Positions 1 through 64,000 of a stretch of 64,000 nt of DNA are shown here, in pieces. This stretch comes from Bacteroidales bacterium. Lineage in GTDB: Bacteria > Bacteroidota > Bacteroidia > Bacteroidales > UBA932. Position numbers and translations under genes: made by a program. The stretch is from assembly GCA_017469745.1 (NCBI GenBank), contig JAFUFS010000004.1, forward strand, positions 80,395 through 144,394, read 5' to 3'. The notes under the pieces are model-generated. The model did not search any database. It saw only the letters and a program-made list of their open reading frames with translations, and had not been told where the DNA came from. Within the stretch, counting starts at the first letter, position 1. Each line of letters begins with the position of its first letter.

Positions 1-1547
1 ATCTTCTCTTCGTATTCCTTGAGTTCCGCGGTTATGTAGCGCTCTGCGTTGACAAGCGTCTGCTTGCGGATCCATTCCGGAGGAACCAGGTCCTTGAAGG
101 TGTTGCGAACCTCGATGTAGTACCCGAAGACGTTGTTGTAACTGATTTTAAGAGAAGAGATTCCGGTACGTTCGGCCTCGCTCTGCTGGAGCTTCAGGAG
201 GTAGTCCTTGCCGCCTGAAGAGATGTCCCGGAGTTCGTCTAATTCGGCATCCACGCCCTTTCCGATCACCGGGCCCTTGCCTATTGCGGCAGCCGGCTCG
301 GGATCCATGGTTCCGGCGATCTTGTCCAGCAGCTTGGAACAGTCCTTCATGCCGGAAGCAAGTTTTTCCAGTGCTTCCATGCCCTTCCCCTTGCAGAGTC
401 CGGCGACAGGTTCCATCAGCTTCAGGCCGCGGCCTAGCTGCATGACTTCCCTCGGGACTATCTTTCCGGTGGCAGCCCTTGAGATGATCCTCTCAAGGTC
501 TCCTATGCCGCCGAGATATTCCCTGATGCTTTTGAGGTCCTCGTCGGCTCCGACGAAATGCCCGACCACGTCGTAACGGCTGTCGAGTTCGCGGATGTCC
601 ATCACCGGCATGGCCAGCCAGCTTCGGAGCAGGCGGGAACCCATCGGTGAGGAGCATCTGTCGATCACGCTCACCAGGCTCACCCCTTCGCCTCCTGCCG
701 CTGAATTGAACAGCTCGAGGTTGCGCATTGTGAACTTGTCCATCCAGACGAACTTGTCGCCGTCGATCCTGGAGATCGAACAGATGTTCTTGAGCCCTGT
801 GTGCTGGGTCTGCTCGAGGTAGACCATCAAGGCTCCGGCCGAACATATTCCCAGAGGGTACCTGTCCACCCCGAATCCCTTGAGTGAATCGACTCCGAAC
901 TGCTTCTTGAGTCTTTCGACGGCGGCTTCATGAACGAAGGCCCATTCTTCCACGGAGGAAATGTAGAGATTCTCCCCGAACCTCTGGCGCACCCCTTTCT
1001 CGTAGCCTCTCTGGGCAACGATTTCCTTGGGGTTCAGGGAGGCAAGCAGGGTGCCGATGTAATCGAGCGAACCCTGGGCAACCTGGAAGGAGCCGGTGGA
1101 GACGTCCAGGAAGGCGGCTCCGCACTCTTCCTTGTCGAAGGTCAGGCCTGCCAGGAAGTTGTTCTCCTTACCGTCCAGGAGCTGCTCGTTGAAGGCTATT
1201 CCCGGGGTAACGAGTTCGGTCACTCCGCGCTTGACGAGTTTCTTGGCGAATTTAGGGTCTTCCAGCTGGTCGCAGACTGCCACCTTGTAACCGGCGCGGA
1301 CGAGTTTCGGAAGATAGGTGTCAAGGGCATGGTGAGGGAAACCGGCCATCTCGACATAGCCCTTGTCTCCATTGGACTTGCGGGTCTGGACGATTCCGAG
1401 GACCTTGCTGACAAGCACGGCATCGTCGGAATAGGATTCGTAGAAATCCCCGACCCTGTAAAGGAGCACCGCTTCCGGGTGCTGTGCCTTCACGGAAAAA
1501 AACTGCTTGATCAACGGAGTGTCTTCTGGTGCCTTGCCTTTCGCCAT
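1..1547 (-). CDS. mutS: DNA mismatch repair protein MutS (N-terminal 515 residues; cut by window edge)
   Basis: Recognises mispaired bases and starts methyl-independent mismatch repair with MutL. Translating the minus strand from the ATG at 1547 gives an unbroken frame to the window edge. The mismatch-binding domain I motif is clear near residue 35 (YRVGDFYESYSDDA), where the Phe and Glu contact the mismatch. A connector domain follows, and the core/lever region contains NNVFGYYIEV and VPPEWIRKQTL near residues 470-500. The ATPase domain lies outside the window. A -7 promoter element sits 20 bases upstream of the start, and the GH97 gene is divergent. Motifs and length fit MutS rather than MutS2, which lacks domain I. 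Identification is very secure; the C-terminus cannot be assessed. Confidence 0.96.
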   Translation of the reverse strand, partial: MAKGKAPEDTPLIKQFFSVKAQHPEAVLLYRVGDFYESYSDDAVLVSKVLGIVQTRKSNGDKGYVEMAGFPHHALDTYLPKLVRAGYKVAVCDQLEDPKFAKKLVKRGVTELVTPGIAFNEQLLDGKENNFLAGLTFDKEECGAAFLDVSTGSFQVAQGSLDYIGTLLASLNPKEIVAQRGYEKGVRQRFGENLYISSVEEWAFVHEAAVERLKKQFGVDSLKGFGVDRYPLGICSAGALMVYLEQTQHTGLKNICSISRIDGDKFVWMDKFTMRNLELFNSAAGGEGVSLVSVIDRCSSPMGSRLLRSWLAMPVMDIRELDSRYDVVGHFVGADEDLKSIREYLGGIGDLERIISRAATGKIVPREVMQLGRGLKLMEPVAGLCKGKGMEALEKLASGMKDCSKLLDKIAGTMDPEPAAAIGKGPVIGKGVDAELDELRDISSGGKDYLLKLQQSEAERTGISSLKISYNNVFGYYIEVRNTFKDLVPPEWIRKQTLVNAERYITAELKEYEEK

Positions 1548-1566
1548 CTTCTATTTTTTATAAAAG

Positions 1567-1574
1567 CAAATTTA
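1567..1574 (-). promoter_or_regulatory. Bacteroidota -7 element for mutS
   Basis: Read on the minus strand this is TAAATTTG, a full match to TAnnTTTG. It lies 20 bases upstream of the mutS ATG. I see no TTTG at the usual -33 distance, so this is a partial match to the promoter consensus. Confidence 0.5.
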
Positions 1575-1638
1575 CGCATTTTTATCAGAAATGATTATTT
1601 TTACATCTGCCAACAAACCGCAAATAAAACCACATGTC

Positions 1639-3636
1639 ATGAATAAGACTCTCAATCGTTTTTTCAGTACCCTCTTACTGGCTTGCATCCTGCCTTTTGC
1701 GGCCGGCGCTGCAGCTAAGTCCTGGACCCTGGCTTCTCCTGACGGAAGGCTCAAGGCGTCGGTCAATGCAGACGGCAAGGTGACATATTCAGTCACTTTC
1801 GACGGCAAGGTCATCCTCGCCCCATCCGAGATTGCCATGACCCTCGGTGACGGTACCGTCTTCGGTTCCGGCAAGGTCACGAAGACCTACACTTTCAAGA
1901 ACAACGAGACCATCCCGGCCGTGGCCTACAAGAAGGCTGCCGTGAAGGACGTCTACAACGCCCTTGTGCTGACCTTCAAGGATTGCCTGGTCGAATTCAG
2001 GGCCTACGACAACGCCGTGGCCTACAGGTTCCTCTCCAAAGCCAGGAAGACTGACTATGTGGTTGAATCAGAGAAGGTTGAACTGAATTTCCAGGAGGAC
2101 TGGACAGCATGGATTCCCTATGTCAGGGACGGCAAGACCTTCGAGCAGCAGTTCAAGAATTCCTTTGAGAACTATTATCAGCACATTCCTCTCTCCCAGT
2201 GGAATCCTGAGCGTCTCGCCTTCCTTCCCCTCGTGGTCGATGCCTCCAACGGGGTCAAGGTGATGGTGACCGAATCCGACCTCAGGGACTATCCCGGCCT
2301 CTATCTGAACGGCCAGGGCGGAAGCAAGCTCTTCGGAATCAACGCCCCCTATCCCAAGGACATCGAGCAGGGCGGCCACAACAATCTCCAGGGTATCGTC
2401 AAGACCCGCGAGAACTACATCGCCAAGGCTTCCGCTGCTCCCAGGAGTTTCCCTTGGAGGATCGTCGGTGTCTTCGAGGATGAGAAGGACCTCGTGAATT
2501 CCGACCTTACCTGGCTTCTCGGCGCACCTGCCGACAAGGCTGCCGACTGGAGCTGGATCAAGCCCGGCAAGGTTGCCTGGGACTGGTGGAACGACTGGAA
2601 TCTCTACGGTGTGGACTTCAAGTCCGGAATCAACAACGAGACCTACAAGTACTACATTGATTTCGCCTCGAAGCATGGTATTGAATATGTCATCCTGGAC
2701 GAGGGCTGGGCGGTCAACAAGAAGGCCGACCTCTTCCAGATCGTGCCTGAGATCAACCTGGAGGAACTCGTTTCCTATGCCAGGTCGAAGAACGTGGACC
2801 TGATCCTCTGGGCGGGTTACAAGGCTGTCGACAAGGACATCGAAGGAGTGTTCAAGCACTATTCCGCCATGGGCATCAAGGGCTTCAAGGTGGACTTCAT
2901 GGACCGTGACGACCAGATGGTGATGCAGTTCTACGAGAAGGTCGCGGCCACTGCCGCCAAGTACCACATGCTCGTGGACTTCCACGGAGCCTTCAAGCCT
3001 TCGGGCCTCGAAAGGACCTACCCCAACATCATCAACTACGAAGGAGTGGCAGGCCTCGAGCAGATGAAATGGGGTGCCAGGGAATATGACCAGGTCACCT
3101 ACGACGTGATCATCCCCTTCGTGAGGATGGCCGCCGGAAGGATGGACTACACCCAAGGAGCTATGGTCAACTGCACCAAGGGCAATGCCTATTCCAACAA
3201 TTCTTCCCCGATGAGCCAGGGTACCCGCTGCCGCCAGCTTGCTGAATATGCGATCTTCGAAGCTCCCCTGACCATGCTCTGCGACTCTCCGTCCAACTAC
3301 ATGGCGGAACCTGAGTGCACTGATTTCATCGCCGCCTTCCCCACTTCCTGGGATGAGACGGTCCCCGTCTGCGGCAAGATCGGTGAATATGTGGCCATAG
3401 CCAGACGCAAAGGAAACGACTGGTACGTCGGCGCCCTGACAGACTGGAACGCCCGTGACCTCGCCCTTGACCTCGGCTTCATCGGAAGCGGAAAGATGAC
3501 TGTCTTCCAGGACGGTGTCAACGCCCACAGGGCCGCCCAGGACTACAAGAAGACCACCATGGATCTGCCCATCGACGGCAAGGTCCAGATCCACATGGCC
3601 CCCGGCGGCGGCTGGGTCGCGAAGATCTCGCGTTAG
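1639..3636 (+). CDS. Glycoside hydrolase family 97, retaining (alpha-galactosidase-like) branch
   Basis: Secreted or periplasmic exo-glycosidase of 665 residues. It has a signal peptide (MNKTLNRFFSTLLLACILPF), an N-terminal beta-sandwich, a (beta/alpha)8 barrel from about residue 300, and a C-terminal beta domain. GH97 contains inverting alpha-glucosidases (SusB type) and retaining alpha-galactosidases. This protein has Asp419 in KVDFMDRDDQ, the nucleophile motif of the retaining branch. A Glu 55 residues later (Glu474, in GLEQMKW) matches the 55-residue gap I recall between Asp415 and Glu470 of the B. thetaiotaomicron retaining enzyme. The ATG at 1639 is preferred to one at 1591 because the signal peptide begins there. 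The next gene follows 18 bases downstream. Family certain; substrate inferred. Confidence 0.92.
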   Translation: MNKTLNRFFSTLLLACILPFAAGAAAKSWTLASPDGRLKASVNADGKVTYSVTFDGKVILAPSEIAMTLGDGTVFGSGKVTKTYTFKNNETIPAVAYKKAAVKDVYNALVLTFKDCLVEFRAYDNAVAYRFLSKARKTDYVVESEKVELNFQEDWTAWIPYVRDGKTFEQQFKNSFENYYQHIPLSQWNPERLAFLPLVVDASNGVKVMVTESDLRDYPGLYLNGQGGSKLFGINAPYPKDIEQGGHNNLQGIVKTRENYIAKASAAPRSFPWRIVGVFEDEKDLVNSDLTWLLGAPADKAADWSWIKPGKVAWDWWNDWNLYGVDFKSGINNETYKYYIDFASKHGIEYVILDEGWAVNKKADLFQIVPEINLEELVSYARSKNVDLILWAGYKAVDKDIEGVFKHYSAMGIKGFKVDFMDRDDQMVMQFYEKVAATAAKYHMLVDFHGAFKPSGLERTYPNIINYEGVAGLEQMKWGAREYDQVTYDVIIPFVRMAAGRMDYTQGAMVNCTKGNAYSNNSSPMSQGTRCRQLAEYAIFEAPLTMLCDSPSNYMAEPECTDFIAAFPTSWDETVPVCGKIGEYVAIARRKGNDWYVGALTDWNARDLALDLGFIGSGKMTVFQDGVNAHRAAQDYKKTTMDLPIDGKVQIHMAPGGGWVAKISR

Positions 3637-3654
3637 GGTCCAAGACAGACGGTT

Positions 3655-4491
3655 ATGAGTAAAAAGATTCTATTATGCGCCCTCGCAATGGTGACGCTGG
3701 TCTTGTCCGGCGTCACCGCAGAGGCCAAGAGCGAAGATCTCAGCGTGATGTCGTTCAACCTTCGTGGCAAGGAGGTTGACGAATCAGGAGACTTCAGCTG
3801 GGCATCCCGCAAGAAAGGATGTCTCAAGGCGATCAAGAAATACGATCCGGACATCATCTTCCTCCAGGAGGCCTTTGCCTATCACAAGACTGACCTGATG
3901 AAGGAATTCAAGAAGCACATGCTGGTGGACCGGAGCTCGAAGCCCGGGATCGTCGATCCCGAAGTCCGCAACAACGAGAATCCCATAATGTTCAGGGCGG
4001 ACAGGTACGAGCTGCTGGACTATGGCTCTTTCCTGTTCGGAGAAAGCCGGAACACGACCTGGGTGAAGCTTCGTTACAAGAAGTCAGGAGTGATCTTTTT
4101 CTGCTTCAACACCCAGTTCGACGAGGCCGAATCTTCCCTCAGGAAGAGTTCTGAACTCCTGGCCGACAAGATTAAGGAGATTGCCGGTGACGATGCCGTG
4201 ATCTTTGTCGGAGGCGACTTCAAGATGTCTGCTGCCGACAGGGCGATTTCGTCCCTGACTTCTTATGTGAAGGATGCAAACTATTCGCTTAAGAAGCCTG
4301 ACACAAGGGCTTCGTTCAACGGTTTCGGCAAGCCGGGCAATTCACCTCTCTGGCCGGACCACATCCTTGTAAGAAATGCCAAGGCCGAATCCTTTGAAGT
4401 CGTAGACAGCAAAAAATTCGGCCCCAGGTACATCTCGGATCACTATCCGGTCTTCGCCGAATTCGAGATCCGCATCCCCAAAGGGAAATAG
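3655..4491 (+). CDS. Endonuclease/exonuclease/phosphatase-fold secreted protein with substituted catalytic positions
   Basis: 278 residues with a cleavable signal peptide (residues 1-24, ending AEA). The EEP (DNase I-like) fold is seen in MSFNLR near residue 32, IIFLQEA near 67, GGDFK near 183, and the terminal SDHYPVFAEF. Two normally invariant positions differ. The catalytic His of the N-T-H-x-D strand is Gln (FNTQFDE), and the Asn of GDFN is Lys (GDFK). The intact paralog at 62493-63437 keeps both. Family members include secreted nucleases, phosphodiesterases and sphingomyelinases. Here activity may be lost or altered, for example toward binding. It starts 18 bases after the GH97 stop and is probably cotranscribed with it. 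Substrate unknown. Confidence 0.85.
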   Translation: MSKKILLCALAMVTLVLSGVTAEAKSEDLSVMSFNLRGKEVDESGDFSWASRKKGCLKAIKKYDPDIIFLQEAFAYHKTDLMKEFKKHMLVDRSSKPGIVDPEVRNNENPIMFRADRYELLDYGSFLFGESRNTTWVKLRYKKSGVIFFCFNTQFDEAESSLRKSSELLADKIKEIAGDDAVIFVGGDFKMSAADRAISSLTSYVKDANYSLKKPDTRASFNGFGKPGNSPLWPDHILVRNAKAESFEVVDSKKFGPRYISDHYPVFAEFEIRIPKGK

Positions 4492-4503
4492 TATTCAAGA
4501 TTA

Positions 4504-5568
4504 TCAGCCTGCCGCTTCGGCGAGGGTGCGGGCGAGGTCGAGGAAGGCAAGGGCGTCAGGCCTTGTCGAGAGGGCTGCGGGTTCTCCGGAGTCTCCTCCT
4601 TCGCGTATTCCCTGGACGATGGGGATCTGTCCGAGAAGCGGAATTCCGTATTTCTCGGCCATCTGCCGTCCGCCGTCCTTTCCGAAGATGTAGTATTTGT
4701 TTTCCGGGAGCTCTTCGGGGGTGAACCAGGCCATGTTCTCCACGAGGCCGTAGATCCTGCGGTTGATGTTTTCGTTACGGAACATGTTGACGCCTTTCTC
4801 CACGTCGGACAAGGCCACGGGCTGAGGCGTGGTCACGATCAGGGCACCCTCCATGGGGATGTCGTTCACCAGGGAGATGTGGATGTCGCCTGTTCCCGGA
4901 GGCATGTCGATGAGCAGGAAGTCGAGGACTCCCCAGCGTACCTGCAGGATCATCTGCTTGAGGGCATTGCAGGCCATCGGACCTCTCCAGATAAGGGCCT
5001 GTCCTCTTTCGGCGAAATAGCCGATGGACATCCATTTCACTCCGTATTTCTCGATGGGCAGGATGACCTCCTTGCCTTCGCCTGATTCCTCGGCGGCCGG
5101 TACTTCGCCTTCAGTGCCGGTCATCAGGGGGACCGAAGGGCCGTAGACATCGGCGTCAGCCAGTCCGACCTTGTAGCCGAGACGTGCCAGGGCCACGGCC
5201 AGATTGACTGCAACCGTGGACTTGCCCACGCCTCCCTTGCCGGAGGCTATTCCGATGATGTGACGGACGTTGTTGATCTCTTCAAGTCCGAGATCCAGTC
5301 CGGGTTTTTTCTTCGGAGCCTCTTCTTTCACGATGGTCCTGACCTCCACTTCCGTGCCTTCAGGGGCGTTGCGGATGACGGTCGCCTTCGTGGCTCCGAC
5401 AAGATATTCAGTGAGGGGGTCACGCCTCTTGGGGAAGGCGAGCGTGACGGCGACCTTGTTTCTTTCGAGGGAGATGGCATCCACCATCCCCAGCTCTACA
5501 ATGTTCTGGCTCCCTTTGGCGGGATGAACCACCTCCAGGAGCCAGGTTTTAATTTCTTTTTCGTTCAT
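4504..5568 (-). CDS. mrp: Mrp/NBP35-family iron-sulfur carrier ATPase
   Basis: Cytosolic P-loop ATPase (354 residues) that binds and delivers Fe-S clusters to client proteins. Residues 1-80 form a DUF59/MIP18-type domain. The deviant Walker A motif SGKGGVGKST is at residues 109-118, followed by a DADVYGPS switch and IDMPPGTGD (Walker B). The CxxC cluster motif seen near the C-terminus of many Mrp/Nbp35 proteins is absent: the equivalent stretch reads ENMAWFTPEELPENKYY, a form I recall as usual in Bacteroidales. Its stop is 12 bases from the convergent EEP gene, and the S46 peptidase gene ends directly upstream of its ATG, so the two may be cotranscribed. Confidence 0.93.
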   Translation of the reverse strand: MNEKEIKTWLLEVVHPAKGSQNIVELGMVDAISLERNKVAVTLAFPKRRDPLTEYLVGATKATVIRNAPEGTEVEVRTIVKEEAPKKKPGLDLGLEEINNVRHIIGIASGKGGVGKSTVAVNLAVALARLGYKVGLADADVYGPSVPLMTGTEGEVPAAEESGEGKEVILPIEKYGVKWMSIGYFAERGQALIWRGPMACNALKQMILQVRWGVLDFLLIDMPPGTGDIHISLVNDIPMEGALIVTTPQPVALSDVEKGVNMFRNENINRRIYGLVENMAWFTPEELPENKYYIFGKDGGRQMAEKYGIPLLGQIPIVQGIREGGDSGEPAALSTRPDALAFLDLARTLAEAAG

Positions 5569-7695
5569 TTACTTTACGATATTCATTTCACTGAGAAGGT
5601 GTCCGGCGCCGCCGAGCTTGTCCATCAGGAAGAGGACGTAGCGGATGTCGACGCAGATGCACCTCTGCAGGTCGGGTTCGAACATCACGTCGCTGGACAT
5701 GCTCTCCCAGTTGCCGTCGAATGCGAGGCCGATCAGGCAGCCGTCAGCATCGAGGACGGGGCTTCCGGAGTTGCCGCCGGTGATGTCGTTGTTGGTGAGG
5801 AAGTTGACCGGCAGACTGCCGTCAGCCATTGCGTACTGGCCAAAGTCCTTGGCCTCGTAGAGAGCCTTGAGCTTGGCGGGCACCTTGAACTCGTAGTTGG
5901 TGGGATCTTCCTTCTCCATCACACCCTTGAGGGTGGAGTAGTAGTTGTACATGACGGCATCCTTCGGGGAATAAGGAAGCACTGTTCCGTAGGTGATCCT
6001 CATGGTGGAGTTGGCATCCGGATAGGTTGCCTTGCCCTTCTGCCATTCGAGGAGGCCGGCAGTGAAAGCCTTGGAACCTTCCCTCATGTCATTTGCTCCG
6101 GGATTGCCTCCAGTAGGCCTGCGGCCGCCCATTCCGCCTCCGAGACCCATCTTGGCGTAGGTCATGAGAAGGGCATTCATGAGCTGGTTCACAGGGTCGC
6201 TCTTTACTGCGCTGAATCCCTTCTGGGCCACTGCCGCCTCAAGCTTTTCGGGGGAGGTGAAGATACTGTTGTCGTAAAGGTTGTTGACGTACTTGTCGAT
6301 GTCGAGGCTTGCGAAGTCTCCTGACAGGGCGTCGAGATAGTACTCAGGCTTTGCCTTCTCACGGTAGTATTTCAGCAGGGCTGCAGCCTCCTCACGGTCG
6401 AGGGGCTCGTAGTAGTCCTGGTACCTCCTTGCCTGGGAAGCGATGGCGGTCTGCAGGGCGGAAGCGGAATCCTGTCCGTTCCTGATGGCCATGGCCACGC
6501 CGTTCTGCACTCCGCTGGAGAAGCCGAGGAGCTCGATGTTGGCCACGGTCTCGCCGATGAGCTGCATGTCAAGGGCAGTTGTGTTGGCCTCGACACCTCT
6601 CTTGATCTTCTCGAGGGCGTCGCCGTATTTCTCCTGGCGCTTCTTGTTCTTTCCGACCCACTTCATGAAGTCGGCTTCCTTCTGCTGCTCTTTCTCGATG
6701 ATGCCGAGGTTCTTGAAGGCGAGTCTTTCACCCTGCCACTTCTTCCAGCCGTTGGCGCTGCCGGCATACTTGCTGGCGTACTTCAGGCGGATAGAAGGAT
6801 CCTTCTCCATCCATTTCCACATGATGTCCTGACGGAGGGTCCTGGCGTCGATGGAGACAGCCTGGCGGTCGAGCATGGCCTTGAGCTGGGCCTCGGTCTG
6901 GAACCTCTGGGTGCTGCCGGGATAGCCCATGATCATCGAATAGTCACCTTCCTTGACACCCCTGAGGGAGATCTTGAGGGACTGAGCGGGAACGTAAGGC
7001 TTGTTGGAAGGGGAATATGCTGCAGGCTCGTTGTCGGGACCTGCGTAGACCCTGAACATCGAGAAGTCTCCGGTGTGACGGGGCCACATCCAGTTGTCGG
7101 TCTCGCCACCGAACTTTCCGACCGATGCCGGAGGAGCTCCGACGAAGCGGACATCGGTGTAAGTCTTGTAGACGATCAGGTACCAGACATTCTCGTTGTA
7201 GTAGGAAGTGATCTGGACCCTGCACTTGGGGTTGGCATCCTGGGCTGCTTTCTGGAGGGCTTCCCTGACGGCTGCCGGATCCTTTGCCTTTTCGATCTGG
7301 TCGGTCACGTCTGTCATGCTGATCAGATAGGTTGCGGTCATTCCGGGAGCAGGGAGTTCCTGGTCGCGGGTCATTGCCCAGTAACCGTCCTCGAGGTAGT
7401 TGTGCTCGTCGGAGGACAGCCTCTGGATAGTACCGTAGCCGCAGTGATGGTTGGTCACCATGAGACCTTGATCGGAGATCATCTCAGCGGTGCAACCGCC
7501 CAGGCTGACGATGGCGTCCTTGAGGGAGGAATGATTGACGCTGTAGATCTGTTCAGGAGTAAGCCTGCAGCCAAGATCCTTTATGGCGCCAGCATTGAGT
7601 TTCTGGAGGAGCGGCAGAAGCCACATGCCCTCGTCGGCCATTGCGCCCGTTGTGATCAGAAGGGCGGCGGCAATTGAGCATAAAATTTTTTTCAT
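5569..7695 (-). CDS. S46 family serine dipeptidyl peptidase, DPP7-like
   Basis: Periplasmic exopeptidase (708 residues from the chosen start) that removes dipeptides from oligopeptides; important in amino-acid-fermenting Bacteroidales. Signal peptide is residues 1-20. The catalytic His lies in TNHHCGYG (near residue 84) and the Ser in GGNSGSP (Ser643). The S1-pocket position 18 residues after the Ser is Gly661 (FDGNWE). In the P. gingivalis enzymes this position is Gly in DPP7 (hydrophobic P1) and Arg in DPP11 (acidic P1), so hydrophobic P1 preference is inferred. A start at 7749 is possible on paper, but it would lie inside rnhB and upstream of the predicted transcription start. The ATG at 7695 opens a normal signal peptide. 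Confidence 0.93.
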   Translation of the reverse strand: MKKILCSIAAALLITTGAMADEGMWLLPLLQKLNAGAIKDLGCRLTPEQIYSVNHSSLKDAIVSLGGCTAEMISDQGLMVTNHHCGYGTIQRLSSDEHNYLEDGYWAMTRDQELPAPGMTATYLISMTDVTDQIEKAKDPAAVREALQKAAQDANPKCRVQITSYYNENVWYLIVYKTYTDVRFVGAPPASVGKFGGETDNWMWPRHTGDFSMFRVYAGPDNEPAAYSPSNKPYVPAQSLKISLRGVKEGDYSMIMGYPGSTQRFQTEAQLKAMLDRQAVSIDARTLRQDIMWKWMEKDPSIRLKYASKYAGSANGWKKWQGERLAFKNLGIIEKEQQKEADFMKWVGKNKKRQEKYGDALEKIKRGVEANTTALDMQLIGETVANIELLGFSSGVQNGVAMAIRNGQDSASALQTAIASQARRYQDYYEPLDREEAAALLKYYREKAKPEYYLDALSGDFASLDIDKYVNNLYDNSIFTSPEKLEAAVAQKGFSAVKSDPVNQLMNALLMTYAKMGLGGGMGGRRPTGGNPGANDMREGSKAFTAGLLEWQKGKATYPDANSTMRITYGTVLPYSPKDAVMYNYYSTLKGVMEKEDPTNYEFKVPAKLKALYEAKDFGQYAMADGSLPVNFLTNNDITGGNSGSPVLDADGCLIGLAFDGNWESMSSDVMFEPDLQRCICVDIRYVLFLMDKLGGAGHLLSEMNIVK

Positions 7696-7720
7696 AAACA
7701 GTTCGTTGTATGTTCTTTTA

Positions 7721-7750
7721 CAAAAATAATCAAAATAATGAAGGTTCAAG
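7721..7750 (-). promoter_or_regulatory. Promoter for the S46 peptidase gene
   Basis: On the minus strand, CTTG (7750-7747), an 18-base spacer, then TATTTTTG (7728-7721), a full -7 match. It overlaps the 3' end of rnhB and places the transcript start near 7714, about 19 bases before the ATG at 7695. This supports the shorter start. Confidence 0.55.
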
Positions 7751-8350
7751 CTCTTTGGGATGAAAAGAGCGCCGATGGTAGGGGGTCATGCCATGCTCCT
7801 TGATCGCGGCGATGTGCTCTTTTGTTGGATAGCCGAAGTTCCTCTCCCATCCGAACTGGGGATATTCCCTGGCCAGTTCCCTCATCTTTTCGTCCCTCCA
7901 GGTCTTTGCAAGGACGGATGCCGCTGCGATTGATGCATAGGTAGCATCACCGTGGATGACTGTCTTGTAGGAAGAAAAACCGTAACCTTCGAAGGGCCTG
8001 AACTTGTTGCCGTCCACCAGCAGGAAATCAGGCTTCGGGTTGAGCCGGAGTACAGCCCTCTGCATTCCGGTGACTGATGCCCATAGGATGTTCAGCTGGT
8101 CTATTTCTTCAGGACTTACGGCTTCCACGGCCCAGGCGACAGCTTCCTTTTCAATTATGGGCCTGAGCAGGTCACGGTCCTTTTCGCTCATCTGTTTCGA
8201 GTCGTCGAGCAGGGGGTGATGGAAATCTTCCGGGAGGATGACTGCAGCGGCATAGACCGGGCCTGCAAGAGGTCCGCGGCCGGCTTCGTCGCAGCCCGCT
8301 TCAAGCCTACCGGCTTCCATGAATGGCAATAGATTGTGTCCGTGCGGCAT
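7730..8350 (-). CDS. rnhB: Ribonuclease HII
   Basis: Removes ribonucleotides from DNA and cleaves RNA-DNA hybrids; cytosolic. 206 residues, normal family length. The signature DEAGRGPLAGPV starts at Asp21-Glu22. The other metal-binding acids are Asp113 (LVDGNK) and Asp135 (HGDATYASIAAASVLAKT), giving the full DEDD set. The ATG at 8350 is used; an in-frame Met11 is an alternative. The XRE regulator ends 40 bases upstream in the same direction. Confidence 0.97.
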   Translation of the reverse strand: MPHGHNLLPFMEAGRLEAGCDEAGRGPLAGPVYAAAVILPEDFHHPLLDDSKQMSEKDRDLLRPIIEKEAVAWAVEAVSPEEIDQLNILWASVTGMQRAVLRLNPKPDFLLVDGNKFRPFEGYGFSSYKTVIHGDATYASIAAASVLAKTWRDEKMRELAREYPQFGWERNFGYPTKEHIAAIKEHGMTPYHRRSFHPKELEPSLF

Positions 8351-8390
8351 TCCCTCCTCCGTTATGCCACAAATGTAGTGAAAAGATTCG

Positions 8391-8825
8391 TCAATTCCTG
8401 CTCTTTCCCATGAGTTGGGCGATGAGGAGTTTCTGGGTTGCGATAGTGTCTTCCTTGTCCTTTATGACACTTTCCAGGCGCTCGATTTCGCGGTTCCTTT
8501 CCTTGAGTTCGCTGCGGTAGCCGCTCTCCTGGATCCGGAGTTTTTCACCGTATTCCTGCTGGACTTCAGTGAACAAGCGGTCTGCATTCCTGACGGGGAC
8601 GAACCCGTTGACTAGTTCCGCTAACGTTATGCCCAGGATATCAGCGCATTTGATGAAGTTGGGATTGAGAATATTGGTCCTTCCTCTTTCGAGTTTCTGG
8701 TAGGCGGGAATAGAGATTCCGATCTTTTCGGCTATAACTTTCTGAGTCAATCCGTGTGCGAGCCTTTCATTCTTAAGGTTCATCCGGATCGTACTTTCGT
8801 CCATTATGATCTCTTCATCCATCAT
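8391..8825 (-). CDS. XRE-family helix-turn-helix regulator with C-terminal coiled coil
   Basis: 144 residues. An HTH_3-type domain spans about residues 15-72 (LAHGLTQKVIAEKIGISIPAYQKLERGRTN, then PNFIKCADILGITLAELV). A basic/acidic heptad-like stretch follows from about residue 90 to 135 (RSELKERNREIERLE, then KDKEDTIATQK) and predicts a dimeric coiled coil. There is no ligand domain. Such small XRE proteins in Bacteroidales are common and mostly uncharacterised. A full promoter and a 13-base palindrome lie upstream, so autoregulation is plausible. It reads in the same direction as rnhB. Target genes unknown. Confidence 0.85.
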   Translation of the reverse strand: MMDEEIIMDESTIRMNLKNERLAHGLTQKVIAEKIGISIPAYQKLERGRTNILNPNFIKCADILGITLAELVNGFVPVRNADRLFTEVQQEYGEKLRIQESGYRSELKERNREIERLESVIKDKEDTIATQKLLIAQLMGKSRN

Positions 8826-8844
8826 GTTCTGTCTTCCTTCGACG

Positions 8845-8879
8845 CAAAATTATCGAATGGCAATCACTATTCTGACAAA
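8845..8879 (-). promoter_or_regulatory. Promoter for the XRE regulator
   Basis: Minus strand: TTTG (8879-8876), a 23-base spacer, TAATTTTG (8852-8845). The start codon is 20 bases downstream of the -7 element. The spacer is at the long end of what is usual. Confidence 0.5.
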
Positions 8880-8896
8880 CCAAAAGTTTGTATTAA

Positions 8897-8909
8897 TAAC
8901 CACTGGTTA
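8897..8909. promoter_or_regulatory. Palindrome upstream of the XRE gene (operator candidate)
   Basis: TAACC-ACT-GGTTA, a perfect 5-base inverted repeat around 3 bases. It lies just upstream of the predicted -33 of the XRE gene, and the flanking CAAAC-CAAAA-GTTTG (8876-8890) is also symmetric. Location and symmetry suit a dimeric HTH repressor site; function is inferred only. Confidence 0.3.
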
Positions 8910-9015
8910 ATAAGAAACACATCTTTTTGATAAAAAACAGAAATAATAGTCCTCCTTACCCCCTCCGTTTTCTTTCAACGACCCTTCTTTTCCCCATCTT
9001 TGTCCTGCCCCATTC

Positions 9016-9127
9016 GGGAGACATAACCTATCGGCACCACTGCCACCCTCGGCACGTTAAGAGGGGGGACCGGAGCGAAGCGAGCGGTGGGGCCGCGAAG
9101 CGGCGGTGCAGGTAGGTTATGTCTCCC
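9016..9127 (+). repeat. Hairpin repeat element, copy A (112 bases)
   Basis: Outer arms 9016-9030 (GGGAGACATAACCTA) and 9113-9127 are perfect reverse complements over 15 bases. Inside them GCACC (9034-9038) pairs with GGTGC (9105-9109). The core 9037-9107 is the same sequence as in copy B at 24805-24885 (opposite strand): 41 bases identical, then 30 bases with one difference, around a 10-base indel found only in copy B. The core contains a small GC-rich hairpin, GCCGC-GAA-GCGGC. There is no T-tract, so it is not a standard terminator. The region 8826-9155 otherwise holds only the XRE promoter and palindromes. It ends 28 bases before the next ATG. Mobile palindromic element or structured RNA are both open. 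Confidence 0.8.
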
Positions 9128-9155
9128 TGGAGGAGCAGAGTAAAGTAAGGAGAAT

Positions 9156-9407
9156 ATGGAAAAGTTGATGGAAGATTATGCCGCTTTCGAGCGGGCGATG
9201 GACGAGGGCAAGGTGTACCTCGATCTGGATTTTGAAGAAATCTGCACTGCATTGGGAGCGGACAAGGACGCTCTTGACAGGCTGATTCTGAACGAGACGG
9301 GCTATTCAGGCCAGGGACTTGTGGACTTTTATCATTCTAATTTTGCTAATGGGTCATTTTTTGCTAAATTTGCCCGGTTATACCCTTTAGCCAAAGAAGA
9401 ATCATAA
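9156..9407 (+). CDS. Small hypothetical protein (83 residues)
   Basis: Preceded by a good ribosome site (TAAGGAG, 6 bases from the ATG). Acidic N-terminal half; no signal peptide or membrane segment. Residues 20-62 (LDLDFEEICTALGADKDALD, then LNETGYSGQGLVDFYHS) resemble one helix-turn-helix pair of AraC-type proteins in spacing: 'EICxxLG ... G.S...L..FY'. Homology to that family is not established. The last 25 codons (Phe-rich, HSNFANGSFFAKFARLYPL) are AT-rich and contain the promoter of the following EF-G-like gene. It lies between the hairpin repeat and the EF-G-like gene. Function not recognised. Confidence 0.65.
   Translation: MEKLMEDYAAFERAMDEGKVYLDLDFEEICTALGADKDALDRLILNETGYSGQGLVDFYHSNFANGSFFAKFARLYPLAKEES
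9342..9372 (+). promoter_or_regulatory. Promoter for the EF-G-like gene, inside the preceding gene
   Basis: TTTG (9342-9345), a 19-base spacer, TAAATTTG (9365-9372): a full match to the Bacteroidota housekeeping promoter. The predicted transcript start is near 9379, giving a leader of about 45 bases. A second -7-like word, TAATTTTG, overlaps at 9338-9345. Confidence 0.6.
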
Positions 9408-9423
9408 TTAATCACTTATAGCA

Positions 9424-11571
9424 ATGAAGGAATATTCAACAAAAGACATCCGCAATGTGGTCCTGATCGGAAGTTCCAAGTCAGGCAAAACTACATTGTC
9501 CGAGGCCATGCTCTATGAGGGCAAAGTAATCGACCGCAGAGGTTCGGTGGAAGCCAAGAACACTGTTTCCGACAACACCGAGTTCGAGCAGACAAACCAG
9601 AAGTCGGTCTATGCAACCCCGCTCTATGCAGAGTTCGCAAACACCAAGTTCAACATCATCGACGCTCCTGGTTCCGATGACTTCTGCGGTGGCGCCATCT
9701 CCGCTTTCAAAGTCTGCGAGTCCGCAATCCTCACCATCAACGCCCAGCAGGGTGTCGAGGTCGGAACTGAGATCTTCGCCCGCTACGCCGACCAGTACAA
9801 AAAGCCCATGATCGTGGCTGTGAACGAGCTGGACACCGAGAAAGCCAACTGGGAGCACACCCGTGACACCCTCAAGGAGGCTTTCGACAAGAAGGTCGTC
9901 TTCGCACAGTTCCCTGTCAACCCTGGTCTTGGCTTCGACGGCATCGTGGATGTCATCACCATGAAGTACTATCGTTTCAAGGATGAGAACGGCAATTTCG
10001 AGGAGCTTGAAATCCCCGCTGAATATGCCGACGAGGCCGAAGAGCTTCACATGGAGCTCGTCGAGAAGGCCGCCGAAGGAGACGATGCCCTCATGGAGAA
10101 ATATTTCGAGACCATGGAACTCTCGATCGACGAGGTTCGTGCCGGTCTGCGTGCCGGTCTCGCCAAGAGGGAGGTCATGCCCGTCTTCTGCATCTCCGCC
10201 AAGAAGGACGTGGGTGTCAAGAGGCTCATGGAATTCGTCGTCAACGTCGCTCCTTCACCCGAAGGAACAGTCCAGAACACCATCGGTGGTGGTGAGCTGA
10301 AGTGCGATGCCAACGGTCCTGTCAGCATATTCATCTACAAGACTTCCGTCGAGCAGCACCTTGGTGATGTCTCCTTCTTCAAGGTGATGAGCGGTGTCCT
10401 CAAGGAAGGTGCCGACCTCGTGAATCCCGAGACCGGCAACGGTGAGCGTCTTTCCGCTCTCTATGCCGTCAACAAGAAGGACAGGGTCACTTCCATCTCC
10501 GCCGGTGACATCGGATGCGTTATGAAGCTCAAGGCCGGCAAGACCGACGTTACCCTCGCTGCAGCGGGCCAGGATGCCATCGAGCACATGGTCTTCCCTG
10601 ACGCAAGGTATCGCTGCGCCGTCAAGGCTGTCGACAAGAACGATGAGGCAAAGGTCGGTGAGGCTCTCAACAAGATCGCCGCACAGGATCCTACCATCAA
10701 TGTTGAATATTCCAAGGAACTTCGCCAGACCATCCTCAGCGGCCAGGGCGAGCAGGCTATCAACCTCGTGAAGTGGAGAATGAACAACGAGTTCAAGCAG
10801 AACATCGAGTTCCTCGCTCCGAAGGTGCCTTACCGTGAGACCATCACCAAGGTTGCTACCGCTCAGTACCGCCACAAGAAGCAGTCCGGTGGAGCAGGCC
10901 AGTTCGGTGAGGTCCATCTCCTCGTCTGCCCTTACGTAGAGGGTGAGCCCGCCGGCAACAAGTTCATGATCAACGGAAAGGAGACCATCCTCAACATCAA
11001 GTCCCAGGAAAGCTACGACCTCGAATGGGGCGGCAAGCTCGAGTTTATCAACTGCGTCGTCGGTGGCGCCATCGATCTCGGCTTCATGCCTGCTATCCTC
11101 AAGGGTATCAACGACAAGATGACCGAGGGCCCTCTCACCGGTTCCTATGCCCGTGACATCAGAGTCTACGTCTACGACGGTAAGATGCACCCGGTGGATT
11201 CCAAGGAAATCGCCTTCATCATCGCTGGTCGTAACGCCTTCAAGGAGGCCTTCCGCAACGCTGGTCCGAAGATCCTCGAGCCTATCTACAACGTGGACAT
11301 CCTCACTCCTAACGAGTTCGTAGGTCCTTGCATGTCCGACCTCAACGGTCGCCGTGGAATGATCATGAACCAGGACATGGACAAGGGATTCACCATCCTC
11401 CACGCCCGCGTTCCGCTCGCAGAGCTTTACAGGTACTCAACCACCCTCAGCTCCCTCACCGGAGGCGCCGCAACCTTCACGATGAAGTTCGCGGACTACC
11501 AGCAGGTTCCTGCTGATGTCCAGACCAAGCTTCTCGCCGATTACGCCGCCCAGGAGCAGGACGAGGACTAA
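9424..11571 (+). CDS. fusA2: EF-G paralog with degenerate GTPase motifs (FusA2/EF-G2 type)
   Basis: 715 residues with the full EF-G layout: G domain, domain II, then domains III-V (for example YRETITKVATAQYRHKKQSGGAG starting near residue 470, split here for brevity). The P-loop is present (GSSKSGKTT, 16-24). The catalytic His of the DTPGH motif is Ser84 (DAPGSDDF), and the NKxD motif is NELD (134-137). In B. thetaiotaomicron a second EF-G (EF-G2) has been reported to support translation without GTP hydrolysis during carbon limitation, under the regulator Cur. The motif changes here fit that type; orthology is inferred. It is transcribed from its own promoter at 9342-9372 and followed by a strong terminator. 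A canonical fusA must lie elsewhere. Confidence 0.88.
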   Translation: MKEYSTKDIRNVVLIGSSKSGKTTLSEAMLYEGKVIDRRGSVEAKNTVSDNTEFEQTNQKSVYATPLYAEFANTKFNIIDAPGSDDFCGGAISAFKVCESAILTINAQQGVEVGTEIFARYADQYKKPMIVAVNELDTEKANWEHTRDTLKEAFDKKVVFAQFPVNPGLGFDGIVDVITMKYYRFKDENGNFEELEIPAEYADEAEELHMELVEKAAEGDDALMEKYFETMELSIDEVRAGLRAGLAKREVMPVFCISAKKDVGVKRLMEFVVNVAPSPEGTVQNTIGGGELKCDANGPVSIFIYKTSVEQHLGDVSFFKVMSGVLKEGADLVNPETGNGERLSALYAVNKKDRVTSISAGDIGCVMKLKAGKTDVTLAAAGQDAIEHMVFPDARYRCAVKAVDKNDEAKVGEALNKIAAQDPTINVEYSKELRQTILSGQGEQAINLVKWRMNNEFKQNIEFLAPKVPYRETITKVATAQYRHKKQSGGAGQFGEVHLLVCPYVEGEPAGNKFMINGKETILNIKSQESYDLEWGGKLEFINCVVGGAIDLGFMPAILKGINDKMTEGPLTGSYARDIRVYVYDGKMHPVDSKEIAFIIAGRNAFKEAFRNAGPKILEPIYNVDILTPNEFVGPCMSDLNGRRGMIMNQDMDKGFTILHARVPLAELYRYSTTLSSLTGGAATFTMKFADYQQVPADVQTKLLADYAAQEQDED

Positions 11572-11588
11572 TCCTTGTATTTATCTAG

Positions 11589-11626
11589 AAATGACCCCCT
11601 TCTTAGGATCGGGGTCATTTTTTTTT
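11589..11626 (+). terminator. Rho-independent terminator after the EF-G-like gene
   Basis: A 10-base perfect stem AAATGACCCC (11589-11598) / GGGGTCATTT (11611-11620), 12-base loop, and a T-run through 11626. Confidence 0.9.
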
Positions 11627-11656
11627 GTTTTAATGGACGCATTTTTAATATATTTG
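11624..11656 (+). promoter_or_regulatory. Promoter for the TonB receptor operon, starting in the terminator T-run
   Basis: TTTG (11624-11627) taken from the end of the terminator T-run, a 21-base spacer, TATATTTG (11649-11656). The predicted start of transcription is near 11663, about 22 bases before the TTG start codon. Confidence 0.6.
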
Positions 11657-11684
11657 GGTTTATATTGATATAAAGATCAAATAT

Positions 11685-14600
11685 TTGAACAAACTTAACA
11701 TATTCCTGACGGCAATAGCCATCCTGATCGGTTCCGGAGTAGCAGCCCAGGGGCTCGTCAATGGCAGCGCCACGGAAGATTACGCCTCTTTGTTCAGGGG
11801 TACTCTTCCCAAATCATATCCATTCAAGTACAATGGTACCTACTATTGGGACACAAAGCAGTACCAGGAGGGGAAGGTTTTCTATAACGGAAAACTCTAT
11901 GAGCATGTGTTCCTCAATGTGGACGCGTATCAGAAGCAGCTTCTAGTAAGTCCGGTGCAGAACTTCACTCCCGTAATCGTGTTCCGCGACCAGGTCGCCT
12001 GGTTCACGATGGGGGAAAAGGTTTTCTGGAACCTTCGCTATCTCGGCTATACAGAAGCCCCTGAGGGTTTCTTCGAAGTGATGCGGGATGGCCAGGTCCC
12101 TCTGCTCTGTCAGGTCAAGAAATCCCTGGCATTCAATAACAACAATAATAACGGGGCCATCATCGGTTATAATGATCCTGACTATGATACTTCGATCTAC
12201 TCGTTTTTCCAGATTAAGCGTAAGTACTATTCGCTTGAAAATGGCAAGCTTAAGCCGCTGAGCAAGAGGGCTTTCCGAAAAAGAATGAAGCAGGACGGAG
12301 GTGAACCGTCATTGACTGCGGAGACGGTTGCCTGGCATCCTGGCTCTGAGACAAGCTTGTCCGCAATCATTCCTGAGGCATCGCTTCCCGGTCAAGGTAC
12401 CGGGCTTCCTTCCGGCTATTTCGATGAAGTTAAGGAGGACACCCTTACTGTCACGTACGCGGACAATGCCGTGATTACTTCCTATAAGAATAAGGTATAC
12501 ACCATCGGATCGGACAATAGGTCAAAGTCCGGAACGAATACTGTCGAAGGGACAGTCATCGAATACGAAACTGACTTGCCTTTGCCGGGAGTCGTGGTCT
12601 TCGATGACAACACTTCTACCTACACCAGGACGGATGCTCGCGGAAGGTTCAAGATACGGCTCCCTTCTGGAGAGAACGTCCTGAATTTCAATGCGGAATC
12701 CAAAGAGCCCCTGGCCTTGAAAGTGATTGTCCTATCCGATGGCGTCATGGATGTGATAATGACGGAAAAGGTAACCATGCTTAAAGGGGTTGTGATCTCG
12801 GCGGAAAGCATGGCTAACCACCGGACCACATCCCTTGGAGTGGAAAGGCTTGGAGCCAAGACTCTGAATAAGCTTCCTACTGCTTTCGGCGAAGGAGACG
12901 TTTTGAAGGCTGTCCTGACATTGCCAGGAGTGAAGAGCGTCGGAGAGGCTTCTGCCGGTTTCAACGTGCGCGGAGGCTCTGCGGATCAGAATCTTATCCT
13001 TTTCAACGAGAGCACGATCTACAATCCTACCCACATGTTCGGAATCTTCTCTGCGTTCAATCCTGACGTGGTGGACAATGTGGAATTGTTCAAGAGTTCC
13101 ATCCCGGCAGAATACGGAGGCCGTGTGTCTTCCGTCCTGAAGGTCAAGTCCAAAGAGGGTGATTCCCAGAAATGGAAAGGTTCTGCCGGAATCGGACTGC
13201 TGACCAGCAGACTCCAGTTGGAAGGTCCTTTACGCAAGGGGAAAACCACAGTTGTAGGCAGTGCAAGGACAACATATTCAGATTGGATCCTGGGCCTTCT
13301 GCCTGAGGACAGCGAGTACTCCGGAGGCAAGGCAGATTTTTTGGATGCGAATCTTGGCGTGACACACCGTTTCAACTCCAGGAACACCCTTCAGGCATTC
13401 GGCTACTTTGCAAGGGATAAGTTCGTTTTTGGTGCAGACACCACCTTCCACTACCAAAATTACAACGCATCCTTGATTTTCAAGCACAGGTCTGACAACG
13501 GAGGAACGCTTGACCTGAGCGGAGGATACGACCATTTCGACAACAGGGTGTCGGTGTACTCTTGGAACTATGCTGCATATGACATCAGCACTTTCATCCG
13601 TCAGGCCTTCCTGAAAGGTAACCGTACCCTTCCGTTGAATGATTCCCACATTCTTTCGTATGGTGTTCATCTGTTGGGATATGGATTGGATCCGGGCATC
13701 CAGAGACCTTATGGTGAAGAATCTTCCATCCGCGAGCGGAGCTTGGACAGGGAATACGCTATGGAGCCCTCCCTCTACGCTTCTGACAGTTGGACTCTTA
13801 CAGACCGTTTCTCCCTCGACGGAGGAATCCGTCTGTCTGGTTTTTACGCTCCAGGGCCGGGTGCTTTCTATGCCGGACCTGAATATCGACTATCAGGAAA
13901 GTTCACATTAGCGGACAACCTTTCTATTAAGGGCGGCATCAACACGATGCGTCAGTATATTCATCTGATTTCGAACACTTCAGCCATTTCCCCCATGGAC
14001 ACTTGGAAGCTGTCGGATTCCGACATCCGGCCCACCAAGGGATGGCAGGCTGCCTCGGGAATATATTGGACCAGCCTCAACTCAGGCATCGACTATTCCG
14101 CTGAAGCTTACTATAAAGGTTCTACCAACCATCTGGACTACAAGGCTGGTGCGACTCTGGTCATGAACGAAAATCTGGCTGAAGACCTGGTGCCTGTCCG
14201 TACAAGTTCCTTTGGAATAGAATTCATGGCAAAAAAGACAACCGGCAAGCTCACAGGCTGGGCTTCCTACAGTTATTCCAGGGCCAAGTTCCGTGAGATG
14301 TTGGATCGAGGCAATGAAACGATCGCCGGCGGCAACTGGTACCATGCTCCGTATGATAAACCTCATGAATTCAAGCTGGCTTTCAACTATGCCCTTACTC
14401 ACCGTTACAGCTTCTCAGTGAATGTGGACTATTCCACAGGCCGGCCTGTTACCATCCCGATAGGAACCTACACCTATCTCAATTCTTGGAGGCTGGCATA
14501 TTCTGAAAGGAATTCCCATCGTATCCCGGATTATTTCCGTACAGACGTGGCTTTCAACATCGATCCTGGCCATTACCTGCTGGCCTGGGCTCACGCAACC

Positions 14601-14747
14601 TTTACCATCGGAGTCTACAATGTGACCGGCAGGAAGAATCCCTATTCAGTGTTCTATAAAATATCCAACTACGGTGCCACCAGCGGGCACATGCTCTCGG
14701 TGTTTGCAACCCAGATCCCTTACGTCAACCTTAACCTGCTGTTCTGA
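11685..14747 (+). CDS. TonB-dependent outer-membrane receptor with carboxypeptidase-like regulatory domain
   Basis: 1020-residue outer-membrane beta-barrel for TonB-driven uptake. Order: signal peptide (1-22), an unusual N-terminal region of about 270 residues rich in Tyr/Lys with an Asn6 run, a CarboxypepD_reg-like domain (about 284-355, VEGTVIEYETDLPLPGVVVF), plug (about 385-490, GFNVRGGSADQNLILFNE), then the barrel ending in aromatic NLNLLF. No ATG fits the start; the frame opens with TTG at 11685, directly giving a normal signal peptide. The stop overlaps the DUF4249 gene start (TGATG). It is not a SusC (no SusD follows). The ligand is unknown. Confidence 0.9.
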   Translation: MNKLNIFLTAIAILIGSGVAAQGLVNGSATEDYASLFRGTLPKSYPFKYNGTYYWDTKQYQEGKVFYNGKLYEHVFLNVDAYQKQLLVSPVQNFTPVIVFRDQVAWFTMGEKVFWNLRYLGYTEAPEGFFEVMRDGQVPLLCQVKKSLAFNNNNNNGAIIGYNDPDYDTSIYSFFQIKRKYYSLENGKLKPLSKRAFRKRMKQDGGEPSLTAETVAWHPGSETSLSAIIPEASLPGQGTGLPSGYFDEVKEDTLTVTYADNAVITSYKNKVYTIGSDNRSKSGTNTVEGTVIEYETDLPLPGVVVFDDNTSTYTRTDARGRFKIRLPSGENVLNFNAESKEPLALKVIVLSDGVMDVIMTEKVTMLKGVVISAESMANHRTTSLGVERLGAKTLNKLPTAFGEGDVLKAVLTLPGVKSVGEASAGFNVRGGSADQNLILFNESTIYNPTHMFGIFSAFNPDVVDNVELFKSSIPAEYGGRVSSVLKVKSKEGDSQKWKGSAGIGLLTSRLQLEGPLRKGKTTVVGSARTTYSDWILGLLPEDSEYSGGKADFLDANLGVTHRFNSRNTLQAFGYFARDKFVFGADTTFHYQNYNASLIFKHRSDNGGTLDLSGGYDHFDNRVSVYSWNYAAYDISTFIRQAFLKGNRTLPLNDSHILSYGVHLLGYGLDPGIQRPYGEESSIRERSLDREYAMEPSLYASDSWTLTDRFSLDGGIRLSGFYAPGPGAFYAGPEYRLSGKFTLADNLSIKGGINTMRQYIHLISNTSAISPMDTWKLSDSDIRPTKGWQAASGIYWTSLNSGIDYSAEAYYKGSTNHLDYKAGATLVMNENLAEDLVPVRTSSFGIEFMAKKTTGKLTGWASYSYSRAKFREMLDRGNETIAGGNWYHAPYDKPHEFKLAFNYALTHRYSFSVNVDYSTGRPVTIPIGTYTYLNSWRLAYSERNSHRIPDYFRTDVAFNIDPGHYLLAWAHATFTIGVYNVTGRKNPYSVFYKISNYGATSGHMLSVFATQIPYVNLNLLF

Positions 14748-15886
14748 TGAAAAAGTTTTTTGTTCTAATACTGATGCTCTCTGGGTTGGTGTCTTGTATC
14801 TACCCTTACAATCCTGACATTGATGGGGCGACTGATGACATGGTTGTCATTGAGGGCACCATCATGCCAGGAGGCACGTCCACATTCAGTTTTTCTAAGG
14901 TGTATCCACTCAAGAGAAACGGACTTCACGAAAATGTCGTGGGCCGTGCCTGGGTGGAAGACGATCAAGGTAAAGTCTATCAGCCCTCATCCCAGAATCC
15001 TTCTTCAAGCGTAGAGATTCCCATGGAAAATGCATCATCAGACCGGAGATACCGGATGACATCCGAAATTGGAGGGAAGATATATTCAAGTGACTGGCTG
15101 GAGCCCAAGGCCCCGCCGGTGATTGAGAATATCGATTTTTCTCTCTCAGAGGATTCTACGTCTGTCGTGGTGGGCGTCACCCTCAGCGGAGGTAAAGAAG
15201 GAACTGGGTATATCGGCCTTGCATTCGAAGAGACTTGGGAGTTCCACACTGACTTCATGGGCGAGTATTATCTCGACACGTTGAGGTGGTCAGTCGAACC
15301 TTTGCAGTCGCCTTATCCCAACTACTGGTGTTGGAGGTCGAGAACCTCCGGGATGTACCTGGTGTCTTATGCTGAATTGACCTCAGACAGGCTTCCGTCC
15401 AAACCCATCCAATCTTTCAGTTGCTCGGACAGCCGCAATCATAAGCTGTATTCGATCAACGTAAAGGCCGTCACCTTGTCTGAAGAAGCCTACAAGTACA
15501 TCCAAAATGTGGGAATGATCTCGGAGGGGCAAGGCAGTCTTTTCTCTCCGAATCCAGGGGAAATGGCAAGCAACATCATCTGCGAGTCCAATCCCGATCA
15601 AAAAGTCGAAGGGTATGTCACTGCAGGCCAGGCGACAACGAGTCGAGCTTTCCTGGACAGCAGGTTCTATCATTACAGACTTCCTTCTACAAACAACTTT
15701 TTCATCCCCGGCCCGATGGACAATTATAGGGAGCTGTACCAGAACAAAGTCTATCCGATTGCTTTCATGAGTCTTCCTACAGGGGAGAACAATGAATATG
15801 TTGACGGTATCTACTGGGGTCCGCTCCGTTGCATAGACTGTCTCGTTGACGGAGGAACCAAGGATAAACCAGATTTTTGGCCATGA
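14747..15886 (+). CDS. DUF4249 lipoprotein
   Basis: 379 residues. Signal peptide with lipobox GLVSC (Cys near residue 17), followed by YPYNPDIDGATDDMVVIEGT, typical of DUF4249 proteins, which regularly follow TonB receptors of this class in Bacteroidota. Mostly beta-rich, predicted surface or periplasmic lipoprotein that works with the receptor. The start overlaps the receptor stop by one base and the stop overlaps the next start (ATGA), so translation is coupled across the three genes. Molecular function is not established for the family. Confidence 0.85.
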   Translation: MKKFFVLILMLSGLVSCIYPYNPDIDGATDDMVVIEGTIMPGGTSTFSFSKVYPLKRNGLHENVVGRAWVEDDQGKVYQPSSQNPSSSVEIPMENASSDRRYRMTSEIGGKIYSSDWLEPKAPPVIENIDFSLSEDSTSVVVGVTLSGGKEGTGYIGLAFEETWEFHTDFMGEYYLDTLRWSVEPLQSPYPNYWCWRSRTSGMYLVSYAELTSDRLPSKPIQSFSCSDSRNHKLYSINVKAVTLSEEAYKYIQNVGMISEGQGSLFSPNPGEMASNIICESNPDQKVEGYVTAGQATTSRAFLDSRFYHYRLPSTNNFFIPGPMDNYRELYQNKVYPIAFMSLPTGENNEYVDGIYWGPLRCIDCLVDGGTKDKPDFWP

Positions 15887-17556
15887 TAAAGAAGCTGTTG
15901 TTCATTCTGTCATGCGTGACATTGTCGCTGTCCCTTTGGGCATCGTCGCCTGTGGAGAGGATTTTCGTGTCTACAGACAGGGAGGTCTACATCGCCGGAG
16001 ACATGGTCTGGTGTTCATTGTTCTGCCTGGATGGCAAAGGCAGCCTCTCTTCCCAGAATGCAGTTTCTTATCTGGAACTCATCTCTTCTGACGGTACTGT
16101 TGCTGAAGCGAAGATAGGTTTGCTTGGTGGCCGCGGTTGCGGAAGTTTCAGGATTCCGGTGACGGTTCCTACCGGCATGTACCGGCTTGTAGCCTACACA
16201 GCCAGCGAGGCTAACGAAGAAGGAACCCCGTGGATGTCAGGATCACGTATCCTGACGGTCTTCAACACGACCTCCACTGCCAGGGTTAAAGACGGGGTTG
16301 AGATAGTGGATGAGAAGACCTACGAATCATTCAGGAGGGAAGAACCGGCCGGCCTTGGCCGGCTGGCGCTCAATGCTCCTGCCAGAGTCAGAAAGGGAGA
16401 GGATGTGAACCTTGTTGTCCTGAATGAAGGCCCGATGGCTGATCTCTCGTTGTCTGTCTACCATGAGGATGACATCGTTCCATCCCCTCAGGACAACACC
16501 ATCGAGAGTTTTCTTAAGTCTCTTCCTGGTTCTGCTGAACCGGTCGTGACCGGTAGCAGGCCTTTGGAGTATGACGGAGAGATAATCCACGCCAGGATGA
16601 GGGGAGAGATGATGGACACTTTGGATTATGCCGTTGCCACTCTGTCTTCCGCAGGCTCTCCTTCGAACCTGTACATCGGAGTTACCAGCAACGACGAAGT
16701 CTTTTTCCACACAAACAACATTTACGGCGACCGGGAAATCGTCTGTGAGGTATCCCGCCTGGACAAGAAGTCAGGGGTGATCGAAATCGAGAATCCTTTC
16801 CTTTACCCGTCCGCCGGGGACTTGCCTAAGTTGTTGCTCAGCAAGTCTCAACGTGAGAGTCTGTCTTTCAGGAAGAAGACCCTTCGGGACGAGAAAACCC
16901 TCATGCTGGACACCTTGGCGACATTCCTCCGGCACCGTGAAGATCTTCTTCTGGAGAGCTCTCCTTTGAAGCATTACCATCTGGATGACTACACCAGGTT
17001 CAGTTCAGTACGCGAGATTCTGGTAGAGATCATCCCCTCCCTTGCACTTCGTAGGGACAAGGGGCGGTACTATATGACCATGATGGCTTCCGACGCTACT
17101 GATTCCTACAAGGCACGTGTCGGCAATCTGCTCGTGATGATGGACGGGGTAGTCCTTTCCGATCTTAACAGCCTTTTGGATTTTGATGCCATGCTGCTGG
17201 AGGACATCGACATCTATCAGCAGGCGATAGTTTGCGGGAGGGCCGCCTACTCCGGAGTCGTCAATTTCATCACCAAGAAAAACTACGTTACAGCTCTTAC
17301 TTTCCCGGCCAATGTCAGGGTCGTGGATTTCAAGGGAGTTTCTTATCCCGTGGCGTACCTCGGTGACGTTCCGGAAGGAGCAGCAGACACAAGACAGGTC
17401 CTTTACTGGCACCCTGCTTTGAGCCTGGAGAAAGGCGGACAAGTGAGAACCGTCCTCCATGCACCATCTTACTCCGGCCGTTTCAGGATCGTGGCTGAAG
17501 GCCTTTCAGAAGATGGTATACCTATCCACCAGGAGAGGATATTCGAAGTAGAATAA
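15883..17556 (+). CDS. MG2-like / TonB plug-like secreted protein, third gene of the receptor operon
   Basis: 557 residues. Signal peptide (MIKKLLFILSCVTLSLSLWA), then a macroglobulin MG2-like beta domain (about 22-130: IFVSTDREVYIAGDMVWCSL, then PTGMYRLVAYT). From about residue 400 a stretch resembles a TonB plug (NLLVMMDGVVLSDLNSLLDF, then GRAAYSGVVNFITKKN), and the C-terminus is again Ig-like. Similar proteins accompany TonB receptors and DUF4249 lipoproteins in Bacteroidota. The ATG at 15883 forms an ATGA overlap with the upstream stop; a TTG two codons earlier is less likely. It ends 6 bases from a convergent gene. Role inferred from context: accessory or surface partner of the receptor. 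Confidence 0.75.
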   Translation: MIKKLLFILSCVTLSLSLWASSPVERIFVSTDREVYIAGDMVWCSLFCLDGKGSLSSQNAVSYLELISSDGTVAEAKIGLLGGRGCGSFRIPVTVPTGMYRLVAYTASEANEEGTPWMSGSRILTVFNTTSTARVKDGVEIVDEKTYESFRREEPAGLGRLALNAPARVRKGEDVNLVVLNEGPMADLSLSVYHEDDIVPSPQDNTIESFLKSLPGSAEPVVTGSRPLEYDGEIIHARMRGEMMDTLDYAVATLSSAGSPSNLYIGVTSNDEVFFHTNNIYGDREIVCEVSRLDKKSGVIEIENPFLYPSAGDLPKLLLSKSQRESLSFRKKTLRDEKTLMLDTLATFLRHREDLLLESSPLKHYHLDDYTRFSSVREILVEIIPSLALRRDKGRYYMTMMASDATDSYKARVGNLLVMMDGVVLSDLNSLLDFDAMLLEDIDIYQQAIVCGRAAYSGVVNFITKKNYVTALTFPANVRVVDFKGVSYPVAYLGDVPEGAADTRQVLYWHPALSLEKGGQVRTVLHAPSYSGRFRIVAEGLSEDGIPIHQERIFEVE

Positions 17557-17562
17557 CCTATT

Positions 17563-20100
17563 CTAAAGTTTCGCTATCGCACCGAGGAGCTGGTCGCCAA
17601 GGCCGATGGTGTAGCCGTCGGTCCTGAAGAAGACACGGTTGAAAGTGTCGGCGATCATGACCCGAGGCATGGCTCCGGTCATCATCTCCTTGGGAGCTAT
17701 TCCGAAGCGGACATTGGAAGGAAGCCTGTCGGAATAGTCCTTAGCCCAGGCAAGTCCTTCGGCCGTGGTCAGGAGCATGATGGGGCGTCCCCATTTTTCA
17801 AGTCCGTCCTTGCTGGCAATCAGGTCGTTGATGGCATGTACCGAAGGTTCCTGGCGCGGGGTAAGGAAGGCTACTACATAGACTCCGCGGCCGGTAGTCG
17901 AAAGGATGGAGACCGGATCCGAATCTGCAGTGACCCTGTACCTGGTCTCGGCGTCGAAGTCTCCGATCACGCTGAGCTTGTTGTCCGGGATGGTGATGGT
18001 AAGATCGAGGGATGTGGTTTCCCCTTCCTTAACAGTGAAATGTTGCATGGTCACGGGCACGCTTCCGTCTGAGAGGCGGTTGCCGCTTACGAGAATATAT
18101 TCACCGGTGTCGACCGGGGTGCCTTTCTTGAAGACGTTCTCCCAGCTGACTCCGCCGCCCATGTCCACCTGGCCTTCATCGAAGCTCAGCACCTGGGTGC
18201 GGCCGTCAGCTATCTTGCTGATAGTGAAGTGGCTGTAGTAGCCGGGGTTGCCGAGGGCGGCAGTGGGTTCGTAGTCGAGGCGGACTATGCCGGTCGGAGC
18301 CACAGCGTCGCTTGCCGACTCGAAGTCCACGTCCCTCCAATCAGCTGCGTTCCCTGAGCCGGTCGAAGAGTACTGTACCTTTCCAGTCACCGGGTCCTTC
18401 CTGGCATCGATCCCTAGGGTCCTGGCCAGAGAAATGAAGAACAGGTTCCTGGAACGTGTGTCGGCCATCCTTGCGCGCCAGACTCCTTCCGGGGACATAG
18501 GAATCCTGGTGGCCTTCGGATCGTCGAACACCTCGATGTTGTCGTTCACCCATTTGACGAGAGTGGCAGGATCCGAAAGAGCCTTTTTCTGGTCTTTGCT
18601 CAGGACTCTCTTGAAGAAACCCTTGTAGGGGCTGAGGAATTCGTTCTCGATCCTAGGGCAGAGGATGGACTCTTCGGAGAGGTAGCTGTCGTCAAGGATC
18701 TCCCTGGTGACGTCGATCATGTCCTTGTCGCTCAAAGACTGAAGCAGTTCAAGGGCCCTTTGGTCAGGGTGGTCCGCAAGGAACTTTCTTATCACTTCAT
18801 GGTTGCCTGCAGCCTTGGCAAGGAGCCTTCCCTCAGGGGTCCCGTCGTCCTTTGCGAAGGTGGCCATGTAGGTTTTGCGGATGAGGTCTTCCTGGGCGAA
18901 ACGGATGTCGTTGGCCTTGCGCTGTTCCTCAGTCACTTCCGGTAGGTTTGCGGTCTCGGGCGGAGGTACTATCATCATCTGTTCGGCCTCACCGGAGTGA
19001 TCCTTGGAAATCACGATTGTGACGAGGGAATCCTTTCCGAAGGAGACTTTTGACCAGCCGTAGAGTCCGTCCTTCGAGGCCCATGCGAGCATGTCCCCCA
19101 TTCCGGCGGTCAGGAAGGTGCGGCCTTCCTTGTCAGTGAATTTGGAGAGTGCTGAATAGAACTCCGCGTAGTTGTAGATCTTGAAATCCACGAGGGCGCT
19201 GTCCACGGGGCTGCCGTCTTCTCGGACGACCTTGAAGTCGGCGCGGGCAGTCTTTGCGTAGTTGTCTATCAGGTTGATTTCCGTGATGTTGGGACCTTCC
19301 ATGACCTTTTCTTCCGGACCGTCGTAGCGGCCGAAGACCCTTGTGTGCATCAGCATTCCGCGGCTGGCAGGGGCATTGAACCAACCCAGGTTCAGCACCG
19401 GCTCGGGCTCGCAGGCACCCATGAAGTACCACTCTCCGTCAGCCCAGGCCTCGACCCAGGCATGGTTGTCGTCGGTGTGGGCCCAGCGGGGAGTGTAGAC
19501 CTGGCGTGCCGGGATGCCTACCGAGCGGAGGGCTGTCACTGTGAAGGTGGATTCCTCTCCGCAGCGGGCAAGGGTGCTCATGGCACTTGCCAGCGGAGAA
19601 AGCGTCCTGGCGTCGGAGGGCTTGTAGGTGAGTTTCTCATGGCACCAGTGATTGACTTCGAGAATGGCGTCCTTCATGCTCATTCCTTCGATGCGGGGCT
19701 TGATCTCCCTGGCGAAGGCCATCCTGGCAGTGTCAAGCTTTTCGTTGTTGACCCTTATCGGCAGGACGAAGTGTCTGAATATGCGCTCAGGAACATTCCA
19801 TCCCATTTCTTCGCGAGTCTTGAATGAGGACTGGACGCAGTCGAGGTAATAGCTGAGGGGATAGTCTGTCAGGTCCGCAAGGGGCATGTAGGCATAGAGG
19901 AACTTGAGGGCTTCCTTTTCCTCGGTAGTCAGCAGAAGGCTGTCGACAGGGCAGAATTCCTTCAAGTTGGGATTGGAAGCCATCCTGGCTCCGAAATCCT
20001 CTTCGACCTGGTGTCGGAAGGAGCTGTCGGTTATGAAATGATGCACTTCGCAAGATGCCAGAAGCAGCATGGCCATTACGGCAAACAGACACTTTCTCAT
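17563..20100 (-). CDS. Transglutaminase-like lipoprotein with C-terminal thioredoxin-like segment
   Basis: 845 residues, exported and lipid-anchored (lipobox LLLASC, Cys17). A transglutaminase/protease-like core spans about 140-250. The nucleophile is Cys180 (ARCGEESTFTVTALRSVGIPA), the His is His213 (DDNHAWVEAW), and the usual third Asp is replaced in a MGACEPEPVLNLGWF stretch. A long beta-rich middle follows, with a carboxypeptidase-like 'D-x-x-G-x-T' segment near 315. The last about 120 residues resemble a thioredoxin-like fold without a CxxC. Such proteins may process peptides, cross-link or cleave cell-wall peptides; substrate unknown. It is transcribed divergently from the SGNH/MBOAT operon through a symmetric promoter region. 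Confidence 0.8.
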   Translation of the reverse strand: MRKCLFAVMAMLLLASCEVHHFITDSSFRHQVEEDFGARMASNPNLKEFCPVDSLLLTTEEKEALKFLYAYMPLADLTDYPLSYYLDCVQSSFKTREEMGWNVPERIFRHFVLPIRVNNEKLDTARMAFAREIKPRIEGMSMKDAILEVNHWCHEKLTYKPSDARTLSPLASAMSTLARCGEESTFTVTALRSVGIPARQVYTPRWAHTDDNHAWVEAWADGEWYFMGACEPEPVLNLGWFNAPASRGMLMHTRVFGRYDGPEEKVMEGPNITEINLIDNYAKTARADFKVVREDGSPVDSALVDFKIYNYAEFYSALSKFTDKEGRTFLTAGMGDMLAWASKDGLYGWSKVSFGKDSLVTIVISKDHSGEAEQMMIVPPPETANLPEVTEEQRKANDIRFAQEDLIRKTYMATFAKDDGTPEGRLLAKAAGNHEVIRKFLADHPDQRALELLQSLSDKDMIDVTREILDDSYLSEESILCPRIENEFLSPYKGFFKRVLSKDQKKALSDPATLVKWVNDNIEVFDDPKATRIPMSPEGVWRARMADTRSRNLFFISLARTLGIDARKDPVTGKVQYSSTGSGNAADWRDVDFESASDAVAPTGIVRLDYEPTAALGNPGYYSHFTISKIADGRTQVLSFDEGQVDMGGGVSWENVFKKGTPVDTGEYILVSGNRLSDGSVPVTMQHFTVKEGETTSLDLTITIPDNKLSVIGDFDAETRYRVTADSDPVSILSTTGRGVYVVAFLTPRQEPSVHAINDLIASKDGLEKWGRPIMLLTTAEGLAWAKDYSDRLPSNVRFGIAPKEMMTGAMPRVMIADTFNRVFFRTDGYTIGLGDQLLGAIAKL

Positions 20101-20122
20101 GATTCGTTATGATTGTCAATCT

Positions 20123-20149
20123 TACAAATATAATAAATTTGTAACTTTG
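20123..20149. promoter_or_regulatory. Symmetric divergent promoter region
   Basis: TTACAAAT (20123-20130) and ATTTGTAA (20137-20144) are perfect inverted repeats. They contain a minus-strand -7 element, TATATTTG (20132-20125), for the transglutaminase gene, and a plus-strand -7 element, TAAATTTG (20134-20141), for the SGNH gene. A second plus-strand -7, TAACTTTG, abuts at 20142-20149. The two opposite -7 elements are one base apart, so polymerase could occupy only one direction at a time. Confidence 0.55.
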
Positions 20150-20168
20150 AGGCCTTGTTTTCGACGGG

Positions 20169-21617
20169 ATGAAACGTCACGCTGTAGCCATATTCGTTAT
20201 CTCTGTCCTGGCCCTGGTCGTCGCCTGCTGGTATTTCTTTCCTTCAGACGGGATCAAGACCCGGGGCATGACGTTCCGTTTTCCCTCGTACGAGTCTTAT
20301 CTTCAGGATCTTCAGGGCGGGAGCGGCCCAGATGCAGACTCCGCCATCCTCGCCGCTCGACGGGCCTTCGAACTGATACAGGAGTCAGGCGACACACTCG
20401 GTTTTTTCAAGGAATATTTTGCTTCGGATCCCAACCGCATATTCCTGCCCGACAGCGGATTTTCCTATTTCGACTCGCTCTTCGTGGAGATGGAGAATGC
20501 CGGGGATGAAGGCAGGGTCCTGAGGGTCATGCATTACGGCGACTCCCAGCTAGAGATGGACAGGATCTCCGCTATCCTGCGCCAGGAGCTGCAGGAGAGG
20601 TTCGGCGGTTCCGGTCCCGGAATGGTACCGATGGTCAAGACCATCTCCTCGGTCTCGGTGACCCAGCATGCCAGCGGTTCTCTTGTCCGCTATGCAAGGG
20701 TTACAGATTCCCTCTCACATTGGACGTCTACTCACCGCTACGGACCTATGACCCAGTACGTAGGGGTGTTCGGCAGCGGTCGTTTCAATTTCCGCAGGAC
20801 CGAAAACCGCTATGCCCAGGAGAATGCGAGAAGGATTTCCAGGGTCTCGGTCCTGCTCGGCCACAACAGCCCCGGCCTGTCGCTGACTCTTAAGTGTGAC
20901 ACCCTTGCTGCCATGAAGGAAGTTCTTGATTCAGCGAAGGATGAGGTCTCCCTCGTCTCCTGGGAACTGCCCGTCGACGTGAACTCTGGCTCCATCACTC
21001 TGACCGGTGACGCGGAGGTTTATGGAATCATGCTTGACGGAGCTCCGGGAGTCACGGTTGACAACGTGGCCATGAGGGGCTGTTCCGGAACGGTCTTCAC
21101 TGACATCGATTCGACTGTCATGAAGCAGTCTTTCGACACCACGGGTACCCGTCTCATAATTCTCCAGTTCGGCGGCAATGCCATGCCGGGGATCGGTTCC
21201 AGGAAGGGGATTTCCCTCTATGTAGACAGGATGGATGCCCAGTTCGAGTATTTCAGGAAGGTTGCTCCCAAGGCCACCCTCCTCTTCGTCGGTCCTGCTG
21301 ACATGTGCAAGAGCGTCAACGGATCCCTCGTGACCTGGCCGCTTCTTTCCGAACTCAATGATTCCTTGAAGGTTCACTGCCTGCAGAACGGGGTGGCCTA
21401 CTGGGACACTTTCAACATGATGGGCGGTGCCGGTTCCATGAGGCAGTGGGTGAACCTCAATCCTCAGTTAGCCGGTCCCGACTACATCCATTTCACGACC
21501 AGGGGTGCCAACGAGGTCGGCAGCGCCCTTGCCAAGTCCCTCCTGGTCTACCACGACTTTCTCCAGCTTCGCAGGAAACTTCCCGAAGAGGAGCTCAATG
21601 AATATATGAACAGATGA
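20169..21617 (+). CDS. SGNH/GDSL-type hydrolase or acyltransferase, membrane-anchored (first of two)
   Basis: 482 residues with an N-terminal membrane segment (AIFVISVLALVVACWYFF, 6-23), so periplasmic and anchored. The SGNH fold is shown by VMHYGDSQLEMD near residue 119 (block I, Ser nucleophile), LQFGGNAMPG (block III, Gly and Asn) and DYIHFTTRGANEVG near 440 (block V, Asp-x-x-His). Between blocks lies a beta-rich insert of about 150 residues. Its stop overlaps the start of a second SGNH gene and an MBOAT gene follows, the layout of polysaccharide O-acetylation systems in which MBOAT passes acyl groups across the membrane to an SGNH transferase. Acylation role inferred from context. Confidence 0.8.
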   Translation: MKRHAVAIFVISVLALVVACWYFFPSDGIKTRGMTFRFPSYESYLQDLQGGSGPDADSAILAARRAFELIQESGDTLGFFKEYFASDPNRIFLPDSGFSYFDSLFVEMENAGDEGRVLRVMHYGDSQLEMDRISAILRQELQERFGGSGPGMVPMVKTISSVSVTQHASGSLVRYARVTDSLSHWTSTHRYGPMTQYVGVFGSGRFNFRRTENRYAQENARRISRVSVLLGHNSPGLSLTLKCDTLAAMKEVLDSAKDEVSLVSWELPVDVNSGSITLTGDAEVYGIMLDGAPGVTVDNVAMRGCSGTVFTDIDSTVMKQSFDTTGTRLIILQFGGNAMPGIGSRKGISLYVDRMDAQFEYFRKVAPKATLLFVGPADMCKSVNGSLVTWPLLSELNDSLKVHCLQNGVAYWDTFNMMGGAGSMRQWVNLNPQLAGPDYIHFTTRGANEVGSALAKSLLVYHDFLQLRRKLPEEELNEYMNR

Positions 21618-22879
21618 TGAGAAGGTTCCTTGAATATTCATTGATGCTTCTGCTCCTGCCCGCCGTCCTTTGTGGGCAGACGTTGCGCAGGCCTGTACCC
21701 GACCTGGAATTCGCCAGCCTCGATGGCAACAGGATAGAATTCCTTGGGGACAGCTCTGCTTTCGGAATCTTATTCACAAAGATGGATGGAGTCCTCTTCG
21801 AGAGGAACTCTAACCTTCGGATAATGCACATCGGCGGCTCACATGTCCAGGCCGGCACGATGACAAGGCAGCTCCGCAACGACCTTCTCGCTCTCGGGGA
21901 CAGCCTTGACGGGGGACGCGGCCTGGTGTTTCCTTTTTCCGCCGCCAAGACGAACAACCCCAGCAGTTTCCGGACCAGGTTCTCCGGGGAATGGAAGGCC
22001 ACGAAGAATGTGTCGAGGGAGCCGGACAGGCGCCTCGGCCTTTCCGGGATGGCTCTTTCATCTTCCGATTCGACTGCCTTCCTGCGGGTTGTCCTGAATG
22101 CCAGGAATGCAACGGCGATGGATCCTTCGTTCAGCTTCGACAAGGTGGCGGTCCTGGGATATTCATCGGAAGGGGAACGCTCTCCGCTGGTGATTCTGGA
22201 ATCCGGCGACACACTTGCGGGAATCCGTGATGAGGCTGCTTCGCTCTGGTCTTTCGAGCTTCCGGCGCCTGCCGACTCTGTCACGGTGGCCCTTGGCAAA
22301 GGTGAAGGGACACTTACTGTCACAGGAATATTTCTTGACAACCGTCTCCCGGGAATCACGGTTACCGGAATAGGAGTCAACGGAGCGGCCTTGACTTCCT
22401 ACCTCAGGTGCGCGGATTTCGAAAGGGATCTCCGGCTGGTTCGTCCCGACCTGGTGGTTTTCGGAATAGGAATTAACGATGCTTCCGGGAAGGACTTTTC
22501 CAAGGAGGATTTCATCTCCCGTTATAAGACCCTGATTGCAAGGGTGAGGGCCGTCAATCCGGACTGCGCCCTTCTCTTCATAACCAATAACGACAGTTAC
22601 CGTAGGGTGAGGCGCAGGGTCTATTCTGTCAACAGGAACGCCCTTGAAGTGGAGGATGCCTTCTACAGGCTCTGCTCCGACTGCGGAGGCGGTGTCTGGA
22701 ACCTTTTCGAGATCATGGGAGGCCTTGAGTCGATGAAGGATTGGGAGGAGGCCGGATTGGCCAAGAGGGACAAGATCCATTTTACCGAGGAAGGCTATGC
22801 CGTGGTCGGGGACCTGCTGTTCAATGCCCTCATGGGCAAATACGTCGAACATCTTAGAAGGAGGGTGTCATGGGATTGA
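21614..22879 (+). CDS. SGNH/GDSL-type hydrolase or acyltransferase, secreted (second of two)
   Basis: 421 residues. Signal peptide with cleavage after VLCG. Block I reads MHIGGSHVQAG near residue 75: the Ser is kept but the preceding Asp of 'GDS' is Gly. Block III is VFGIGINDASG, and block V is DKIHFTEEGYAVVG near residue 395. It is related to the gene just upstream, with similar length and the same insert position, so the pair probably arose by duplication. The start is coupled to the upstream stop (ATGATGA), and the last 10 bases overlap the MBOAT start, which has a clear AGGAGGG ribosome site. Likely periplasmic O-acyltransferase or esterase acting on a glycan. Confidence 0.8.
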   Translation: MMRRFLEYSLMLLLLPAVLCGQTLRRPVPDLEFASLDGNRIEFLGDSSAFGILFTKMDGVLFERNSNLRIMHIGGSHVQAGTMTRQLRNDLLALGDSLDGGRGLVFPFSAAKTNNPSSFRTRFSGEWKATKNVSREPDRRLGLSGMALSSSDSTAFLRVVLNARNATAMDPSFSFDKVAVLGYSSEGERSPLVILESGDTLAGIRDEAASLWSFELPAPADSVTVALGKGEGTLTVTGIFLDNRLPGITVTGIGVNGAALTSYLRCADFERDLRLVRPDLVVFGIGINDASGKDFSKEDFISRYKTLIARVRAVNPDCALLFITNNDSYRRVRRRVYSVNRNALEVEDAFYRLCSDCGGGVWNLFEIMGGLESMKDWEEAGLAKRDKIHFTEEGYAVVGDLLFNALMGKYVEHLRRRVSWD

Positions 22880-24729
22880 AGGAAGTAGCGCTTGATTTCT
22901 TCGGCAACCTGTTCGCCTTCGACCAGGCTCACCCCTTGCTGTTCACCCAATTCTATTTCTGGGCGTTCTTCGCCATCGTCCTCGCCTTCCTGTGTGTTTT
23001 CCGCAACAAGATCCTCCTCAGGAACGCCTTCATCTTCTTCGCCAGTCTCTTCTTCTACTACAAGACCAGCGGACTATTCCTGATCCTGCTGGGCTTCGTG
23101 ATAGTCTATAACTATCTTGCAGGGCTCTGGCTGCCGCATTGCCGGAGGACTTTCTGGAGAAAGACGGTGGTTGTCCTGAGTGTGGTTGTAGACCTTTCGC
23201 TGTTGTGCTACTACAAGTACGCCTATTTCATCACGGACGTGGTCAACAACCTCTTCGGGACCGCCTTCGTGGTCAAGGACTGGTTCGCTGCCGCTGGCAA
23301 CAGCCTCGTGGGTTCCCAGGCCTTCAGCGTCGATTCGATATTCCTTCCGGTCGGTATTTCGTTCTTCATCTTCCAGGCCATCAGCTACGTGGTGGATGTC
23401 TCCCGAGGCATGAAGCCGGTGAAGAATTTCATGGATTTCGGCTTCTACCTGAGCTTCTTCCCTCAGCTTGTCGCCGGTCCTATCGTGAGGGCGAAGGACT
23501 TCATTCCTCAGTTGCGCAAGCCCTTCTTCCTTGGCCGTACCCAGTTCGGAATAGCTGTGTTCTGGATCCTCAACGGTCTTGCCAAGAAGCTGATCCTGAG
23601 CGACTACCTTGCAGTGAACTTCTGCGACAGGGTCTTCGAGAATCCTCTACTGTACACCGGTTTTGAGAACCTTACCGCCCTGTTCGGCTATTCGCTCCAG
23701 GTCTATGCCGACTTCTCCGGCTACACGGACATAGCCACCGGTGTCGCCATGCTGATGGGATTCTACCTGCCGAAGAACTTCGATTCTCCGTATAAAGCAA
23801 GGAATGCGGGCGAATTCTGGAGAAGGTGGCACATCTCCCTGTCCACCTGGCTCAGGGACTATCTCTACATCCCTCTCGGAGGCAACCGCAACGGTACCTT
23901 CGGATCCTATGCCATCATCCTTGGAATAGCCTTCCTGGCTTCCGCCCTGGCAGGGAGCTGGTGGGTTTTCGGAAGCGTGCTCGTACTGACTGTCGTCCTG
24001 GCTTTGCTGATCCTCTTCAAGAAGTCCTGGCGCAAGGAGCTTATCTCTGACATCAACCGGATGGACACCATGCTCCTGGGAGGTCTCTGGCACGGGGCCA
24101 GCTGGAACTTCATGATCTGGGGCGGACTGAACGGTCTCGGAATGCTGATCTACCGCTTCTGGCACAGCTGCAACGCTTATTTCAGGGTTCTTATCATGGT
24201 CCTCATCGTGGGTGCTTTCGGGGCGTTGAGGTATTTCTACGACTATCCGGTCTTCAACCTGTTCTTCTGGTGGACGGCTATCATCCTGGCCGGAGCCCTG
24301 GTGGGAATGGTCTTCCACAAGGTTCGCAGAGGCGGTTTTTCCAATTGGATCAAGAATTCATGGGCTGTACTTATGACGTTCATATTCATAACCTTCACGC
24401 GGCTTTTCTTCCGCAGCGGTTCCAATCTTGATCCGGCGGAGGCCAATGAGAAGGCGTGGAGTACGGCTAAGAACATGGTGAATCAGATTGGTGGAAGCTG
24501 GGACTGGTCGCTTGTGCCGCAGATGGCTTGGCAGCACAGGAGCATTATCCTGGTCTTCCTCGTCGGCATGCTGATCCATTGGTTGCCGGACAATTTCAAG
24601 AGGCGTTACAGGATCTGGTTCGCAAAGATGCCGCTCGTGCTGATGGTCCTCGCCTGCCTCGTCGCCGTCTTCATCATCTGCCAGTTCGTCACCGCAGACC
24701 TCCAAAGCTTTATTTACTTCCAGTTCTAG
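22870..24729 (+). CDS. MBOAT-family O-acyltransferase (AlgI/DltB-like)
   Basis: 619-residue polytopic inner-membrane protein with about 11-13 hydrophobic segments. It moves acyl groups across the membrane for glycan O-acylation. MBOAT signatures: FFPQLVAGPIVRAKDFIPQL (about 195-214), YADFSGYTDIATGVA, GEFWRRWHISLSTWLRDYLY with a conserved His, and the catalytic His of LLGGLWHGASWNF (about 400-412). The family's usual length is 450-520; this one is longer because of an insert near 360-395 and an extended C-terminus. Last gene of the SGNH-SGNH-MBOAT operon. Its stop codon lies inside the stem of a terminator. Acetate is the usual group; not shown here. Confidence 0.92.
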   Translation: MGLKEVALDFFGNLFAFDQAHPLLFTQFYFWAFFAIVLAFLCVFRNKILLRNAFIFFASLFFYYKTSGLFLILLGFVIVYNYLAGLWLPHCRRTFWRKTVVVLSVVVDLSLLCYYKYAYFITDVVNNLFGTAFVVKDWFAAAGNSLVGSQAFSVDSIFLPVGISFFIFQAISYVVDVSRGMKPVKNFMDFGFYLSFFPQLVAGPIVRAKDFIPQLRKPFFLGRTQFGIAVFWILNGLAKKLILSDYLAVNFCDRVFENPLLYTGFENLTALFGYSLQVYADFSGYTDIATGVAMLMGFYLPKNFDSPYKARNAGEFWRRWHISLSTWLRDYLYIPLGGNRNGTFGSYAIILGIAFLASALAGSWWVFGSVLVLTVVLALLILFKKSWRKELISDINRMDTMLLGGLWHGASWNFMIWGGLNGLGMLIYRFWHSCNAYFRVLIMVLIVGAFGALRYFYDYPVFNLFFWWTAIILAGALVGMVFHKVRRGGFSNWIKNSWAVLMTFIFITFTRLFFRSGSNLDPAEANEKAWSTAKNMVNQIGGSWDWSLVPQMAWQHRSIILVFLVGMLIHWLPDNFKRRYRIWFAKMPLVLMVLACLVAVFIICQFVTADLQSFIYFQF

Positions 24730-24769
24730 ACTGGAATTTTCAAGTCTAGAACTGGATTTTCCTTTTTTT
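24720..24769 (+). terminator. Terminator overlapping the MBOAT stop codon
   Basis: Perfect 13-base stem CCAGTTCTAGACT (24720-24732) / AGTCTAGAACTGG (24743-24755), 10-base loop, then a T-rich tract. The TAG stop (24727-24729) is within the left arm, so ribosomes finishing translation would sit on the hairpin. Confidence 0.75.
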
Positions 24770-24781
24770 CATATACTTTTC

Positions 24782-24910
24782 AAAAGGGGACTATGACCCC
24801 ATGAACCGCCGCTTCGCGGCCCCACCGTTCGCTTCACTACGTTCCGCTCCGGTCCCCCCTCTTAACGTGCCGAGGGTGGCAGTGGTTCATTGGGGTCATA
24901 GTCCCCTTTT
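24782..24910 (-). repeat. Hairpin repeat element, copy B
   Basis: Arms 24782-24801 and 24891-24910 are perfect reverse complements over 20 bases (AAAAGGGGACTATGACCCCA and partner). The pairing continues through TGAAC/GTTCA with one bulged T. The core (24805-24834 and 24845-24885) is the reverse complement of copy A; 24835-24844 is a 10-base stretch absent from A. From GGGG to CCCC it is 121 bases (24786-24906). The orientation is opposite to copy A relative to the next gene, whose ATG is 41 bases away, which argues against a strand-specific leader. The region 24730-24951 holds only the terminator tail, this element and the ribosome site of the next gene. Confidence 0.8.
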
Positions 24911-24951
24911 TGAAGTATTATTCGTATATTGCAGGAGAAATATTTGGAAAA

Positions 24952-25446
24952 ATGAAGAGCAGAATCATCCTATTGGCTGCGGCGGCACTACTGTGCCTGA
25001 CGGCGACGGCGCAGCCGGCAAAACCATCCAAGCCGGAGAAATACATAGATTTCAAGGCAGTGCAGCCTGACGGCAAGGAGAAGAAACTGTCCGATTACGT
25101 CGGCAAAGGAAAGTACATCCTCGTGGACTTCTGGGCATCATGGTGCGGCCCCTGCAGGGAGGAAATCCCGAACATGAAGGACATCTATTATGAATTCCGA
25201 GGCGAGAAGTTCGACATTGTCGGAGCCCCGGTATTGGACAAGCCGGAAGCCACCCTCAAAGCCGTGGAAGAGCTTAAGATTCCCTGGACCCAGATCCTCA
25301 GCGTCCCCGAATCCGTCCCGAAGGACTACGGATTTCAATATATTCCCTACATAATCCTGGTCGGCCCCGACGGGACCATCCTGGAGACCAACCTCCGGGG
25401 AGACGGCATCCGTGCCGCGGTCAAGAAGCATCTGGGAATCAAGTAG
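24952..25446 (+). CDS. TlpA-like periplasmic thioredoxin-family protein
   Basis: 164 residues from the ATG at 24952, which has a GCAGGAG ribosome site and opens a signal peptide (MKSRIILLAAAALLCLTATA). Thioredoxin fold with the active site WASWCGPCREEIPNM near residue 70 (WCGPC, as in reducing thioredoxins and TlpA/ResA) and the cis-Pro loop QYIPYIILVGPDG. Acts in the periplasm as a thiol-disulfide oxidoreductase, probably reducing. It is closer to the short AhpC/TSA-TlpA proteins than to cytosolic thioredoxin. A frame from TTG at 24910 would begin inside the repeat and is rejected. A metallophosphoesterase gene follows after 18 bases. Confidence 0.9.
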   Translation: MKSRIILLAAAALLCLTATAQPAKPSKPEKYIDFKAVQPDGKEKKLSDYVGKGKYILVDFWASWCGPCREEIPNMKDIYYEFRGEKFDIVGAPVLDKPEATLKAVEELKIPWTQILSVPESVPKDYGFQYIPYIILVGPDGTILETNLRGDGIRAAVKKHLGIK

Positions 25447-25464
25447 AAACATATTCAGAAAGAT

Positions 25465-26829
25465 ATGAAAAGAAGAACTTTCATCAAGGATACCGCATTG
25501 TTGGTTGCGGCAGCAAGTGCCGGCAATGCGGTGAATGCGGCGGAGAGATCCTTCGCTTCGCTCAGGATGACAGATGCCAGTAAGACAGATGTCAGTGGGG
25601 CAGATGACGGAAAGCTGATAGTTTCGGCGCCGATGCTCCAGAATTTCGCAGAGACTTCCATCGGCGTGGCCTTCGCCGTGAGCGACCTGGCGAACGGCTA
25701 TGTACTTATCGGTGAGCAGCCTGACCTGAGCGATGCCCGCAAAGTAAAATGCGGCGGTTACCGTCTGACTGAACTGAGCGACAAGGTGAGCCAGATCCGC
25801 GTCACCGGTCTCAAGCCTTCGACAAAATACTACTACAAGATCGGAGCAGACAGGATCCACTACGGTGGTGGCTACGACATGAAGATCCTCGGCAACGAGG
25901 AGGATCCCAGGGTGTACAGTTTCATCACTGCAGGTGCGGCCAGCAAGGCCAAGTTCTGTGTGATCAACGACACCCATGTCCGTTGGAATGCCATTGAGCC
26001 CACGATCGAAAAGGTGTCGAGTCTCTCGCCGTCCTGCGTGATCTGGAACGGAGATGCCTCCAACACCCAGGAAACCATTGAAAGCCAGGTGGGAATATTC
26101 CTTGATCCGCAGATCAGCAGGAAGGACTACGCTTCTCAGACGCCCTATCTTTTCTGCCCAGGCAACCACGATTCCCGAGGCATGGCCAACCGCCATCTGG
26201 AGAAGGTCTGGATGTTCCGCCAGCCCGAGGAAAGATCCTCCAGGGACTGGGATCTAGGAAGGAATTTCGCCGTCCGTCTGGGAGACATCGCCCTTATCGG
26301 CCTTGACACCGCCGAGGACAAGCTGGACACCAATCCTATTTTCGCAGGACTGTTCAACAGTGGCGAGTATCGCAAGGCCCAGGTCGCCTGGCTCAAGGAT
26401 GTCCTGAAACGGAAGGAGATAGCCAAGGCTCCTTACCTGGTGGCTTTCTGCCACATTCCGCTCTTCGATTCGGATCCTACCGCAAATCCCGGGGACGTCG
26501 CTCCGGCCGACAAGGATCCGCGTTACAAGCATGATTTCGCTATCTGGCAGCGCACCTGCTCAGAACTTTGGGGACCGGTTCTCGACAAGGCCGGTTGCCA
26601 GCTCGTGATCACCGCCCATCAGCACATTTACCGTTACGACGCTCCTGCGGGCGACAGGCACTGGGGGCATCTCGTGGGCGGAGGCCCCGACATGGATCCT
26701 GCGAAAGAGGGCAGGTTCCCCACGGTCATCGAGGGAGAAGTCAAAGACAGGAAGCTTACGGTCACGGTCCACAACATCCTGACCGGAAAGGTTCAGGACA
26801 CCTTCACTTTCGCTCCGCGCAAGCGTTAG
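25465..26829 (+). CDS. Calcineurin-like metallophosphoesterase, Tat-exported
   Basis: 454 residues. The twin-arginine signal KRRTFIK plus a hydrophobic segment points to Tat export. Residues about 45-150 form a fibronectin-like domain as in purple acid phosphatases (ITGLKPSTKYYYKI type). The catalytic domain has VINDTHVRW, VIWNGDASN, CPGNHDSRG, CHIPLF and ITAHQHIY: all five metal-ligand blocks (D-x-H, GD, GNHD, H, GHxH-like) in order. The last block is AHQH rather than GHxH. Residues 27-36 are encoded by an inserted repeat (25547-25572), followed by three imperfect 5-residue repeats (TDASK/TDVSG/ADDGK), lengthening the signal-to-domain linker. The 3' end overlaps the convergent PD40 gene. Confidence 0.9.
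   Translation: MKRRTFIKDTALLVAAASAGNAVNAAERSFASLRMTDASKTDVSGADDGKLIVSAPMLQNFAETSIGVAFAVSDLANGYVLIGEQPDLSDARKVKCGGYRLTELSDKVSQIRVTGLKPSTKYYYKIGADRIHYGGGYDMKILGNEEDPRVYSFITAGAASKAKFCVINDTHVRWNAIEPTIEKVSSLSPSCVIWNGDASNTQETIESQVGIFLDPQISRKDYASQTPYLFCPGNHDSRGMANRHLEKVWMFRQPEERSSRDWDLGRNFAVRLGDIALIGLDTAEDKLDTNPIFAGLFNSGEYRKAQVAWLKDVLKRKEIAKAPYLVAFCHIPLFDSDPTANPGDVAPADKDPRYKHDFAIWQRTCSELWGPVLDKAGCQLVITAHQHIYRYDAPAGDRHWGHLVGGGPDMDPAKEGRFPTVIEGEVKDRKLTVTVHNILTGKVQDTFTFAPRKR
25547..25572. repeat. Short dispersed repeat inserted in the metallophosphoesterase gene
   Basis: GATCCTTCGCTTCGCTCAGG followed by ATGACA, translated in frame as SFASLRMT. The reverse strand reads as the familiar CHPERSEGS peptide. 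I recognise this sequence as a dispersed bacterial repeat seen in spurious translations of many genomes; that is recollection, not a search result. It is directly followed by about 2.5 copies of a 15-base unit (ACAGATGCCAGTAAG-like, 25570-25610). The frame is kept. Confidence 0.6.
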
Positions 26830-28661
26830 TCTGATTCTGTAAGGGAGACATTAGCCGAGCCGAGGGCCTTGAGAGCGTTCAAGAGTTCCTCGGCTTCTTC
26901 CTTGCCCTCGAAAGGACCGACCTTGAAGACCACGGATCCGTTCTCGATGCTCTTGACAAGATCCTTGTCAGAGTGCTCGTGGATCGCAGTCATCATGGCC
27001 TCTCCGAGAGATTGTCCGTTCTCGGGGAAGATTACCACGGTGTAGAGTTTCTGCTCTTCGAACTTCCTGGCGTTGGCTACGCTGACGCTCTGGCCGTCAC
27101 GCCAAGCGGTGATCTCGGCGGTCCTGAAGCCCAGTTTCTTGACCTTGTTGAGGTTGGCAAGGACATCCTTGTAGGTGCGGAACACTCCCACGGAGTAGAT
27201 GTACTTGCTGCCGGACTGCTTCTCGAAGACAGGGCTCAAGCCCTTGATGTCCTGGACGGTGGCCTTCCTGGACTGGGTGAATATGCGGATCTGGTAGACG
27301 AGGCCTTCGGGGAGGCTGTTGTCCTCGGCGAACCTTCCCTCGGGAAGGATCATGAATGAATAGTCGAACTTCCTGACAGGCTTCCTGATCTGGAGCTTAG
27401 GCGCCGGACCGTAGCTGTTACGCGAGAAGGTGTAGCCTGAGGCGGCTCCGACCACTTCCTTGTCGGCCTTTGCCTGGAGCTTTGACGCGTCGATGACTAT
27501 TCCCTTTGAAAGGAAATCCATCTCGATGGACTGAAGCTCCTTGACCGCGGTCTGGAGGGTCTTGTTCAGCTCCGGAAGGAGGAGTTCCTTTTCCTGGATG
27601 GTCGCCGAAAGCTCGGCCTTCCGTTCATCAGTGGCTGATGAATATTCATTCCTGAGATTGTCAAGGCTGCTGTTGAACTGCGAGACCGAATCCCTGAGGG
27701 AGCGGACTTCCTTGATCTTGTCGATGTAGCGGCGGGTTTCTTCGCTCTTCGGATCCTGGTCTTCAACAGCGGAACCGTTGTCCATCCTCGAAGGATCGTT
27801 TGCCGGCTTCAGTGCGGCCAGCTGCCGGAGTTCTTCCACATCGGAGAAAGCCCTGCGGACGGGCATCCCGTCATATTCAAGGACGTAGATGCAGACGCTG
27901 TCCTTCGAGCACTCGCGGTTGGAGGCGAAGATCGAGTAGCGGCCGTCCTCGGAGTTGATGAACAGGAAGTCGTCGTAGGGGGATGAATATGGGAACCCCA
28001 TGTTGACCGGAACGTCCCAGTCCTTGGTCTCCGGGTTCCAGGTGGAGACGTAAAGGTCGTAGCCTCCCATCCCGTAGAGTCCCTTCGATGCGAAGTAGAG
28101 GGATTTCCCGTCGGGGGACAGCATCGGGTAGATTTCGTCCGAGGAGCTCGTCATCTGTTCGTTTATGAGCATCGGAGCGGACCACAGGGAGTCTGCAAGG
28201 AAGGTCCTGTAGATGTTGCGGATGCCATCCTCGTCCTCTGCCGAATAGTAGATGTCGCTGGCTCCTTCAGGGATGTAGACCGCACGTGCAAGGTCCCCGT
28301 TTCCTAGGGAGTCGAGCTGGTTGGGAGTCTTCCTCCAGCTGTTGTTCTTGAGGGGGTAGAAAAGGAAGAAATCCTTGAGGGGAAAAGTCTGTTTTGCGAC
28401 CACTACAGGCTGGCTGCAGAAGTCCATCATCCGAAGTCCGTTCTGGCTCATGATGAGCAGGTCTTCGGCCTTAGCCCTGGCGGTGGAATCTTGTTCTACG
28501 GCCTCTTGGCAAAGCCTTGCGGCAGAAGGATAATCGTATTTGAGCCTGGCTGAATCAGCCCTCTGAAGGAGCCTGTCCGCCGGGGTCTGGGCGCCGGCAT
28601 CAAAGGTGCTGATGGATGCGGCGAAGAGTATGCTGAGAATGTAAAAAGCCTTCTTTTTCAT
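26826..28661 (-). CDS. PD40 (WD40-like) beta-propeller protein with SPOR-like C-terminus
   Basis: 611 residues. Signal peptide ends AGA (1-24). Residues 27-75 look TPR-like (DRLLQRADSARLKYDYPSAA). PD40 propeller blades span about 115-270 (EIYPMLSPDGKSLYFASKG, DFLFINSEDGRYSIFASNR), a coiled coil about 295-365 (SLRDSVSQFNSSLDNLRNEY, then ATIQEKELLLPELN), and two SPOR-like repeats at the end (YSVGVFRTYKDVLANLNKVK and VVFKVGPFEGKEEAEELLNA). SPOR domains bind denuded peptidoglycan, so this is probably a periplasmic envelope protein. It is divergent from secDF and overlaps by 4 bases with the convergent phosphoesterase. Precise role unknown. Confidence 0.82.
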   Translation of the reverse strand: MKKKAFYILSILFAASISTFDAGAQTPADRLLQRADSARLKYDYPSAARLCQEAVEQDSTARAKAEDLLIMSQNGLRMMDFCSQPVVVAKQTFPLKDFFLFYPLKNNSWRKTPNQLDSLGNGDLARAVYIPEGASDIYYSAEDEDGIRNIYRTFLADSLWSAPMLINEQMTSSSDEIYPMLSPDGKSLYFASKGLYGMGGYDLYVSTWNPETKDWDVPVNMGFPYSSPYDDFLFINSEDGRYSIFASNRECSKDSVCIYVLEYDGMPVRRAFSDVEELRQLAALKPANDPSRMDNGSAVEDQDPKSEETRRYIDKIKEVRSLRDSVSQFNSSLDNLRNEYSSATDERKAELSATIQEKELLLPELNKTLQTAVKELQSIEMDFLSKGIVIDASKLQAKADKEVVGAASGYTFSRNSYGPAPKLQIRKPVRKFDYSFMILPEGRFAEDNSLPEGLVYQIRIFTQSRKATVQDIKGLSPVFEKQSGSKYIYSVGVFRTYKDVLANLNKVKKLGFRTAEITAWRDGQSVSVANARKFEEQKLYTVVIFPENGQSLGEAMMTAIHEHSDKDLVKSIENGSVVFKVGPFEGKEEAEELLNALKALGSANVSLTESD

Positions 28662-28688
28662 TGCGGAAAAACAGGGTCAATGCGTCTG

Positions 28689-28696
28689 CAAAAATA
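28689..28696 (-). promoter_or_regulatory. -7 element for the PD40 gene
   Basis: Reads TATTTTTG on the minus strand, 27 bases before the ATG at 28661. No convincing -33 seen. Confidence 0.4.
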
Positions 28697-28737
28697 AGAA
28701 ATACTTGGCAGATAATTTCTTTCTAAGAAAAAAATGC

Positions 28738-28745
28738 TAAATTTG
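28738..28745 (+). promoter_or_regulatory. -7 element for secDF
   Basis: TAAATTTG, full consensus match, with TTTC (28716-28719) 18 bases upstream as a weak -33. The leader to the ATG at 28801 would be about 48 bases and is AT-rich. Confidence 0.5.
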
Positions 28746-28800
28746 TACCCTTATTTTTATGCGCAAAAGCTAAAACAATAAAAAAATAAAGTAAAAAGTT

Positions 28801-31800
28801 ATGCAAAGTAAAGGTTGGATAAGGCTTGTCGCCATCCTGCTAGCGATCGCTTCCCTGTGGCAGCTTTCCTTCACGGCGGTGACGGCCATCCAGGAAAAGA
28901 AGGCAGACAAGTTCGCGGAGAAAGCTGCGGTTGCCGCTATGAATTCCTCATCTTTCTCCAAGATCGCCTCAGAGGACCAGGCTTATTATCTGGACTCTAT
29001 CAGGAAAGACCAGAACAGGGTCTACATTGATTCAATTTCATCCCAGAAAGTTTATCTCTGGAACACCTACAAGGATTGCAAGGCCAAGGAAATCAACCTC
29101 GGTCTGGACCTCAAGGGCGGTATGAACGTCATGCTGCAGGTCCAGCTCCAGGACCTTGTGAGGGCTCTCTCCGGCGACAACCCGTCACCTGAGTTCCAGA
29201 GGGCTCTTGCTCTTGCAAAGGAGCGTAGCGTCAACTCCAGGGATGATTTCATAACCCTTTTCGGCAACGCTTGGAAGGAAGTCGGCGGCGGTCAGAGGCT
29301 TGCCCAGATCTTCGGTACCTACGAGATGAAGGACAAGATCAAGCCCGAATCCACCGATGCAGAGGTCCTGAGCGTCATCCGTTCCGAGTCCGAGAGTGCA
29401 GTTGCTAACTCATTCAACGTCCTGAGGAACCGTATCGACCGTTTCGGTGTCACCCAGCCTTCCATCCAGAAGCTTGGCAACAGCGGACGTATCCTCGTCG
29501 AACTCCCTGGTGTCAAGGAGCCTGAGCGTGTGAGGAAGCTCCTCCAGGGTACCGCCTCCCTCGAATTCTGGGAGACTTTCACCAATCAGGAGATTTCCGG
29601 TTATCTCGCAGAGGCCAACGCCAAGCTTGCTGAGATCCTTGCAGACGAGTCCGTGAGCGCAGCCGAGACCCCTGCTACCGAAAGCGCTGATTCTCTCCTC
29701 GCTTCCGAGATTGCCCAGAACCAGGTTTCCGAGGCTGATCTTGAGGCCTACAGGAAGCAGAACCCTATCTTCGCAGTCCTGACTCCTTCACAGTACACCG
29801 GCAATGCCTGCATCGGTTTCGCAACCGCAGTCGATACTGCCAAGGTCAACAGGTATCTCTCGATGCCTCAGGTTGCTGAGATCTTCCCTGCAGAGTTCCG
29901 TCCGATGTGGTCCGTCAAGCCTTCAGAGATGTTCGAGGCTGACAACATCTTCGAACTCGTGGCTATCAAGTCCACTTCCAGGGATGGCAAGGCCAAGCTC
30001 GACGGTGGTGTCGTCACCGACGCCCGCGTCGTCTACGACCACGGTTCCAACGGTGAGCCTTCTGTTTCCATGAGCATGAACGCCGAAGGTGCCAACATCT
30101 GGGCCCGCATGACCGGCGACAACGTCGGAAGGCAGATCGCCATCGTCCTCGACGGCATGGTCTATTCCTATCCTAATGTCAACAGCGCCATCACAGGCGG
30201 CCAGTCCTCCATCACCGGTCACTTCACCCCTGAGGAGGCAACCGACCTTGTGAACGTCCTCAAGTCCGGTAAGCTTCCCGCCCCTGCGACCATCATCCAG
30301 GAGCAGGTTGTCGGACCTTCCCTCGGTGCCAAGTCGATCAGGGCTGGTATGATCTCCTTCCTGATCGCCTTCCTGCTCGTCCTCATCTACATGATATTCT
30401 TCTATCAGGGTGCAGGTCTTGCAGCTGACGTCGCCCTCCTTTGCAACGTGCTTCTCCTCTTCGGAGTCCTCGTTTCCTTCGGAGCCGTCCTGACTCTGCC
30501 GGGTATCGCCGGTCTCGTCTTGACAATGGGTATGGCTGTGGATGCCAACGTGATCATCTATGAACGTATCAAGGAGGAGCTTGCCGCCGGCAAGGGCCTG
30601 AGCAAGGCCGTTTCCGACGGTTACAAGAACGCCTATTCCGCCATCATCGACGGTCAGGTCACTACCCTCCTCACCGGTATCGTCCTCTTCATCTTCGGTT
30701 CCGGTCCTGTCCAGGGCTTCGCTACCACTCTGATCATCGGTATCATCACCTCTGTTCTCACTTCCATCTTCATCACCCGTCTGATCTTCGACGACCGTAT
30801 CAAGAAGGGAAAGAACATCACTTTCGAGAACAGCCTCACCAAGAACTTCATGAAGAACACCCACTTCGATTTCATCGGAGCACGCAAGGTGTCCTACATT
30901 GTTTCAGGTGCCCTGATCCTCATCTCCCTTGTTTCCATCTTCACCAAGGGCTTCACCTACGGTGTCGACTTCACCGGTGGCCGTACCTATGTCGTCCGCT
31001 TCGACAAGCCCGTCACTGCTGAGGAGATCCGCCAGGCCGCTATCGCCGAGTTCGACGGTGCAGTCGAGGTCAAGCAGTTCGGTGGTGAGAGCCAGATGAA
31101 GATCACGACCCAGTACAAGAACGACGAGGAGTCCAGCGAGGTCGATGCAGAGGTTGAGGGCAAGCTCTTCAATGCCCTGAGTCCTTTCTTCGCTGAGAAG
31201 CTCAGCCTGGGTGAGTTCAAGTCAACTCTCGAGAATGCCAACGGTATCATCTCCTCTGACAAGGTAGGTCCTACCATCGCCAACGACATCAAGCGTGACG
31301 CTATCATCGCCGTCATCCTTGCCCTCATCGTCATCTTCGCCTACATTGCCTTCAGGTTCAGGGGCTGGACATGGGGTCTCGGTGGTGTCGTCTCACTGGC
31401 CCACACCGCAATCATCGTCATCGGTTTCTTCTCGCTGTTCTCCGGCATCCTGCCGTTCAACCTCGACGTTGACCAGACGTTCATTGCGGCTATCCTGACC
31501 ATCATCGGTTACGCTATCAACGATAACGTGGTTATCTTCGACCGTATCCGTGAGTACAGGACCCTCCACCCGAACACCGACATCAAGACCAACACCAACC
31601 TGGCGTTGAACGCTACCCTCACCCGTACGGTCAACACCTCGGTCTCCACCCTCGTCACCATGCTTGCAATTGCAATCTGGGGAGGTGAGTCCATCAGGGG
31701 TCTTGCAGTCGCCCTCATCCTTGGTATCTGCATCGGTACTTATGCATCCATCTTCATCGGAACTCCGGTGATGTACGATGCCACCATCTCCCGTCAGAAG

Positions 31801-31842
31801 AAGCTTGCTGAAGCTCCTGCCAAGAAGACTTCAAAGAAGTAA
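28801..31842 (+). CDS. secDF: Fused SecD-SecF protein translocase subunit
   Basis: 1013-residue inner-membrane protein that uses the proton gradient to help pull preproteins through SecYEG. The SecD half (about 1-620) has an N-terminal membrane helix, the LGLDLKGGMNVMLQV motif near residue 100, the P1 periplasmic domain and a six-helix RND-like block (IRAGMISFLIAFLLVLIYMI, GMAVDANVIIYERIKEEL). The SecF half (about 660-1013) repeats this, with GVDFTGGRTYVVRF and GYAINDNVVIFDRIREY. Fused SecDF of about 1000 residues is standard for Bacteroidota. Two residues in the periplasmic domain linker are rich in Ala/Glu. It is followed by a hairpin and aspA. Confidence 0.97.
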   Translation: MQSKGWIRLVAILLAIASLWQLSFTAVTAIQEKKADKFAEKAAVAAMNSSSFSKIASEDQAYYLDSIRKDQNRVYIDSISSQKVYLWNTYKDCKAKEINLGLDLKGGMNVMLQVQLQDLVRALSGDNPSPEFQRALALAKERSVNSRDDFITLFGNAWKEVGGGQRLAQIFGTYEMKDKIKPESTDAEVLSVIRSESESAVANSFNVLRNRIDRFGVTQPSIQKLGNSGRILVELPGVKEPERVRKLLQGTASLEFWETFTNQEISGYLAEANAKLAEILADESVSAAETPATESADSLLASEIAQNQVSEADLEAYRKQNPIFAVLTPSQYTGNACIGFATAVDTAKVNRYLSMPQVAEIFPAEFRPMWSVKPSEMFEADNIFELVAIKSTSRDGKAKLDGGVVTDARVVYDHGSNGEPSVSMSMNAEGANIWARMTGDNVGRQIAIVLDGMVYSYPNVNSAITGGQSSITGHFTPEEATDLVNVLKSGKLPAPATIIQEQVVGPSLGAKSIRAGMISFLIAFLLVLIYMIFFYQGAGLAADVALLCNVLLLFGVLVSFGAVLTLPGIAGLVLTMGMAVDANVIIYERIKEELAAGKGLSKAVSDGYKNAYSAIIDGQVTTLLTGIVLFIFGSGPVQGFATTLIIGIITSVLTSIFITRLIFDDRIKKGKNITFENSLTKNFMKNTHFDFIGARKVSYIVSGALILISLVSIFTKGFTYGVDFTGGRTYVVRFDKPVTAEEIRQAAIAEFDGAVEVKQFGGESQMKITTQYKNDEESSEVDAEVEGKLFNALSPFFAEKLSLGEFKSTLENANGIISSDKVGPTIANDIKRDAIIAVILALIVIFAYIAFRFRGWTWGLGGVVSLAHTAIIVIGFFSLFSGILPFNLDVDQTFIAAILTIIGYAINDNVVIFDRIREYRTLHPNTDIKTNTNLALNATLTRTVNTSVSTLVTMLAIAIWGGESIRGLAVALILGICIGTYASIFIGTPVMYDATISRQKKLAEAPAKKTSKK

Positions 31843-31861
31843 AAACCATTATTAATAACTG

Positions 31862-31891
31862 AAAGCGCCGGCCCCCAAAAGTCGGCGCTTT
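31862..31891 (+). terminator. Hairpin between secDF and aspA, weak T-tract
   Basis: Perfect 9-base stem AAAGCGCCG (31862-31870) / CGGCGCTTT (31883-31891). It is followed by TGCAATAG, so there is no real U-tract. I see no promoter between it and the aspA ATG 15 bases later. It may be a partial terminator or an RNA-stability hairpin rather than a full stop. Confidence 0.5.
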
Positions 31892-31906
31892 GCAATAGCC
31901 AACAAC

Positions 31907-33298
31907 ATGAAAGAGAATTTCAGAATCGAATCTGACCTGCTAGGTGAGCTTCAGGTTCCTGCCGATGCCTACTACGGCGTACAGACGCAGAGGGCATTGA
32001 ACAACTACAAGATTTCCAACACAAGGATGTGTGACTATCCTGACTATGTCATCGCAATGGCATGCATCAAGCTGGCTGCAGCCGAGACCAACAAGGAACT
32101 CGGAGCCCTTGATCCGGAGATTGCTGATGCGATCGTGGCTGCATGCCGTGAGATCATCGACGGCAAGTTCCACGACCAGTTCCCCGTGGACATGATGCAG
32201 GGCGGCGCCGGTACCTCAGTCAACATGAACGCCAACGAGGTCATCGCCAACCGCGCCCTCGAAATCATGGGTCATGAGAAGGGTGAATATAAGTTCTGTT
32301 CCCCCAACGACCATGTCAACTGCGCCCAGTCCACCAACGACGCCTATCCTTCAGCTTTCCGCTATGCTTTCATCCGCATGAACAGGAAGCTCGAGAAGAG
32401 CCTCAAGGACCTCATCGAGGCCTTCAGGCAGAAGGGTGTCGAGTTCAAGGACGTTATAAAGATGGGCCGTACCCAGCTTCAGGATGCAGTCCCAATGACT
32501 TCCGGCCAGGAGTTCCATGCCTATGCCACCAACCTCGGTGAGGAGGTTCTCAATCTTGAGAGGAACGTCAACCTTCTCTATGAGATCAACATGGGCGGAA
32601 CCGCCATCGGTACCGGTCTCAATGCAAAGCCTGGATTCGCCGAGCTCTGCGCCAGGAAGCTTACCGAACTCACCGGCGAGAAGTTCATAGCAGCCCCCGA
32701 CCTCGTGGAGGCCACCCCTGACACCGGTGCTTACGTGAGCTACTCAGGTGCCCTCAAGAGGCTGGCTGTCAAGCTTTCCAAGATCTGCAACGACCTCAGG
32801 CTCATGGCTTCCGGTCCCCGTTGCGGTCTCAAGGAGATCAACCTTCCTCCTAAGGCTCCCGGATCCTCCATCATGCCCGGAAAGGTCAATCCCGTCATCC
32901 CCGAGGTCACGAACCAGGTCTGCTTCAAGGTTATCGGCAACGACACCACCGTGTCCTTCGCAGCCGAGGCCGGACAGCTCCAGCTCAACGTCATGGAACC
33001 TGTCATTGCAGAGTCCATCATGGAGAGCATCACCTGGCTGACCAATGCGATGAACACCCTCCGCACCGAGTGTATCGAAGGAATCACTGTCAACAAGGAA
33101 CGCTGCTACGACATGGTCAAGAACAGCATCGGCATCGTCACCGCCCTCAACCCGATCATCGGCTACAAGGCCAGCACCAAGATCGCCAAGGAGGCCCTCG
33201 AGACCAACCGTTCCGTCTACGACATCGTCCTCGAGCAGGGCATAATGACCAAGGAAGACCTTGACAAAGCCCTCGATCCAGAGAACATGATCGGATAA
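31907..33298 (+). CDS. aspA: Aspartate ammonia-lyase
   Basis: Cytosolic homotetrameric enzyme; reversibly converts L-aspartate to fumarate and ammonia, feeding the fumarate-succinate pathway of anaerobic Bacteroidota. 463 residues, family length. Motifs: GGAGTSVNMNANEVIANRAL (about 100), SPNDHVNCAQSTNDAYPSA (about 135), GRTQLQDAVPMTSGQEF with the catalytic-site His/Gln region (about 188), and the signature GSSIMPGKVNPVIPEV (about 320) containing the catalytic Ser. The aspartase rather than class II fumarase assignment rests on the N-terminus (RIESDLLGELQVPADAYYGVQT) and NDAYPSAF. It is separated from secDF by only 64 bases with a weak hairpin. Confidence 0.93.
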   Translation: MKENFRIESDLLGELQVPADAYYGVQTQRALNNYKISNTRMCDYPDYVIAMACIKLAAAETNKELGALDPEIADAIVAACREIIDGKFHDQFPVDMMQGGAGTSVNMNANEVIANRALEIMGHEKGEYKFCSPNDHVNCAQSTNDAYPSAFRYAFIRMNRKLEKSLKDLIEAFRQKGVEFKDVIKMGRTQLQDAVPMTSGQEFHAYATNLGEEVLNLERNVNLLYEINMGGTAIGTGLNAKPGFAELCARKLTELTGEKFIAAPDLVEATPDTGAYVSYSGALKRLAVKLSKICNDLRLMASGPRCGLKEINLPPKAPGSSIMPGKVNPVIPEVTNQVCFKVIGNDTTVSFAAEAGQLQLNVMEPVIAESIMESITWLTNAMNTLRTECIEGITVNKERCYDMVKNSIGIVTALNPIIGYKASTKIAKEALETNRSVYDIVLEQGIMTKEDLDKALDPENMIG

Positions 33299-33331
33299 AA
33301 AAAAGAGCGGCGGCCCGGAAGGGTCGCCGCT
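33297..33331 (-). terminator. Terminator for eno, shared with the aspA 3' end
   Basis: Stem AGCGGCG (33306-33312) / CGCCGCT (33325-33331). Read on the minus strand it is followed by eight Ts (33304-33297), a strong terminator for eno. On the plus strand only a C-interrupted T tract follows, so it is weaker for aspA. Confidence 0.8.
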
Positions 33332-33351
33332 TCTTCTTTCAAATCAAATGC

Positions 33352-34662
<1,311 letters not shown>

Positions 34663-34696
34663 TTATAAAAATATTAAGTAGTTTTCAACTATCTCA

Positions 34697-34730
34697 CAAA
34701 GATAAGAATTATTCCTTAATAACCCTCAAA
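34697..34730 (-). promoter_or_regulatory. Promoter for eno
   Basis: Minus strand: TTTG (34730-34727), a 22-base spacer, TATCTTTG (34704-34697). Both boxes match the Bacteroidota consensus. The -33 box abuts the stop codon of the upstream TolC-family gene. Confidence 0.65.
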
Positions 34731-35966
34731 TTAAAGGCTCTCGCAACCAACGGCAGCAAGAAGTCTCGCAGCGGCGGAGATCACCGTCGCCTTCGCTCCG
34801 ATGCAGGCTTCTGCCGTGTCGTTGTAGACCCTCACCGCCAGGAGGTAATCCAAGAGGGATGAATCTCCTTGTGAATATGCTGCCTTCCGGCTTTCGAGGA
34901 TGTCCTTAGCGTCGGAGAGCATCTGGTCGGAACACTTTTCCCTTGCCAGCAGGGCTGCTCTGTAGGATGACCATGCCATCCTCACCTCAGCTTCGATCTG
35001 CTGTAGGGCAGCCTCGTAAGCGGCCTCGGCCTGGAGGGCGGCTTTCTCAGCAGCCACCCTTTCTCCCTTGTTGGCGGAGGAGAACTTCAGTGGGATGGAC
35101 ATGCCCACGGTGACCCCGTGGAAAAGCGGTGCAGGAGCTATCTCGTTGCGGACTTCGGTGTTGTAGGAATAACCTACGTTGAATCCGACTTCCGGGGAGC
35201 GCAGGGCCTTGACGAGGGCCAGGTTCTTCTGTGAAAGGCTTTTGGAGAGATAAGCGGCCCTGAGGTCTGCCCTCCTGCCCTGGGCTATTGCCACAAGTTC
35301 GTCCACCGGTCTGTCTGAGATTGTCAGGCCGAGCCCGTCATCACTTATGTCCGTGAAAGTCATTCCGCCGGCCATGACCGAAAGGGCTGTGAGGGCGTTG
35401 GCGTAGTCAGCTTCGGCCTGGAGCAGGTCTCCTTTCATCGTCCTTGCTTCTATCGAGGACTGCATCGCATCAGTCCGACCGATCTCACCGAGGGCGGCGC
35501 GGAGACTGTCCGAAGCGGCTATCTTGTCCATGCTTTCGCTGGAAGTCCGCTTCAAGGAGAGCAGTGATTTCGCCTCCCAAGCCTGGGCCCATGCCTCGAT
35601 GGCCTCGCACCTGAGCGACCTGAAGTAGTCTTCCAGGAGAGCCCTGGTGACCTGGGCTTCTTCACGGGCCACCTCGATTCGGGCCTTCCTTGCATTCGCC
35701 AGGTTTACATTGTACGAAAGGCCGAGTTCAACCGAACGTCCCATCATCAGGGTCCTGTCCTGGTTGTCCGAAAAGTCCGCCGTGAGCTCCGGGTCGTTGA
35801 AAACCTTGGCGGCAACAGCCTGGGCGTCTGCTATTTCCACATTATATTGTTCTGCCAGATAGGCCGCGTTGGAGCGCTCCACCTCGGAGATATATTCCCC
35901 GAAAGTCTGGGCTTTGGCGGCGAAGGCCGTTACGACGGCCAGCAGGATGCTAAAAATCTTCTTCAT
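34731..35966 (-). CDS. TolC-family outer-membrane efflux protein (CusC/CzcC-like)
   Basis: 411 residues with a signal peptide (MKKIFSILLAVVTAFAAKA). Two repeats of long alpha-helical coiled coil with interspersed beta strands are typical of the outer-membrane efflux protein family (for example LNLALVKALRSPEVGFNVGY-type strands near 240, and helices rich in Ala/Glu near 300-360). It is the last gene of the adaptor-pump-TolC set, and its start overlaps the pump gene by 17 bases, so translation is coupled. It forms the outer-membrane exit duct. Confidence 0.9.
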   Translation of the reverse strand: MKKIFSILLAVVTAFAAKAQTFGEYISEVERSNAAYLAEQYNVEIADAQAVAAKVFNDPELTADFSDNQDRTLMMGRSVELGLSYNVNLANARKARIEVAREEAQVTRALLEDYFRSLRCEAIEAWAQAWEAKSLLSLKRTSSESMDKIAASDSLRAALGEIGRTDAMQSSIEARTMKGDLLQAEADYANALTALSVMAGGMTFTDISDDGLGLTISDRPVDELVAIAQGRRADLRAAYLSKSLSQKNLALVKALRSPEVGFNVGYSYNTEVRNEIAPAPLFHGVTVGMSIPLKFSSANKGERVAAEKAALQAEAAYEAALQQIEAEVRMAWSSYRAALLAREKCSDQMLSDAKDILESRKAAYSQGDSSLLDYLLAVRVYNDTAEACIGAKATVISAAARLLAAVGCESL

Positions 35967-38900
35967 ATTCCTTTACGGGTTTTTCCTCCTTCCTTTTTTC
36001 CATACGGTAGTAGAGGGTAGGAAGCACGAACAGGGTTATAACGGTCGAGAACAGGAGGCCGTAGACGATCACCGTGGCCAGTGGCCTCTGGACGTCGGAG
36101 CCGACTCCGGTGGCGATTGATGCCGGTAGGAGTCCGAGGATGGCCACCGTGGCCGTCATGAGGATGGGGCGCAGACGGTGTGAGGCTCCTTCGATAACGG
36201 CATCCTTCAATGGCGTACCCTTCCTTCGAAGGCCGTTGATGTGGGAGATCATGATGACTCCGTTCTGGATTGTCAGTCCGAACAAGGCTATGAAACCTAC
36301 GGCTGAGGACACGTTGAAGGTCATTCCTCGCACATTGAGGGCAAGCAGGCCGCCGAAGAGGGCCAACGGAAGCAGGGAAATCAGCAGGGCGGCCTGGCGG
36401 AAGTCCCCGAAGGCTCCGTACAGCAGGAGGAACATCAGTGCCAGCACGAACGGGATGATGATCCCGAGCCTTGAATATGCCCTCTTCTGGTTCTCGAATT
36501 GTCCGTCCCATTTAAGGGAGAAGGCGGTGTGGTCGTAGCTGACCTCCTTGGCTATCCTGGAATCTGCTTCGCCCAGGAAGGTGGAGAGGTCCTTTCCGCG
36601 CAGGTTCACCCTGACCGTCAGATGGCGCCTTCCCATCTCCCTTGTGATCGAGCTTGCTCCAAGGACCGAGGACACTTCCGCGACAGATGAGAGCGGAATC
36701 CTTGAGCCGGAGGCGGTGACAAGTGGCAGTTCGGCGATCTTCTCCGGAGTGTCCCTGCTGTCTTCCTTGAACCGGCAGGTCACGTCGTAGACCTTGCTGC
36801 CGATGAACACCTGGGAAACGGCCCGGCCTCCGACCGCGATCTCTATCAGGTCGGCCACATCGGCCACATTGACTCCGTAGTAGGCAGCCTTCTCACGGTC
36901 GACTGAGATTTTGAGCTGGGGAAGCGGAGGTTCCTGGTCGATGATTACGTCCGTTGCCCCCTTGATGTCCTTAATAACCCTTTCCACATCCTCGGCGATT
37001 CTTCTGGCCTCGGTCAGATCGTCACCGTAGACCTTCATAGCAAGGTCGCTGTGGGATCCGGCAATCTGGTCCATGACCATGTCTATGATAGGCTGGGAGA
37101 AGCCGACCTTGTAGCCTGGCATCCTGTCGATCCTTTCAGCCATCTCGGCGATCAGGTCGTCCTTCGTCTTGCCGAATTTCCATTTTGAATATGGTTTCTG
37201 GCCGATGCAGACTTCGATGTGGGAGGATGTGAAGGCTTCGGCACCCTCGTCGTCACGACCCACCTGGGTCATGACGTAGGTTACCTCCTCGAACTCGTCC
37301 TTCAGTACGTTCCTGAGTTCGTCTGCCATGAGGGTGGATTTCTCAAGGGATATTCCCGGAGGCGCCTGGACCTGGATCCAGATGCCGCCCTCGTCGAGGT
37401 TCGGCAGGAAGTCCTTCCCGACTGTGATGACCATCACCACGACGGCGGCAAGCACTGCGGCGATTCCTGCGAACACCTTTCTCGGATGACCTGTGAGGGA
37501 GGAAGTCCATCTTTTGTAGGAAGCCGTGAGCTTCTCCATGAACTTGTTCCTGTATACCTTCTGAGGCTTGCGGTAGATTGAATATGAAAGGCCGGGGATG
37601 AGGATAAGTGCCACTGAAAGGGCTCCGACCAAGGCATATCCGACGGTGAAGGCCATCGGAGTGAACAGCTTCTTCTCGATCCTTTCGAAGGCGAATAGCG
37701 GCAGGTAGGCCACTATTATGATCAGGGTTGCAAAGAAGATGGGCTTCGCCACCTCCTTCACATGCTCGGCGGTTTCCTTGCCCTGAAGAGGTGAGGAAGG
37801 ATCCCTTTCCCGGAGTTTGAGGACCGTCTCCATCATCACGATGGCTCCATCCACCAATATTCCGAAATCGATCGCTCCGAGACTCAACAGGTTGGCCGGG
37901 ACTCCGGTAAGGTTCATCAGGATGAAGGCCACCAGCAGGGCGATCGGGATGGTGATTGCAACGGCCAGGGCGCTCCTGGGACTGCCGAGGAAGATTATCA
38001 GGATTCCGATGACCAGCAGCATGCCGAACAGCAGGGTGTGCTCTACGGTGTGCAGGGTGGTGCCGACAAGTTGTGTCCTGTCCATGAACATCTTGATCCG
38101 GACATTCTCCGGGAGTTCGTTCTCATTGAGGTCGTCCACGACCTTGTGCACCTGTTCCAGCACCTTCGAAGGGTTCTGGTAGCGCAGCATCTGGACTATT
38201 CCTTCCACCCCGTCGCTGAATGAGATCTCATCATCCGCGTAGCCGAGGATGCCTTTGCGCTCAAGGTTTCCGTACTTGAGGGTGCCGAGGTCGCCCAGAA
38301 GGACAGGTACTCCGTCTTCGTTCTTCACGACGATCCCTCCCATGTCTTCCAGATCCTGGATCAGTCCGACTCCGCGTACGACGTAGCTCACGTCGCCGAC
38401 CGGGATCATGCTTCCTCCGGCGTTGGAGTTGTTGCTTTCGATTGCATCCGTCACGTCCGAAAGAGTGAGGTCATAGGAAGCCAGCTTGGCAGGGTCCAGC
38501 TCGATCTGATACTGGGTCGTAAGACCTCCGTAATTGCTCACTGCAGCGACGCCCTGGATCCTCTGGAGGGCGGGAATGACTGTCCAGTGGTTGAGGTCGG
38601 TGAGTTCCCTGAGGGAGACGCCCTCGTCACCGACGAGGACATAGCGGTAGATCTCTCCGGTCGGTGAAGTGAGGGGGTTGAGTTCGGGTTCGGCCCCGTA
38701 GGGGAGTTCGACGGTGCCGATGCATTCGGTGACCCTCTGCCTTGCCCAATAGTCTTCCGTTCCGTCCTCGAACACCAGGATAATGATCGAAAGGCCGAAG
38801 GCGTTCTTGCTTCGCATCATGTCCAGGGAAGGGATTCCGTTGAGGGCCCTTTCCAGGGGGATGGTGATCTGCTGCTCGATCTCCTCGGCGGCAAGTCCGG

Positions 38901-39057
38901 GAACCTGGGTGACCACCTGGACCGTGACGTCCGCAATGTCAGGGTAGGCGTCGATGGAAAGCCTTGTCCATGAATATATTCCAAAGAGGCTGACGACCAG
39001 GAATATGGCTGCGATGAGCCACCTGCGCCTCAGGATGTAGGCAATGAATCTGTCCAT
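35950..39057 (-). CDS. czcA: Heavy-metal efflux RND pump (CzcA/CusA family)
   Basis: 1035-residue proton-driven inner-membrane pump of the HME-RND family. N-terminal helix (RWLIAAIFLVVSLFGIYSW), large periplasmic porter domains, and 12 membrane helices in two halves. The fourth membrane helix region reads GAIDFGILVDGAIVMMET (near residue 400). This charged DFGxxxDGAxxxxE signature is typical of divalent-cation pumps (Zn, Co, Cd; CzcA type) rather than monovalent CusA; the final Asn of the usual EN is Thr here. Metal specificity is inferred. Its start lies 4 bases after the adaptor gene stop. Confidence 0.92.
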   Translation of the reverse strand: MDRFIAYILRRRWLIAAIFLVVSLFGIYSWTRLSIDAYPDIADVTVQVVTQVPGLAAEEIEQQITIPLERALNGIPSLDMMRSKNAFGLSIIILVFEDGTEDYWARQRVTECIGTVELPYGAEPELNPLTSPTGEIYRYVLVGDEGVSLRELTDLNHWTVIPALQRIQGVAAVSNYGGLTTQYQIELDPAKLASYDLTLSDVTDAIESNNSNAGGSMIPVGDVSYVVRGVGLIQDLEDMGGIVVKNEDGVPVLLGDLGTLKYGNLERKGILGYADDEISFSDGVEGIVQMLRYQNPSKVLEQVHKVVDDLNENELPENVRIKMFMDRTQLVGTTLHTVEHTLLFGMLLVIGILIIFLGSPRSALAVAITIPIALLVAFILMNLTGVPANLLSLGAIDFGILVDGAIVMMETVLKLRERDPSSPLQGKETAEHVKEVAKPIFFATLIIIVAYLPLFAFERIEKKLFTPMAFTVGYALVGALSVALILIPGLSYSIYRKPQKVYRNKFMEKLTASYKRWTSSLTGHPRKVFAGIAAVLAAVVVMVITVGKDFLPNLDEGGIWIQVQAPPGISLEKSTLMADELRNVLKDEFEEVTYVMTQVGRDDEGAEAFTSSHIEVCIGQKPYSKWKFGKTKDDLIAEMAERIDRMPGYKVGFSQPIIDMVMDQIAGSHSDLAMKVYGDDLTEARRIAEDVERVIKDIKGATDVIIDQEPPLPQLKISVDREKAAYYGVNVADVADLIEIAVGGRAVSQVFIGSKVYDVTCRFKEDSRDTPEKIAELPLVTASGSRIPLSSVAEVSSVLGASSITREMGRRHLTVRVNLRGKDLSTFLGEADSRIAKEVSYDHTAFSLKWDGQFENQKRAYSRLGIIIPFVLALMFLLLYGAFGDFRQAALLISLLPLALFGGLLALNVRGMTFNVSSAVGFIALFGLTIQNGVIMISHINGLRRKGTPLKDAVIEGASHRLRPILMTATVAILGLLPASIATGVGSDVQRPLATVIVYGLLFSTVITLFVLPTLYYRMEKRKEEKPVKEYEEDF

Positions 39058-39061
39058 GTCT

Positions 39062-40168
39062 CTACTGGCTTAGATAGATGCCTCCGTCGGCTATGATGTT
39101 CTCTCCGCCTTCCAGGCCTGAGGTAACCAGCATCCTGCCGTCGTCAAGGCTCTGGACTTCTACGGGAACCTTCCTGAAAGTGAGGCCGGTCTGCCTGACA
39201 TAGACGAATTTCGACCCGTTCCCCTGGAAGACGGCCGTCGAAGGGACAGTCAGCGCGTCGTCCAGCACTTTGGGGAAGCGGGCTGAGACGAACATTCCGG
39301 GTTTCAGGATCCTGTCGGGATTGGGACATTCCACGACAACTGGAACCGTGCGGGTCTTGTCATCGAGCATCTCGCCGATGTAGCAAATCCTTCCCTTCAG
39401 GGTAGGGTGTCCGGAAGCCTCGATCCCTGCTTCCTCTCCCTTTTCGATCGAGGAGACCATGTTTTCCCTCACGTTGGCCCTGACCCAGACATTGGAGAGG
39501 TCGGCCACGGCAAGAGGGGCTTCGTCATCGTCGGAGAGTATCTGTCCTATGACAAGGTCATTCCTTACCACGGTTCCGGAGATGGGGGAAATGACCCTGA
39601 GGGGCTGGCCCACGCGAACGGAGGAGGGATTGGTTCCGAATATGGACAGGACGCCCCGGGACAGTTCAAGTGCGGCGTCGGCATCCGAGGCCTCGCTCAC
39701 GGCTTCTTCCAGTTCCTTCTCGGAGACTATCCCTGACTCGTGGAGAGCCTTCTTCCGTCTCAGGTTGGAGGCAGCGACATTGGCCTTGTTGCTGTTCTCG
39801 ACGTATTCCCGGACAGCTTCCATGTAGTCCGCGGATGACATCTCGTAAAGGACCTGGCCCTTGTGAACCCTGTCCCCAAGCCGGACGAGCGAACGGGTGA
39901 CCCTTCCTCCGAAGGGTACTCCTACTTCTGCATAGGAATCGGGGCGTGGACTTACCGAAGCGGTTGCGGTGAACCCGGATCCCATTTTTTCCGGCTTTAC
40001 GACATCAAGGCTGATTCTTTCGGCAACAGGGGAAGACTCTTCTATGGTCACGAGGTCTCCCGAGACTTTAAAACCGGATGCGGAAGAGTCATCGGACGAC
40101 CCTTGGCGGGTTCCGCATCCTGAAACGACTGATGAAAGGATCATCAGTGCAAGATATTTCAATTTCAT
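39062..40168 (-). CDS. czcB: RND efflux periplasmic adaptor (membrane-fusion lipoprotein, CzcB/CusB-like)
   Basis: 368 residues. Lipobox VVSGCG (Cys near residue 18), a Ser-rich linker, then the membrane-fusion fold: barrel-sandwich (SYAEVGVPFGGRVTRSLVRL, about 78-97, and the partner strand RVISPISGTVVRNDLVIGQI near 190), an alpha-hairpin between them (about 110-165), a beta-barrel (about 220-300) and a membrane-proximal domain. It bridges the pump and the TolC-family duct. I see no His/Met-rich metal-binding N-terminus as in some CusB proteins. First gene of the efflux trio. Confidence 0.9.
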   Translation of the reverse strand: MKLKYLALMILSSVVSGCGTRQGSSDDSSASGFKVSGDLVTIEESSPVAERISLDVVKPEKMGSGFTATASVSPRPDSYAEVGVPFGGRVTRSLVRLGDRVHKGQVLYEMSSADYMEAVREYVENSNKANVAASNLRRKKALHESGIVSEKELEEAVSEASDADAALELSRGVLSIFGTNPSSVRVGQPLRVISPISGTVVRNDLVIGQILSDDDEAPLAVADLSNVWVRANVRENMVSSIEKGEEAGIEASGHPTLKGRICYIGEMLDDKTRTVPVVVECPNPDRILKPGMFVSARFPKVLDDALTVPSTAVFQGNGSKFVYVRQTGLTFRKVPVEVQSLDDGRMLVTSGLEGGENIIADGGIYLSQ

Positions 40169-40228
40169 TTTTTGTTAAGCTGAGTTGATTATTGATTCTT
40201 CATGCGTCCGAATCCGTCGGACATAGGG

Positions 40229-40597
40229 TCAACAATCAACTGCAGGCGGGCCACGGAGAACCGTCCGGTGCGGGGTACACCAGGTGATGTCGGTTCCGGG
40301 ACTTTCGTGGAAGACATATTCGAGGACATCGAAGCGTTCCGGAAGGAACGAGTTGATGACGGTGGCAGTGCAGACGGTGTGGCAGATAACGTCCAGGAGC
40401 TTGAGCTGTCCCTGGGTGTGGCCGCCGTCCTGGCTGCCGGTCAGGTGGTTCTTCCAGAATATGTGGGAATGGGTGATCACGCGTCCGTCCACGAAGTGGC
40501 TGTGCCAGAACATCGTGGAATTCACATAATTGAAAAGCAGGATGCTGACGAAAGTCATCAGCATCATGCTTCTCAATCTGTCATTTCTGACGCGCAT
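40229..40597 (-). CDS. Small His-rich protein with N-terminal membrane segment, next to metal efflux genes
   Basis: 122 residues from the chosen ATG. An upstream ATG at 40639 would lie inside the preceding gene. A hydrophobic segment (MMLMTFVSILLFNYV) is followed by a His cluster, FWHSHFVDGRVITHSHIFWK then GSQDGGHTQGQLKLLD. Eight His fall within about 40 residues, arranged H-x-H and H-S-H, which suggests a periplasmic metal-binding site. It lies 60 bases upstream of the efflux adaptor gene in the same direction. I recall similar small proteins beside RND metal pumps in Bacteroidota; no characterised function is known to me. Possible metallochaperone or sensor. Confidence 0.65.
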   Translation of the reverse strand: MRVRNDRLRSMMLMTFVSILLFNYVNSTMFWHSHFVDGRVITHSHIFWKNHLTGSQDGGHTQGQLKLLDVICHTVCTATVINSFLPERFDVLEYVFHESPGTDITWCTPHRTVLRGPPAVDC

Positions 40598-40613
40598 GGT
40601 CCGCGTTTTTATC

Positions 40614-41036
40614 TCAAATGGCTTCGAGGATCCCTTCAATGGAGCCGACCACCTTGTCGAAAACCTTGTACATCAACTCCGGTTCCTGTTTTTCAGGAAT
40701 ATAGACGATTGTCTTCAAGCCGCGGCCGGCAAACCATCCGGCTTCGGTGTGGGCTGACCTGCCGCAAGGGAGGACCAGCACGCAGGTGTCGGCCCAGAGC
40801 ATGGCGTCCAGGTCGGCCTTGAAGCCTTTTTCAGCAACGGGGTGGGAAAGATTGGCAATATATTCATCGACGCTCCACTCCTGCCAGTCTTCGCGTACGT
40901 CCGACCAGTGGAATCCGCCGGGATTGTCCTTCGGATTCTTGAAATCATAGACTTCATGGCCGGCTTCCATGAGCCGTTTCACCACTTCTGGCTGGAAGGG
41001 ATTGCGCCAGCTTGATGCTACATAGACTTTTGCCAT
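40614..41036 (-). CDS. Nucleoside 2-deoxyribosyltransferase-like protein
   Basis: 140 residues, single Rossmann-like domain. It opens with KVYVASSWRNPFQPEVVKRL, contains GHEVYDFKNP, and ends its core with DAMLWADTCVLVLPCGRSAH, then TEAGWFAGRG. This is the layout of the nucleoside deoxyribosyltransferase/TIR-like superfamily, in which a Glu after 'GRSAH' acts as nucleophile. There is no export signal, so cytosolic. The start is 3 bases from the GH172 stop, and the 3' end lies beside the His-rich gene. Substrate unknown; the context with sugar genes and metal efflux does not explain it. Confidence 0.75.
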   Translation of the reverse strand: MAKVYVASSWRNPFQPEVVKRLMEAGHEVYDFKNPKDNPGGFHWSDVREDWQEWSVDEYIANLSHPVAEKGFKADLDAMLWADTCVLVLPCGRSAHTEAGWFAGRGLKTIVYIPEKQEPELMYKVFDKVVGSIEGILEAI

Positions 41037-41039
41037 CTT

Positions 41040-42203
41040 TTAATATGTTTCAAGTTCACGCCATGAGGGGAAGGTCGGGAATTTGGCGTGCGGTTCGGTC
41101 TGGTACCAGAACACAGTCGCTGCGATGTCAGAGTTCTGGGCAAGGTATCTTCCGTCTTTTCTCCAGCCAAGGTCCTGGATCGTGATCTTAAGGTCTTTCT
41201 GGAAGCGTACTGGATCCATTATGTGCCAGCGGTAGAGTCCGAACCTCTGCTGTGACTTGTAGGTTCCGTCAGGCCGGATGACCTGGCACAGGCCGGCGTA
41301 AGGGGTGCAGAACGGAACGTATTGTCCTCCTATGTCGAAGTTGTAGGATCCGCAGAAATAGTCCTCGGTTCCGGTGCCGCAGATGGTGGGATACTTCTTG
41401 TCGCCGTCGATGAAGAACTTGATTTCACCTTCGCCCCACCAGCCGGTGTTGTGCACACCCCAGGCGAGGTAGATTCCGACGTACTGTCCCTGGCCCTTGA
41501 TTCCGTCGATGATGGTGAAGTCGGAACCTTCGTTCCAGCGGGTGCGGCGGAACTGGGCGTGGAAGTAAGCAGCATCGGAAGGTACTTCAGTGAGGGTATA
41601 GTCGATCTGGTAGTACAGATGCATCTCTTCGCTGTCGTTGACGTTCTCCATCGTGATCTTGCATTTCTTGCGGAAAGGCATGGACCAGTAGCAGTTGAAG
41701 GCTCTGCCGGGATTGACGCAGACAGGGAGGGAGACCACGGGAGCATATTCATTCCAGCCCATGCAGAAGAAGTCTGCGATCGGGCATTCGACGGAAGGAG
41801 TGGGCTCGTCATCCCAGTAGATCCTGATGATGGTGTAGCGCCACACTCCGGTAGGGGTCATCCAGATGTGCTGGATGGCTCCGGGACCGTCGATCTCGGC
41901 TATTGTAGCGGTTTCGCCGGGAGCGATGTAGATGTAGGGGTTGACCTTCCATGTCTCTCCTAGGTCGCGAGCGGCTTTTGAGGCATTGTTGATGTTCCTC
42001 GTGATGTTATTGGCATCCGGAACGGCCATTCCGCCCTTGCCTTTCTCGCCCGTGAAATTCTCCGGGGAGATCGAACGAGTCTGGGCGTTGGAGAGCCTGG
42101 ACAGGTTGCCGAGATTCATGTCGAGCCCGTTGAAGTTCTGGGCCGAAACAGCCAGCGAGCAGAGGAGAGCCGCTGCAAAGGTCAAAAGTCTTGAAGTGCG
42201 CAT
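41040..42203 (-). CDS. Glycoside hydrolase family 172 (DUF2961) protein
   Basis: 387 residues with a signal peptide (MRTSRLLTFAAALLCSLAVSA). The DUF2961 double jelly-roll is shown by GETATIAEIDGPGAIQHIWM (near 95), WDDEPTPSVECPIADFF, and the conserved GTGTEDYFCGSYNF near 285, whose Glu is a candidate catalytic residue. Characterised GH172 enzymes act on alpha-D-fructofuranosides (difructose dianhydride I) or D-arabinofuranosides (D-arabinan). Specificity here cannot be read from sequence. It is cotranscribed after the esterase (18-base gap) and directly before the deoxyribosyltransferase-like gene. Confidence 0.88.
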   Translation of the reverse strand: MRTSRLLTFAAALLCSLAVSAQNFNGLDMNLGNLSRLSNAQTRSISPENFTGEKGKGGMAVPDANNITRNINNASKAARDLGETWKVNPYIYIAPGETATIAEIDGPGAIQHIWMTPTGVWRYTIIRIYWDDEPTPSVECPIADFFCMGWNEYAPVVSLPVCVNPGRAFNCYWSMPFRKKCKITMENVNDSEEMHLYYQIDYTLTEVPSDAAYFHAQFRRTRWNEGSDFTIIDGIKGQGQYVGIYLAWGVHNTGWWGEGEIKFFIDGDKKYPTICGTGTEDYFCGSYNFDIGGQYVPFCTPYAGLCQVIRPDGTYKSQQRFGLYRWHIMDPVRFQKDLKITIQDLGWRKDGRYLAQNSDIAATVFWYQTEPHAKFPTFPSWRELETY

Positions 42204-42221
42204 AAGTGGTTCTGTTTTTAA

Positions 42222-43079
42222 TTATCTGCTGAAACCGCGGGAAGCGAATGGAAGGGCGGTGCGAAGGGCTGAATGCCAGTACTCCCAGTTGTGGACACCG
42301 TTGCGGACCCTGAGTTCACTCTTGACTCTCTTCATCTTCATCTTCATGTGGAGCTGGAAGGAGAGGGTCACGAGGAAGTCGTCGTCTCCGCAGTCGAAGA
42401 ACCACCTTACGCCGCGGAGCGCCTCAAGAGTGGCGTCGTCGGCATCGTCTACGAAGGCCAGGGCGGAATGGTCGTGAACCGCCTTACAGACATAGTAGAA
42501 CTTGTCCTTTTGGGCGTCCTCCTTGGGTTCTCCGATCTCCTGGTAGAGCCATGCGCTCATTGCGTAGCAGCTTGAGAACATGTCAGGATGCCTTTGGGCG
42601 TAGACTGTGCTGCCTCCTCCTCCCATCGAGAGGCCCATGACGGCGCGGTGCTCCTTGTCGCCGATTCCACGGTATTTCTTTTCAGCCGTGGGGATCAGCT
42701 CCTGGAAGAAAAAGTCCTCGTAGTTCCATCCCGGCATGTTGAAATAGCCGTTCCACTCGTTGTGGGCATCAGGATGTCCGGCATTGGGCATGATTATGAC
42801 CATCTCGTCGGCTTCGCCGGAGCCGATCAGCTCATCGGCCACGTCTTTCACGCAGCCCTTGGCGTCCCAGTCCTTGTAGGTGCCGTAGAGACCGTGCAGG
42901 AGGTAGACCACCGGATACTGTTTCTCGCTCTTGTCGAAGCCGTCCGGGAGATAGACGTTGAACTTTACCTCAGCGCCGAGAATGTTGCTCTTGAGGCTGT
43001 CAGTCACGATTTTACCTGCATGAGCGGACAAGACCGGCATGAGGAGCAGGACCAAAGACAGGGGAAGGAACCGTTTCAT
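42222..43079 (-). CDS. Secreted alpha/beta-hydrolase esterase (esterase D / CE1-like)
   Basis: 285 residues, signal peptide to about residue 21. Alpha/beta-hydrolase fold of the putative-esterase family: VVYLLHGLYGTYKDW (oxyanion region, near 58), nucleophile in GLSMGGGGST (Ser near 151), acid in the WFFDCGDDDFL region, and His in NGVHNWEYWHSAL (near 263). Relatives include feruloyl and acetyl-xylan esterases and S-formylglutathione hydrolases. A signal peptide and carbohydrate neighbours favour a glycan esterase. First gene of the minus-strand run, divergent from the GH36 gene. Confidence 0.87.
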   Translation of the reverse strand: MKRFLPLSLVLLLMPVLSAHAGKIVTDSLKSNILGAEVKFNVYLPDGFDKSEKQYPVVYLLHGLYGTYKDWDAKGCVKDVADELIGSGEADEMVIIMPNAGHPDAHNEWNGYFNMPGWNYEDFFFQELIPTAEKKYRGIGDKEHRAVMGLSMGGGGSTVYAQRHPDMFSSCYAMSAWLYQEIGEPKEDAQKDKFYYVCKAVHDHSALAFVDDADDATLEALRGVRWFFDCGDDDFLVTLSFQLHMKMKMKRVKSELRVRNGVHNWEYWHSALRTALPFASRGFSR

Positions 43080-43130
43080 TTCAGTGAATAATTTGAATCT
43101 GGAATTAAGTCAACTTCTAAAAATAGTGAT

Positions 43131-43138
43131 TATCTTTG
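43131..43138 (+). promoter_or_regulatory. -7 element for the GH36 gene
   Basis: TATCTTTG, a full TAnnTTTG match, giving a predicted transcript start near 43145 and a leader of about 20 bases to the ATG at 43165. No clear -33. It supports 43165 over a start at 43039, which lies in the divergent esterase gene. Confidence 0.5.
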
Positions 43139-43164
43139 ATAAACCGCATATTATTTTCCTAAAA

Positions 43165-45291
43165 ATGAACAGAGTTTCAGTCGTAATTGCCGCCTTTGCG
43201 CTCCTGCTGGCAGCGTGTTCACGTACTCCTGAGGAAATCATTCCTACTGACCGTCCTTGTGCCGACATCCAGAGGGGTGCATCCATGTTCGGCGGCTGGG
43301 TTGAGGATCCCTCGTCGATTCCGGTTTCCTTTGTCTATGGAGATGAAAGCCACAGGGGTCTCGGCGGACTTGAGATGGTCTCCAAGTCCTGCTCCGAGAC
43401 CTCTTCCGCAAAGACTCTCCAGGCTGTTTTCCTTCTTGACAAGGATGTCGAACTCAAGGTTGACGCCCTTTTCAACAAGGAATTCGGCGAGACTGAATAT
43501 ACTCTCTGGGTGGAGAACAAGGGGACATCCCCGAGCAAGGAGCTCAAGGAAATATTCAGTGCCGTCATTCCTTTCGAGGGAGAGGATGCCATGATCCGGG
43601 GCTGTCTTGGCGACCATGTCAACAAATACGCTGACTATCAGACTCCCCTTAAGGACACCCTCGTCAGTTTCGTGTCCTCCAACGGCAGGGCCACCCACAT
43701 TGTCTTCCCCTACTTCGACCTTGTCCATGGTAACGGAGGGACCCTCCTTGCGATCGGATGGGCCGGCACCTGGCAGGCAGAGTTCTGCAACGAAGGAGGA
43801 TCCACCCTCTGGAAGGCGGGCAACTGCAATGATTTCGATTCGGTGATCATGCCCGGCGAGAAAGTACGTTCCGCCCTGGTCGTGATGCTTCCTTACAAGG
43901 GCAGGGACAGGGACGACGCCACTAACCTTTGGAGGGAATGGTTCCTGAAATACAACATGCCTTCCGCCGATGCGTCCGGGAACAGCATACAGCCTTTCTC
44001 CACCACCTGCTTCGCTTCGGACACCGGCCTTCCCAACTCGGACGGCTCCATCTCGGAGCGCTTCTACACCTGGAAGAGGACGCTGGAGCGCCTTGTCTAC
44101 GAGGATGTTAAGCCGGATTTCAGATGGTTTGACGCAGGTTGGTATTTCGATCCCAGAGGCAACACCGTCCCTTCGGACTGGTACGGAACGGTAGGCACCT
44201 GGGAGCTGGACACCGTGAAGTGGCCTGGCAAGACCTTCCTCGAGTCGAATGAAGCCTGTCACAAGGAAGGCATGAAGGTCCTGGTCTGGTTCGAACCGGA
44301 GAGTGTCTGCGATGTTGAGGACCTTGCTGCAAATTATGGCTACAACCCCGAGTGGGCTGACTTCAACCGTGGCAACCGCTACACCAACAACCTCGGCAAC
44401 CATGACTGCCTGGAATGGACCCTCGGCCGCATCACCAAGATGATGGGCGAAAACGGAGTGGATCTCTTCCGTGAGGACAACAACTCCAATCCGGTGAAAG
44501 CCTGGACCGGTTTCGATGCCAAGGAGACCGAAAAGACCGGACTTCCCCGTACTGGAATCACCGAAAACCTGGCCATCCAGGGCCATTATGAGCTCTGGGA
44601 CAGGATCATAGACTTCTGTGCAAAGAATGGTAAATGTACTTTCATAGACAATTGTGCATCAGGAGGAGGCCGCAATGACATCGAGTCCCTGCGCCGCAGC
44701 CTTCCTTTCATGAGGAGCGATGCAGACAGGACCACGACGGCCCTCCGCCTTTCAATGACGACCTCCTATTGCAGGTGGATCCCATTCCACGGAGCCAACA
44801 CCAAGGAATCCAAGGGCGAGCTGGATCCGGGTGTGGAAGGAGGAAGCACCTTCTACATCACCAGGGCTTCCTGGCTGCCGGTCTACAACATCTCCGAGGT
44901 CTTCACCCACGACGTCCAGATGGACTATGACCGCCTCAGGGCGACCTTTGGGGAATGGAAGAAGTACAACCACCTTCTCGTCAAGGACATGTATCCCCTT
45001 ACCCCATGGCACCGCCCTGAGGACGATTCTTCCTGGACGGCGATCGCCTGGCATGACAGGGTTTCTGACGAGGCCGTGCTTCAGGCCTTCCGTCAGGAGA
45101 CCTGCGATGAACCGTCGTACACGGCTGTCCTTAAATTCCTCAGGCCCGACAGGAAATATTCCCTGGCCAACGAGGACACCGGAGAAGTCAAGACATTGAC
45201 GGGAGCGGAATTAGCTTCTTCAGGGCTGGAAATATCCCTTCCTGAACCCAAATCTTCGGCAGTCTGGCACATCGTTCCGGTATTTTTTTAG
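43165..45291 (+). CDS. Alpha-galactosidase-like lipoprotein, glycoside hydrolase family 36
   Basis: 708 residues from the ATG at 43165. Lipobox LLAACS (Cys near 16) predicts a lipid-anchored envelope enzyme. N-terminal beta-sandwich to about 300, then a (beta/alpha)8 barrel. FRWFDAGWYFD is at about 315, and VLVWFEPESVCDVEDLA at about 372. The likely nucleophile is Asp438 in DLFREDNN, where many GH36 enzymes have KWDxNR. The likely acid/base is Asp505 in NCASGGGRNDIE; the spacing between the two (67) is close to that of known GH36 enzymes. The atypical nucleophile loop suggests a subfamily with different specificity. It is followed by the tandem esterase gene after 29 bases. Confidence 0.88.
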   Translation: MNRVSVVIAAFALLLAACSRTPEEIIPTDRPCADIQRGASMFGGWVEDPSSIPVSFVYGDESHRGLGGLEMVSKSCSETSSAKTLQAVFLLDKDVELKVDALFNKEFGETEYTLWVENKGTSPSKELKEIFSAVIPFEGEDAMIRGCLGDHVNKYADYQTPLKDTLVSFVSSNGRATHIVFPYFDLVHGNGGTLLAIGWAGTWQAEFCNEGGSTLWKAGNCNDFDSVIMPGEKVRSALVVMLPYKGRDRDDATNLWREWFLKYNMPSADASGNSIQPFSTTCFASDTGLPNSDGSISERFYTWKRTLERLVYEDVKPDFRWFDAGWYFDPRGNTVPSDWYGTVGTWELDTVKWPGKTFLESNEACHKEGMKVLVWFEPESVCDVEDLAANYGYNPEWADFNRGNRYTNNLGNHDCLEWTLGRITKMMGENGVDLFREDNNSNPVKAWTGFDAKETEKTGLPRTGITENLAIQGHYELWDRIIDFCAKNGKCTFIDNCASGGGRNDIESLRRSLPFMRSDADRTTTALRLSMTTSYCRWIPFHGANTKESKGELDPGVEGGSTFYITRASWLPVYNISEVFTHDVQMDYDRLRATFGEWKKYNHLLVKDMYPLTPWHRPEDDSSWTAIAWHDRVSDEAVLQAFRQETCDEPSYTAVLKFLRPDRKYSLANEDTGEVKTLTGAELASSGLEISLPEPKSSAVWHIVPVFF

Positions 45292-45320
45292 TAACTTGCA
45301 GTGACATTAAAACAACTCCA

Positions 45321-47057
45321 ATGAAAAAGTTTCTAGGATCGTTGCTGATAGTTCTCATCAGCACGCTTCAGCTCTCGGCATGGGAGCGCGAATCAATCTG
45401 GCCCAAAGGCAAGATGCCTGATGCCCAGAAGCACCAGATAGCTGCAATGACAGACGAAGCCGGCAAGGAAGGCTTCAATCCGGACAAGCACAGGGTGGCA
45501 TACCTTGAATGGTTCGAAGCTCCGGACGCTTCGGTCAGGAACGGGTCATGCATGATCCTCATCTCCGGCGGCAGCTACATGAACTGCTGCGACGTGGGAC
45601 TGATCGACACCTGGCACAAGGAACTGACCAAGAGAGGCGTACAGTGCGTCAACTTCGTGTACCGCACCCCTCGTCCCGAAGGACTTCCCATTTTCCAGAC
45701 TGCCTGGGAAGACGGACAGAGGGCTGTGAGGATGGTCAGGAGCGAAGCTGCCAAGCGTGGATTTGATCCTGAAAAGATTGGAACAATCTCTATGTCAGCA
45801 GGTTCCCACCTCGCCCTGCTCCTTGCCACAAGCTCGCAGACTCCTGCCTACAAGCCGGTAGACAAGATAGATGAGTATCCCTGCCACATCAACTGGGCCA
45901 TCGTCAATGCCCCGGCTTACGTCACCACTGACGGCGAGGCCGGCACTCCTGCCACCAGGGAAGGCTACGGAACAGACGTGAAGCTCAGCGATGTCTTCAA
46001 GTTCGACGAGAAGACCTGCCCCATGAGCCTCCATCATGGTGGAAAGGATCCCTATACCCCCGACGGATCGACCCTGGTCTACAGGCAGCTCCGCAGGATG
46101 GGAATTCCCGCGGAACTTCATCTCTACCCGGACAAGGGCCACGGTGCCTTCGGTCTTGAGCGGGGGATCGAGTTCATGACCCAGATGGGATTCCTCGGAC
46201 CTGTCGCAGATCCGGTTCTGATCATGGACCGCTTCAACAGCGACGCCGACAGGGCAGAGCGCATCGTCGAGGATGTCTGGCCTGAAGGCAAGATGCCCGA
46301 TCCTCAGCCGAATCAGTGCAAACCTTATATCGAGTGGCACATTCCTGCCCAGCTGAAGACCAAGGCCATCCAGATCATATATTCAGGAGGCTCCTACACC
46401 GGCAACGATCCCGACGGTTTCGAGGTCGCTCCCGCGAGACGCTACCTCAATGCCATGGGTGTCACCGTGGTCACCTTGAAGTACCGCACACCCCGTCCTA
46501 CCACGGGCCTTTCAAAGCACACTACTGCATGGCAGGACCTTCAGAGGACGATCCGTATCGTCAGGAGCGAGGCTGAAAGCCGCGGTCTCGACCCCAACCG
46601 CATCGGCATCATGGGCTCTTCCGCCGGCGGCCATCTCACCCTCATGGGTGTCACTTCTTCCCGCCACAAGTCCTACTATCCGATCGATGCTATCGACAAA
46701 CTGCCTTGCAATGTCCAGTGGGGTATAGGAATATATCCGGCTTACTCTCTCACGGATGGTGCTGAAAAGCCCAATACCGGCGGCGGCAATGACGACTCGG
46801 CTGTCCTGGTTCCTGAATTCTCCTTCGACCTGGACACCGCTCCGATGCTGTTCATTCACGGCGACGCTGACAACTGGGCTTCGATGAATTCCGTCAAGAC
46901 CTGGGAGAAGATGCGTGCCATGGGCATCCAGAGCGAACTCCACACTCTCGCTCTCCGTCCTCACTGCTTCCAGAGGGAAGCCTCTCCCGGCACCGGAAGC
47001 TACACCTGGCTCGACCGCATCGGAGAGTACCTCCAGCCGTTTATCAAGGAACAGTAA
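45321..47057 (+). CDS. Tandem alpha/beta-hydrolase esterase (two catalytic domains)
   Basis: 578 residues with a signal peptide (1-20). Two homologous BD-FAE/esterase-lipase domains: about 25-300 and 310-578. Each begins with a WPKGKMPD / WPEGKMPD element and shares ISGGSYMN / YSGGSYTGN (oxyanion), YRTPRPEGLP / YRTPRPTTGLS, and RMVRSEAAKRGFDPEKIG / RIVRSEAESRGLDPNRIG. Nucleophile elbows differ: domain 1 SMSAGSHLAL, domain 2 GSSAGGHLTL. Each half has a late His (KGHGAFG; RPHCFQ) and Asp (KDPYTP; GDADNW). Both domains therefore look active. Probably deacetylates or de-esterifies a glycan for the neighbouring glycosidases. The nucleoside hydrolase follows after 5 bases. Confidence 0.87.
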   Translation: MKKFLGSLLIVLISTLQLSAWERESIWPKGKMPDAQKHQIAAMTDEAGKEGFNPDKHRVAYLEWFEAPDASVRNGSCMILISGGSYMNCCDVGLIDTWHKELTKRGVQCVNFVYRTPRPEGLPIFQTAWEDGQRAVRMVRSEAAKRGFDPEKIGTISMSAGSHLALLLATSSQTPAYKPVDKIDEYPCHINWAIVNAPAYVTTDGEAGTPATREGYGTDVKLSDVFKFDEKTCPMSLHHGGKDPYTPDGSTLVYRQLRRMGIPAELHLYPDKGHGAFGLERGIEFMTQMGFLGPVADPVLIMDRFNSDADRAERIVEDVWPEGKMPDPQPNQCKPYIEWHIPAQLKTKAIQIIYSGGSYTGNDPDGFEVAPARRYLNAMGVTVVTLKYRTPRPTTGLSKHTTAWQDLQRTIRIVRSEAESRGLDPNRIGIMGSSAGGHLTLMGVTSSRHKSYYPIDAIDKLPCNVQWGIGIYPAYSLTDGAEKPNTGGGNDDSAVLVPEFSFDLDTAPMLFIHGDADNWASMNSVKTWEKMRAMGIQSELHTLALRPHCFQREASPGTGSYTWLDRIGEYLQPFIKEQ

Positions 47058-47062
47058 TCTTT

Positions 47063-48043
47063 ATGAATATGAAATCTTTTCTTTCGATAGGGAAAATCCT
47101 GGCCACGGCCGTCCTGGCCCTTATGTACGCTGGCTGTGGCAAGGATGACGGCCGCATGGACGTGATCTTCGACACTGATGCCAACAACGAGATCGACGAC
47201 CAGCATGCGATTGCCTACCTGCTGCTCAACGATGAGGTGTTCAACACCCTCGGTCTGACTACCAACACGACCCGCAACGGAGGTGACATCAAGCTGCAGA
47301 CCCTGGAGGCCAAGAGGGTTACCGCCCTGGTCGGTCTGCCCGGGACTCCGATCTATGAAGGAGCAGACGGTTCGTTCGAAGAGATCCTTCCCGAGATCGA
47401 CAAGAAGGAATTCGATGGCTGCTCTGCCGTGAATTTCATAATCGACCAGGCCCGGAAGCACTCGCCCAAGAAGCCTTTGACTGTCATTGCTGTAGGTAAG
47501 CTGACCAATGTCGCCCTTGCTCTTGCGAAGAAGCCTTCGATCGCAAAGAGGATCCGTCTTGTCTGGCTTGGGACCAATTATCCCAAACCGGGAGAGTACA
47601 ACTTCGACAATGACATCCCTTCGGTCAATTATGTTCTAGACACCAAGGTGCCCTTCGAAATCACCGTGGTACGCTACAATGATCCTTCCGGCACATGGGC
47701 GGTCAATGTGGCCAGGGAATATGCCCACGAGCATTTCACCGGCCTTGGTCCCAGGGTCAAGGAGGCCGTGGACGGCCGCCACGGTGGCAAGTTCACCTGT
47801 TTCGGCGACTATTCCGTGGACCTTTTCGACAATGTGAAGGAACTGGTCCGTTCACTCTACGACATGTCTGCAGTGGCCATCGTGAAGAATCCGGAATGGG
47901 CCGAGACCGTGACTGTCCCTGCTCCTGTCTTCAAGGACGGAGAGTGGGTCGAAAGGCCTGACAATGAGCGGACTATCACCATCTGGCAGAACTTTAAGCG
48001 CGACGCCATAGTCGAGGATTTCATTGCCACGCTGTCGAAGTAA
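47063..48043 (+). CDS. Nucleoside hydrolase-family lipoprotein
   Basis: 326 residues. Lipobox LMYAGC predicts export and lipid anchoring, unusual for a family best known from cytosolic ribonucleoside hydrolases. The Ca-binding N-terminal signature is present (DVIFDTDANNEIDDQHAIAY, about 32-51), and the mid-protein strand reads KPLTVIAVGKLTNVALALAK. A typical late HD/H motif is not clearly visible; the C-terminal region has DGRHGGKFTCFGDY. In Bacteroidota, exported members also occur among carbohydrate genes with unknown substrates. Cotranscribed with GH36 and the tandem esterase. N-glycoside cleavage inferred from family only. Confidence 0.83.
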   Translation: MNMKSFLSIGKILATAVLALMYAGCGKDDGRMDVIFDTDANNEIDDQHAIAYLLLNDEVFNTLGLTTNTTRNGGDIKLQTLEAKRVTALVGLPGTPIYEGADGSFEEILPEIDKKEFDGCSAVNFIIDQARKHSPKKPLTVIAVGKLTNVALALAKKPSIAKRIRLVWLGTNYPKPGEYNFDNDIPSVNYVLDTKVPFEITVVRYNDPSGTWAVNVAREYAHEHFTGLGPRVKEAVDGRHGGKFTCFGDYSVDLFDNVKELVRSLYDMSAVAIVKNPEWAETVTVPAPVFKDGEWVERPDNERTITIWQNFKRDAIVEDFIATLSK

Positions 48044-48049
48044 TCTATG

Positions 48050-49912
48050 TCATTGGATGACTTCGAGGATATCGTAGATCTCCAGTGAATCAAGTTTTAA
48101 GGAAGCTATCCCGTCCTTGTAACGGAAAGGGATAGCTTTTCCGTCTGGCTGACGGACGATCCTGGCTGGTTTATCCGTACACCTAATAGAGATCTCCAGG
48201 TTCTTGACCGGGTCAATCTTTTCGATCAGCGCAGTATTCCTGTGATCACCTGAAGTGTTGACCAGATGCAGCTGCAATCTTCCATTCAGCTTTCTGACCG
48301 ATACATCCACATAAGGTGACGAGATGACCTCTGCCGCCGGGTCGGGGAACATTCCTGCGACCAGGGTCTTCATGCCTGAACGTATCTCAGTATCCCTCCT
48401 GGCATTCTCATAGTCATTGGATACTGCTTCCGGAATGAAACCGATCCTTCCTTTCCCAAGTGCGGCACTGAACCATCTGCCCCCTTGGAGTGAAACTCCG
48501 GAGAGTCTGGAGAAAAGGGAAGACATTTTCTGCCCGACGACAAGCAAGGCTCCTCCGTTGCGGGCGTAATCAACCAGGTCGTCGCAGAACAATGGAGACA
48601 GGGTGTCGCACTCGGGAATGACAACCACAGGGAACCGGCTCATGTCCGGAAGGAGAGAGGCTTCTCCGAGAAGGTCGACGCTGTACTGGCATTCCAGCAG
48701 GCATTCCAGGATGCCGGCCGCCTGACCAGTGTTGTTGGGGAATAGGGCTCCCGGATTGCCGGGTATGTTGCGATGCTGATAGTCGAAAGTCGACAGCAGA
48801 ACTGCCACCTGAGGAACCTGGACCGAGTGATGGCAGTACTGTTGCCTCTCTCTTGCGAAAACGGCTACATCAGCCATTGAACTCAGTTTGTCAAGATTGA
48901 AGGACCCGTCCCTGTTCTGGGTGTAATAGGCTTGGAAGCCCCCACCTTGCGAGAGTGTGACTGCAGCCTCCCTCATAAGCTGGACCGATGGTTTCTGGCC
49001 CACGGACTTGCCGTCTTTATAACCGAAACTCCAGGCCATCAGATCCCATGGCATTCCCTGGGAGGACAGGTAACGGGCTGCGATACGTGCAGAATTAACA
49101 CTGTTGGAAGCGGAATAATCTCCGGAGAGGAAATCGACTGGAGCGGAGACCGGCTCGCTCATGTGATGGGTGTAAGCCCAGTTGCTGCAGATCTGGAAAT
49201 CAGGATATTCATTCCTTACTGCGGCGAAGTAGTGCCTCAGGTATTCCCTGAACGCTTCGCGGCTGAACTGTTTCCACTCGTACCAAAGCGGATCTTCGGG
49301 AGAGACGGGAGCATGGTCCGCGCCGGTCTTTTCCTTGAACAGCCTTACGGACCTTTCTCCGTAGTCCAGGGTGGTGGCCCAGCACTCTCCGTCCACCCAC
49401 ACGCCATCGACCCCGTATGCTCCGGCGAGTTCTTTAAGCTGAGGAATAAGCAGCTGGTCTGAGTAGGGACTGAAAACCGAGGTGATCCGGTCGCTGGGTT
49501 TGCCGTCGCTTCCCTTTGCGGCCCATTCGGGGTGAAGTTCTACCGCGCGGGCATCCCAGACCCCGGAATAGTGCATGTAAAGTCCCACGCCGCGATCGGC
49601 CGTCACCTTCCTCCAGACAGCAAGAGGATCCGTGACCACTCCGGGAGCCGGGTTACCGACCTTTGTCGGATAACTTGAATAGCCGGGATGTCCTTTGCAG
49701 TCAATCTGGATATAGTCAGGATGTACCATGTCCAGGATGGTCTCGACCATCTGGGGAGTGGTGTTGGCTCCGATGTTCTTGTCGGAGGCTCCGGCGTGGA
49801 AATCAAAATGGATTCCAAGGAAACTCTCGTCACGGCGGAGGCGTTCCTGCCCCAGGACGATGTTCGTGCAGGACAGGGAGGCAAGCACCAGGAAATAATA
49901 CTTAAACTTCAT
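48050..49912 (-). CDS. Putative glycosidase (GHL6-like barrel plus trimerisation-like domain)
   Basis: 620 residues from the ATG at 49912; an upstream TTG at 49921 is less likely. Signal peptide to about 22. The N-terminal half is a TIM-barrel-like region: FLGIHFDFHAGASDKNIG, VHPDYIQIDCKGHPGYSSYP, VGLYMHYSGVWDARAVEL, GVDGVWVDGECW. These resemble the hypothetical glycosyl hydrolase GHL6 family. The second half (about 370-530) has a glutamine-amidotransferase-like/GH42 trimerisation-like fold (FPVVVIPECDTLSP, YARNGGALLVVGQK). Candidate catalytic acids are in WVDGEC. No characterised member is known to me. It is downstream of glycerate kinase and the Lrp gene in the same direction; substrate unknown. 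Confidence 0.65.
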   Translation of the reverse strand: MKFKYYFLVLASLSCTNIVLGQERLRRDESFLGIHFDFHAGASDKNIGANTTPQMVETILDMVHPDYIQIDCKGHPGYSSYPTKVGNPAPGVVTDPLAVWRKVTADRGVGLYMHYSGVWDARAVELHPEWAAKGSDGKPSDRITSVFSPYSDQLLIPQLKELAGAYGVDGVWVDGECWATTLDYGERSVRLFKEKTGADHAPVSPEDPLWYEWKQFSREAFREYLRHYFAAVRNEYPDFQICSNWAYTHHMSEPVSAPVDFLSGDYSASNSVNSARIAARYLSSQGMPWDLMAWSFGYKDGKSVGQKPSVQLMREAAVTLSQGGGFQAYYTQNRDGSFNLDKLSSMADVAVFARERQQYCHHSVQVPQVAVLLSTFDYQHRNIPGNPGALFPNNTGQAAGILECLLECQYSVDLLGEASLLPDMSRFPVVVIPECDTLSPLFCDDLVDYARNGGALLVVGQKMSSLFSRLSGVSLQGGRWFSAALGKGRIGFIPEAVSNDYENARRDTEIRSGMKTLVAGMFPDPAAEVISSPYVDVSVRKLNGRLQLHLVNTSGDHRNTALIEKIDPVKNLEISIRCTDKPARIVRQPDGKAIPFRYKDGIASLKLDSLEIYDILEVIQ

Positions 49913-49925
49913 GGTTATCAAGTGA

Positions 49926-51077
49926 TTATTGATTATGTTCTTTTATTCCGGTCATCAATCTTGCAGCAGTGTCGTGGAGATTCCTGCGGGCAGTCGCAGG
50001 ATTCATGGCCTCACTGGCGGGCAGGCCGGGAGGGTTGATGCAGAGGATATCCTTGTAGCCAAGGCCTTTCAGGAGGTCAATGTCGGAAATGATTCCGGCG
50101 AGGGCGACCGTCGGAATCCCGAGCTTCGCAGCGTGCCGCAGGACACAGAGAGGGGCCTTCCCCTTCAGGGTCTGGAAGTCCATCCTTCCTTCCCCGGTTA
50201 TCACGAGGTCAGCACCTTCTGCTTTGGCGTCAAATCCAATCGCTTCCAGAACCATCTCTGCTCCCGGGGTCAGCTTGGCCCCCAGGAAAGCCAGCAAAGC
50301 TCCTCCAAGACCTCCGGCGGCTCCTGCGCCCGGGATGTCCTTGACATTGGCTCCGGTGCTTTCCTGAATAACAGATGCAAAAGATTCCAGTCCCTTGTCC
50401 AACAGCAGGACTTGATCAGGCCCTGCTCCTTTCTGCGGCGCGAACACGAATGCCGCACCGTCGGGCCCGCAGAAGGGATTGTCAACATCGCAGGCCGTTA
50501 TGAAGGTGCAACCATCTAGGACCGGATTCTTTCCGGAGGAATCGATAGATGCTATTCTCTCAAGGGAAGCCCCTACAGGCGGCAGTTCATTCCCGTCTGA
50601 ATCCAGGAAACGCCATCCCAGGGCAGCAAGCATCCCGGTTCCCCCATCATTGGTCGCGCTTCCTCCTATTCCGATCAGGAAATGCCTGCAACCCCTCCTT
50701 AGAGCGTCCAGGATCAGTTCTCCGGTACCGAAGGTGGTTGTCAGCATAGGGTTACGCAGGCCGGCAGGAACAAGCGGCAGACCGCTTGCCTGGGACATCT
50801 CAATTACGGCTGTAAGACCTTCTCCAGGGACATCCACGACAGCATATTTAGAGATTACCTTCACCCTGAGGGGGCCATGCACCTCGCATTCGACCATTTC
50901 TCCTCCGAGGGCCCGGCACAGAGCGTCGATCGTGCCCTCGCCTCCGTCGGCCATCTCAAGGCGGACCGTCTCGCAGTCCGGGAACACTTCCGATGCAGCC
51001 TCTGCCACTATTCCGGCAATTTCCCTCGAGCTGAGGGAACCCTTGAACGAATCGGATGCAATTACAATCTTTTTCAT
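49926..51077 (-). CDS. Glycerate kinase (type I, GarK/GlxK family)
   Basis: 383 residues. Phosphorylates D-glycerate (to 2- or 3-phosphoglycerate, depending on member) and so links sugar-acid breakdown with glycolysis; eno in this window uses the 2-phosphoglycerate product. Motifs: KIVIASDSFKGSLSSREIA (3-21), EMADGGEGTIDAL (41-53), RHFLIGIGGSATNDGGTGML (about 130-149), ITACDVDNPFCGPDGAA, and GAGAAGGLGGALLAFLGAKL (about 250). It lies between the Lrp gene (4-base gap) and the putative glycosidase gene (13-base gap), so the three probably form one operon. Confidence 0.95.
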   Translation of the reverse strand: MKKIVIASDSFKGSLSSREIAGIVAEAASEVFPDCETVRLEMADGGEGTIDALCRALGGEMVECEVHGPLRVKVISKYAVVDVPGEGLTAVIEMSQASGLPLVPAGLRNPMLTTTFGTGELILDALRRGCRHFLIGIGGSATNDGGTGMLAALGWRFLDSDGNELPPVGASLERIASIDSSGKNPVLDGCTFITACDVDNPFCGPDGAAFVFAPQKGAGPDQVLLLDKGLESFASVIQESTGANVKDIPGAGAAGGLGGALLAFLGAKLTPGAEMVLEAIGFDAKAEGADLVITGEGRMDFQTLKGKAPLCVLRHAAKLGIPTVALAGIISDIDLLKGLGYKDILCINPPGLPASEAMNPATARRNLHDTAARLMTGIKEHNQ

Positions 51078-51081
51078 ATCG

Positions 51082-51549
51082 TCAAAGGTTGAGTCCGTAG
51101 CCGTGCTTTATCTCGTTCATCACGAAGGATGACTGGATGGATCCGATGGAGTCCACGGTTCCGAGAACATTGATTATGAACTCATTGTAGTACTTCATGT
51201 CCGGAGCGTGGATCTTCAGGAGGTAGTCGAACTCACCCGAGATGTTGTAGCATTCCGTCACCTGTGGGATGTTCTTGATCATGTCCACGAAGGCGAGTGC
51301 CACGTCACGGCTCATCTGCTTCAGCTTCACGGAGCAGAATACTTCAAACCCCAGATTCAGTTTCTCAGCATCCAGGATGGCTACATATTTCTGGATGTAT
51401 CCTTCACGTTCGAGTCTCTTGAGCCGTTCGAACACGGGTGTTGTGGACAGGTTCACCTTCGCTGCGAGCTGCTTGGTCGTCAGCCTGGCATCTTCCTGAA
51501 GCAGACGCAGGAGCTTCAGGTCAGTCTCGTCCAGGGTCGTGTGGTTCAT
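51082..51549 (-). CDS. Lrp/AsnC-family transcriptional regulator
   Basis: 155 residues. N-terminal winged HTH (LDETDLKLLRLLQEDARLTT, then KQLAAKVNLSTTPVFERLKR) and a C-terminal RAM ligand-binding/oligomerisation domain (about 65-150; VTECYNISGEFDYLLKIHAP). Typical family length. Lrp-type proteins bind amino acids and bend DNA. It is divergent from metY-metX-thrA across a 151-base AT-rich gap, so it may control that operon in response to an amino acid such as methionine, and it leads its own operon with glycerate kinase. Target and effector are inferred. Confidence 0.92.
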   Translation of the reverse strand: MNHTTLDETDLKLLRLLQEDARLTTKQLAAKVNLSTTPVFERLKRLEREGYIQKYVAILDAEKLNLGFEVFCSVKLKQMSRDVALAFVDMIKNIPQVTECYNISGEFDYLLKIHAPDMKYYNEFIINVLGTVDSIGSIQSSFVMNEIKHGYGLNL

Positions 51550-51615
51550 GGAATATTTTTCTTTTATGTGGCCTTTTGAGAGGTGAAAATTTTATTGTTA
51601 TTCTATTTTGGTTGT

Positions 51616-51623
51616 CAAATTTA
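51616..51623 (-). promoter_or_regulatory. -7 element for the Lrp-family gene
   Basis: TAAATTTG on the minus strand, full match; transcript start predicted near 51608 with a leader of about 59 bases. The intergenic region 51550-51700 is strongly AT-rich and also holds the metY promoter; Lrp-type proteins favour such DNA. Confidence 0.45.
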
Positions 51624-51650
51624 GCAATATTTCCCAAGTTTTTGAAAATA

Positions 51651-51682
51651 CTTGAAAAATAATTCTTATGAAAGTAATTTTG
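51651..51682 (+). promoter_or_regulatory. Promoter for metY-metX-thrA
   Basis: CTTG (51651-51654), a 20-base spacer, TAATTTTG (51675-51682). Transcription would begin near 51689, after the in-frame ATG at 51668 but before the ATG at 51701, which decides the metY start. Confidence 0.5.
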
Positions 51683-51700
51683 CATCAAATAAAACGACAA

Positions 51701-52990
51701 ATGGACGAGAAATTGCACATAGGAACGCTCTGCGTACAGGCAGGCTACCATCCCGGCAAAGGAGAATCACGCCAGATTCCGATCATACAGAGTACGACTT
51801 TCAAATACGATACTAGCGACCAGATGGGACGTCTGTTCGACCTTGAGGACAGCGGCTATTTCTACACCCGTCTCCAGAATCCTACCAACGACACCGTGGC
51901 AGCTCGAATTGCTGCACTCGAAGGCGGCGTAGCAGCCATGCTGACTTCATCCGGCCAGGCGGCGAACTTTTTCGCCTGCGTCAACATCTGCGAGGCAGGA
52001 GGACATATCGTGGCAGCCGGAAACATCTACGGCGGAACTTTCAACCTTCTTGGGACTTCCTTGAAGAAACTTGGAATAGACGTTACTTTCATAGACCAGA
52101 CTGCTCCTGAAGAGGAGATCCGTGCCGCCTTCCGCCCCGAGACCAAGCTCCTGTTCGGTGAGACAATCTCCAATCCCGGTGTGGAAGTTCTTGACATAGA
52201 AAAGTTTGCCGGGATAGCTCACGACCATGGCGTCCCCCTTATCGTTGACAACACCTTTGCCACTCCTATTCATTGCAGGCCTTTCGAATGGGGAGCTGAC
52301 ATAGTCACTCATTCCACGACCAAGTACATGGACGGACATGGAGTGGCGGTAGGCGGCGCCATCGTGGACAGCGGCAATTTCGACTGGGATGCCCATGCCG
52401 ACAAATTCCCCGGCCTTACTACTCCCGATCCTTCCTATCATGGTCTTACCTACACCAAGAAGTTCGGCAAACTGGCCTACATCACGAAGGCCACGAGCCA
52501 GCTCATGAGGGATTTCGGCTCGATCCAAAGCCCCCAGAACGCCTTCTATCTGGGTCTTGGCCTTCAGACCCTGCACGTTCGCCTGGAGCGCCACACCCAG
52601 AACGCCTTGAAAGTGGCGGAATTCCTGAATATTCATCCGGCAGTGGCCTGGGTCCGCTATCCCGACCTCCCCGGAGACCCGGAGAATGAAAGGGCTAAGA
52701 AATACCTTCCGGACGGATCCTGCGGTGTTCTCGCCTTTGCTTTGAAAGGCGGCAGGGAGGTGGACAACCGGTTCATGGATTCCCTCAAGCTCGTTACGAT
52801 TGAAACCCATGTGGCAGACTGCTACACTTGCATCCTTCATCCGGCGTCCCACACTCATCGCCAGCTGACAGATGAACAGCTCCGCGAAGCAGGAATAGCT
52901 CCGGACCTGATGCGCCTGAGTGTAGGTCTTGAAGATCCCAGGGACATAATCGCAGACCTTGAAAGGTCCATAAACGAAGCTCTGAAATGA
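51701..52990 (+). CDS. metY: O-acetylhomoserine sulfhydrylase (O-acetylhomoserine aminocarboxypropyltransferase)
   Basis: PLP enzyme of the Cys/Met metabolism family; makes homocysteine (or methionine) directly from O-acetylhomoserine and sulfide (or methanethiol). 429 residues from the ATG at 51701, whose start HIGTLCVQAGYHPGKGE suits the family. The PLP-binding Lys is in VTHSTTKYMDGHG (near 205), the ring-binding Asp/Asn region is VDNTFATP, and the phosphate site SSGQAANFFA is near 83. MetY subgroup rather than MetB/MetC is favoured by the long insertion NFDWDAHADKFPGLTTPDP (near 225). It overlaps metX by 4 bases (ATGA). Promoter at 51651-51682. Confidence 0.93.
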   Translation: MDEKLHIGTLCVQAGYHPGKGESRQIPIIQSTTFKYDTSDQMGRLFDLEDSGYFYTRLQNPTNDTVAARIAALEGGVAAMLTSSGQAANFFACVNICEAGGHIVAAGNIYGGTFNLLGTSLKKLGIDVTFIDQTAPEEEIRAAFRPETKLLFGETISNPGVEVLDIEKFAGIAHDHGVPLIVDNTFATPIHCRPFEWGADIVTHSTTKYMDGHGVAVGGAIVDSGNFDWDAHADKFPGLTTPDPSYHGLTYTKKFGKLAYITKATSQLMRDFGSIQSPQNAFYLGLGLQTLHVRLERHTQNALKVAEFLNIHPAVAWVRYPDLPGDPENERAKKYLPDGSCGVLAFALKGGREVDNRFMDSLKLVTIETHVADCYTCILHPASHTHRQLTDEQLREAGIAPDLMRLSVGLEDPRDIIADLERSINEALK

Positions 52991-54000
52991 TTCGCCACAG
53001 TCTCAGGACAGGACCGTTTGACTTTGAGGCCGGCGGATCCCTCGAGCAGATCGAGATAGTCTATCACACTTCGCCCGTTAGGGATGGAAAGGTGATCTGG
53101 ATCTGTCATGCCCTCACCGCCAACAGTGACGTTGAGGACTGGTGGCCCCAGCTTGTAGGTCCAGGAAAGCTCATTGACACGGAAAAATACTACGTAGTGT
53201 GCGTCAATGTGCCCGGATCGCCTTATGGCTCATCCGGACCTTCGTCCGTGGACCCTTCCACCGGTTCTCCTTATTATTTCAAGTTTCCCAGGATCACCAT
53301 CAGGGACATGGTCAAGGCCTCCATCCTCGTGAGGAAGGAACTTGGGATAGAATCGGTGGACCTGCTTATCGGGAGCTCGATAGGTGGCTTCCAGGCCATC
53401 GAGTGGTCGGTCACGGAACCGGACGTGGTAAAGAACGCAGTCCTGATCGCCACTTCTCCCAGGGTCTCTCCCTGGTTCTCGGCTATGGCTGAGGCCCAGC
53501 GGATGGCCATCTCGGCTGACCAGACTTTCTTCGAGTGCAAGGACCTTCACGGAGGAGCGGACGGCCTCAAGTGCGCCCGTGCCCAGGGACTGATCTCCTA
53601 TCGGAGTTACGAAGGTTACCGCCGCACCCAAGCCGAATACGATGACGACACCTTGTTCGCTGAACGGGCTGCGTCTTACGAACGCTACCAGGGAGAGAAA
53701 CTCGTCAAGAGAGACTTCGATGCCTATTCCTACTACTATCTCTGCGATGCCATCGACAGCCATAACGTCGGACGCAGGCGCGGGGGAGTGGCAGCAGCCT
53801 TGTCGCTGGTCAAGGCCGGAACTTCTGTCGTGGGAATAGAGTCGGACGGACTCTTTCCTCCGCGCGAGGTCAAGGAGATGGCAGCCCTTATTCCCGGAGC
53901 CGTCTACCATGAGATCACCTCTGATTTCGGCCACGACGGTTTCCTTCTTGAAAACGACCAGCTTACCAGCATTATCAAACCAATTATCGACAGACTTTAG
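52987..54000 (+). CDS. metX: Homoserine O-acetyltransferase
   Basis: Alpha/beta-hydrolase-fold enzyme that acetylates homoserine with acetyl-CoA, supplying the MetY substrate. 337 residues, cytosolic. Catalytic triad visible: Ser131 (LIGSSIGGFQAIEW), Asp287 (GIESDGLFPP), His316 (DFGHDGFLLE). The substrate-binding CHALTANSDVEDWWP and PGSPYGSSGPSS motifs near 40-88 are typical of MetX. It has the classical MetX length without C-terminal CBS domains. Start overlaps the metY stop and thrA follows after 5 bases, so the three are translated from one message. Confidence 0.95.
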   Translation: MIRHSLRTGPFDFEAGGSLEQIEIVYHTSPVRDGKVIWICHALTANSDVEDWWPQLVGPGKLIDTEKYYVVCVNVPGSPYGSSGPSSVDPSTGSPYYFKFPRITIRDMVKASILVRKELGIESVDLLIGSSIGGFQAIEWSVTEPDVVKNAVLIATSPRVSPWFSAMAEAQRMAISADQTFFECKDLHGGADGLKCARAQGLISYRSYEGYRRTQAEYDDDTLFAERAASYERYQGEKLVKRDFDAYSYYYLCDAIDSHNVGRRRGGVAAALSLVKAGTSVVGIESDGLFPPREVKEMAALIPGAVYHEITSDFGHDGFLLENDQLTSIIKPIIDRL

Positions 54001-54005
54001 AACTC

Positions 54006-56390
54006 ATGCAAGTACTTAAATTCGGAGGTTCTTCCGTTGGATCCGCATCGGCTATCGGCCGGGCAGTTGAGATAGTTTTGAAGGCATTGGAGCAGGACAG
54101 GACCATTATGGTCTGTTCTGCCATCAAGGGATGCACTGACACCCTTATCGAGATAGGCCGCAGGGCGGCGGAAGGAGACGAATCATTCAGGGATCTTCTC
54201 TCCGAACTGAGGGAGCGCCATCACACCATCATCGAGGAGCTCCTGCCGAAAGTCTTCCAGGAGAAGGTGACTACTGTAGTGGACGGTTTGTTCGACCAGC
54301 TCAGCGACACTGTCCGGGGAATATATCTTCTCAGGGAGATCAGCCGGACCAGCCTGGATGCCGTCCAGAGCTACGGGGAACTGTTTTTGACGAAGATCGT
54401 CACGGCCAAGTTCTCTTCCCTGGGGGTCAGCTGCAAATGGCTTGACGCCAGGGAGATAGTCCGGACTTGTTCGGGGCAGGCCGACCAGGAGGCAACATAT
54501 TCCAACGTCAGGGAGGCGGTGGACAACCACACTTCCCTTTTCGTGATGCCCGGATTCATCGCTTCGGACGAGCACGGCAGGGTCAGCACCCTCGGCCGCG
54601 GAGGCTCCGATTACACGGCATCCCTTCTTGCGGTGGGCATCAAGGCCCGTCTGGTCGAAATCTGGACGGATGTGCCCGGCATCATGACGGCCGATCCCAA
54701 GGTAGTACCTTCAGCCCGGACGATCAGGAATATTTCCTACACCGCTGCCCAGGAACTCTCGCATTTCGGTGCCAAGGTAATATATCCCCCGACCATCCAG
54801 CCCGTTGTGGAAGAAGGCATTCCGATCTATGTCAAGAACACTTTCGACCCCGAAGATCCCGGTACCCTCGTTGAGAAGTATCCTCCCCAGAACAGGGAGG
54901 ATGTCACGGGAATATCCAATTCCGACAACATCGCACTTATTTCGCTGGAAGGCAGCGGAATGGTAGGCATCCCGGGCTTTTCCTCCCGTTTGTTCGATGC
55001 TCTCTCCAGGGAGGGGATCAACATAATCCTCATCACCCAGGCTTCTTCCGTCCACACGATGTGCATAGCCATTTCGACCAAGGATGCACAGAGGGCCAAG
55101 GAGGCAGCCGACAGGTGTTTCGCCTACGAAATCTCCCTCGGCAGGCTGAAGCCGCTTAAGATCGAGACCGGATTCTCCATCATCTGCCTGATCGGAAACG
55201 ATGTCATAGGGCACAGCGGGGCGACGGGAAGGATGCTGGCAGCCCTGGGCAAGAGGAGCATCCCCATCCGTGCAACCGCGCAGGGATCTTCCGAGAGGAA
55301 CATCACCGTCATAGTGCCTTCCGACAGGGTCCAGGAAGCCATCCGTGCCGTTCACAGGGAGTTCTTCGACAAGGCTTCCCTGCAGAGCGTCAACCTGTTC
55401 ATAGCCGGGTACGGAACCATCGGAAAGGCCCTTGTCCAGGTCATTTCCAAGAATGCCCCGGCCATTGCCGCCCGTACAGGAAAGAATGTCCGGATCTGCG
55501 GCCTGTCCAACAGCAGGACCTTTGTGATCGCCACTGAAGGAATAGACGCATCCAAGGCCGACGAACTCCTTGCCGCAGGCAGGAGTGCCAAGGGCAACGC
55601 CTATTTCGACGCCCTTCTGGAACTGAGCCTTGAAGGTTCGGTGTTCGTCGACTGCACCGCCAACCAGGAACTCGGTTTCCGTTATCCGGAACTATTCAGG
55701 GCCGGTTATCCGGTGGTAACCTGCAACAAGATTCCTTTCTCCAGTTCGTTCCAACAGTACAGTTCCCTTAAGGCACAGGCCCTGAAGGCAGGCGTGGATC
55801 TCCGCTATGAAACCACTGCAGGAGCTGCTCTTCCTATTCTTGAGACGATCGACAAGGTACTCAACTGCGGAGACAGGATCCTGAAGATAGAGGCTGTGAT
55901 CTCAGGTACACTCGGCTACATTTTCGACCGTTACGACGGCAGCCTTCCTTTTGAGGAGATAGTCGAGGAAGCCAGGCAGAAGGGTTACACCGAGCCCGAC
56001 CCAGCAATCGATCTCAGCGGAAGGGACGTGCTCAGGAAACTTCTGATCCTGTCCCGCCAGACTGGAATTCCTCTGGAAGAATCACAGGTCGAGATGGAAC
56101 CCGTCCCGGATGCCGAAGAGATTGTCCGCCGTCATGGCGAGGCTTCGGCAAAGGGCCTGAAGCTAAGATACATAGCTTCTCTCACGATAGACGAGGATTC
56201 GTCTTACAAGGCTACCTGCAGGCTTGAAACGGTGGGGCCTGACAGCCCTCTGTACTGGCTTCGCGGTACTGACAATGCAGCCGTCATCAAGACCGAAGAC
56301 TATCAGTCTCCGCTCCTGATCCAAGGTGCAGGTGCAGGCGCCCGCCAGACTGCCGGAGGCGTGCTCGGCGACATCCTGGCTTGTTCTTGA
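54006..56390 (+). CDS. thrA: Bifunctional aspartate kinase / homoserine dehydrogenase
   Basis: 794 residues: aspartate kinase (1 to about 290; MQVLKFGGSSVGSASAIGRA at the start), two ACT regulatory domains (about 300-455; GMVGIPGFSSRLFDALSREG), then homoserine dehydrogenase (about 460-794; NLFIAGYGTIGKALVQVISK, FVDCTANQELGFRYPELFRA, GTLGYIFDRYDGSLPFEEIV, AGAGARQTAGGVLGDIL). Catalyses steps 1 and 3 from aspartate to homoserine. The ACT domains allow feedback by threonine or another end product. In operon with metY and metX, the set commits aspartate to homocysteine. ThrA versus MetL cannot be told from sequence alone. Confidence 0.95.
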   Translation: MQVLKFGGSSVGSASAIGRAVEIVLKALEQDRTIMVCSAIKGCTDTLIEIGRRAAEGDESFRDLLSELRERHHTIIEELLPKVFQEKVTTVVDGLFDQLSDTVRGIYLLREISRTSLDAVQSYGELFLTKIVTAKFSSLGVSCKWLDAREIVRTCSGQADQEATYSNVREAVDNHTSLFVMPGFIASDEHGRVSTLGRGGSDYTASLLAVGIKARLVEIWTDVPGIMTADPKVVPSARTIRNISYTAAQELSHFGAKVIYPPTIQPVVEEGIPIYVKNTFDPEDPGTLVEKYPPQNREDVTGISNSDNIALISLEGSGMVGIPGFSSRLFDALSREGINIILITQASSVHTMCIAISTKDAQRAKEAADRCFAYEISLGRLKPLKIETGFSIICLIGNDVIGHSGATGRMLAALGKRSIPIRATAQGSSERNITVIVPSDRVQEAIRAVHREFFDKASLQSVNLFIAGYGTIGKALVQVISKNAPAIAARTGKNVRICGLSNSRTFVIATEGIDASKADELLAAGRSAKGNAYFDALLELSLEGSVFVDCTANQELGFRYPELFRAGYPVVTCNKIPFSSSFQQYSSLKAQALKAGVDLRYETTAGAALPILETIDKVLNCGDRILKIEAVISGTLGYIFDRYDGSLPFEEIVEEARQKGYTEPDPAIDLSGRDVLRKLLILSRQTGIPLEESQVEMEPVPDAEEIVRRHGEASAKGLKLRYIASLTIDEDSSYKATCRLETVGPDSPLYWLRGTDNAAVIKTEDYQSPLLIQGAGAGARQTAGGVLGDILACS

Positions 56391-56392
56391 CG

Positions 56393-57517
56393 CTATTCCT
56401 CGGTGAAAGAAAGGATGCTCGAGATCGCCTCGTCAGCATCGTCGGTGATCGAGAGAAGGAGACTCTTGTAGAATCCCTGCTCGAGAAGGTTCTCAAGCAG
56501 CGGAAAGACGGGGACTTCCTTTGAATAGTAATCCTTGCCCAGGAAGACCATGGGGCTGGGATAACCGAATGACTGGTAGTGGTTCTGTGCGGCATCCTGG
56601 AAGATTTCCTGGAGGGTGCCGGCCGAGCCTGGCGAGTAGATAATTCCACCCTTGGCAGCTGACAGCAGGATGTCCTCCCTGACGCTGTTCATGAAGTACT
56701 TGGCGATGTCCGTCGCAAAGGGCGTGGCCGGTTCATGGCCATAGAACCAGGTCGGGATGCCCAGGCTGCGGTATTTATCCTGGGGGTACTTCTTGCGGAC
56801 CTCGAAAGCTGTCTTGAGCCAGCCGGCATCCCTGAATGTGGGAGCAACCGAGATCATCTGGAGGGCGTCTTCGAATTCTTCCATCTTCCTTCCGGCCATC
56901 CAGGCTCCGAAATGGGTGGCTTCCATGGCTCCGGGACCTCCGCCGGATGCCATGATCTTGCCTTTTTCAGAGAGGATCTTGCTTATGTAGGCGACTTTGC
57001 GGAACGACTCGTCAGTCCTTTTCAGGGCATGCCCGCCCATGACGGCTACCACCTGACGCTCCTCGAACCTGCTCAGGAAATCAGCCATTGCGTCCCCGAT
57101 CGCATGGTCATGGAGGGAGCGGGCCAGGGTCTCCTTTATGTTCCCTGACTGTTTGCCCTGTTCCATGTATTCGGAGTAGACCCTTTGGTCGAAGCAGGAG
57201 GAGAAGGTGTCCTCATTGTCCGGATCGTAACCTGAGTAGAGGGAGTCTCCGGTGTATAGATGGCTTCTGAACACGTTGTAAGTCATTCCCATCCTCGGGA
57301 ACACCAGGCAGGAAGATCCGATCCCGTCCTCCATCTCGGCGGGTATCTCGCAGCCGAAGAAGCAGCAGTCCGTGAACCTGTGCTTTGCGGCTACATACTG
57401 GGGTGCCGAGTTGAAATCAATGTATTGGAAAACGTAGTGGTCGATTCGTCCGGTATCGTCCGGTGCTGGAAGGTTGTTGAGAGTCTTTATCTCCTTGTAG
57501 GAAGAATTGGAAGGCAT
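56393..57517 (-). CDS. LOG-family Rossmann-fold protein, long form
   Basis: 374 residues, about twice the classical LOG length. The N-terminal about 140 residues (YVFQYIDFNSAPQYVAAKHR, then TDCCFFGCEIPAEM) precede the LOG core: VVAVMGGHALKRTDESF, the nucleotide motif IMASGGGPGAMEATHFG, and GIIYSPGSAGTLQEIFQDAA (PGGxGTxxE type, with Ser-Ala in place of the usual Gly). LOG proteins release cytokinin bases or cleave nucleotide 5'-monophosphates at the N-glycosidic bond; they were formerly named lysine decarboxylases. Long-form members are mostly uncharacterised. No signal peptide, cytosolic. It ends 2 bases from the convergent thrA stop. Confidence 0.82.
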   Translation of the reverse strand: MPSNSSYKEIKTLNNLPAPDDTGRIDHYVFQYIDFNSAPQYVAAKHRFTDCCFFGCEIPAEMEDGIGSSCLVFPRMGMTYNVFRSHLYTGDSLYSGYDPDNEDTFSSCFDQRVYSEYMEQGKQSGNIKETLARSLHDHAIGDAMADFLSRFEERQVVAVMGGHALKRTDESFRKVAYISKILSEKGKIMASGGGPGAMEATHFGAWMAGRKMEEFEDALQMISVAPTFRDAGWLKTAFEVRKKYPQDKYRSLGIPTWFYGHEPATPFATDIAKYFMNSVREDILLSAAKGGIIYSPGSAGTLQEIFQDAAQNHYQSFGYPSPMVFLGKDYYSKEVPVFPLLENLLEQGFYKSLLLSITDDADEAISSILSFTEE

Positions 57518-57581
57518 GTTATCAGTTTTTGATTATATACAAACATACGCATTTTTATGGTGATAGTAAGCTGATTTTGCT

Positions 57582-57589
57582 TATTTTTG
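57582..57589 (+). promoter_or_regulatory. -7 element for the DUF1080/PHP-like lipoprotein gene
   Basis: TATTTTTG, full match; the predicted transcript start is near 57596, 17 bases before the ATG at 57613. This argues against a start at 57529. Confidence 0.45.
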
Positions 57590-57612
57590 TGAAACACAGC
57601 AGTTATTTCACG

Positions 57613-59550
57613 ATGTACAGAATGAACATTATCCAGGCGTCCGCACTGCGCCTTGCCGTAATCTTTATGGCGGCATTTGCCTTTATTTCATGTGGCATCA
57701 GTGACTTTTCCCTCGGCGAGGGCCAGACACGCCGTATCGGGAAGGCCGATTACGAGAATTTCGTCCTTCAGGGTGAATTCCTTGCGGAGGAAGGCTCCCA
57801 GGCAACCCTGGCTTTCCATGACGATGGTAATGGAAGTGGCTACCAGGTCCTTATCCATGGCGGCCCCATTGACGGAACCATCAAGACCGGTTCCCTTCTC
57901 CATGTAAGGAATCTCTACCGTGCCCTCGAGGATGAAGGCGAGTGGACTCCGCTTGAGATAGCCGTGCGTGGAAAGAACATCTCTGTAAAGGTCAAGGGAG
58001 AGGATGTGGTTTGCTACACCGAACCCGACCAGCCCTGGAGGCTTTCCCAGTACGAGAAGATGCGTCTCGGCCACGGAGCGATCAACGTCTCTGCCCAAAA
58101 GGGTACAGTCAGTTTCCGCGGCATGAAGATCGAGCGTCTTGGGGTTGATGCAAAGAATCCGTGCGACACCCGTCCGCCCATCTATGAGACTACCGACAGG
58201 GCGATCCAGCTCCAGCAGGAGGACTTCCCGGTCATCGACTGGCATGTCCACCTGAAGGGTGGTCTCACTGCGGAGATGGCCCATGCTATGAGCATGAACT
58301 ATGGCATCAACTACGGAGTGGCTCCCAATGCAGGCGCCGGCGGCGTGGGCAGGATGCTTTCCAACGACGAAGAGGTCTATGAATATTTTGACGAGGTCAA
58401 GGACCTTCCTTTCCTCCGCGGAGTCCAGGGCGAAGGCAGGAAATGGACCGCCGACTTCTCCTCCGAGGCTCTCGGTACCTTCGACTATCTCTTCACCGAC
58501 GCGATGACCATTGTCGACCACAAGGGCCGTATCTCAAGGATCTACCGCAATGAAGAGGTCCTGAAGGAAGGCCTGAACGACCAGCAGTACATGGACATGC
58601 TGGTTGACCAGACCGTCAAGATCCTCTCCAACGAGCCGGCCGACATCTTCGCCAACGCCTTCTTCCTCCCGGATTTCCTGAACGACCGCTTTGACCAGAT
58701 GTGGACTCCGGTCAGGGTCGCCAGGGTGCTCGACGTCATGCAGAAGTACGGAATAGCCCTGGAAATCAGCGCCCGTTACCTTATTCCCAATGAATATATC
58801 ATCCGTGAGGCAAAGCGTCGCGGGATCAAGTTCACATACGGAACCAACAATGTGGACGCCGATTTCGGCAGGCTGGAGTACAGCATCGACATGACCCGTA
58901 AGTACGGCCTTACCGTCGACGACATGTGGTTCCCTTCGATGAGCACCAGGGCTTCCCGTCCTACAGTCATCTACAACAAGTTCGGCGATTCCGGCAAGAC
59001 GGTCCTGTTCAACGGCAAGGATCTCACGGGCTGGGTTCCGGTGACTGAATCCGAGTCCGATGAGCCTGTCTTCAAGGTTGAGGATGGCTGTATCATAGTT
59101 TCCGGCAAGCCCAACGGCTACCTCAGGACAGCCCGCCAGTACGGTGACTATTCCTTGCACGTGGAATGGAAATGGATCGGAAAGGGAACGAACAGCGGTA
59201 TCTTCCAGAGAATCCAGGAAGGCGACAAGGTCTGGCCTACTGCTTACGAGTGCCAGCTCTGGGCGGGGAACGCCGGAGACATCGTCTCCCTGGGCCGAGC
59301 CAGGATTGCCGAGATCCCTTACGATCCTTCAGTCAAGTTTCCGATGAAGAAGAGGGTGCACCAGGGTGCTGCGATAGAACTTCCTGACGGAGAATGGAAC
59401 AGGGCTGAGATCATCTGCCGCGGCAACAAGATGATGGTCTACATCAACGGCAGCCTTGAAAATGAGGCCACCCTTTCATATTCACAGGGTTACATCGCCC
59501 TCCAGAGCGAAGGTGGCACCCTGGCATTCAGGAATGTCTATCTGGAATAA
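57613..59550 (+). CDS. Composite lipoprotein: DUF1080-like, PHP/amidohydrolase-like barrel, DUF1080
   Basis: 645 residues from the ATG at 57613 (57622 is an alternative). Lipobox AFISCG (Cys near 28) predicts lipid anchoring. Residues about 40-175 are a concanavalin-like DUF1080 sandwich (NFVLQGEFLAEEGSQATLAF, YQVLIHGGPIDGTIKTGSL). About 205-445 is a metal-dependent barrel (VIDWHVHLKGGLTAEMAHAM, GIALEISARY, TYGTNNVDADFGRL), with H-x-H and late Asp as in PHP or amidohydrolase domains. About 460-645 is a full DUF1080 domain (VLFNGKDLTGW, GKGTNSGIFQRIQEGDKVWP). DUF1080 proteins include 3-keto-disaccharide hydrolases/eliminases. The Gfo/Idh/MocA gene next door fits 3-keto-sugar chemistry. Function inferred. 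Confidence 0.78.
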   Translation: MYRMNIIQASALRLAVIFMAAFAFISCGISDFSLGEGQTRRIGKADYENFVLQGEFLAEEGSQATLAFHDDGNGSGYQVLIHGGPIDGTIKTGSLLHVRNLYRALEDEGEWTPLEIAVRGKNISVKVKGEDVVCYTEPDQPWRLSQYEKMRLGHGAINVSAQKGTVSFRGMKIERLGVDAKNPCDTRPPIYETTDRAIQLQQEDFPVIDWHVHLKGGLTAEMAHAMSMNYGINYGVAPNAGAGGVGRMLSNDEEVYEYFDEVKDLPFLRGVQGEGRKWTADFSSEALGTFDYLFTDAMTIVDHKGRISRIYRNEEVLKEGLNDQQYMDMLVDQTVKILSNEPADIFANAFFLPDFLNDRFDQMWTPVRVARVLDVMQKYGIALEISARYLIPNEYIIREAKRRGIKFTYGTNNVDADFGRLEYSIDMTRKYGLTVDDMWFPSMSTRASRPTVIYNKFGDSGKTVLFNGKDLTGWVPVTESESDEPVFKVEDGCIIVSGKPNGYLRTARQYGDYSLHVEWKWIGKGTNSGIFQRIQEGDKVWPTAYECQLWAGNAGDIVSLGRARIAEIPYDPSVKFPMKKRVHQGAAIELPDGEWNRAEIICRGNKMMVYINGSLENEATLSYSQGYIALQSEGGTLAFRNVYLE

Positions 59551-59556
59551 TATTCC

Positions 59557-60525
59557 TTAATCCATGGGATAGCGGACGCCCCATTCCTTGCGGAGGGAGT
59601 CCATGAGTTCCATGATGAAGAGGATTTCGCCGTGGGGCATCTGCGGCGGTTCGATGAGGCCTGCTGCGATAGCATCGCGGCAGGCTTCGAATTCATATTC
59701 ATACCCCGAGATGCAGTCGGGGACAGTGATTTCCTCCTTGAATATGCCTCCTATCGCGTACAGCCTTATACTGCGGGGATTGTTGACGTTGTCGATGACC
59801 ATGTAGCCGTCACTTCCGGACACTACCGCCGTGTTGTACCCAGCGCAACAGGCCGAGCTTTGGATGTTGGCCTGGATGCCGCCGGAAAGAACCATGCTTA
59901 TCGTCTCGGAAAGGTCGACACCGGTGTCCGAGAGGATGCATTGGGAGCTGATCCTTTCGATGGGGTTCGAGCAGACCATCCTGACGAAGTTGATTGCGTA
60001 GACTCCCAGATCCAGGAGGGCTCCTCCGCAGAGTTCGGGCTTCATGACCCTGTCCTTGTGCTCTATGCTGTAGGAGAGAGTCGCGCTGATCTGCCTTACT
60101 CTTCCTACCCTTCCGTAGGAAATAAGCCTGCGGATTATGTCTGCGGCAGGCTGGTAACGTGTCCACATCGCTTCTGCCACGAAGACTTTTTTCTCTTTTG
60201 AGAGGTCCAGGACTGCCTTTGCCTGGGCTGCATTGGCCATGAAGGCCTTTTCCACAAGGCAGGGCTTGCCCTTGCGGATCGCTTCCATGGTCACATCGAA
60301 ATGATGCGAATGAGGAGTCGCGATGTACATCAGATCCACATTGGGATCATCCAGAAGCTCTTCATAAGAACCGTAAGCCCTCGGAATTCCGAACTCCGAG
60401 GCGAAGTTATCTGCCTTTTCCTTGCTCCTGGAGGCTACTGCCAGGCAATCTATGCCCGCCGTCTGAGCGAGGGTCCTGGCTATCTTTCCGCCGATGTGTC
60501 CGGCTCCTATGATTCCTACGTTCAT
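59557..60525 (-). CDS. Gfo/Idh/MocA-family NAD(P)-dependent oxidoreductase
   Basis: 322 residues, cytosolic. N-terminal Rossmann domain with GIIGAGHIGGKIA (4-16) and the substrate-side motif VEKAFMANAAQAK (about 92; usual EKP is EKA). C-terminal alpha/beta domain with EAMWTRYQPA (about 118) and GGALLDLGVYAINF (about 170). EAMWTR and the length point to the dihydrodiol dehydrogenase/glucose-oxidoreductase branch. Oxidises a sugar or sugar derivative, often at C3. It is last in a minus-strand series (EEP, lipoprotein, DUF4153, this gene; gaps 26, 4 and 26 bases) and convergent with the DUF1080 composite. Confidence 0.9.
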   Translation of the reverse strand: MNVGIIGAGHIGGKIARTLAQTAGIDCLAVASRSKEKADNFASEFGIPRAYGSYEELLDDPNVDLMYIATPHSHHFDVTMEAIRKGKPCLVEKAFMANAAQAKAVLDLSKEKKVFVAEAMWTRYQPAADIIRRLISYGRVGRVRQISATLSYSIEHKDRVMKPELCGGALLDLGVYAINFVRMVCSNPIERISSQCILSDTGVDLSETISMVLSGGIQANIQSSACCAGYNTAVVSGSDGYMVIDNVNNPRSIRLYAIGGIFKEEITVPDCISGYEYEFEACRDAIAAGLIEPPQMPHGEILFIMELMDSLRKEWGVRYPMD

Positions 60526-60551
60526 GATCTATTGTCTTTATCTATTCCTGG

Positions 60552-61997
60552 TCAAGGTTTGCGGAAAAGCATGGAAGTGCCGGTGCTGAAACTTATGGCA
60601 TTCGAGCCACGACAGTCTTCGATGAGAGTGAACACTGCCATGTAACGGTCGTTGCTGTAGACCAGTTTGTCTTTCGGATCGCTTCCGTCGCTGTCCAGGC
60701 GACCGATGATGTCGCATTCCAGGAGCGGCTCCATCCTGCTTTCGTCCTTGTAGAATATGACTTTCCTGGAGTCTTCGTAGTAGTGATACTCATTTCTGGG
60801 GACGAGCAGTGAATAATCCTCCAGATCTATCGGTTCGAGGATGTCGCTGATCGACCAGGATTTTTCTTTGGTGTCGTCAGCGGTGATCACCTCATCTGTC
60901 ATTTCCTCAACCGGCCGGTTCCGTTGGCTGCGGACCTCGAAATCCTTCGCCCGTATGCCCGGAATGTATGTAAAGACAATCGCGGTGAGGGCCAGTATCA
61001 GCGTCATCAGTTGGAAGTTCCTTGTGCGTTCCCTTATGAGCATGGCCGTGAAGGCTGTCGCCAGGATAGCAAGCAGGAGAAGGTAGAAGCGAGGTTCTGT
61101 GAAGCCATATTCCCCGATGCGGCGGAGAACTCCGACCCAGAGGAGGGCAAGGGGCGGAATGGCGATCGCTGGGAAAGCCTTGTAGAACCACTCGAAATGC
61201 CTTTTAGTGAGCTGGAGACGGAGCAGATAGCAGATGAGGGCTATTGCCGTGAAGGTGAGCACCAGATAGGCAACTCCTCCGTCAGGCAGTTCCCAGCGGA
61301 AAAGGATCCTGGCGATATAGGCCCACAGGATCGCTGCATAGATGACAAGGGCCGGGGACAGGATGTAGTCTACGGCTATCTGCAGGAGTTTACTGTCTTT
61401 GGTGTCTGTTTGGGGACGGCTTACAGACCAGCAGCAGAACAGAGGGATCACGACCATGGCTATGAAGGCGTTGGGATAGGTGAACCATTCGTCCTTCAGG
61501 TCCAGGTCGAACAGGAAGCCGACCGAGGCTATGATGGCGGTTACGATGCCCATCAACAGGGCTCCGATCAAGAATCCCAGGGCTACCTTCAGTGCAGTGT
61601 TGAGGATGTTCCTGCCATATTCTTCGTTGACAAGGGGTTTCTCTCCTATAATCAGAAGGATGAGGGCAAGAATATACGCAATGCTGACATTCCATCCGGG
61701 ATCCTTGGTGCCCCAGACCATGAGGGGTATCCAGAGGAACCACGACAGGACGTACAGGGCCTTCATCACAACGCTTTTCCTGCTGAACTTATGGAGCGTG
61801 TAGAGCAGGACATAGTGTGGGAAGAACCAGATAAGGAGTCGGAACGGCTCAGTCTCTCCGGAGATGCCTCCGAGCTTTCCCCAGAAAGCGAAAAGCAGGA
61901 AATAGGTGAGCCCCAGAAGGGTTTCCAGTGGGTACTCCCGGACACTCCTTCCAAGGCCTCGGCCTATGTTCTTTATGCTTTCTGACAGGCCGGGCAT
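60552..61997 (-). CDS. DUF4153 polytopic membrane protein
   Basis: 481 residues with about 11-12 hydrophobic segments over residues 20-350, then a soluble C-terminal tail of about 110 residues. Family features: YILSPALVIYAAILWAYIAR (about 213), WELPDGGVAYLVLTFTAIAL (about 237) and VGVLRRIGEYGFTEPRFYLL (about 287). The C-terminal tail reads LEDYSLLVPRNEYHYYEDSR near 395 and probably lies on one side of the membrane. DUF4153 has no assigned biochemical function that I know. It follows the small lipoprotein gene with a 4-base gap, which suggests joint function. Confidence 0.8.
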   Translation of the reverse strand: MPGLSESIKNIGRGLGRSVREYPLETLLGLTYFLLFAFWGKLGGISGETEPFRLLIWFFPHYVLLYTLHKFSRKSVVMKALYVLSWFLWIPLMVWGTKDPGWNVSIAYILALILLIIGEKPLVNEEYGRNILNTALKVALGFLIGALLMGIVTAIIASVGFLFDLDLKDEWFTYPNAFIAMVVIPLFCCWSVSRPQTDTKDSKLLQIAVDYILSPALVIYAAILWAYIARILFRWELPDGGVAYLVLTFTAIALICYLLRLQLTKRHFEWFYKAFPAIAIPPLALLWVGVLRRIGEYGFTEPRFYLLLLAILATAFTAMLIRERTRNFQLMTLILALTAIVFTYIPGIRAKDFEVRSQRNRPVEEMTDEVITADDTKEKSWSISDILEPIDLEDYSLLVPRNEYHYYEDSRKVIFYKDESRMEPLLECDIIGRLDSDGSDPKDKLVYSNDRYMAVFTLIEDCRGSNAISFSTGTSMLFRKP

Positions 61998-62001
61998 TGA
62001 C

Positions 62002-62466
62002 TTATTCTGAGGTGGTGTTCGCCTTTATGTAGTCCAGGCACTGCTGCTTGGTGTCGTCGAAATCGTCCAGGAGGTAGCGTTCGCCGTCCTTTACAAATCT
62101 GACCACGTGGGCGCTGTTGTCCTGCAGGGTTATCTTTGCTATCAGGCTGTCGCCCTTCTGCTCGACAGACTTGACGGTAAATTCGGGAGCCCCATCCTGT
62201 CCCGAGACGAAATAGTACAGGAACTCTTCGTCCCCGATCATTCCGGAATCCTCGGGGATGGAATTGATGGCTCCGGAATATGCCTCATAGTAGCTCTTTG
62301 TGAGGTTCCCCTCGGCATCCTCCCTCAGCCCATGGTCCGGAATGTACTTGCACATCTCCAGAACCGTGGCCTTTAGTTCTTTTTCAGTCCGGTCGCCGCA
62401 GGACACGGCCGTAGACATTATCGCAGCAATCGCCGCCACAGACAGTGCTGTTCTTATGTTTCGCAT
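62002..62466 (-). CDS. Small lipoprotein (DUF3828-like)
   Basis: 154 residues. Signal peptide with lipobox TAVSCG (Cys near 23). The mature part starts with a helix (EKELKATVLEMCKYIPDHGL), then NLTKSYYEAYSGAINSIPE, and ends with strands (EFTVKSVEQKGDSLIAKITL) and FVKDGERYLLDDFDDTKQQC. The order helix, helix, beta-sheet with YLLDDF resembles DUF3828-type proteins and cystatin-like NTF2 folds; similarity is judged by eye. Lies between EEP and DUF4153 genes. Function unknown. Confidence 0.65.
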   Translation of the reverse strand: MRNIRTALSVAAIAAIMSTAVSCGDRTEKELKATVLEMCKYIPDHGLREDAEGNLTKSYYEAYSGAINSIPEDSGMIGDEEFLYYFVSGQDGAPEFTVKSVEQKGDSLIAKITLQDNSAHVVRFVKDGERYLLDDFDDTKQQCLDYIKANTTSE

Positions 62467-62492
62467 TTCGTGTAACGTTTCTGTCGTGAGAC

Positions 62493-63437
62493 TTATTTCT
62501 TCTTCAGCTGGATGATGACCTTGACGGGGAAGTGGTCGGAGGGAGTACGGGCCTGGTAGGCCTGGAAGGAGATTTCCTTCGGGAAGTTGCCGTTCGCGTA
62601 CTTTTCCGCCTCGGCGGTCATGGTGCGGTAGGTGTCGGTCAGGACTCCGTAGCGGATGACCCTTGTGCCAGGGGAGACAAAGACGTGGTCGATCCTGCTG
62701 GTGGTGAAGCTGTTGGGATCGAAGCCGTTGGCCGTTCCGTCAAGGGCGTAGCGAAGCTCGCAGACCTCGTAGCTGTCGTTCAGGATGCCACTTTCCACGA
62801 ACACTGAATAGATCTGGTTGGTCTGGTCCACATTGAAGTCCCCGGTCAGGATGACCGGCTTGCCGTTGCAGATCTCGCGGATCTTGCTGACCACCAGCTT
62901 TGCACTCTCCAGCCTGGCCTGAACCCCGATGTGGTCCATGTGCAGACTCATGTAATAGAACTCCTGCTTTGTCTGCTTGACCCTGAAGTGGCCCCATGTG
63001 CAGATCCTGTTGAGGGCTGCATCCCAACCTTTGCTCGGTACGTCCGGAGTCGGTGACAGCCAGAAGTCGCCATGATCCAGGAGATCGAACACTTGAGTCT
63101 TGTAGAAGATAGCGGAATGCTCACCAGCATGGATGCCGTCATCACGGCCCGCTCCAATATATTCATAACCAGGCAACAAGGCCTTCATCTGCTCGAGCTG
63201 ATTGTACTTGCCTTCCTGAGTGCCGAAGATCTCAAAGTCGTGGAAGAGGACCTGCTGGGCGATTATCGGACAGCGCTGGCCCCAACCGTTTCCCTTCAGG
63301 GAATCGCCCCTGTTCTCGTAGCGGATGTTGTAGGATCCGACCTGCATGGTGGTCACCCTGCGGGCGGTGCCGCAACCTGTCATGAAAGCCACGGAGAGAG
63401 CCATGGCGAGGATGATGGAATACTTTGACGACTTCAT
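62493..63437 (-). CDS. Endonuclease/exonuclease/phosphatase-family lipoprotein with intact active site
   Basis: 314 residues. Lipobox MTGCG (Cys near 22), so envelope-anchored. All EEP blocks are canonical: QVGSYNIRYENRGD (near 33), FEIFGTQEGKYNQL with the metal Glu (near 73), MSLHMDHIG with the catalytic His (near 168), LTGDFNVDQTNQ (near 198) and PSDHFPVKVII at the end. In Bacteroidota this secreted type is annotated broadly as nuclease/phosphatase; candidate substrates include extracellular DNA, phosphoinositides and phospho-sugars. It contrasts with the degenerate paralog at 3655-4491. First gene of a four-gene minus-strand series with a symmetric promoter region upstream. Confidence 0.88.
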   Translation of the reverse strand: MKSSKYSIILAMALSVAFMTGCGTARRVTTMQVGSYNIRYENRGDSLKGNGWGQRCPIIAQQVLFHDFEIFGTQEGKYNQLEQMKALLPGYEYIGAGRDDGIHAGEHSAIFYKTQVFDLLDHGDFWLSPTPDVPSKGWDAALNRICTWGHFRVKQTKQEFYYMSLHMDHIGVQARLESAKLVVSKIREICNGKPVILTGDFNVDQTNQIYSVFVESGILNDSYEVCELRYALDGTANGFDPNSFTTSRIDHVFVSPGTRVIRYGVLTDTYRTMTAEAEKYANGNFPKEISFQAYQARTPSDHFPVKVIIQLKKK

Positions 63438-63462
63438 GATGAATGAGGTTTTAAATAGGAAC

Positions 63463-63486
63463 TAAAGTTAATAAATACTAACTTTA
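63463..63486. promoter_or_regulatory. Inverted repeat in divergent promoter region
   Basis: TAAAGTTA (63463-63470) and TAACTTTA (63479-63486), perfect 8-base inverted repeat with an 8-base spacer. Each half, read outward, is a near match (TAnnTTTA) to the -7 element, one for the EEP gene and one for the isomerase-like gene. Same design as the element at 20123-20149. Confidence 0.4.
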
Positions 63487-63504
63487 CAGACAAATCCGAC
63501 CGCT

Positions 63505-64000
63505 ATGATTTCGATTTTCACTCTGACATCCCCCCTTCACGACAAGGCTGCTGTCGACGCCGTCACCAAGGAATTCCTTGACTCGCTCGGCATTGAATAT
63601 TCATTCAAAGGAGATGACTACGAAGACTACGGGACCGACCTGTCATTGATATATGTCCGCACGGGAGGTACTGAGGGCCTTTTCAAGGAGCTTCTGCCCA
63701 CCTTGCAGGGTCTTTCGCGCCAGACCATCCTGCTCCTGACTTCAGGGAAGAGCAACTCTCTGGCGGCCTCGATGGAGATCCTTTCATATCTGCGCCAGGA
63801 GGGCCTCAGGGGCGAAATCCTTCATGGCAGCCCGGCCTACATCCGCTCCCGTATCGAGTCCCTTTCCAGGCTTGAGGCATCCCGCCGATTCCTTGAATAT
63901 ACCACCCTCGGAATCGTGGGACATCCGTCGGACTGGCTGATCTCCAGCGGCTTCGACAAGGAGGCTATCTTCGACAAGTTGGGGATCAACCTCCAGTATA
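63505..64000 (+). CDS. L-fucose isomerase-like protein (N-terminal 165 residues; cut by window edge)
   Basis: Open frame from the ATG at 63505 to the window end. Residues 1-60 include ISIFTLTSPLHDKAAVDAVT; residues 60-115 form an alternating strand/helix segment (QTILLLTSGKSNSLAASMEI). GIVGHPSDWLISSGFDKEAI near residue 140 resembles the 'G-x-PSDWLI-S' element of fucose/arabinose isomerase-like proteins (COG2407-like). No signal peptide; cytosolic. Divergent from the EEP-lipoprotein-DUF4153-oxidoreductase series. Only the N-terminal part is visible, so the catalytic metal site cannot be checked. Confidence 0.6.
   Translation, partial: MISIFTLTSPLHDKAAVDAVTKEFLDSLGIEYSFKGDDYEDYGTDLSLIYVRTGGTEGLFKELLPTLQGLSRQTILLLTSGKSNSLAASMEILSYLRQEGLRGEILHGSPAYIRSRIESLSRLEASRRFLEYTTLGIVGHPSDWLISSGFDKEAIFDKLGINLQY

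What the first reader, a model, noticed from the sequence alone, without database searches (positions are those of the whole stretch)
9016..24910. Two copies of an undescribed-looking hairpin element with a fixed core and covarying arms
Copies at 9016-9127 (+) and 24786-24906 (-) share a 71-base core: 41 identical bases, then 30 with one difference, around a 10-base indel. The 23-base left arms match at only about half of their positions, yet each arm is complementary to its own partner (15 of 15 in A; 20 of 20 in B when extended). In the inner stem, GCACC/GGTGC in A is GAACC/GGTTC in B, a compensatory C-G to A-T change. Selection or a copying process is therefore keeping the arms paired. Both sit 28-41 bases before an ATG, but in opposite orientation relative to that gene, so a leader riboswitch is unlikely. 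Possibilities are a non-autonomous mobile hairpin moved in trans, a structured RNA, or a DNA-hairpin binding site.
Basis: partly seen in the sequence, partly recalled or inferred. Interest (0 to 1): 0.75.

Follow-up and report, generated by a model that had tools for sequence, protein, structure and literature searches.

The report
Shape-shifting hairpin repeat in rumen bacteria
The two matching hairpins belong to a widespread family of small repeated DNA elements in gut Bacteroidales that sit even inside essential-looking genes without breaking them, whose paired arms change together and whose middle often flips over, most likely because the copying machinery keeps jumping between the two arms.

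Summary
The window's genome holds 24 copies (E<=2e-5), a relative up to 30, and 90 of 299 genomes of the family have hits. Core: a short hairpin whose loop can pair with GAGGG (pseudoknot), then two hairpins. Outer arms are copy-specific yet pair with their own partner in 158 of 161 copies. At orthologous sites arms change on both sides together (158 against 33.5 expected), and the core is turned in 75 of 166 ortholog pairs. In the best-resolved pair the whole segment is inverted in place. 15 of 24 own-genome loci examined lie in-frame in ORFs, such as ispE-, purH-, argC- and aroC-like genes. argC orthologs of native length lack both arms. Best reading: an undescribed family of protein-coding palindromic elements working like Rickettsia palindromic elements. 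Arms are kept paired, and the core flipped, most likely by DNA-polymerase template switching between the arms, known elsewhere to cause both effects. Selection on a structure is not excluded. A leader riboswitch and a REP/RAYT element are disfavoured. How new copies arise is unknown.

The parts
9016..9038 (+). Copy A, left arm (copy-specific; pairs with 9105-9127)
   Evidence: Read directly; arm pairing; model match 9018-9128
9039..9104 (+). Copy A, core: GCC-ACCCTC-GGC hairpin with GAGGG pseudoknot partner, hairpin B (short form), hairpin C
   Evidence: helix and pseudoknot pair counts
9105..9127 (+). Copy A, right arm
24884..24910 (-). Copy B, left arm in element orientation (pairs with 24782-24807)
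24808..24883 (-). Copy B, core (long form of hairpin B, 10 nt longer than copy A)
24782..24807 (-). Copy B, right arm in element orientation
8391..8825 (-). Flanking gene of copy A: small protein with a helix-turn-helix look (my reading, no family search)
   Evidence: ORF list
9156..9407 (+). Flanking 83-aa ORF downstream of copy A
   Evidence: ORF list
22870..24729 (+). Flanking gene of copy B: membrane-bound O-acyltransferase-like (my reading, no family search)
   Evidence: ORF list
24910..25446 (+). Flanking ORF of copy B: thioredoxin-like (my reading, no family search); likely ATG at 24952
   Evidence: ORF list; sequence

Best explanation
A dispersed, non-autonomous palindromic repeat of about 110-150 bp. 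Each copy is one long imperfect hairpin: a conserved pseudoknotted core with two inner hairpins, closed by a copy-specific outer stem. Shown: it is repeated 24 times in this genome and found across the family; at the sites where element-free orthologs were compared the arms belong to the insertion; the element lies in-frame in many ORFs, in either orientation; arms stay complementary by paired changes; the core is turned at about half of the orthologous pairs, and in the best-resolved pair the whole segment is inverted in place. Inferred: during replication the nascent strand pairs with the other arm and copies it (template switching). When the switch is within one strand an arm is rewritten to match its partner, which gives covarying arms; when it is between strands the middle is inverted. 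In-frame copies are tolerated as extra peptide and persist as near-neutral, selfish inserts, as proposed for Rickettsia palindromic elements. Cores stay alike either because they are selected or because they are overwritten from other copies. The step that makes new copies is not identified.
For: Copy number: 24 copies at E<=2e-5; 31 of 61 genomes, own included; 1 of 25 genera; 90 of 299 genomes, 9 of 25 genera of the family. Arms pair with their own partner: 158 of 161 copies against 130 of 1602 swapped pairings (161 of 178 distinct copies were usable). 15 of 16 outer pairs changed on both sides. Orthologous sites: 166 filled pairs at 37 sites; 75 flipped, and 3 of 7 even at 90-99% flank identity; 18 of 37 sites show both orientations. 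In 72 clean pairs with 1692 base pairs, both sides changed at 158 (33.5 expected if independent), of which 117 restore a Watson-Crick pair; the shifted-partner control gives 402 of 8199 (333.5 expected). In-place inversion: L107 against L221, flanks 89/94% identical, arms with their asymmetric bases turned together with the core; L185 against L235 likewise by eye. In-frame: 15 of 24 own-genome loci examined; 9 of the 10 hosts given to Pfam score over a curated cut-off; 109 of 185 testable copies are spanned by an ORF of 200 aa or more, with frames concentrated on sense-0 (57) and antisense-2 (28). argC: 189 nt in G000 against 69 nt in 7 of 12 orthologs, with neither arm there; at the L093/L114 site many orthologs likewise leave about 9 or -3 nt where the filled ones have 146-149. 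Template switching causes arm homogenisation and spacer inversion (PMC8604942, passages) and is argued to maintain stems through compensatory change (PMC8794818, passages).
Against: Ortholog pairs share ancestry, so the counts are not independent events. The arm alignments are automatic; over all 121 usable pairs 404 one-sided broken and 99 both-broken cells remain, part of which may be real, and the shifted control is itself slightly above expectation. No within-species data were available, so no single inversion or conversion event was caught. [quoted passage not shown] the spacers here are roughly 65-90 nt. Template switching alone does not explain how new copies arise, nor why cores stay alike. 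In 24 of 26 same-genome pairs with cores at least 95% identical the arms score below 14 (random pairs average 5.9), which is not what simple copying of a whole element predicts. The ORF control (675 of 1000 random windows spanned) shows no preference for genes, only tolerance.
Confidence: 0.62

Rival explanations
1. Functional structured RNA or DNA hairpin: each locus is selected to keep the hairpin (for example RNA processing, attenuation, a nucleoid or protein binding site), and compensatory changes reflect that selection.
For: Strong covariation of the outer stem and a core in which first hairpin and pseudoknot are nearly constant; at the site of window copy A two orthologs keep nearly the same core while the arms differ.
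Against: Orientation is near random at orthologous sites (75 of 166 flipped), copies occur both inside unrelated genes on either strand and outside long ORFs, and some genomes of the genus have none found (6 of 36 relatives). An oriented RNA or site would not be expected to survive inversion. In the closest flipped pairs the core changed more than the arms.
Confidence: 0.2
2. Two-part mobile element: the arms stay at the site as a hairpin dock, and cores are exchanged between docks in either orientation by an unknown single-strand DNA or RNA route.
For: 24 of 26 near-identical core pairs within a genome have arms scoring below 14; in 28 of 56 ortholog pairs with conserved arms a same-genome core elsewhere is closer than the ortholog's core, e.g. 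L235 core 1 step from L208 but 10 from its ortholog.
Against: In L107/L221 the asymmetric inner arm bases turn with the core, which is inversion and not exchange. Taking the best of several paralogs favours paralogs by chance. Homologous gene conversion between copies would give the same pattern without a special mechanism. Mean core identity is higher between orthologs than within genomes.
Confidence: 0.2
3. Site-specific inverton: a recombinase flips the core as a phase switch.
For: Frequent inversion at orthologous sites.
Against: The breakpoints in L107/L221 lie outside the conserved inner stem, in the copy-specific outer arms, so there is no common recombinase site among copies; many copies lie inside ORFs. 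No search for invertase genes was made.
Confidence: 0.06
4. REP/RAYT-type element moved by a Y1 transposase.
For: Short palindromic repeat; 19 of 61 genomes of the genus have a Y1 match, among them G017 with 30 copies.
Against: PF01797: no match at E<=1e-6 in G000 (24 copies), G033 (23), G016 (28) or G027 (28). No formal correlation with copy number was computed. The GTAG or CGTC tag was not examined.
Confidence: 0.04
5. Insertion of a bare core into host sequence, with arms made from host flank.
For: Arms differ from site to site.
Against: argC orthologs of native length lack both arms: 69 nt against 189 nt. Some arms of unrelated loci share a common pattern, e.g. GGCACTCCGGATGGCGAGACC-like.
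Confidence: 0.05

Closest known systems
Rickettsia palindromic elements (RPE) and Wolbachia palindromic elements
   Same: About 100-150 bp, palindromic, repeated, some families inserted within existing ORFs without destroying the frame, found at similar sites in orthologs (PMC3767692 and PMC10969869, passages).
   Different: Different phylum; here a pseudoknotted core with copy-specific arms, use of open frames on both strands, and inversion with compensatory arm change. The passages I read describe neither arm covariation nor inversion for RPEs, but I did not read the original RPE papers. No sequence comparison with RPEs was made.
Template-switch mutations between inverted repeats (quasipalindromes)
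   Same: Arm homogenisation, spacer inversion and compensatory change as a mutational by-product (PMC8604942, PMC8794818; passages).
   Different: The yeast coding cases read in PMC8604942 have short spacers (inversions changing 2 to 5 bp); here a dispersed element with a core of roughly 65-90 nt shows both effects again and again at orthologous sites, also inside housekeeping genes.
MITEs and REP/RAYT elements
   Same: Small, non-autonomous, palindromic, dispersed; intragenic MITEs can also make in-frame fusions (PMC10969869, passages).
   Different: No Y1 transposase in four copy-rich genomes. Fixed terminal inverted repeats are what MITEs usually have (recalled), whereas here the terminal arms are the variable part.
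Invertible promoters (invertons) of Bacteroides (recalled, no call)
   Same: Inverted repeats around a flipping segment.
   Different: No shared recombinase site among copies; many copies lie in coding genes.

Membership tests
Rickettsia-type palindromic elements (protein-coding palindromes) | Dispersed palindromic repeat of about 100-150 bp | tested here: met
   24 copies in G000; model of 119 positions covering core and inner arms
Rickettsia-type palindromic elements (protein-coding palindromes) | In-frame insertion in functional ORFs | tested here: met
   15 of 24 own-genome loci examined; curated cut-off passed by 9 of 10 hosts scanned, the tenth (manA-like) 26 bits against 27; argC lengths. 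That the proteins work is inferred.
Rickettsia-type palindromic elements (protein-coding palindromes) | Conserved encoded peptide | tested here: met
   Preferred frames sense-0 and antisense-2 in 85 of 109 ORF-spanned copies; TATLGT-RGG..AERSEA-type peptide seen by eye
Rickettsia-type palindromic elements (protein-coding palindromes) | Insert at solvent-exposed site of the protein | not tested
   Structure prediction was tried three times; the machine was busy
Rickettsia-type palindromic elements (protein-coding palindromes) | Rickettsiales host | tested here: not met
   The 80 record titles seen are uncultured Bacteroidales or Bacteroidia
Rickettsia-type palindromic elements (protein-coding palindromes) | Sequence relationship to known RPE families | not tested
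   No RPE sequence was fetched or compared
REP/RAYT | Y1 (HUH) transposase in the genome | tested here: not met
   0 matches at E<=1e-6 in G000, G033, G016 and G027; one match in G017
REP/RAYT | 20-40 bp repeat (PMC3733652, abstract) | tested here: not met
   Length about 110-150 bp
REP/RAYT | GTAG or CGTC tag | not tested
   Not searched
MITE | Fixed terminal inverted repeats shared by copies (definition recalled) | tested here: not met
   The terminal arms are the variable part
MITE | Target-site duplication | not tested
   Junctions were looked at by eye in argC only
Rfam structured RNA families | Match at gathering score | tested here: not met
   0 matches in the window among 4227 families
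Template-switch-maintained inverted repeat | Arm homogenisation by paired changes | tested here: met
   158 both-side changes against 33.5 expected in 72 clean pairs; shifted control 402 against 333.5
Template-switch-maintained inverted repeat | Inversion of the spacer in place | tested here: met
   75 of 166 ortholog pairs in opposite orientation; in-place inversion resolved in L107/L221
Template-switch-maintained inverted repeat | Single events seen between near-identical strains | not testable with these tools
   One genome per species is held

The most novel reading that the evidence does not exclude
A two-part selfish element: self-maintaining hairpin docks whose arms drift freely but stay paired, into which a common core cassette is repeatedly copied or exchanged in either orientation through a single-stranded DNA hairpin stage (suggested by the GNA triloops, which are specially stable in DNA by recall), including inside housekeeping genes.
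Probability: 0.2. Interest if true: 0.85.

Novelty: new variant of a known kind. Interest (0 to 1): 0.62.

Why it matters
[quoted passage not shown] title seen in a reference list), although in-frame fusions by other intragenic MITEs are also mentioned. Here is a large family in gut Bacteroidales, with copies in about ten housekeeping proteins of one genome. Because the arms keep re-pairing and the core keeps flipping at orthologous sites, the family is a natural record that fits template switching: its rate, tract length and cost in coding DNA could be measured directly. It is also a warning for RNA discovery: strong covariation here need not mean a functional RNA. The permissive spots in enzymes show where extra peptide may be tolerated.

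Tried and rejected
Rfam gave nothing at gathering scores. Viral contigs held no exact core pattern, and plasmid and phage records no match for copy B, so no carrier was found. Y1 transposase as helper: absent from G000, G033, G016 and G027, present once in G017; no correlation was computed. Host-derived arms: disfavoured by the argC sites lacking the element. I first took the L006 site in G033 as a clean empty site; it carries another repeat (CTTAGGCCGTACTCAGC), so I do not use it as native sequence. Strong concerted evolution of cores: only partly supported (mean core identity: orthologs 0.815, within-genome 0.73, between-genome non-orthologous 0.66). In one search many rows called 'empty' were in fact filled, because they lie in loci that I had not scanned with the model; I use none of its counts. 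Structure prediction of ArgC could not be run. Paper searches for a description of this element found none in what was listed: 1 of 1 listed; 8 of 8; 0; 8 of 8; 10 of 626; 10 of 547; subscription papers are not held.
Full report
What is there. Copy A (window 9016-9127, +) and copy B (24782-24910, -) are as described. In element orientation the core begins GCC-ACCCTC-GGC, a small hairpin whose loop can pair with a following GAGGG (a pseudoknot). Then come hairpin B (ACCG...CGGT, of variable length, which accounts for the 10-base indel) and hairpin C (GCC..GGC). The outer stem is copy-specific. On the MAFFT alignment of 21 own-genome copies the outer stem has changes on both sides in 15 of 16 pairs, with 67.0% of its cells paired. 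The first hairpin (100% of cells paired) and the pseudoknot (95%) hardly vary, with one both-sided pair each, so they say little for or against themselves. Over the whole structure 0 of 500 shuffles reach the observed covariation score, and of the slid versions -1 comes nearest, 0.227 against 0.293.

How many and where. BLAST of copy A against the whole genome and the covariance model R1 give 24 copies at E<=2e-5, one of them cut by a contig end. In 61 genomes (own, 36 of the genus, 24 of other families of the order) 31 have a match, own included, all in the same genus. In 299 genomes of the family 90 have a match at E<=1e-6, in 9 of 25 genera. Both larger scans used stricter filters, so these are lower bounds. 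I think the genus is the one now called Cryptobacteroides, but that is recalled and comes from no call. Viral contigs, phage and plasmid records gave nothing.

Inside genes. One search examined 24 own-genome loci (23 of the 24 copies and one weaker match). In 15 the element lies in-frame inside a long ORF; two more were spanned by ORFs of 162 and 127 aa that I took as spurious. The 15 copies sit in 13 ORFs, since two ORFs hold two each. Pfam scanning of 10 of these ORFs gives curated-level hits for a GHMP kinase (ispE-like), IPP transferase (miaA-like), AICARFT/IMPCHase (purH-like), semialdehyde dehydrogenase (argC-like), RsmB/F methylase, chorismate synthase (aroC-like), FtsK, a GltD-type oxidoreductase and a tRNA-methyltransferase-type protein; the mannose-6-phosphate isomerase match scored 26 bits against a cut-off of 27. 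The remaining hosts (a GH3 glycosidase with two copies, a cardiolipin synthase, a BtuF-like protein with two copies) are my reading. Over 185 testable copies from all loci, orthologs included, 109 are spanned by an ORF of at least 200 aa; random 120-nt windows in the same loci are spanned in 675 of 1000. So genes are not preferred, but insertions are tolerated. The frame is not random: 57 sense copies use frame 0 and 28 antisense copies use frame 2, of 109.

The arms belong to the insertion. argC-type genes were matched in 31 of 61 genus genomes. Among the 30 loci fetched, a simple motif search recovered the relevant stretch in 13. Between two conserved codons G000 has 189 nt; the other 12 have 69 (7 of them), 72, 78, 84, 108 and 162 nt. 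In the 69-nt orthologs neither arm is present. Some of the others hold different small hairpins or another repeat at the same spot, so it is a permissive site. A further ortholog with the element in argC is L271. At the L093/L114 site many orthologs likewise have about 9 or -3 nt where filled ones have 146-149.

The arms covary and the core flips. Across 161 usable copies, left and right arm of the same copy pair with local score >=10 in 158, against 130 of 1602 swapped pairings, which include orthologs. I then compared orthologous filled sites, defined by both flanks matching: 166 pairs at 37 sites, leaving out pairs of 99% or more. The core is in the opposite orientation in 75 of 166: 12 of 27 at 66-75% flank identity, 37 of 74 at 75-80, 19 of 49 at 80-85, 4 of 9 at 85-90, and 3 of 7 at 90-99%. 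Eighteen of 37 sites show both orientations. Over the 72 cleanly aligned pairs, 1692 stem base pairs: 1374 unchanged, 158 changed on both sides (33.5 expected from the single-side rate), of which 117 are again Watson-Crick; 160 changed on one side. Over all 121 usable pairs: 1915 unchanged, 309 both (113.6 expected), 191 Watson-Crick, 493 one-sided. The same counts with the partner shifted by 2-3 positions give 402 of 8199 (333.5 expected). The clearest inversion is L107 (G017) against L221, where the flanks are 89 and 94% identical; turning the L221 element makes both arms, with their unequal inner bases, line up outwards to the ends of the stem, while the core differs in hairpin B. The window's own copy A has two orthologs (flanks 79 and 80% identical) with nearly the same core, apart from hairpin-B length, and with different arms: against L233, 14 stem pairs unchanged, 6 changed on both sides to Watson-Crick, 2 both-broken, 1 one-broken, 7 gaps; against L297, 11 unchanged, 2 both Watson-Crick, 1 both G-T, 5 both-broken, 6 one-broken, 2 one G-T, 3 gaps, so that second automatic count is poor although the L297 arms pair by eye. 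Copy B has one ortholog (flanks 88%, 27 of 29 stem pairs unchanged). All these are in the same orientation as in the window.

Interpretation. Homogenisation of arms and inversion of the spacer are the two described outcomes of polymerase template switching between inverted repeats (PMC8604942, passages read). Maintenance of stems by the same mechanism, with compensatory change and loop inversion, is argued in PMC8794818 (passages). One process therefore explains both unusual features here, inside or outside genes and in either orientation. [quoted passage not shown] here the element has open frames on both strands, which may soften that. Site-by-site selection for a structure explains the pairing but not the flipping. 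A recombinase explains the flipping but has no common site, because the breakpoints lie in the variable arms. The template-switching step is inferred, not shown.

What stays open. Cores that are at least 95% identical within a genome have arms scoring below 14 in 24 of 26 pairs (these 26 average 7.4, random pairs 5.9), while in 28 of 56 ortholog pairs with conserved arms a core elsewhere in the same genome is closer than the ortholog's core (choosing the best of several paralogs helps this count). In L235/L185 the ortholog core differs by 10 steps while another copy in the same genome differs by 1. Mean core identity nevertheless is higher between orthologs (0.815) than within genomes (0.73). 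So cores descend with their sites, perhaps with some overwriting by gene conversion or re-insertion. No mover is known: Y1 transposases were not found at E<=1e-6 in G000, G033, G016 or G027, but one is in G017, which has 30 copies. Triloop hairpins in the cores are of the GNA kind in 308 of 498 counts, with 237 further hairpins of longer loops counted; that GNA loops favour single-stranded DNA is recalled.

Known relatives. The nearest kind is the Rickettsia palindromic element: about 100-150 bp, in ORFs without breaking the frame, similar sites in orthologs (PMC3767692 and PMC10969869, passages; REP paper PMC3733652, passages). This works like an RPE. I do not call it one: the host is not a Rickettsiales member and no sequence link was tested. 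I found no description of this family in the searches made, which cover open PMC papers only and, in the last two, only the top 10 rows of several hundred.

Noticed in passing
L016/L040 and L009/L049 flanks; G000:C9:314, C20:60626, C40:34093: A second repeat with CCCCCTGCACCCCC followed by GGGGGACTGAGGGG...CCCCTCAG, also inside ORFs; exact 14-mer 3 times in G000, 13 in G033 (partly in tandem at about 70-nt steps), 2 in G017, none for the reversed control.
   Followed up: partly
L099:738-754 (G033:C1:29237-29253) and other places: A third short repeat, CTTAGGCCGTACTCAGC (up to 1 mismatch): 6 in G000, 6 in G033, 12 in G017, none for the reversed control; in G033 it sits where G000 has the L006 element.
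   Followed up: partly
argC site in L126 (G017), L128 (G073), L151 (G027), L125 (G033): The argC spot that carries the element in G000 carries other small hairpins or repeats in relatives (by eye), as if this loop were a common landing place.
   Followed up: partly
L092, L125/L241 (the same place in two records), L251: CCTGAGCTTGTCGAAGG, another quasi-palindrome, occurs in four fetched loci, once at the argC site of G033.
   Followed up: no
G000:C33:20937-21087 (L054): Weak model match (E 0.0019) with a long stem and a different, larger core; possibly a sister family.
   Followed up: no
G000:C29:68030 (L025): A dsbD-like ORF (my reading) holds 23 nt identical to the left end of the in-gene subtype, without the rest: a remnant, a partial deletion or chance.
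   Followed up: no
Cores of 194 copies: Inner hairpins often use GNA triloops (308 of 498 counted triloop hairpins) and, by eye, tandem GA/GA mismatches.
   Followed up: partly
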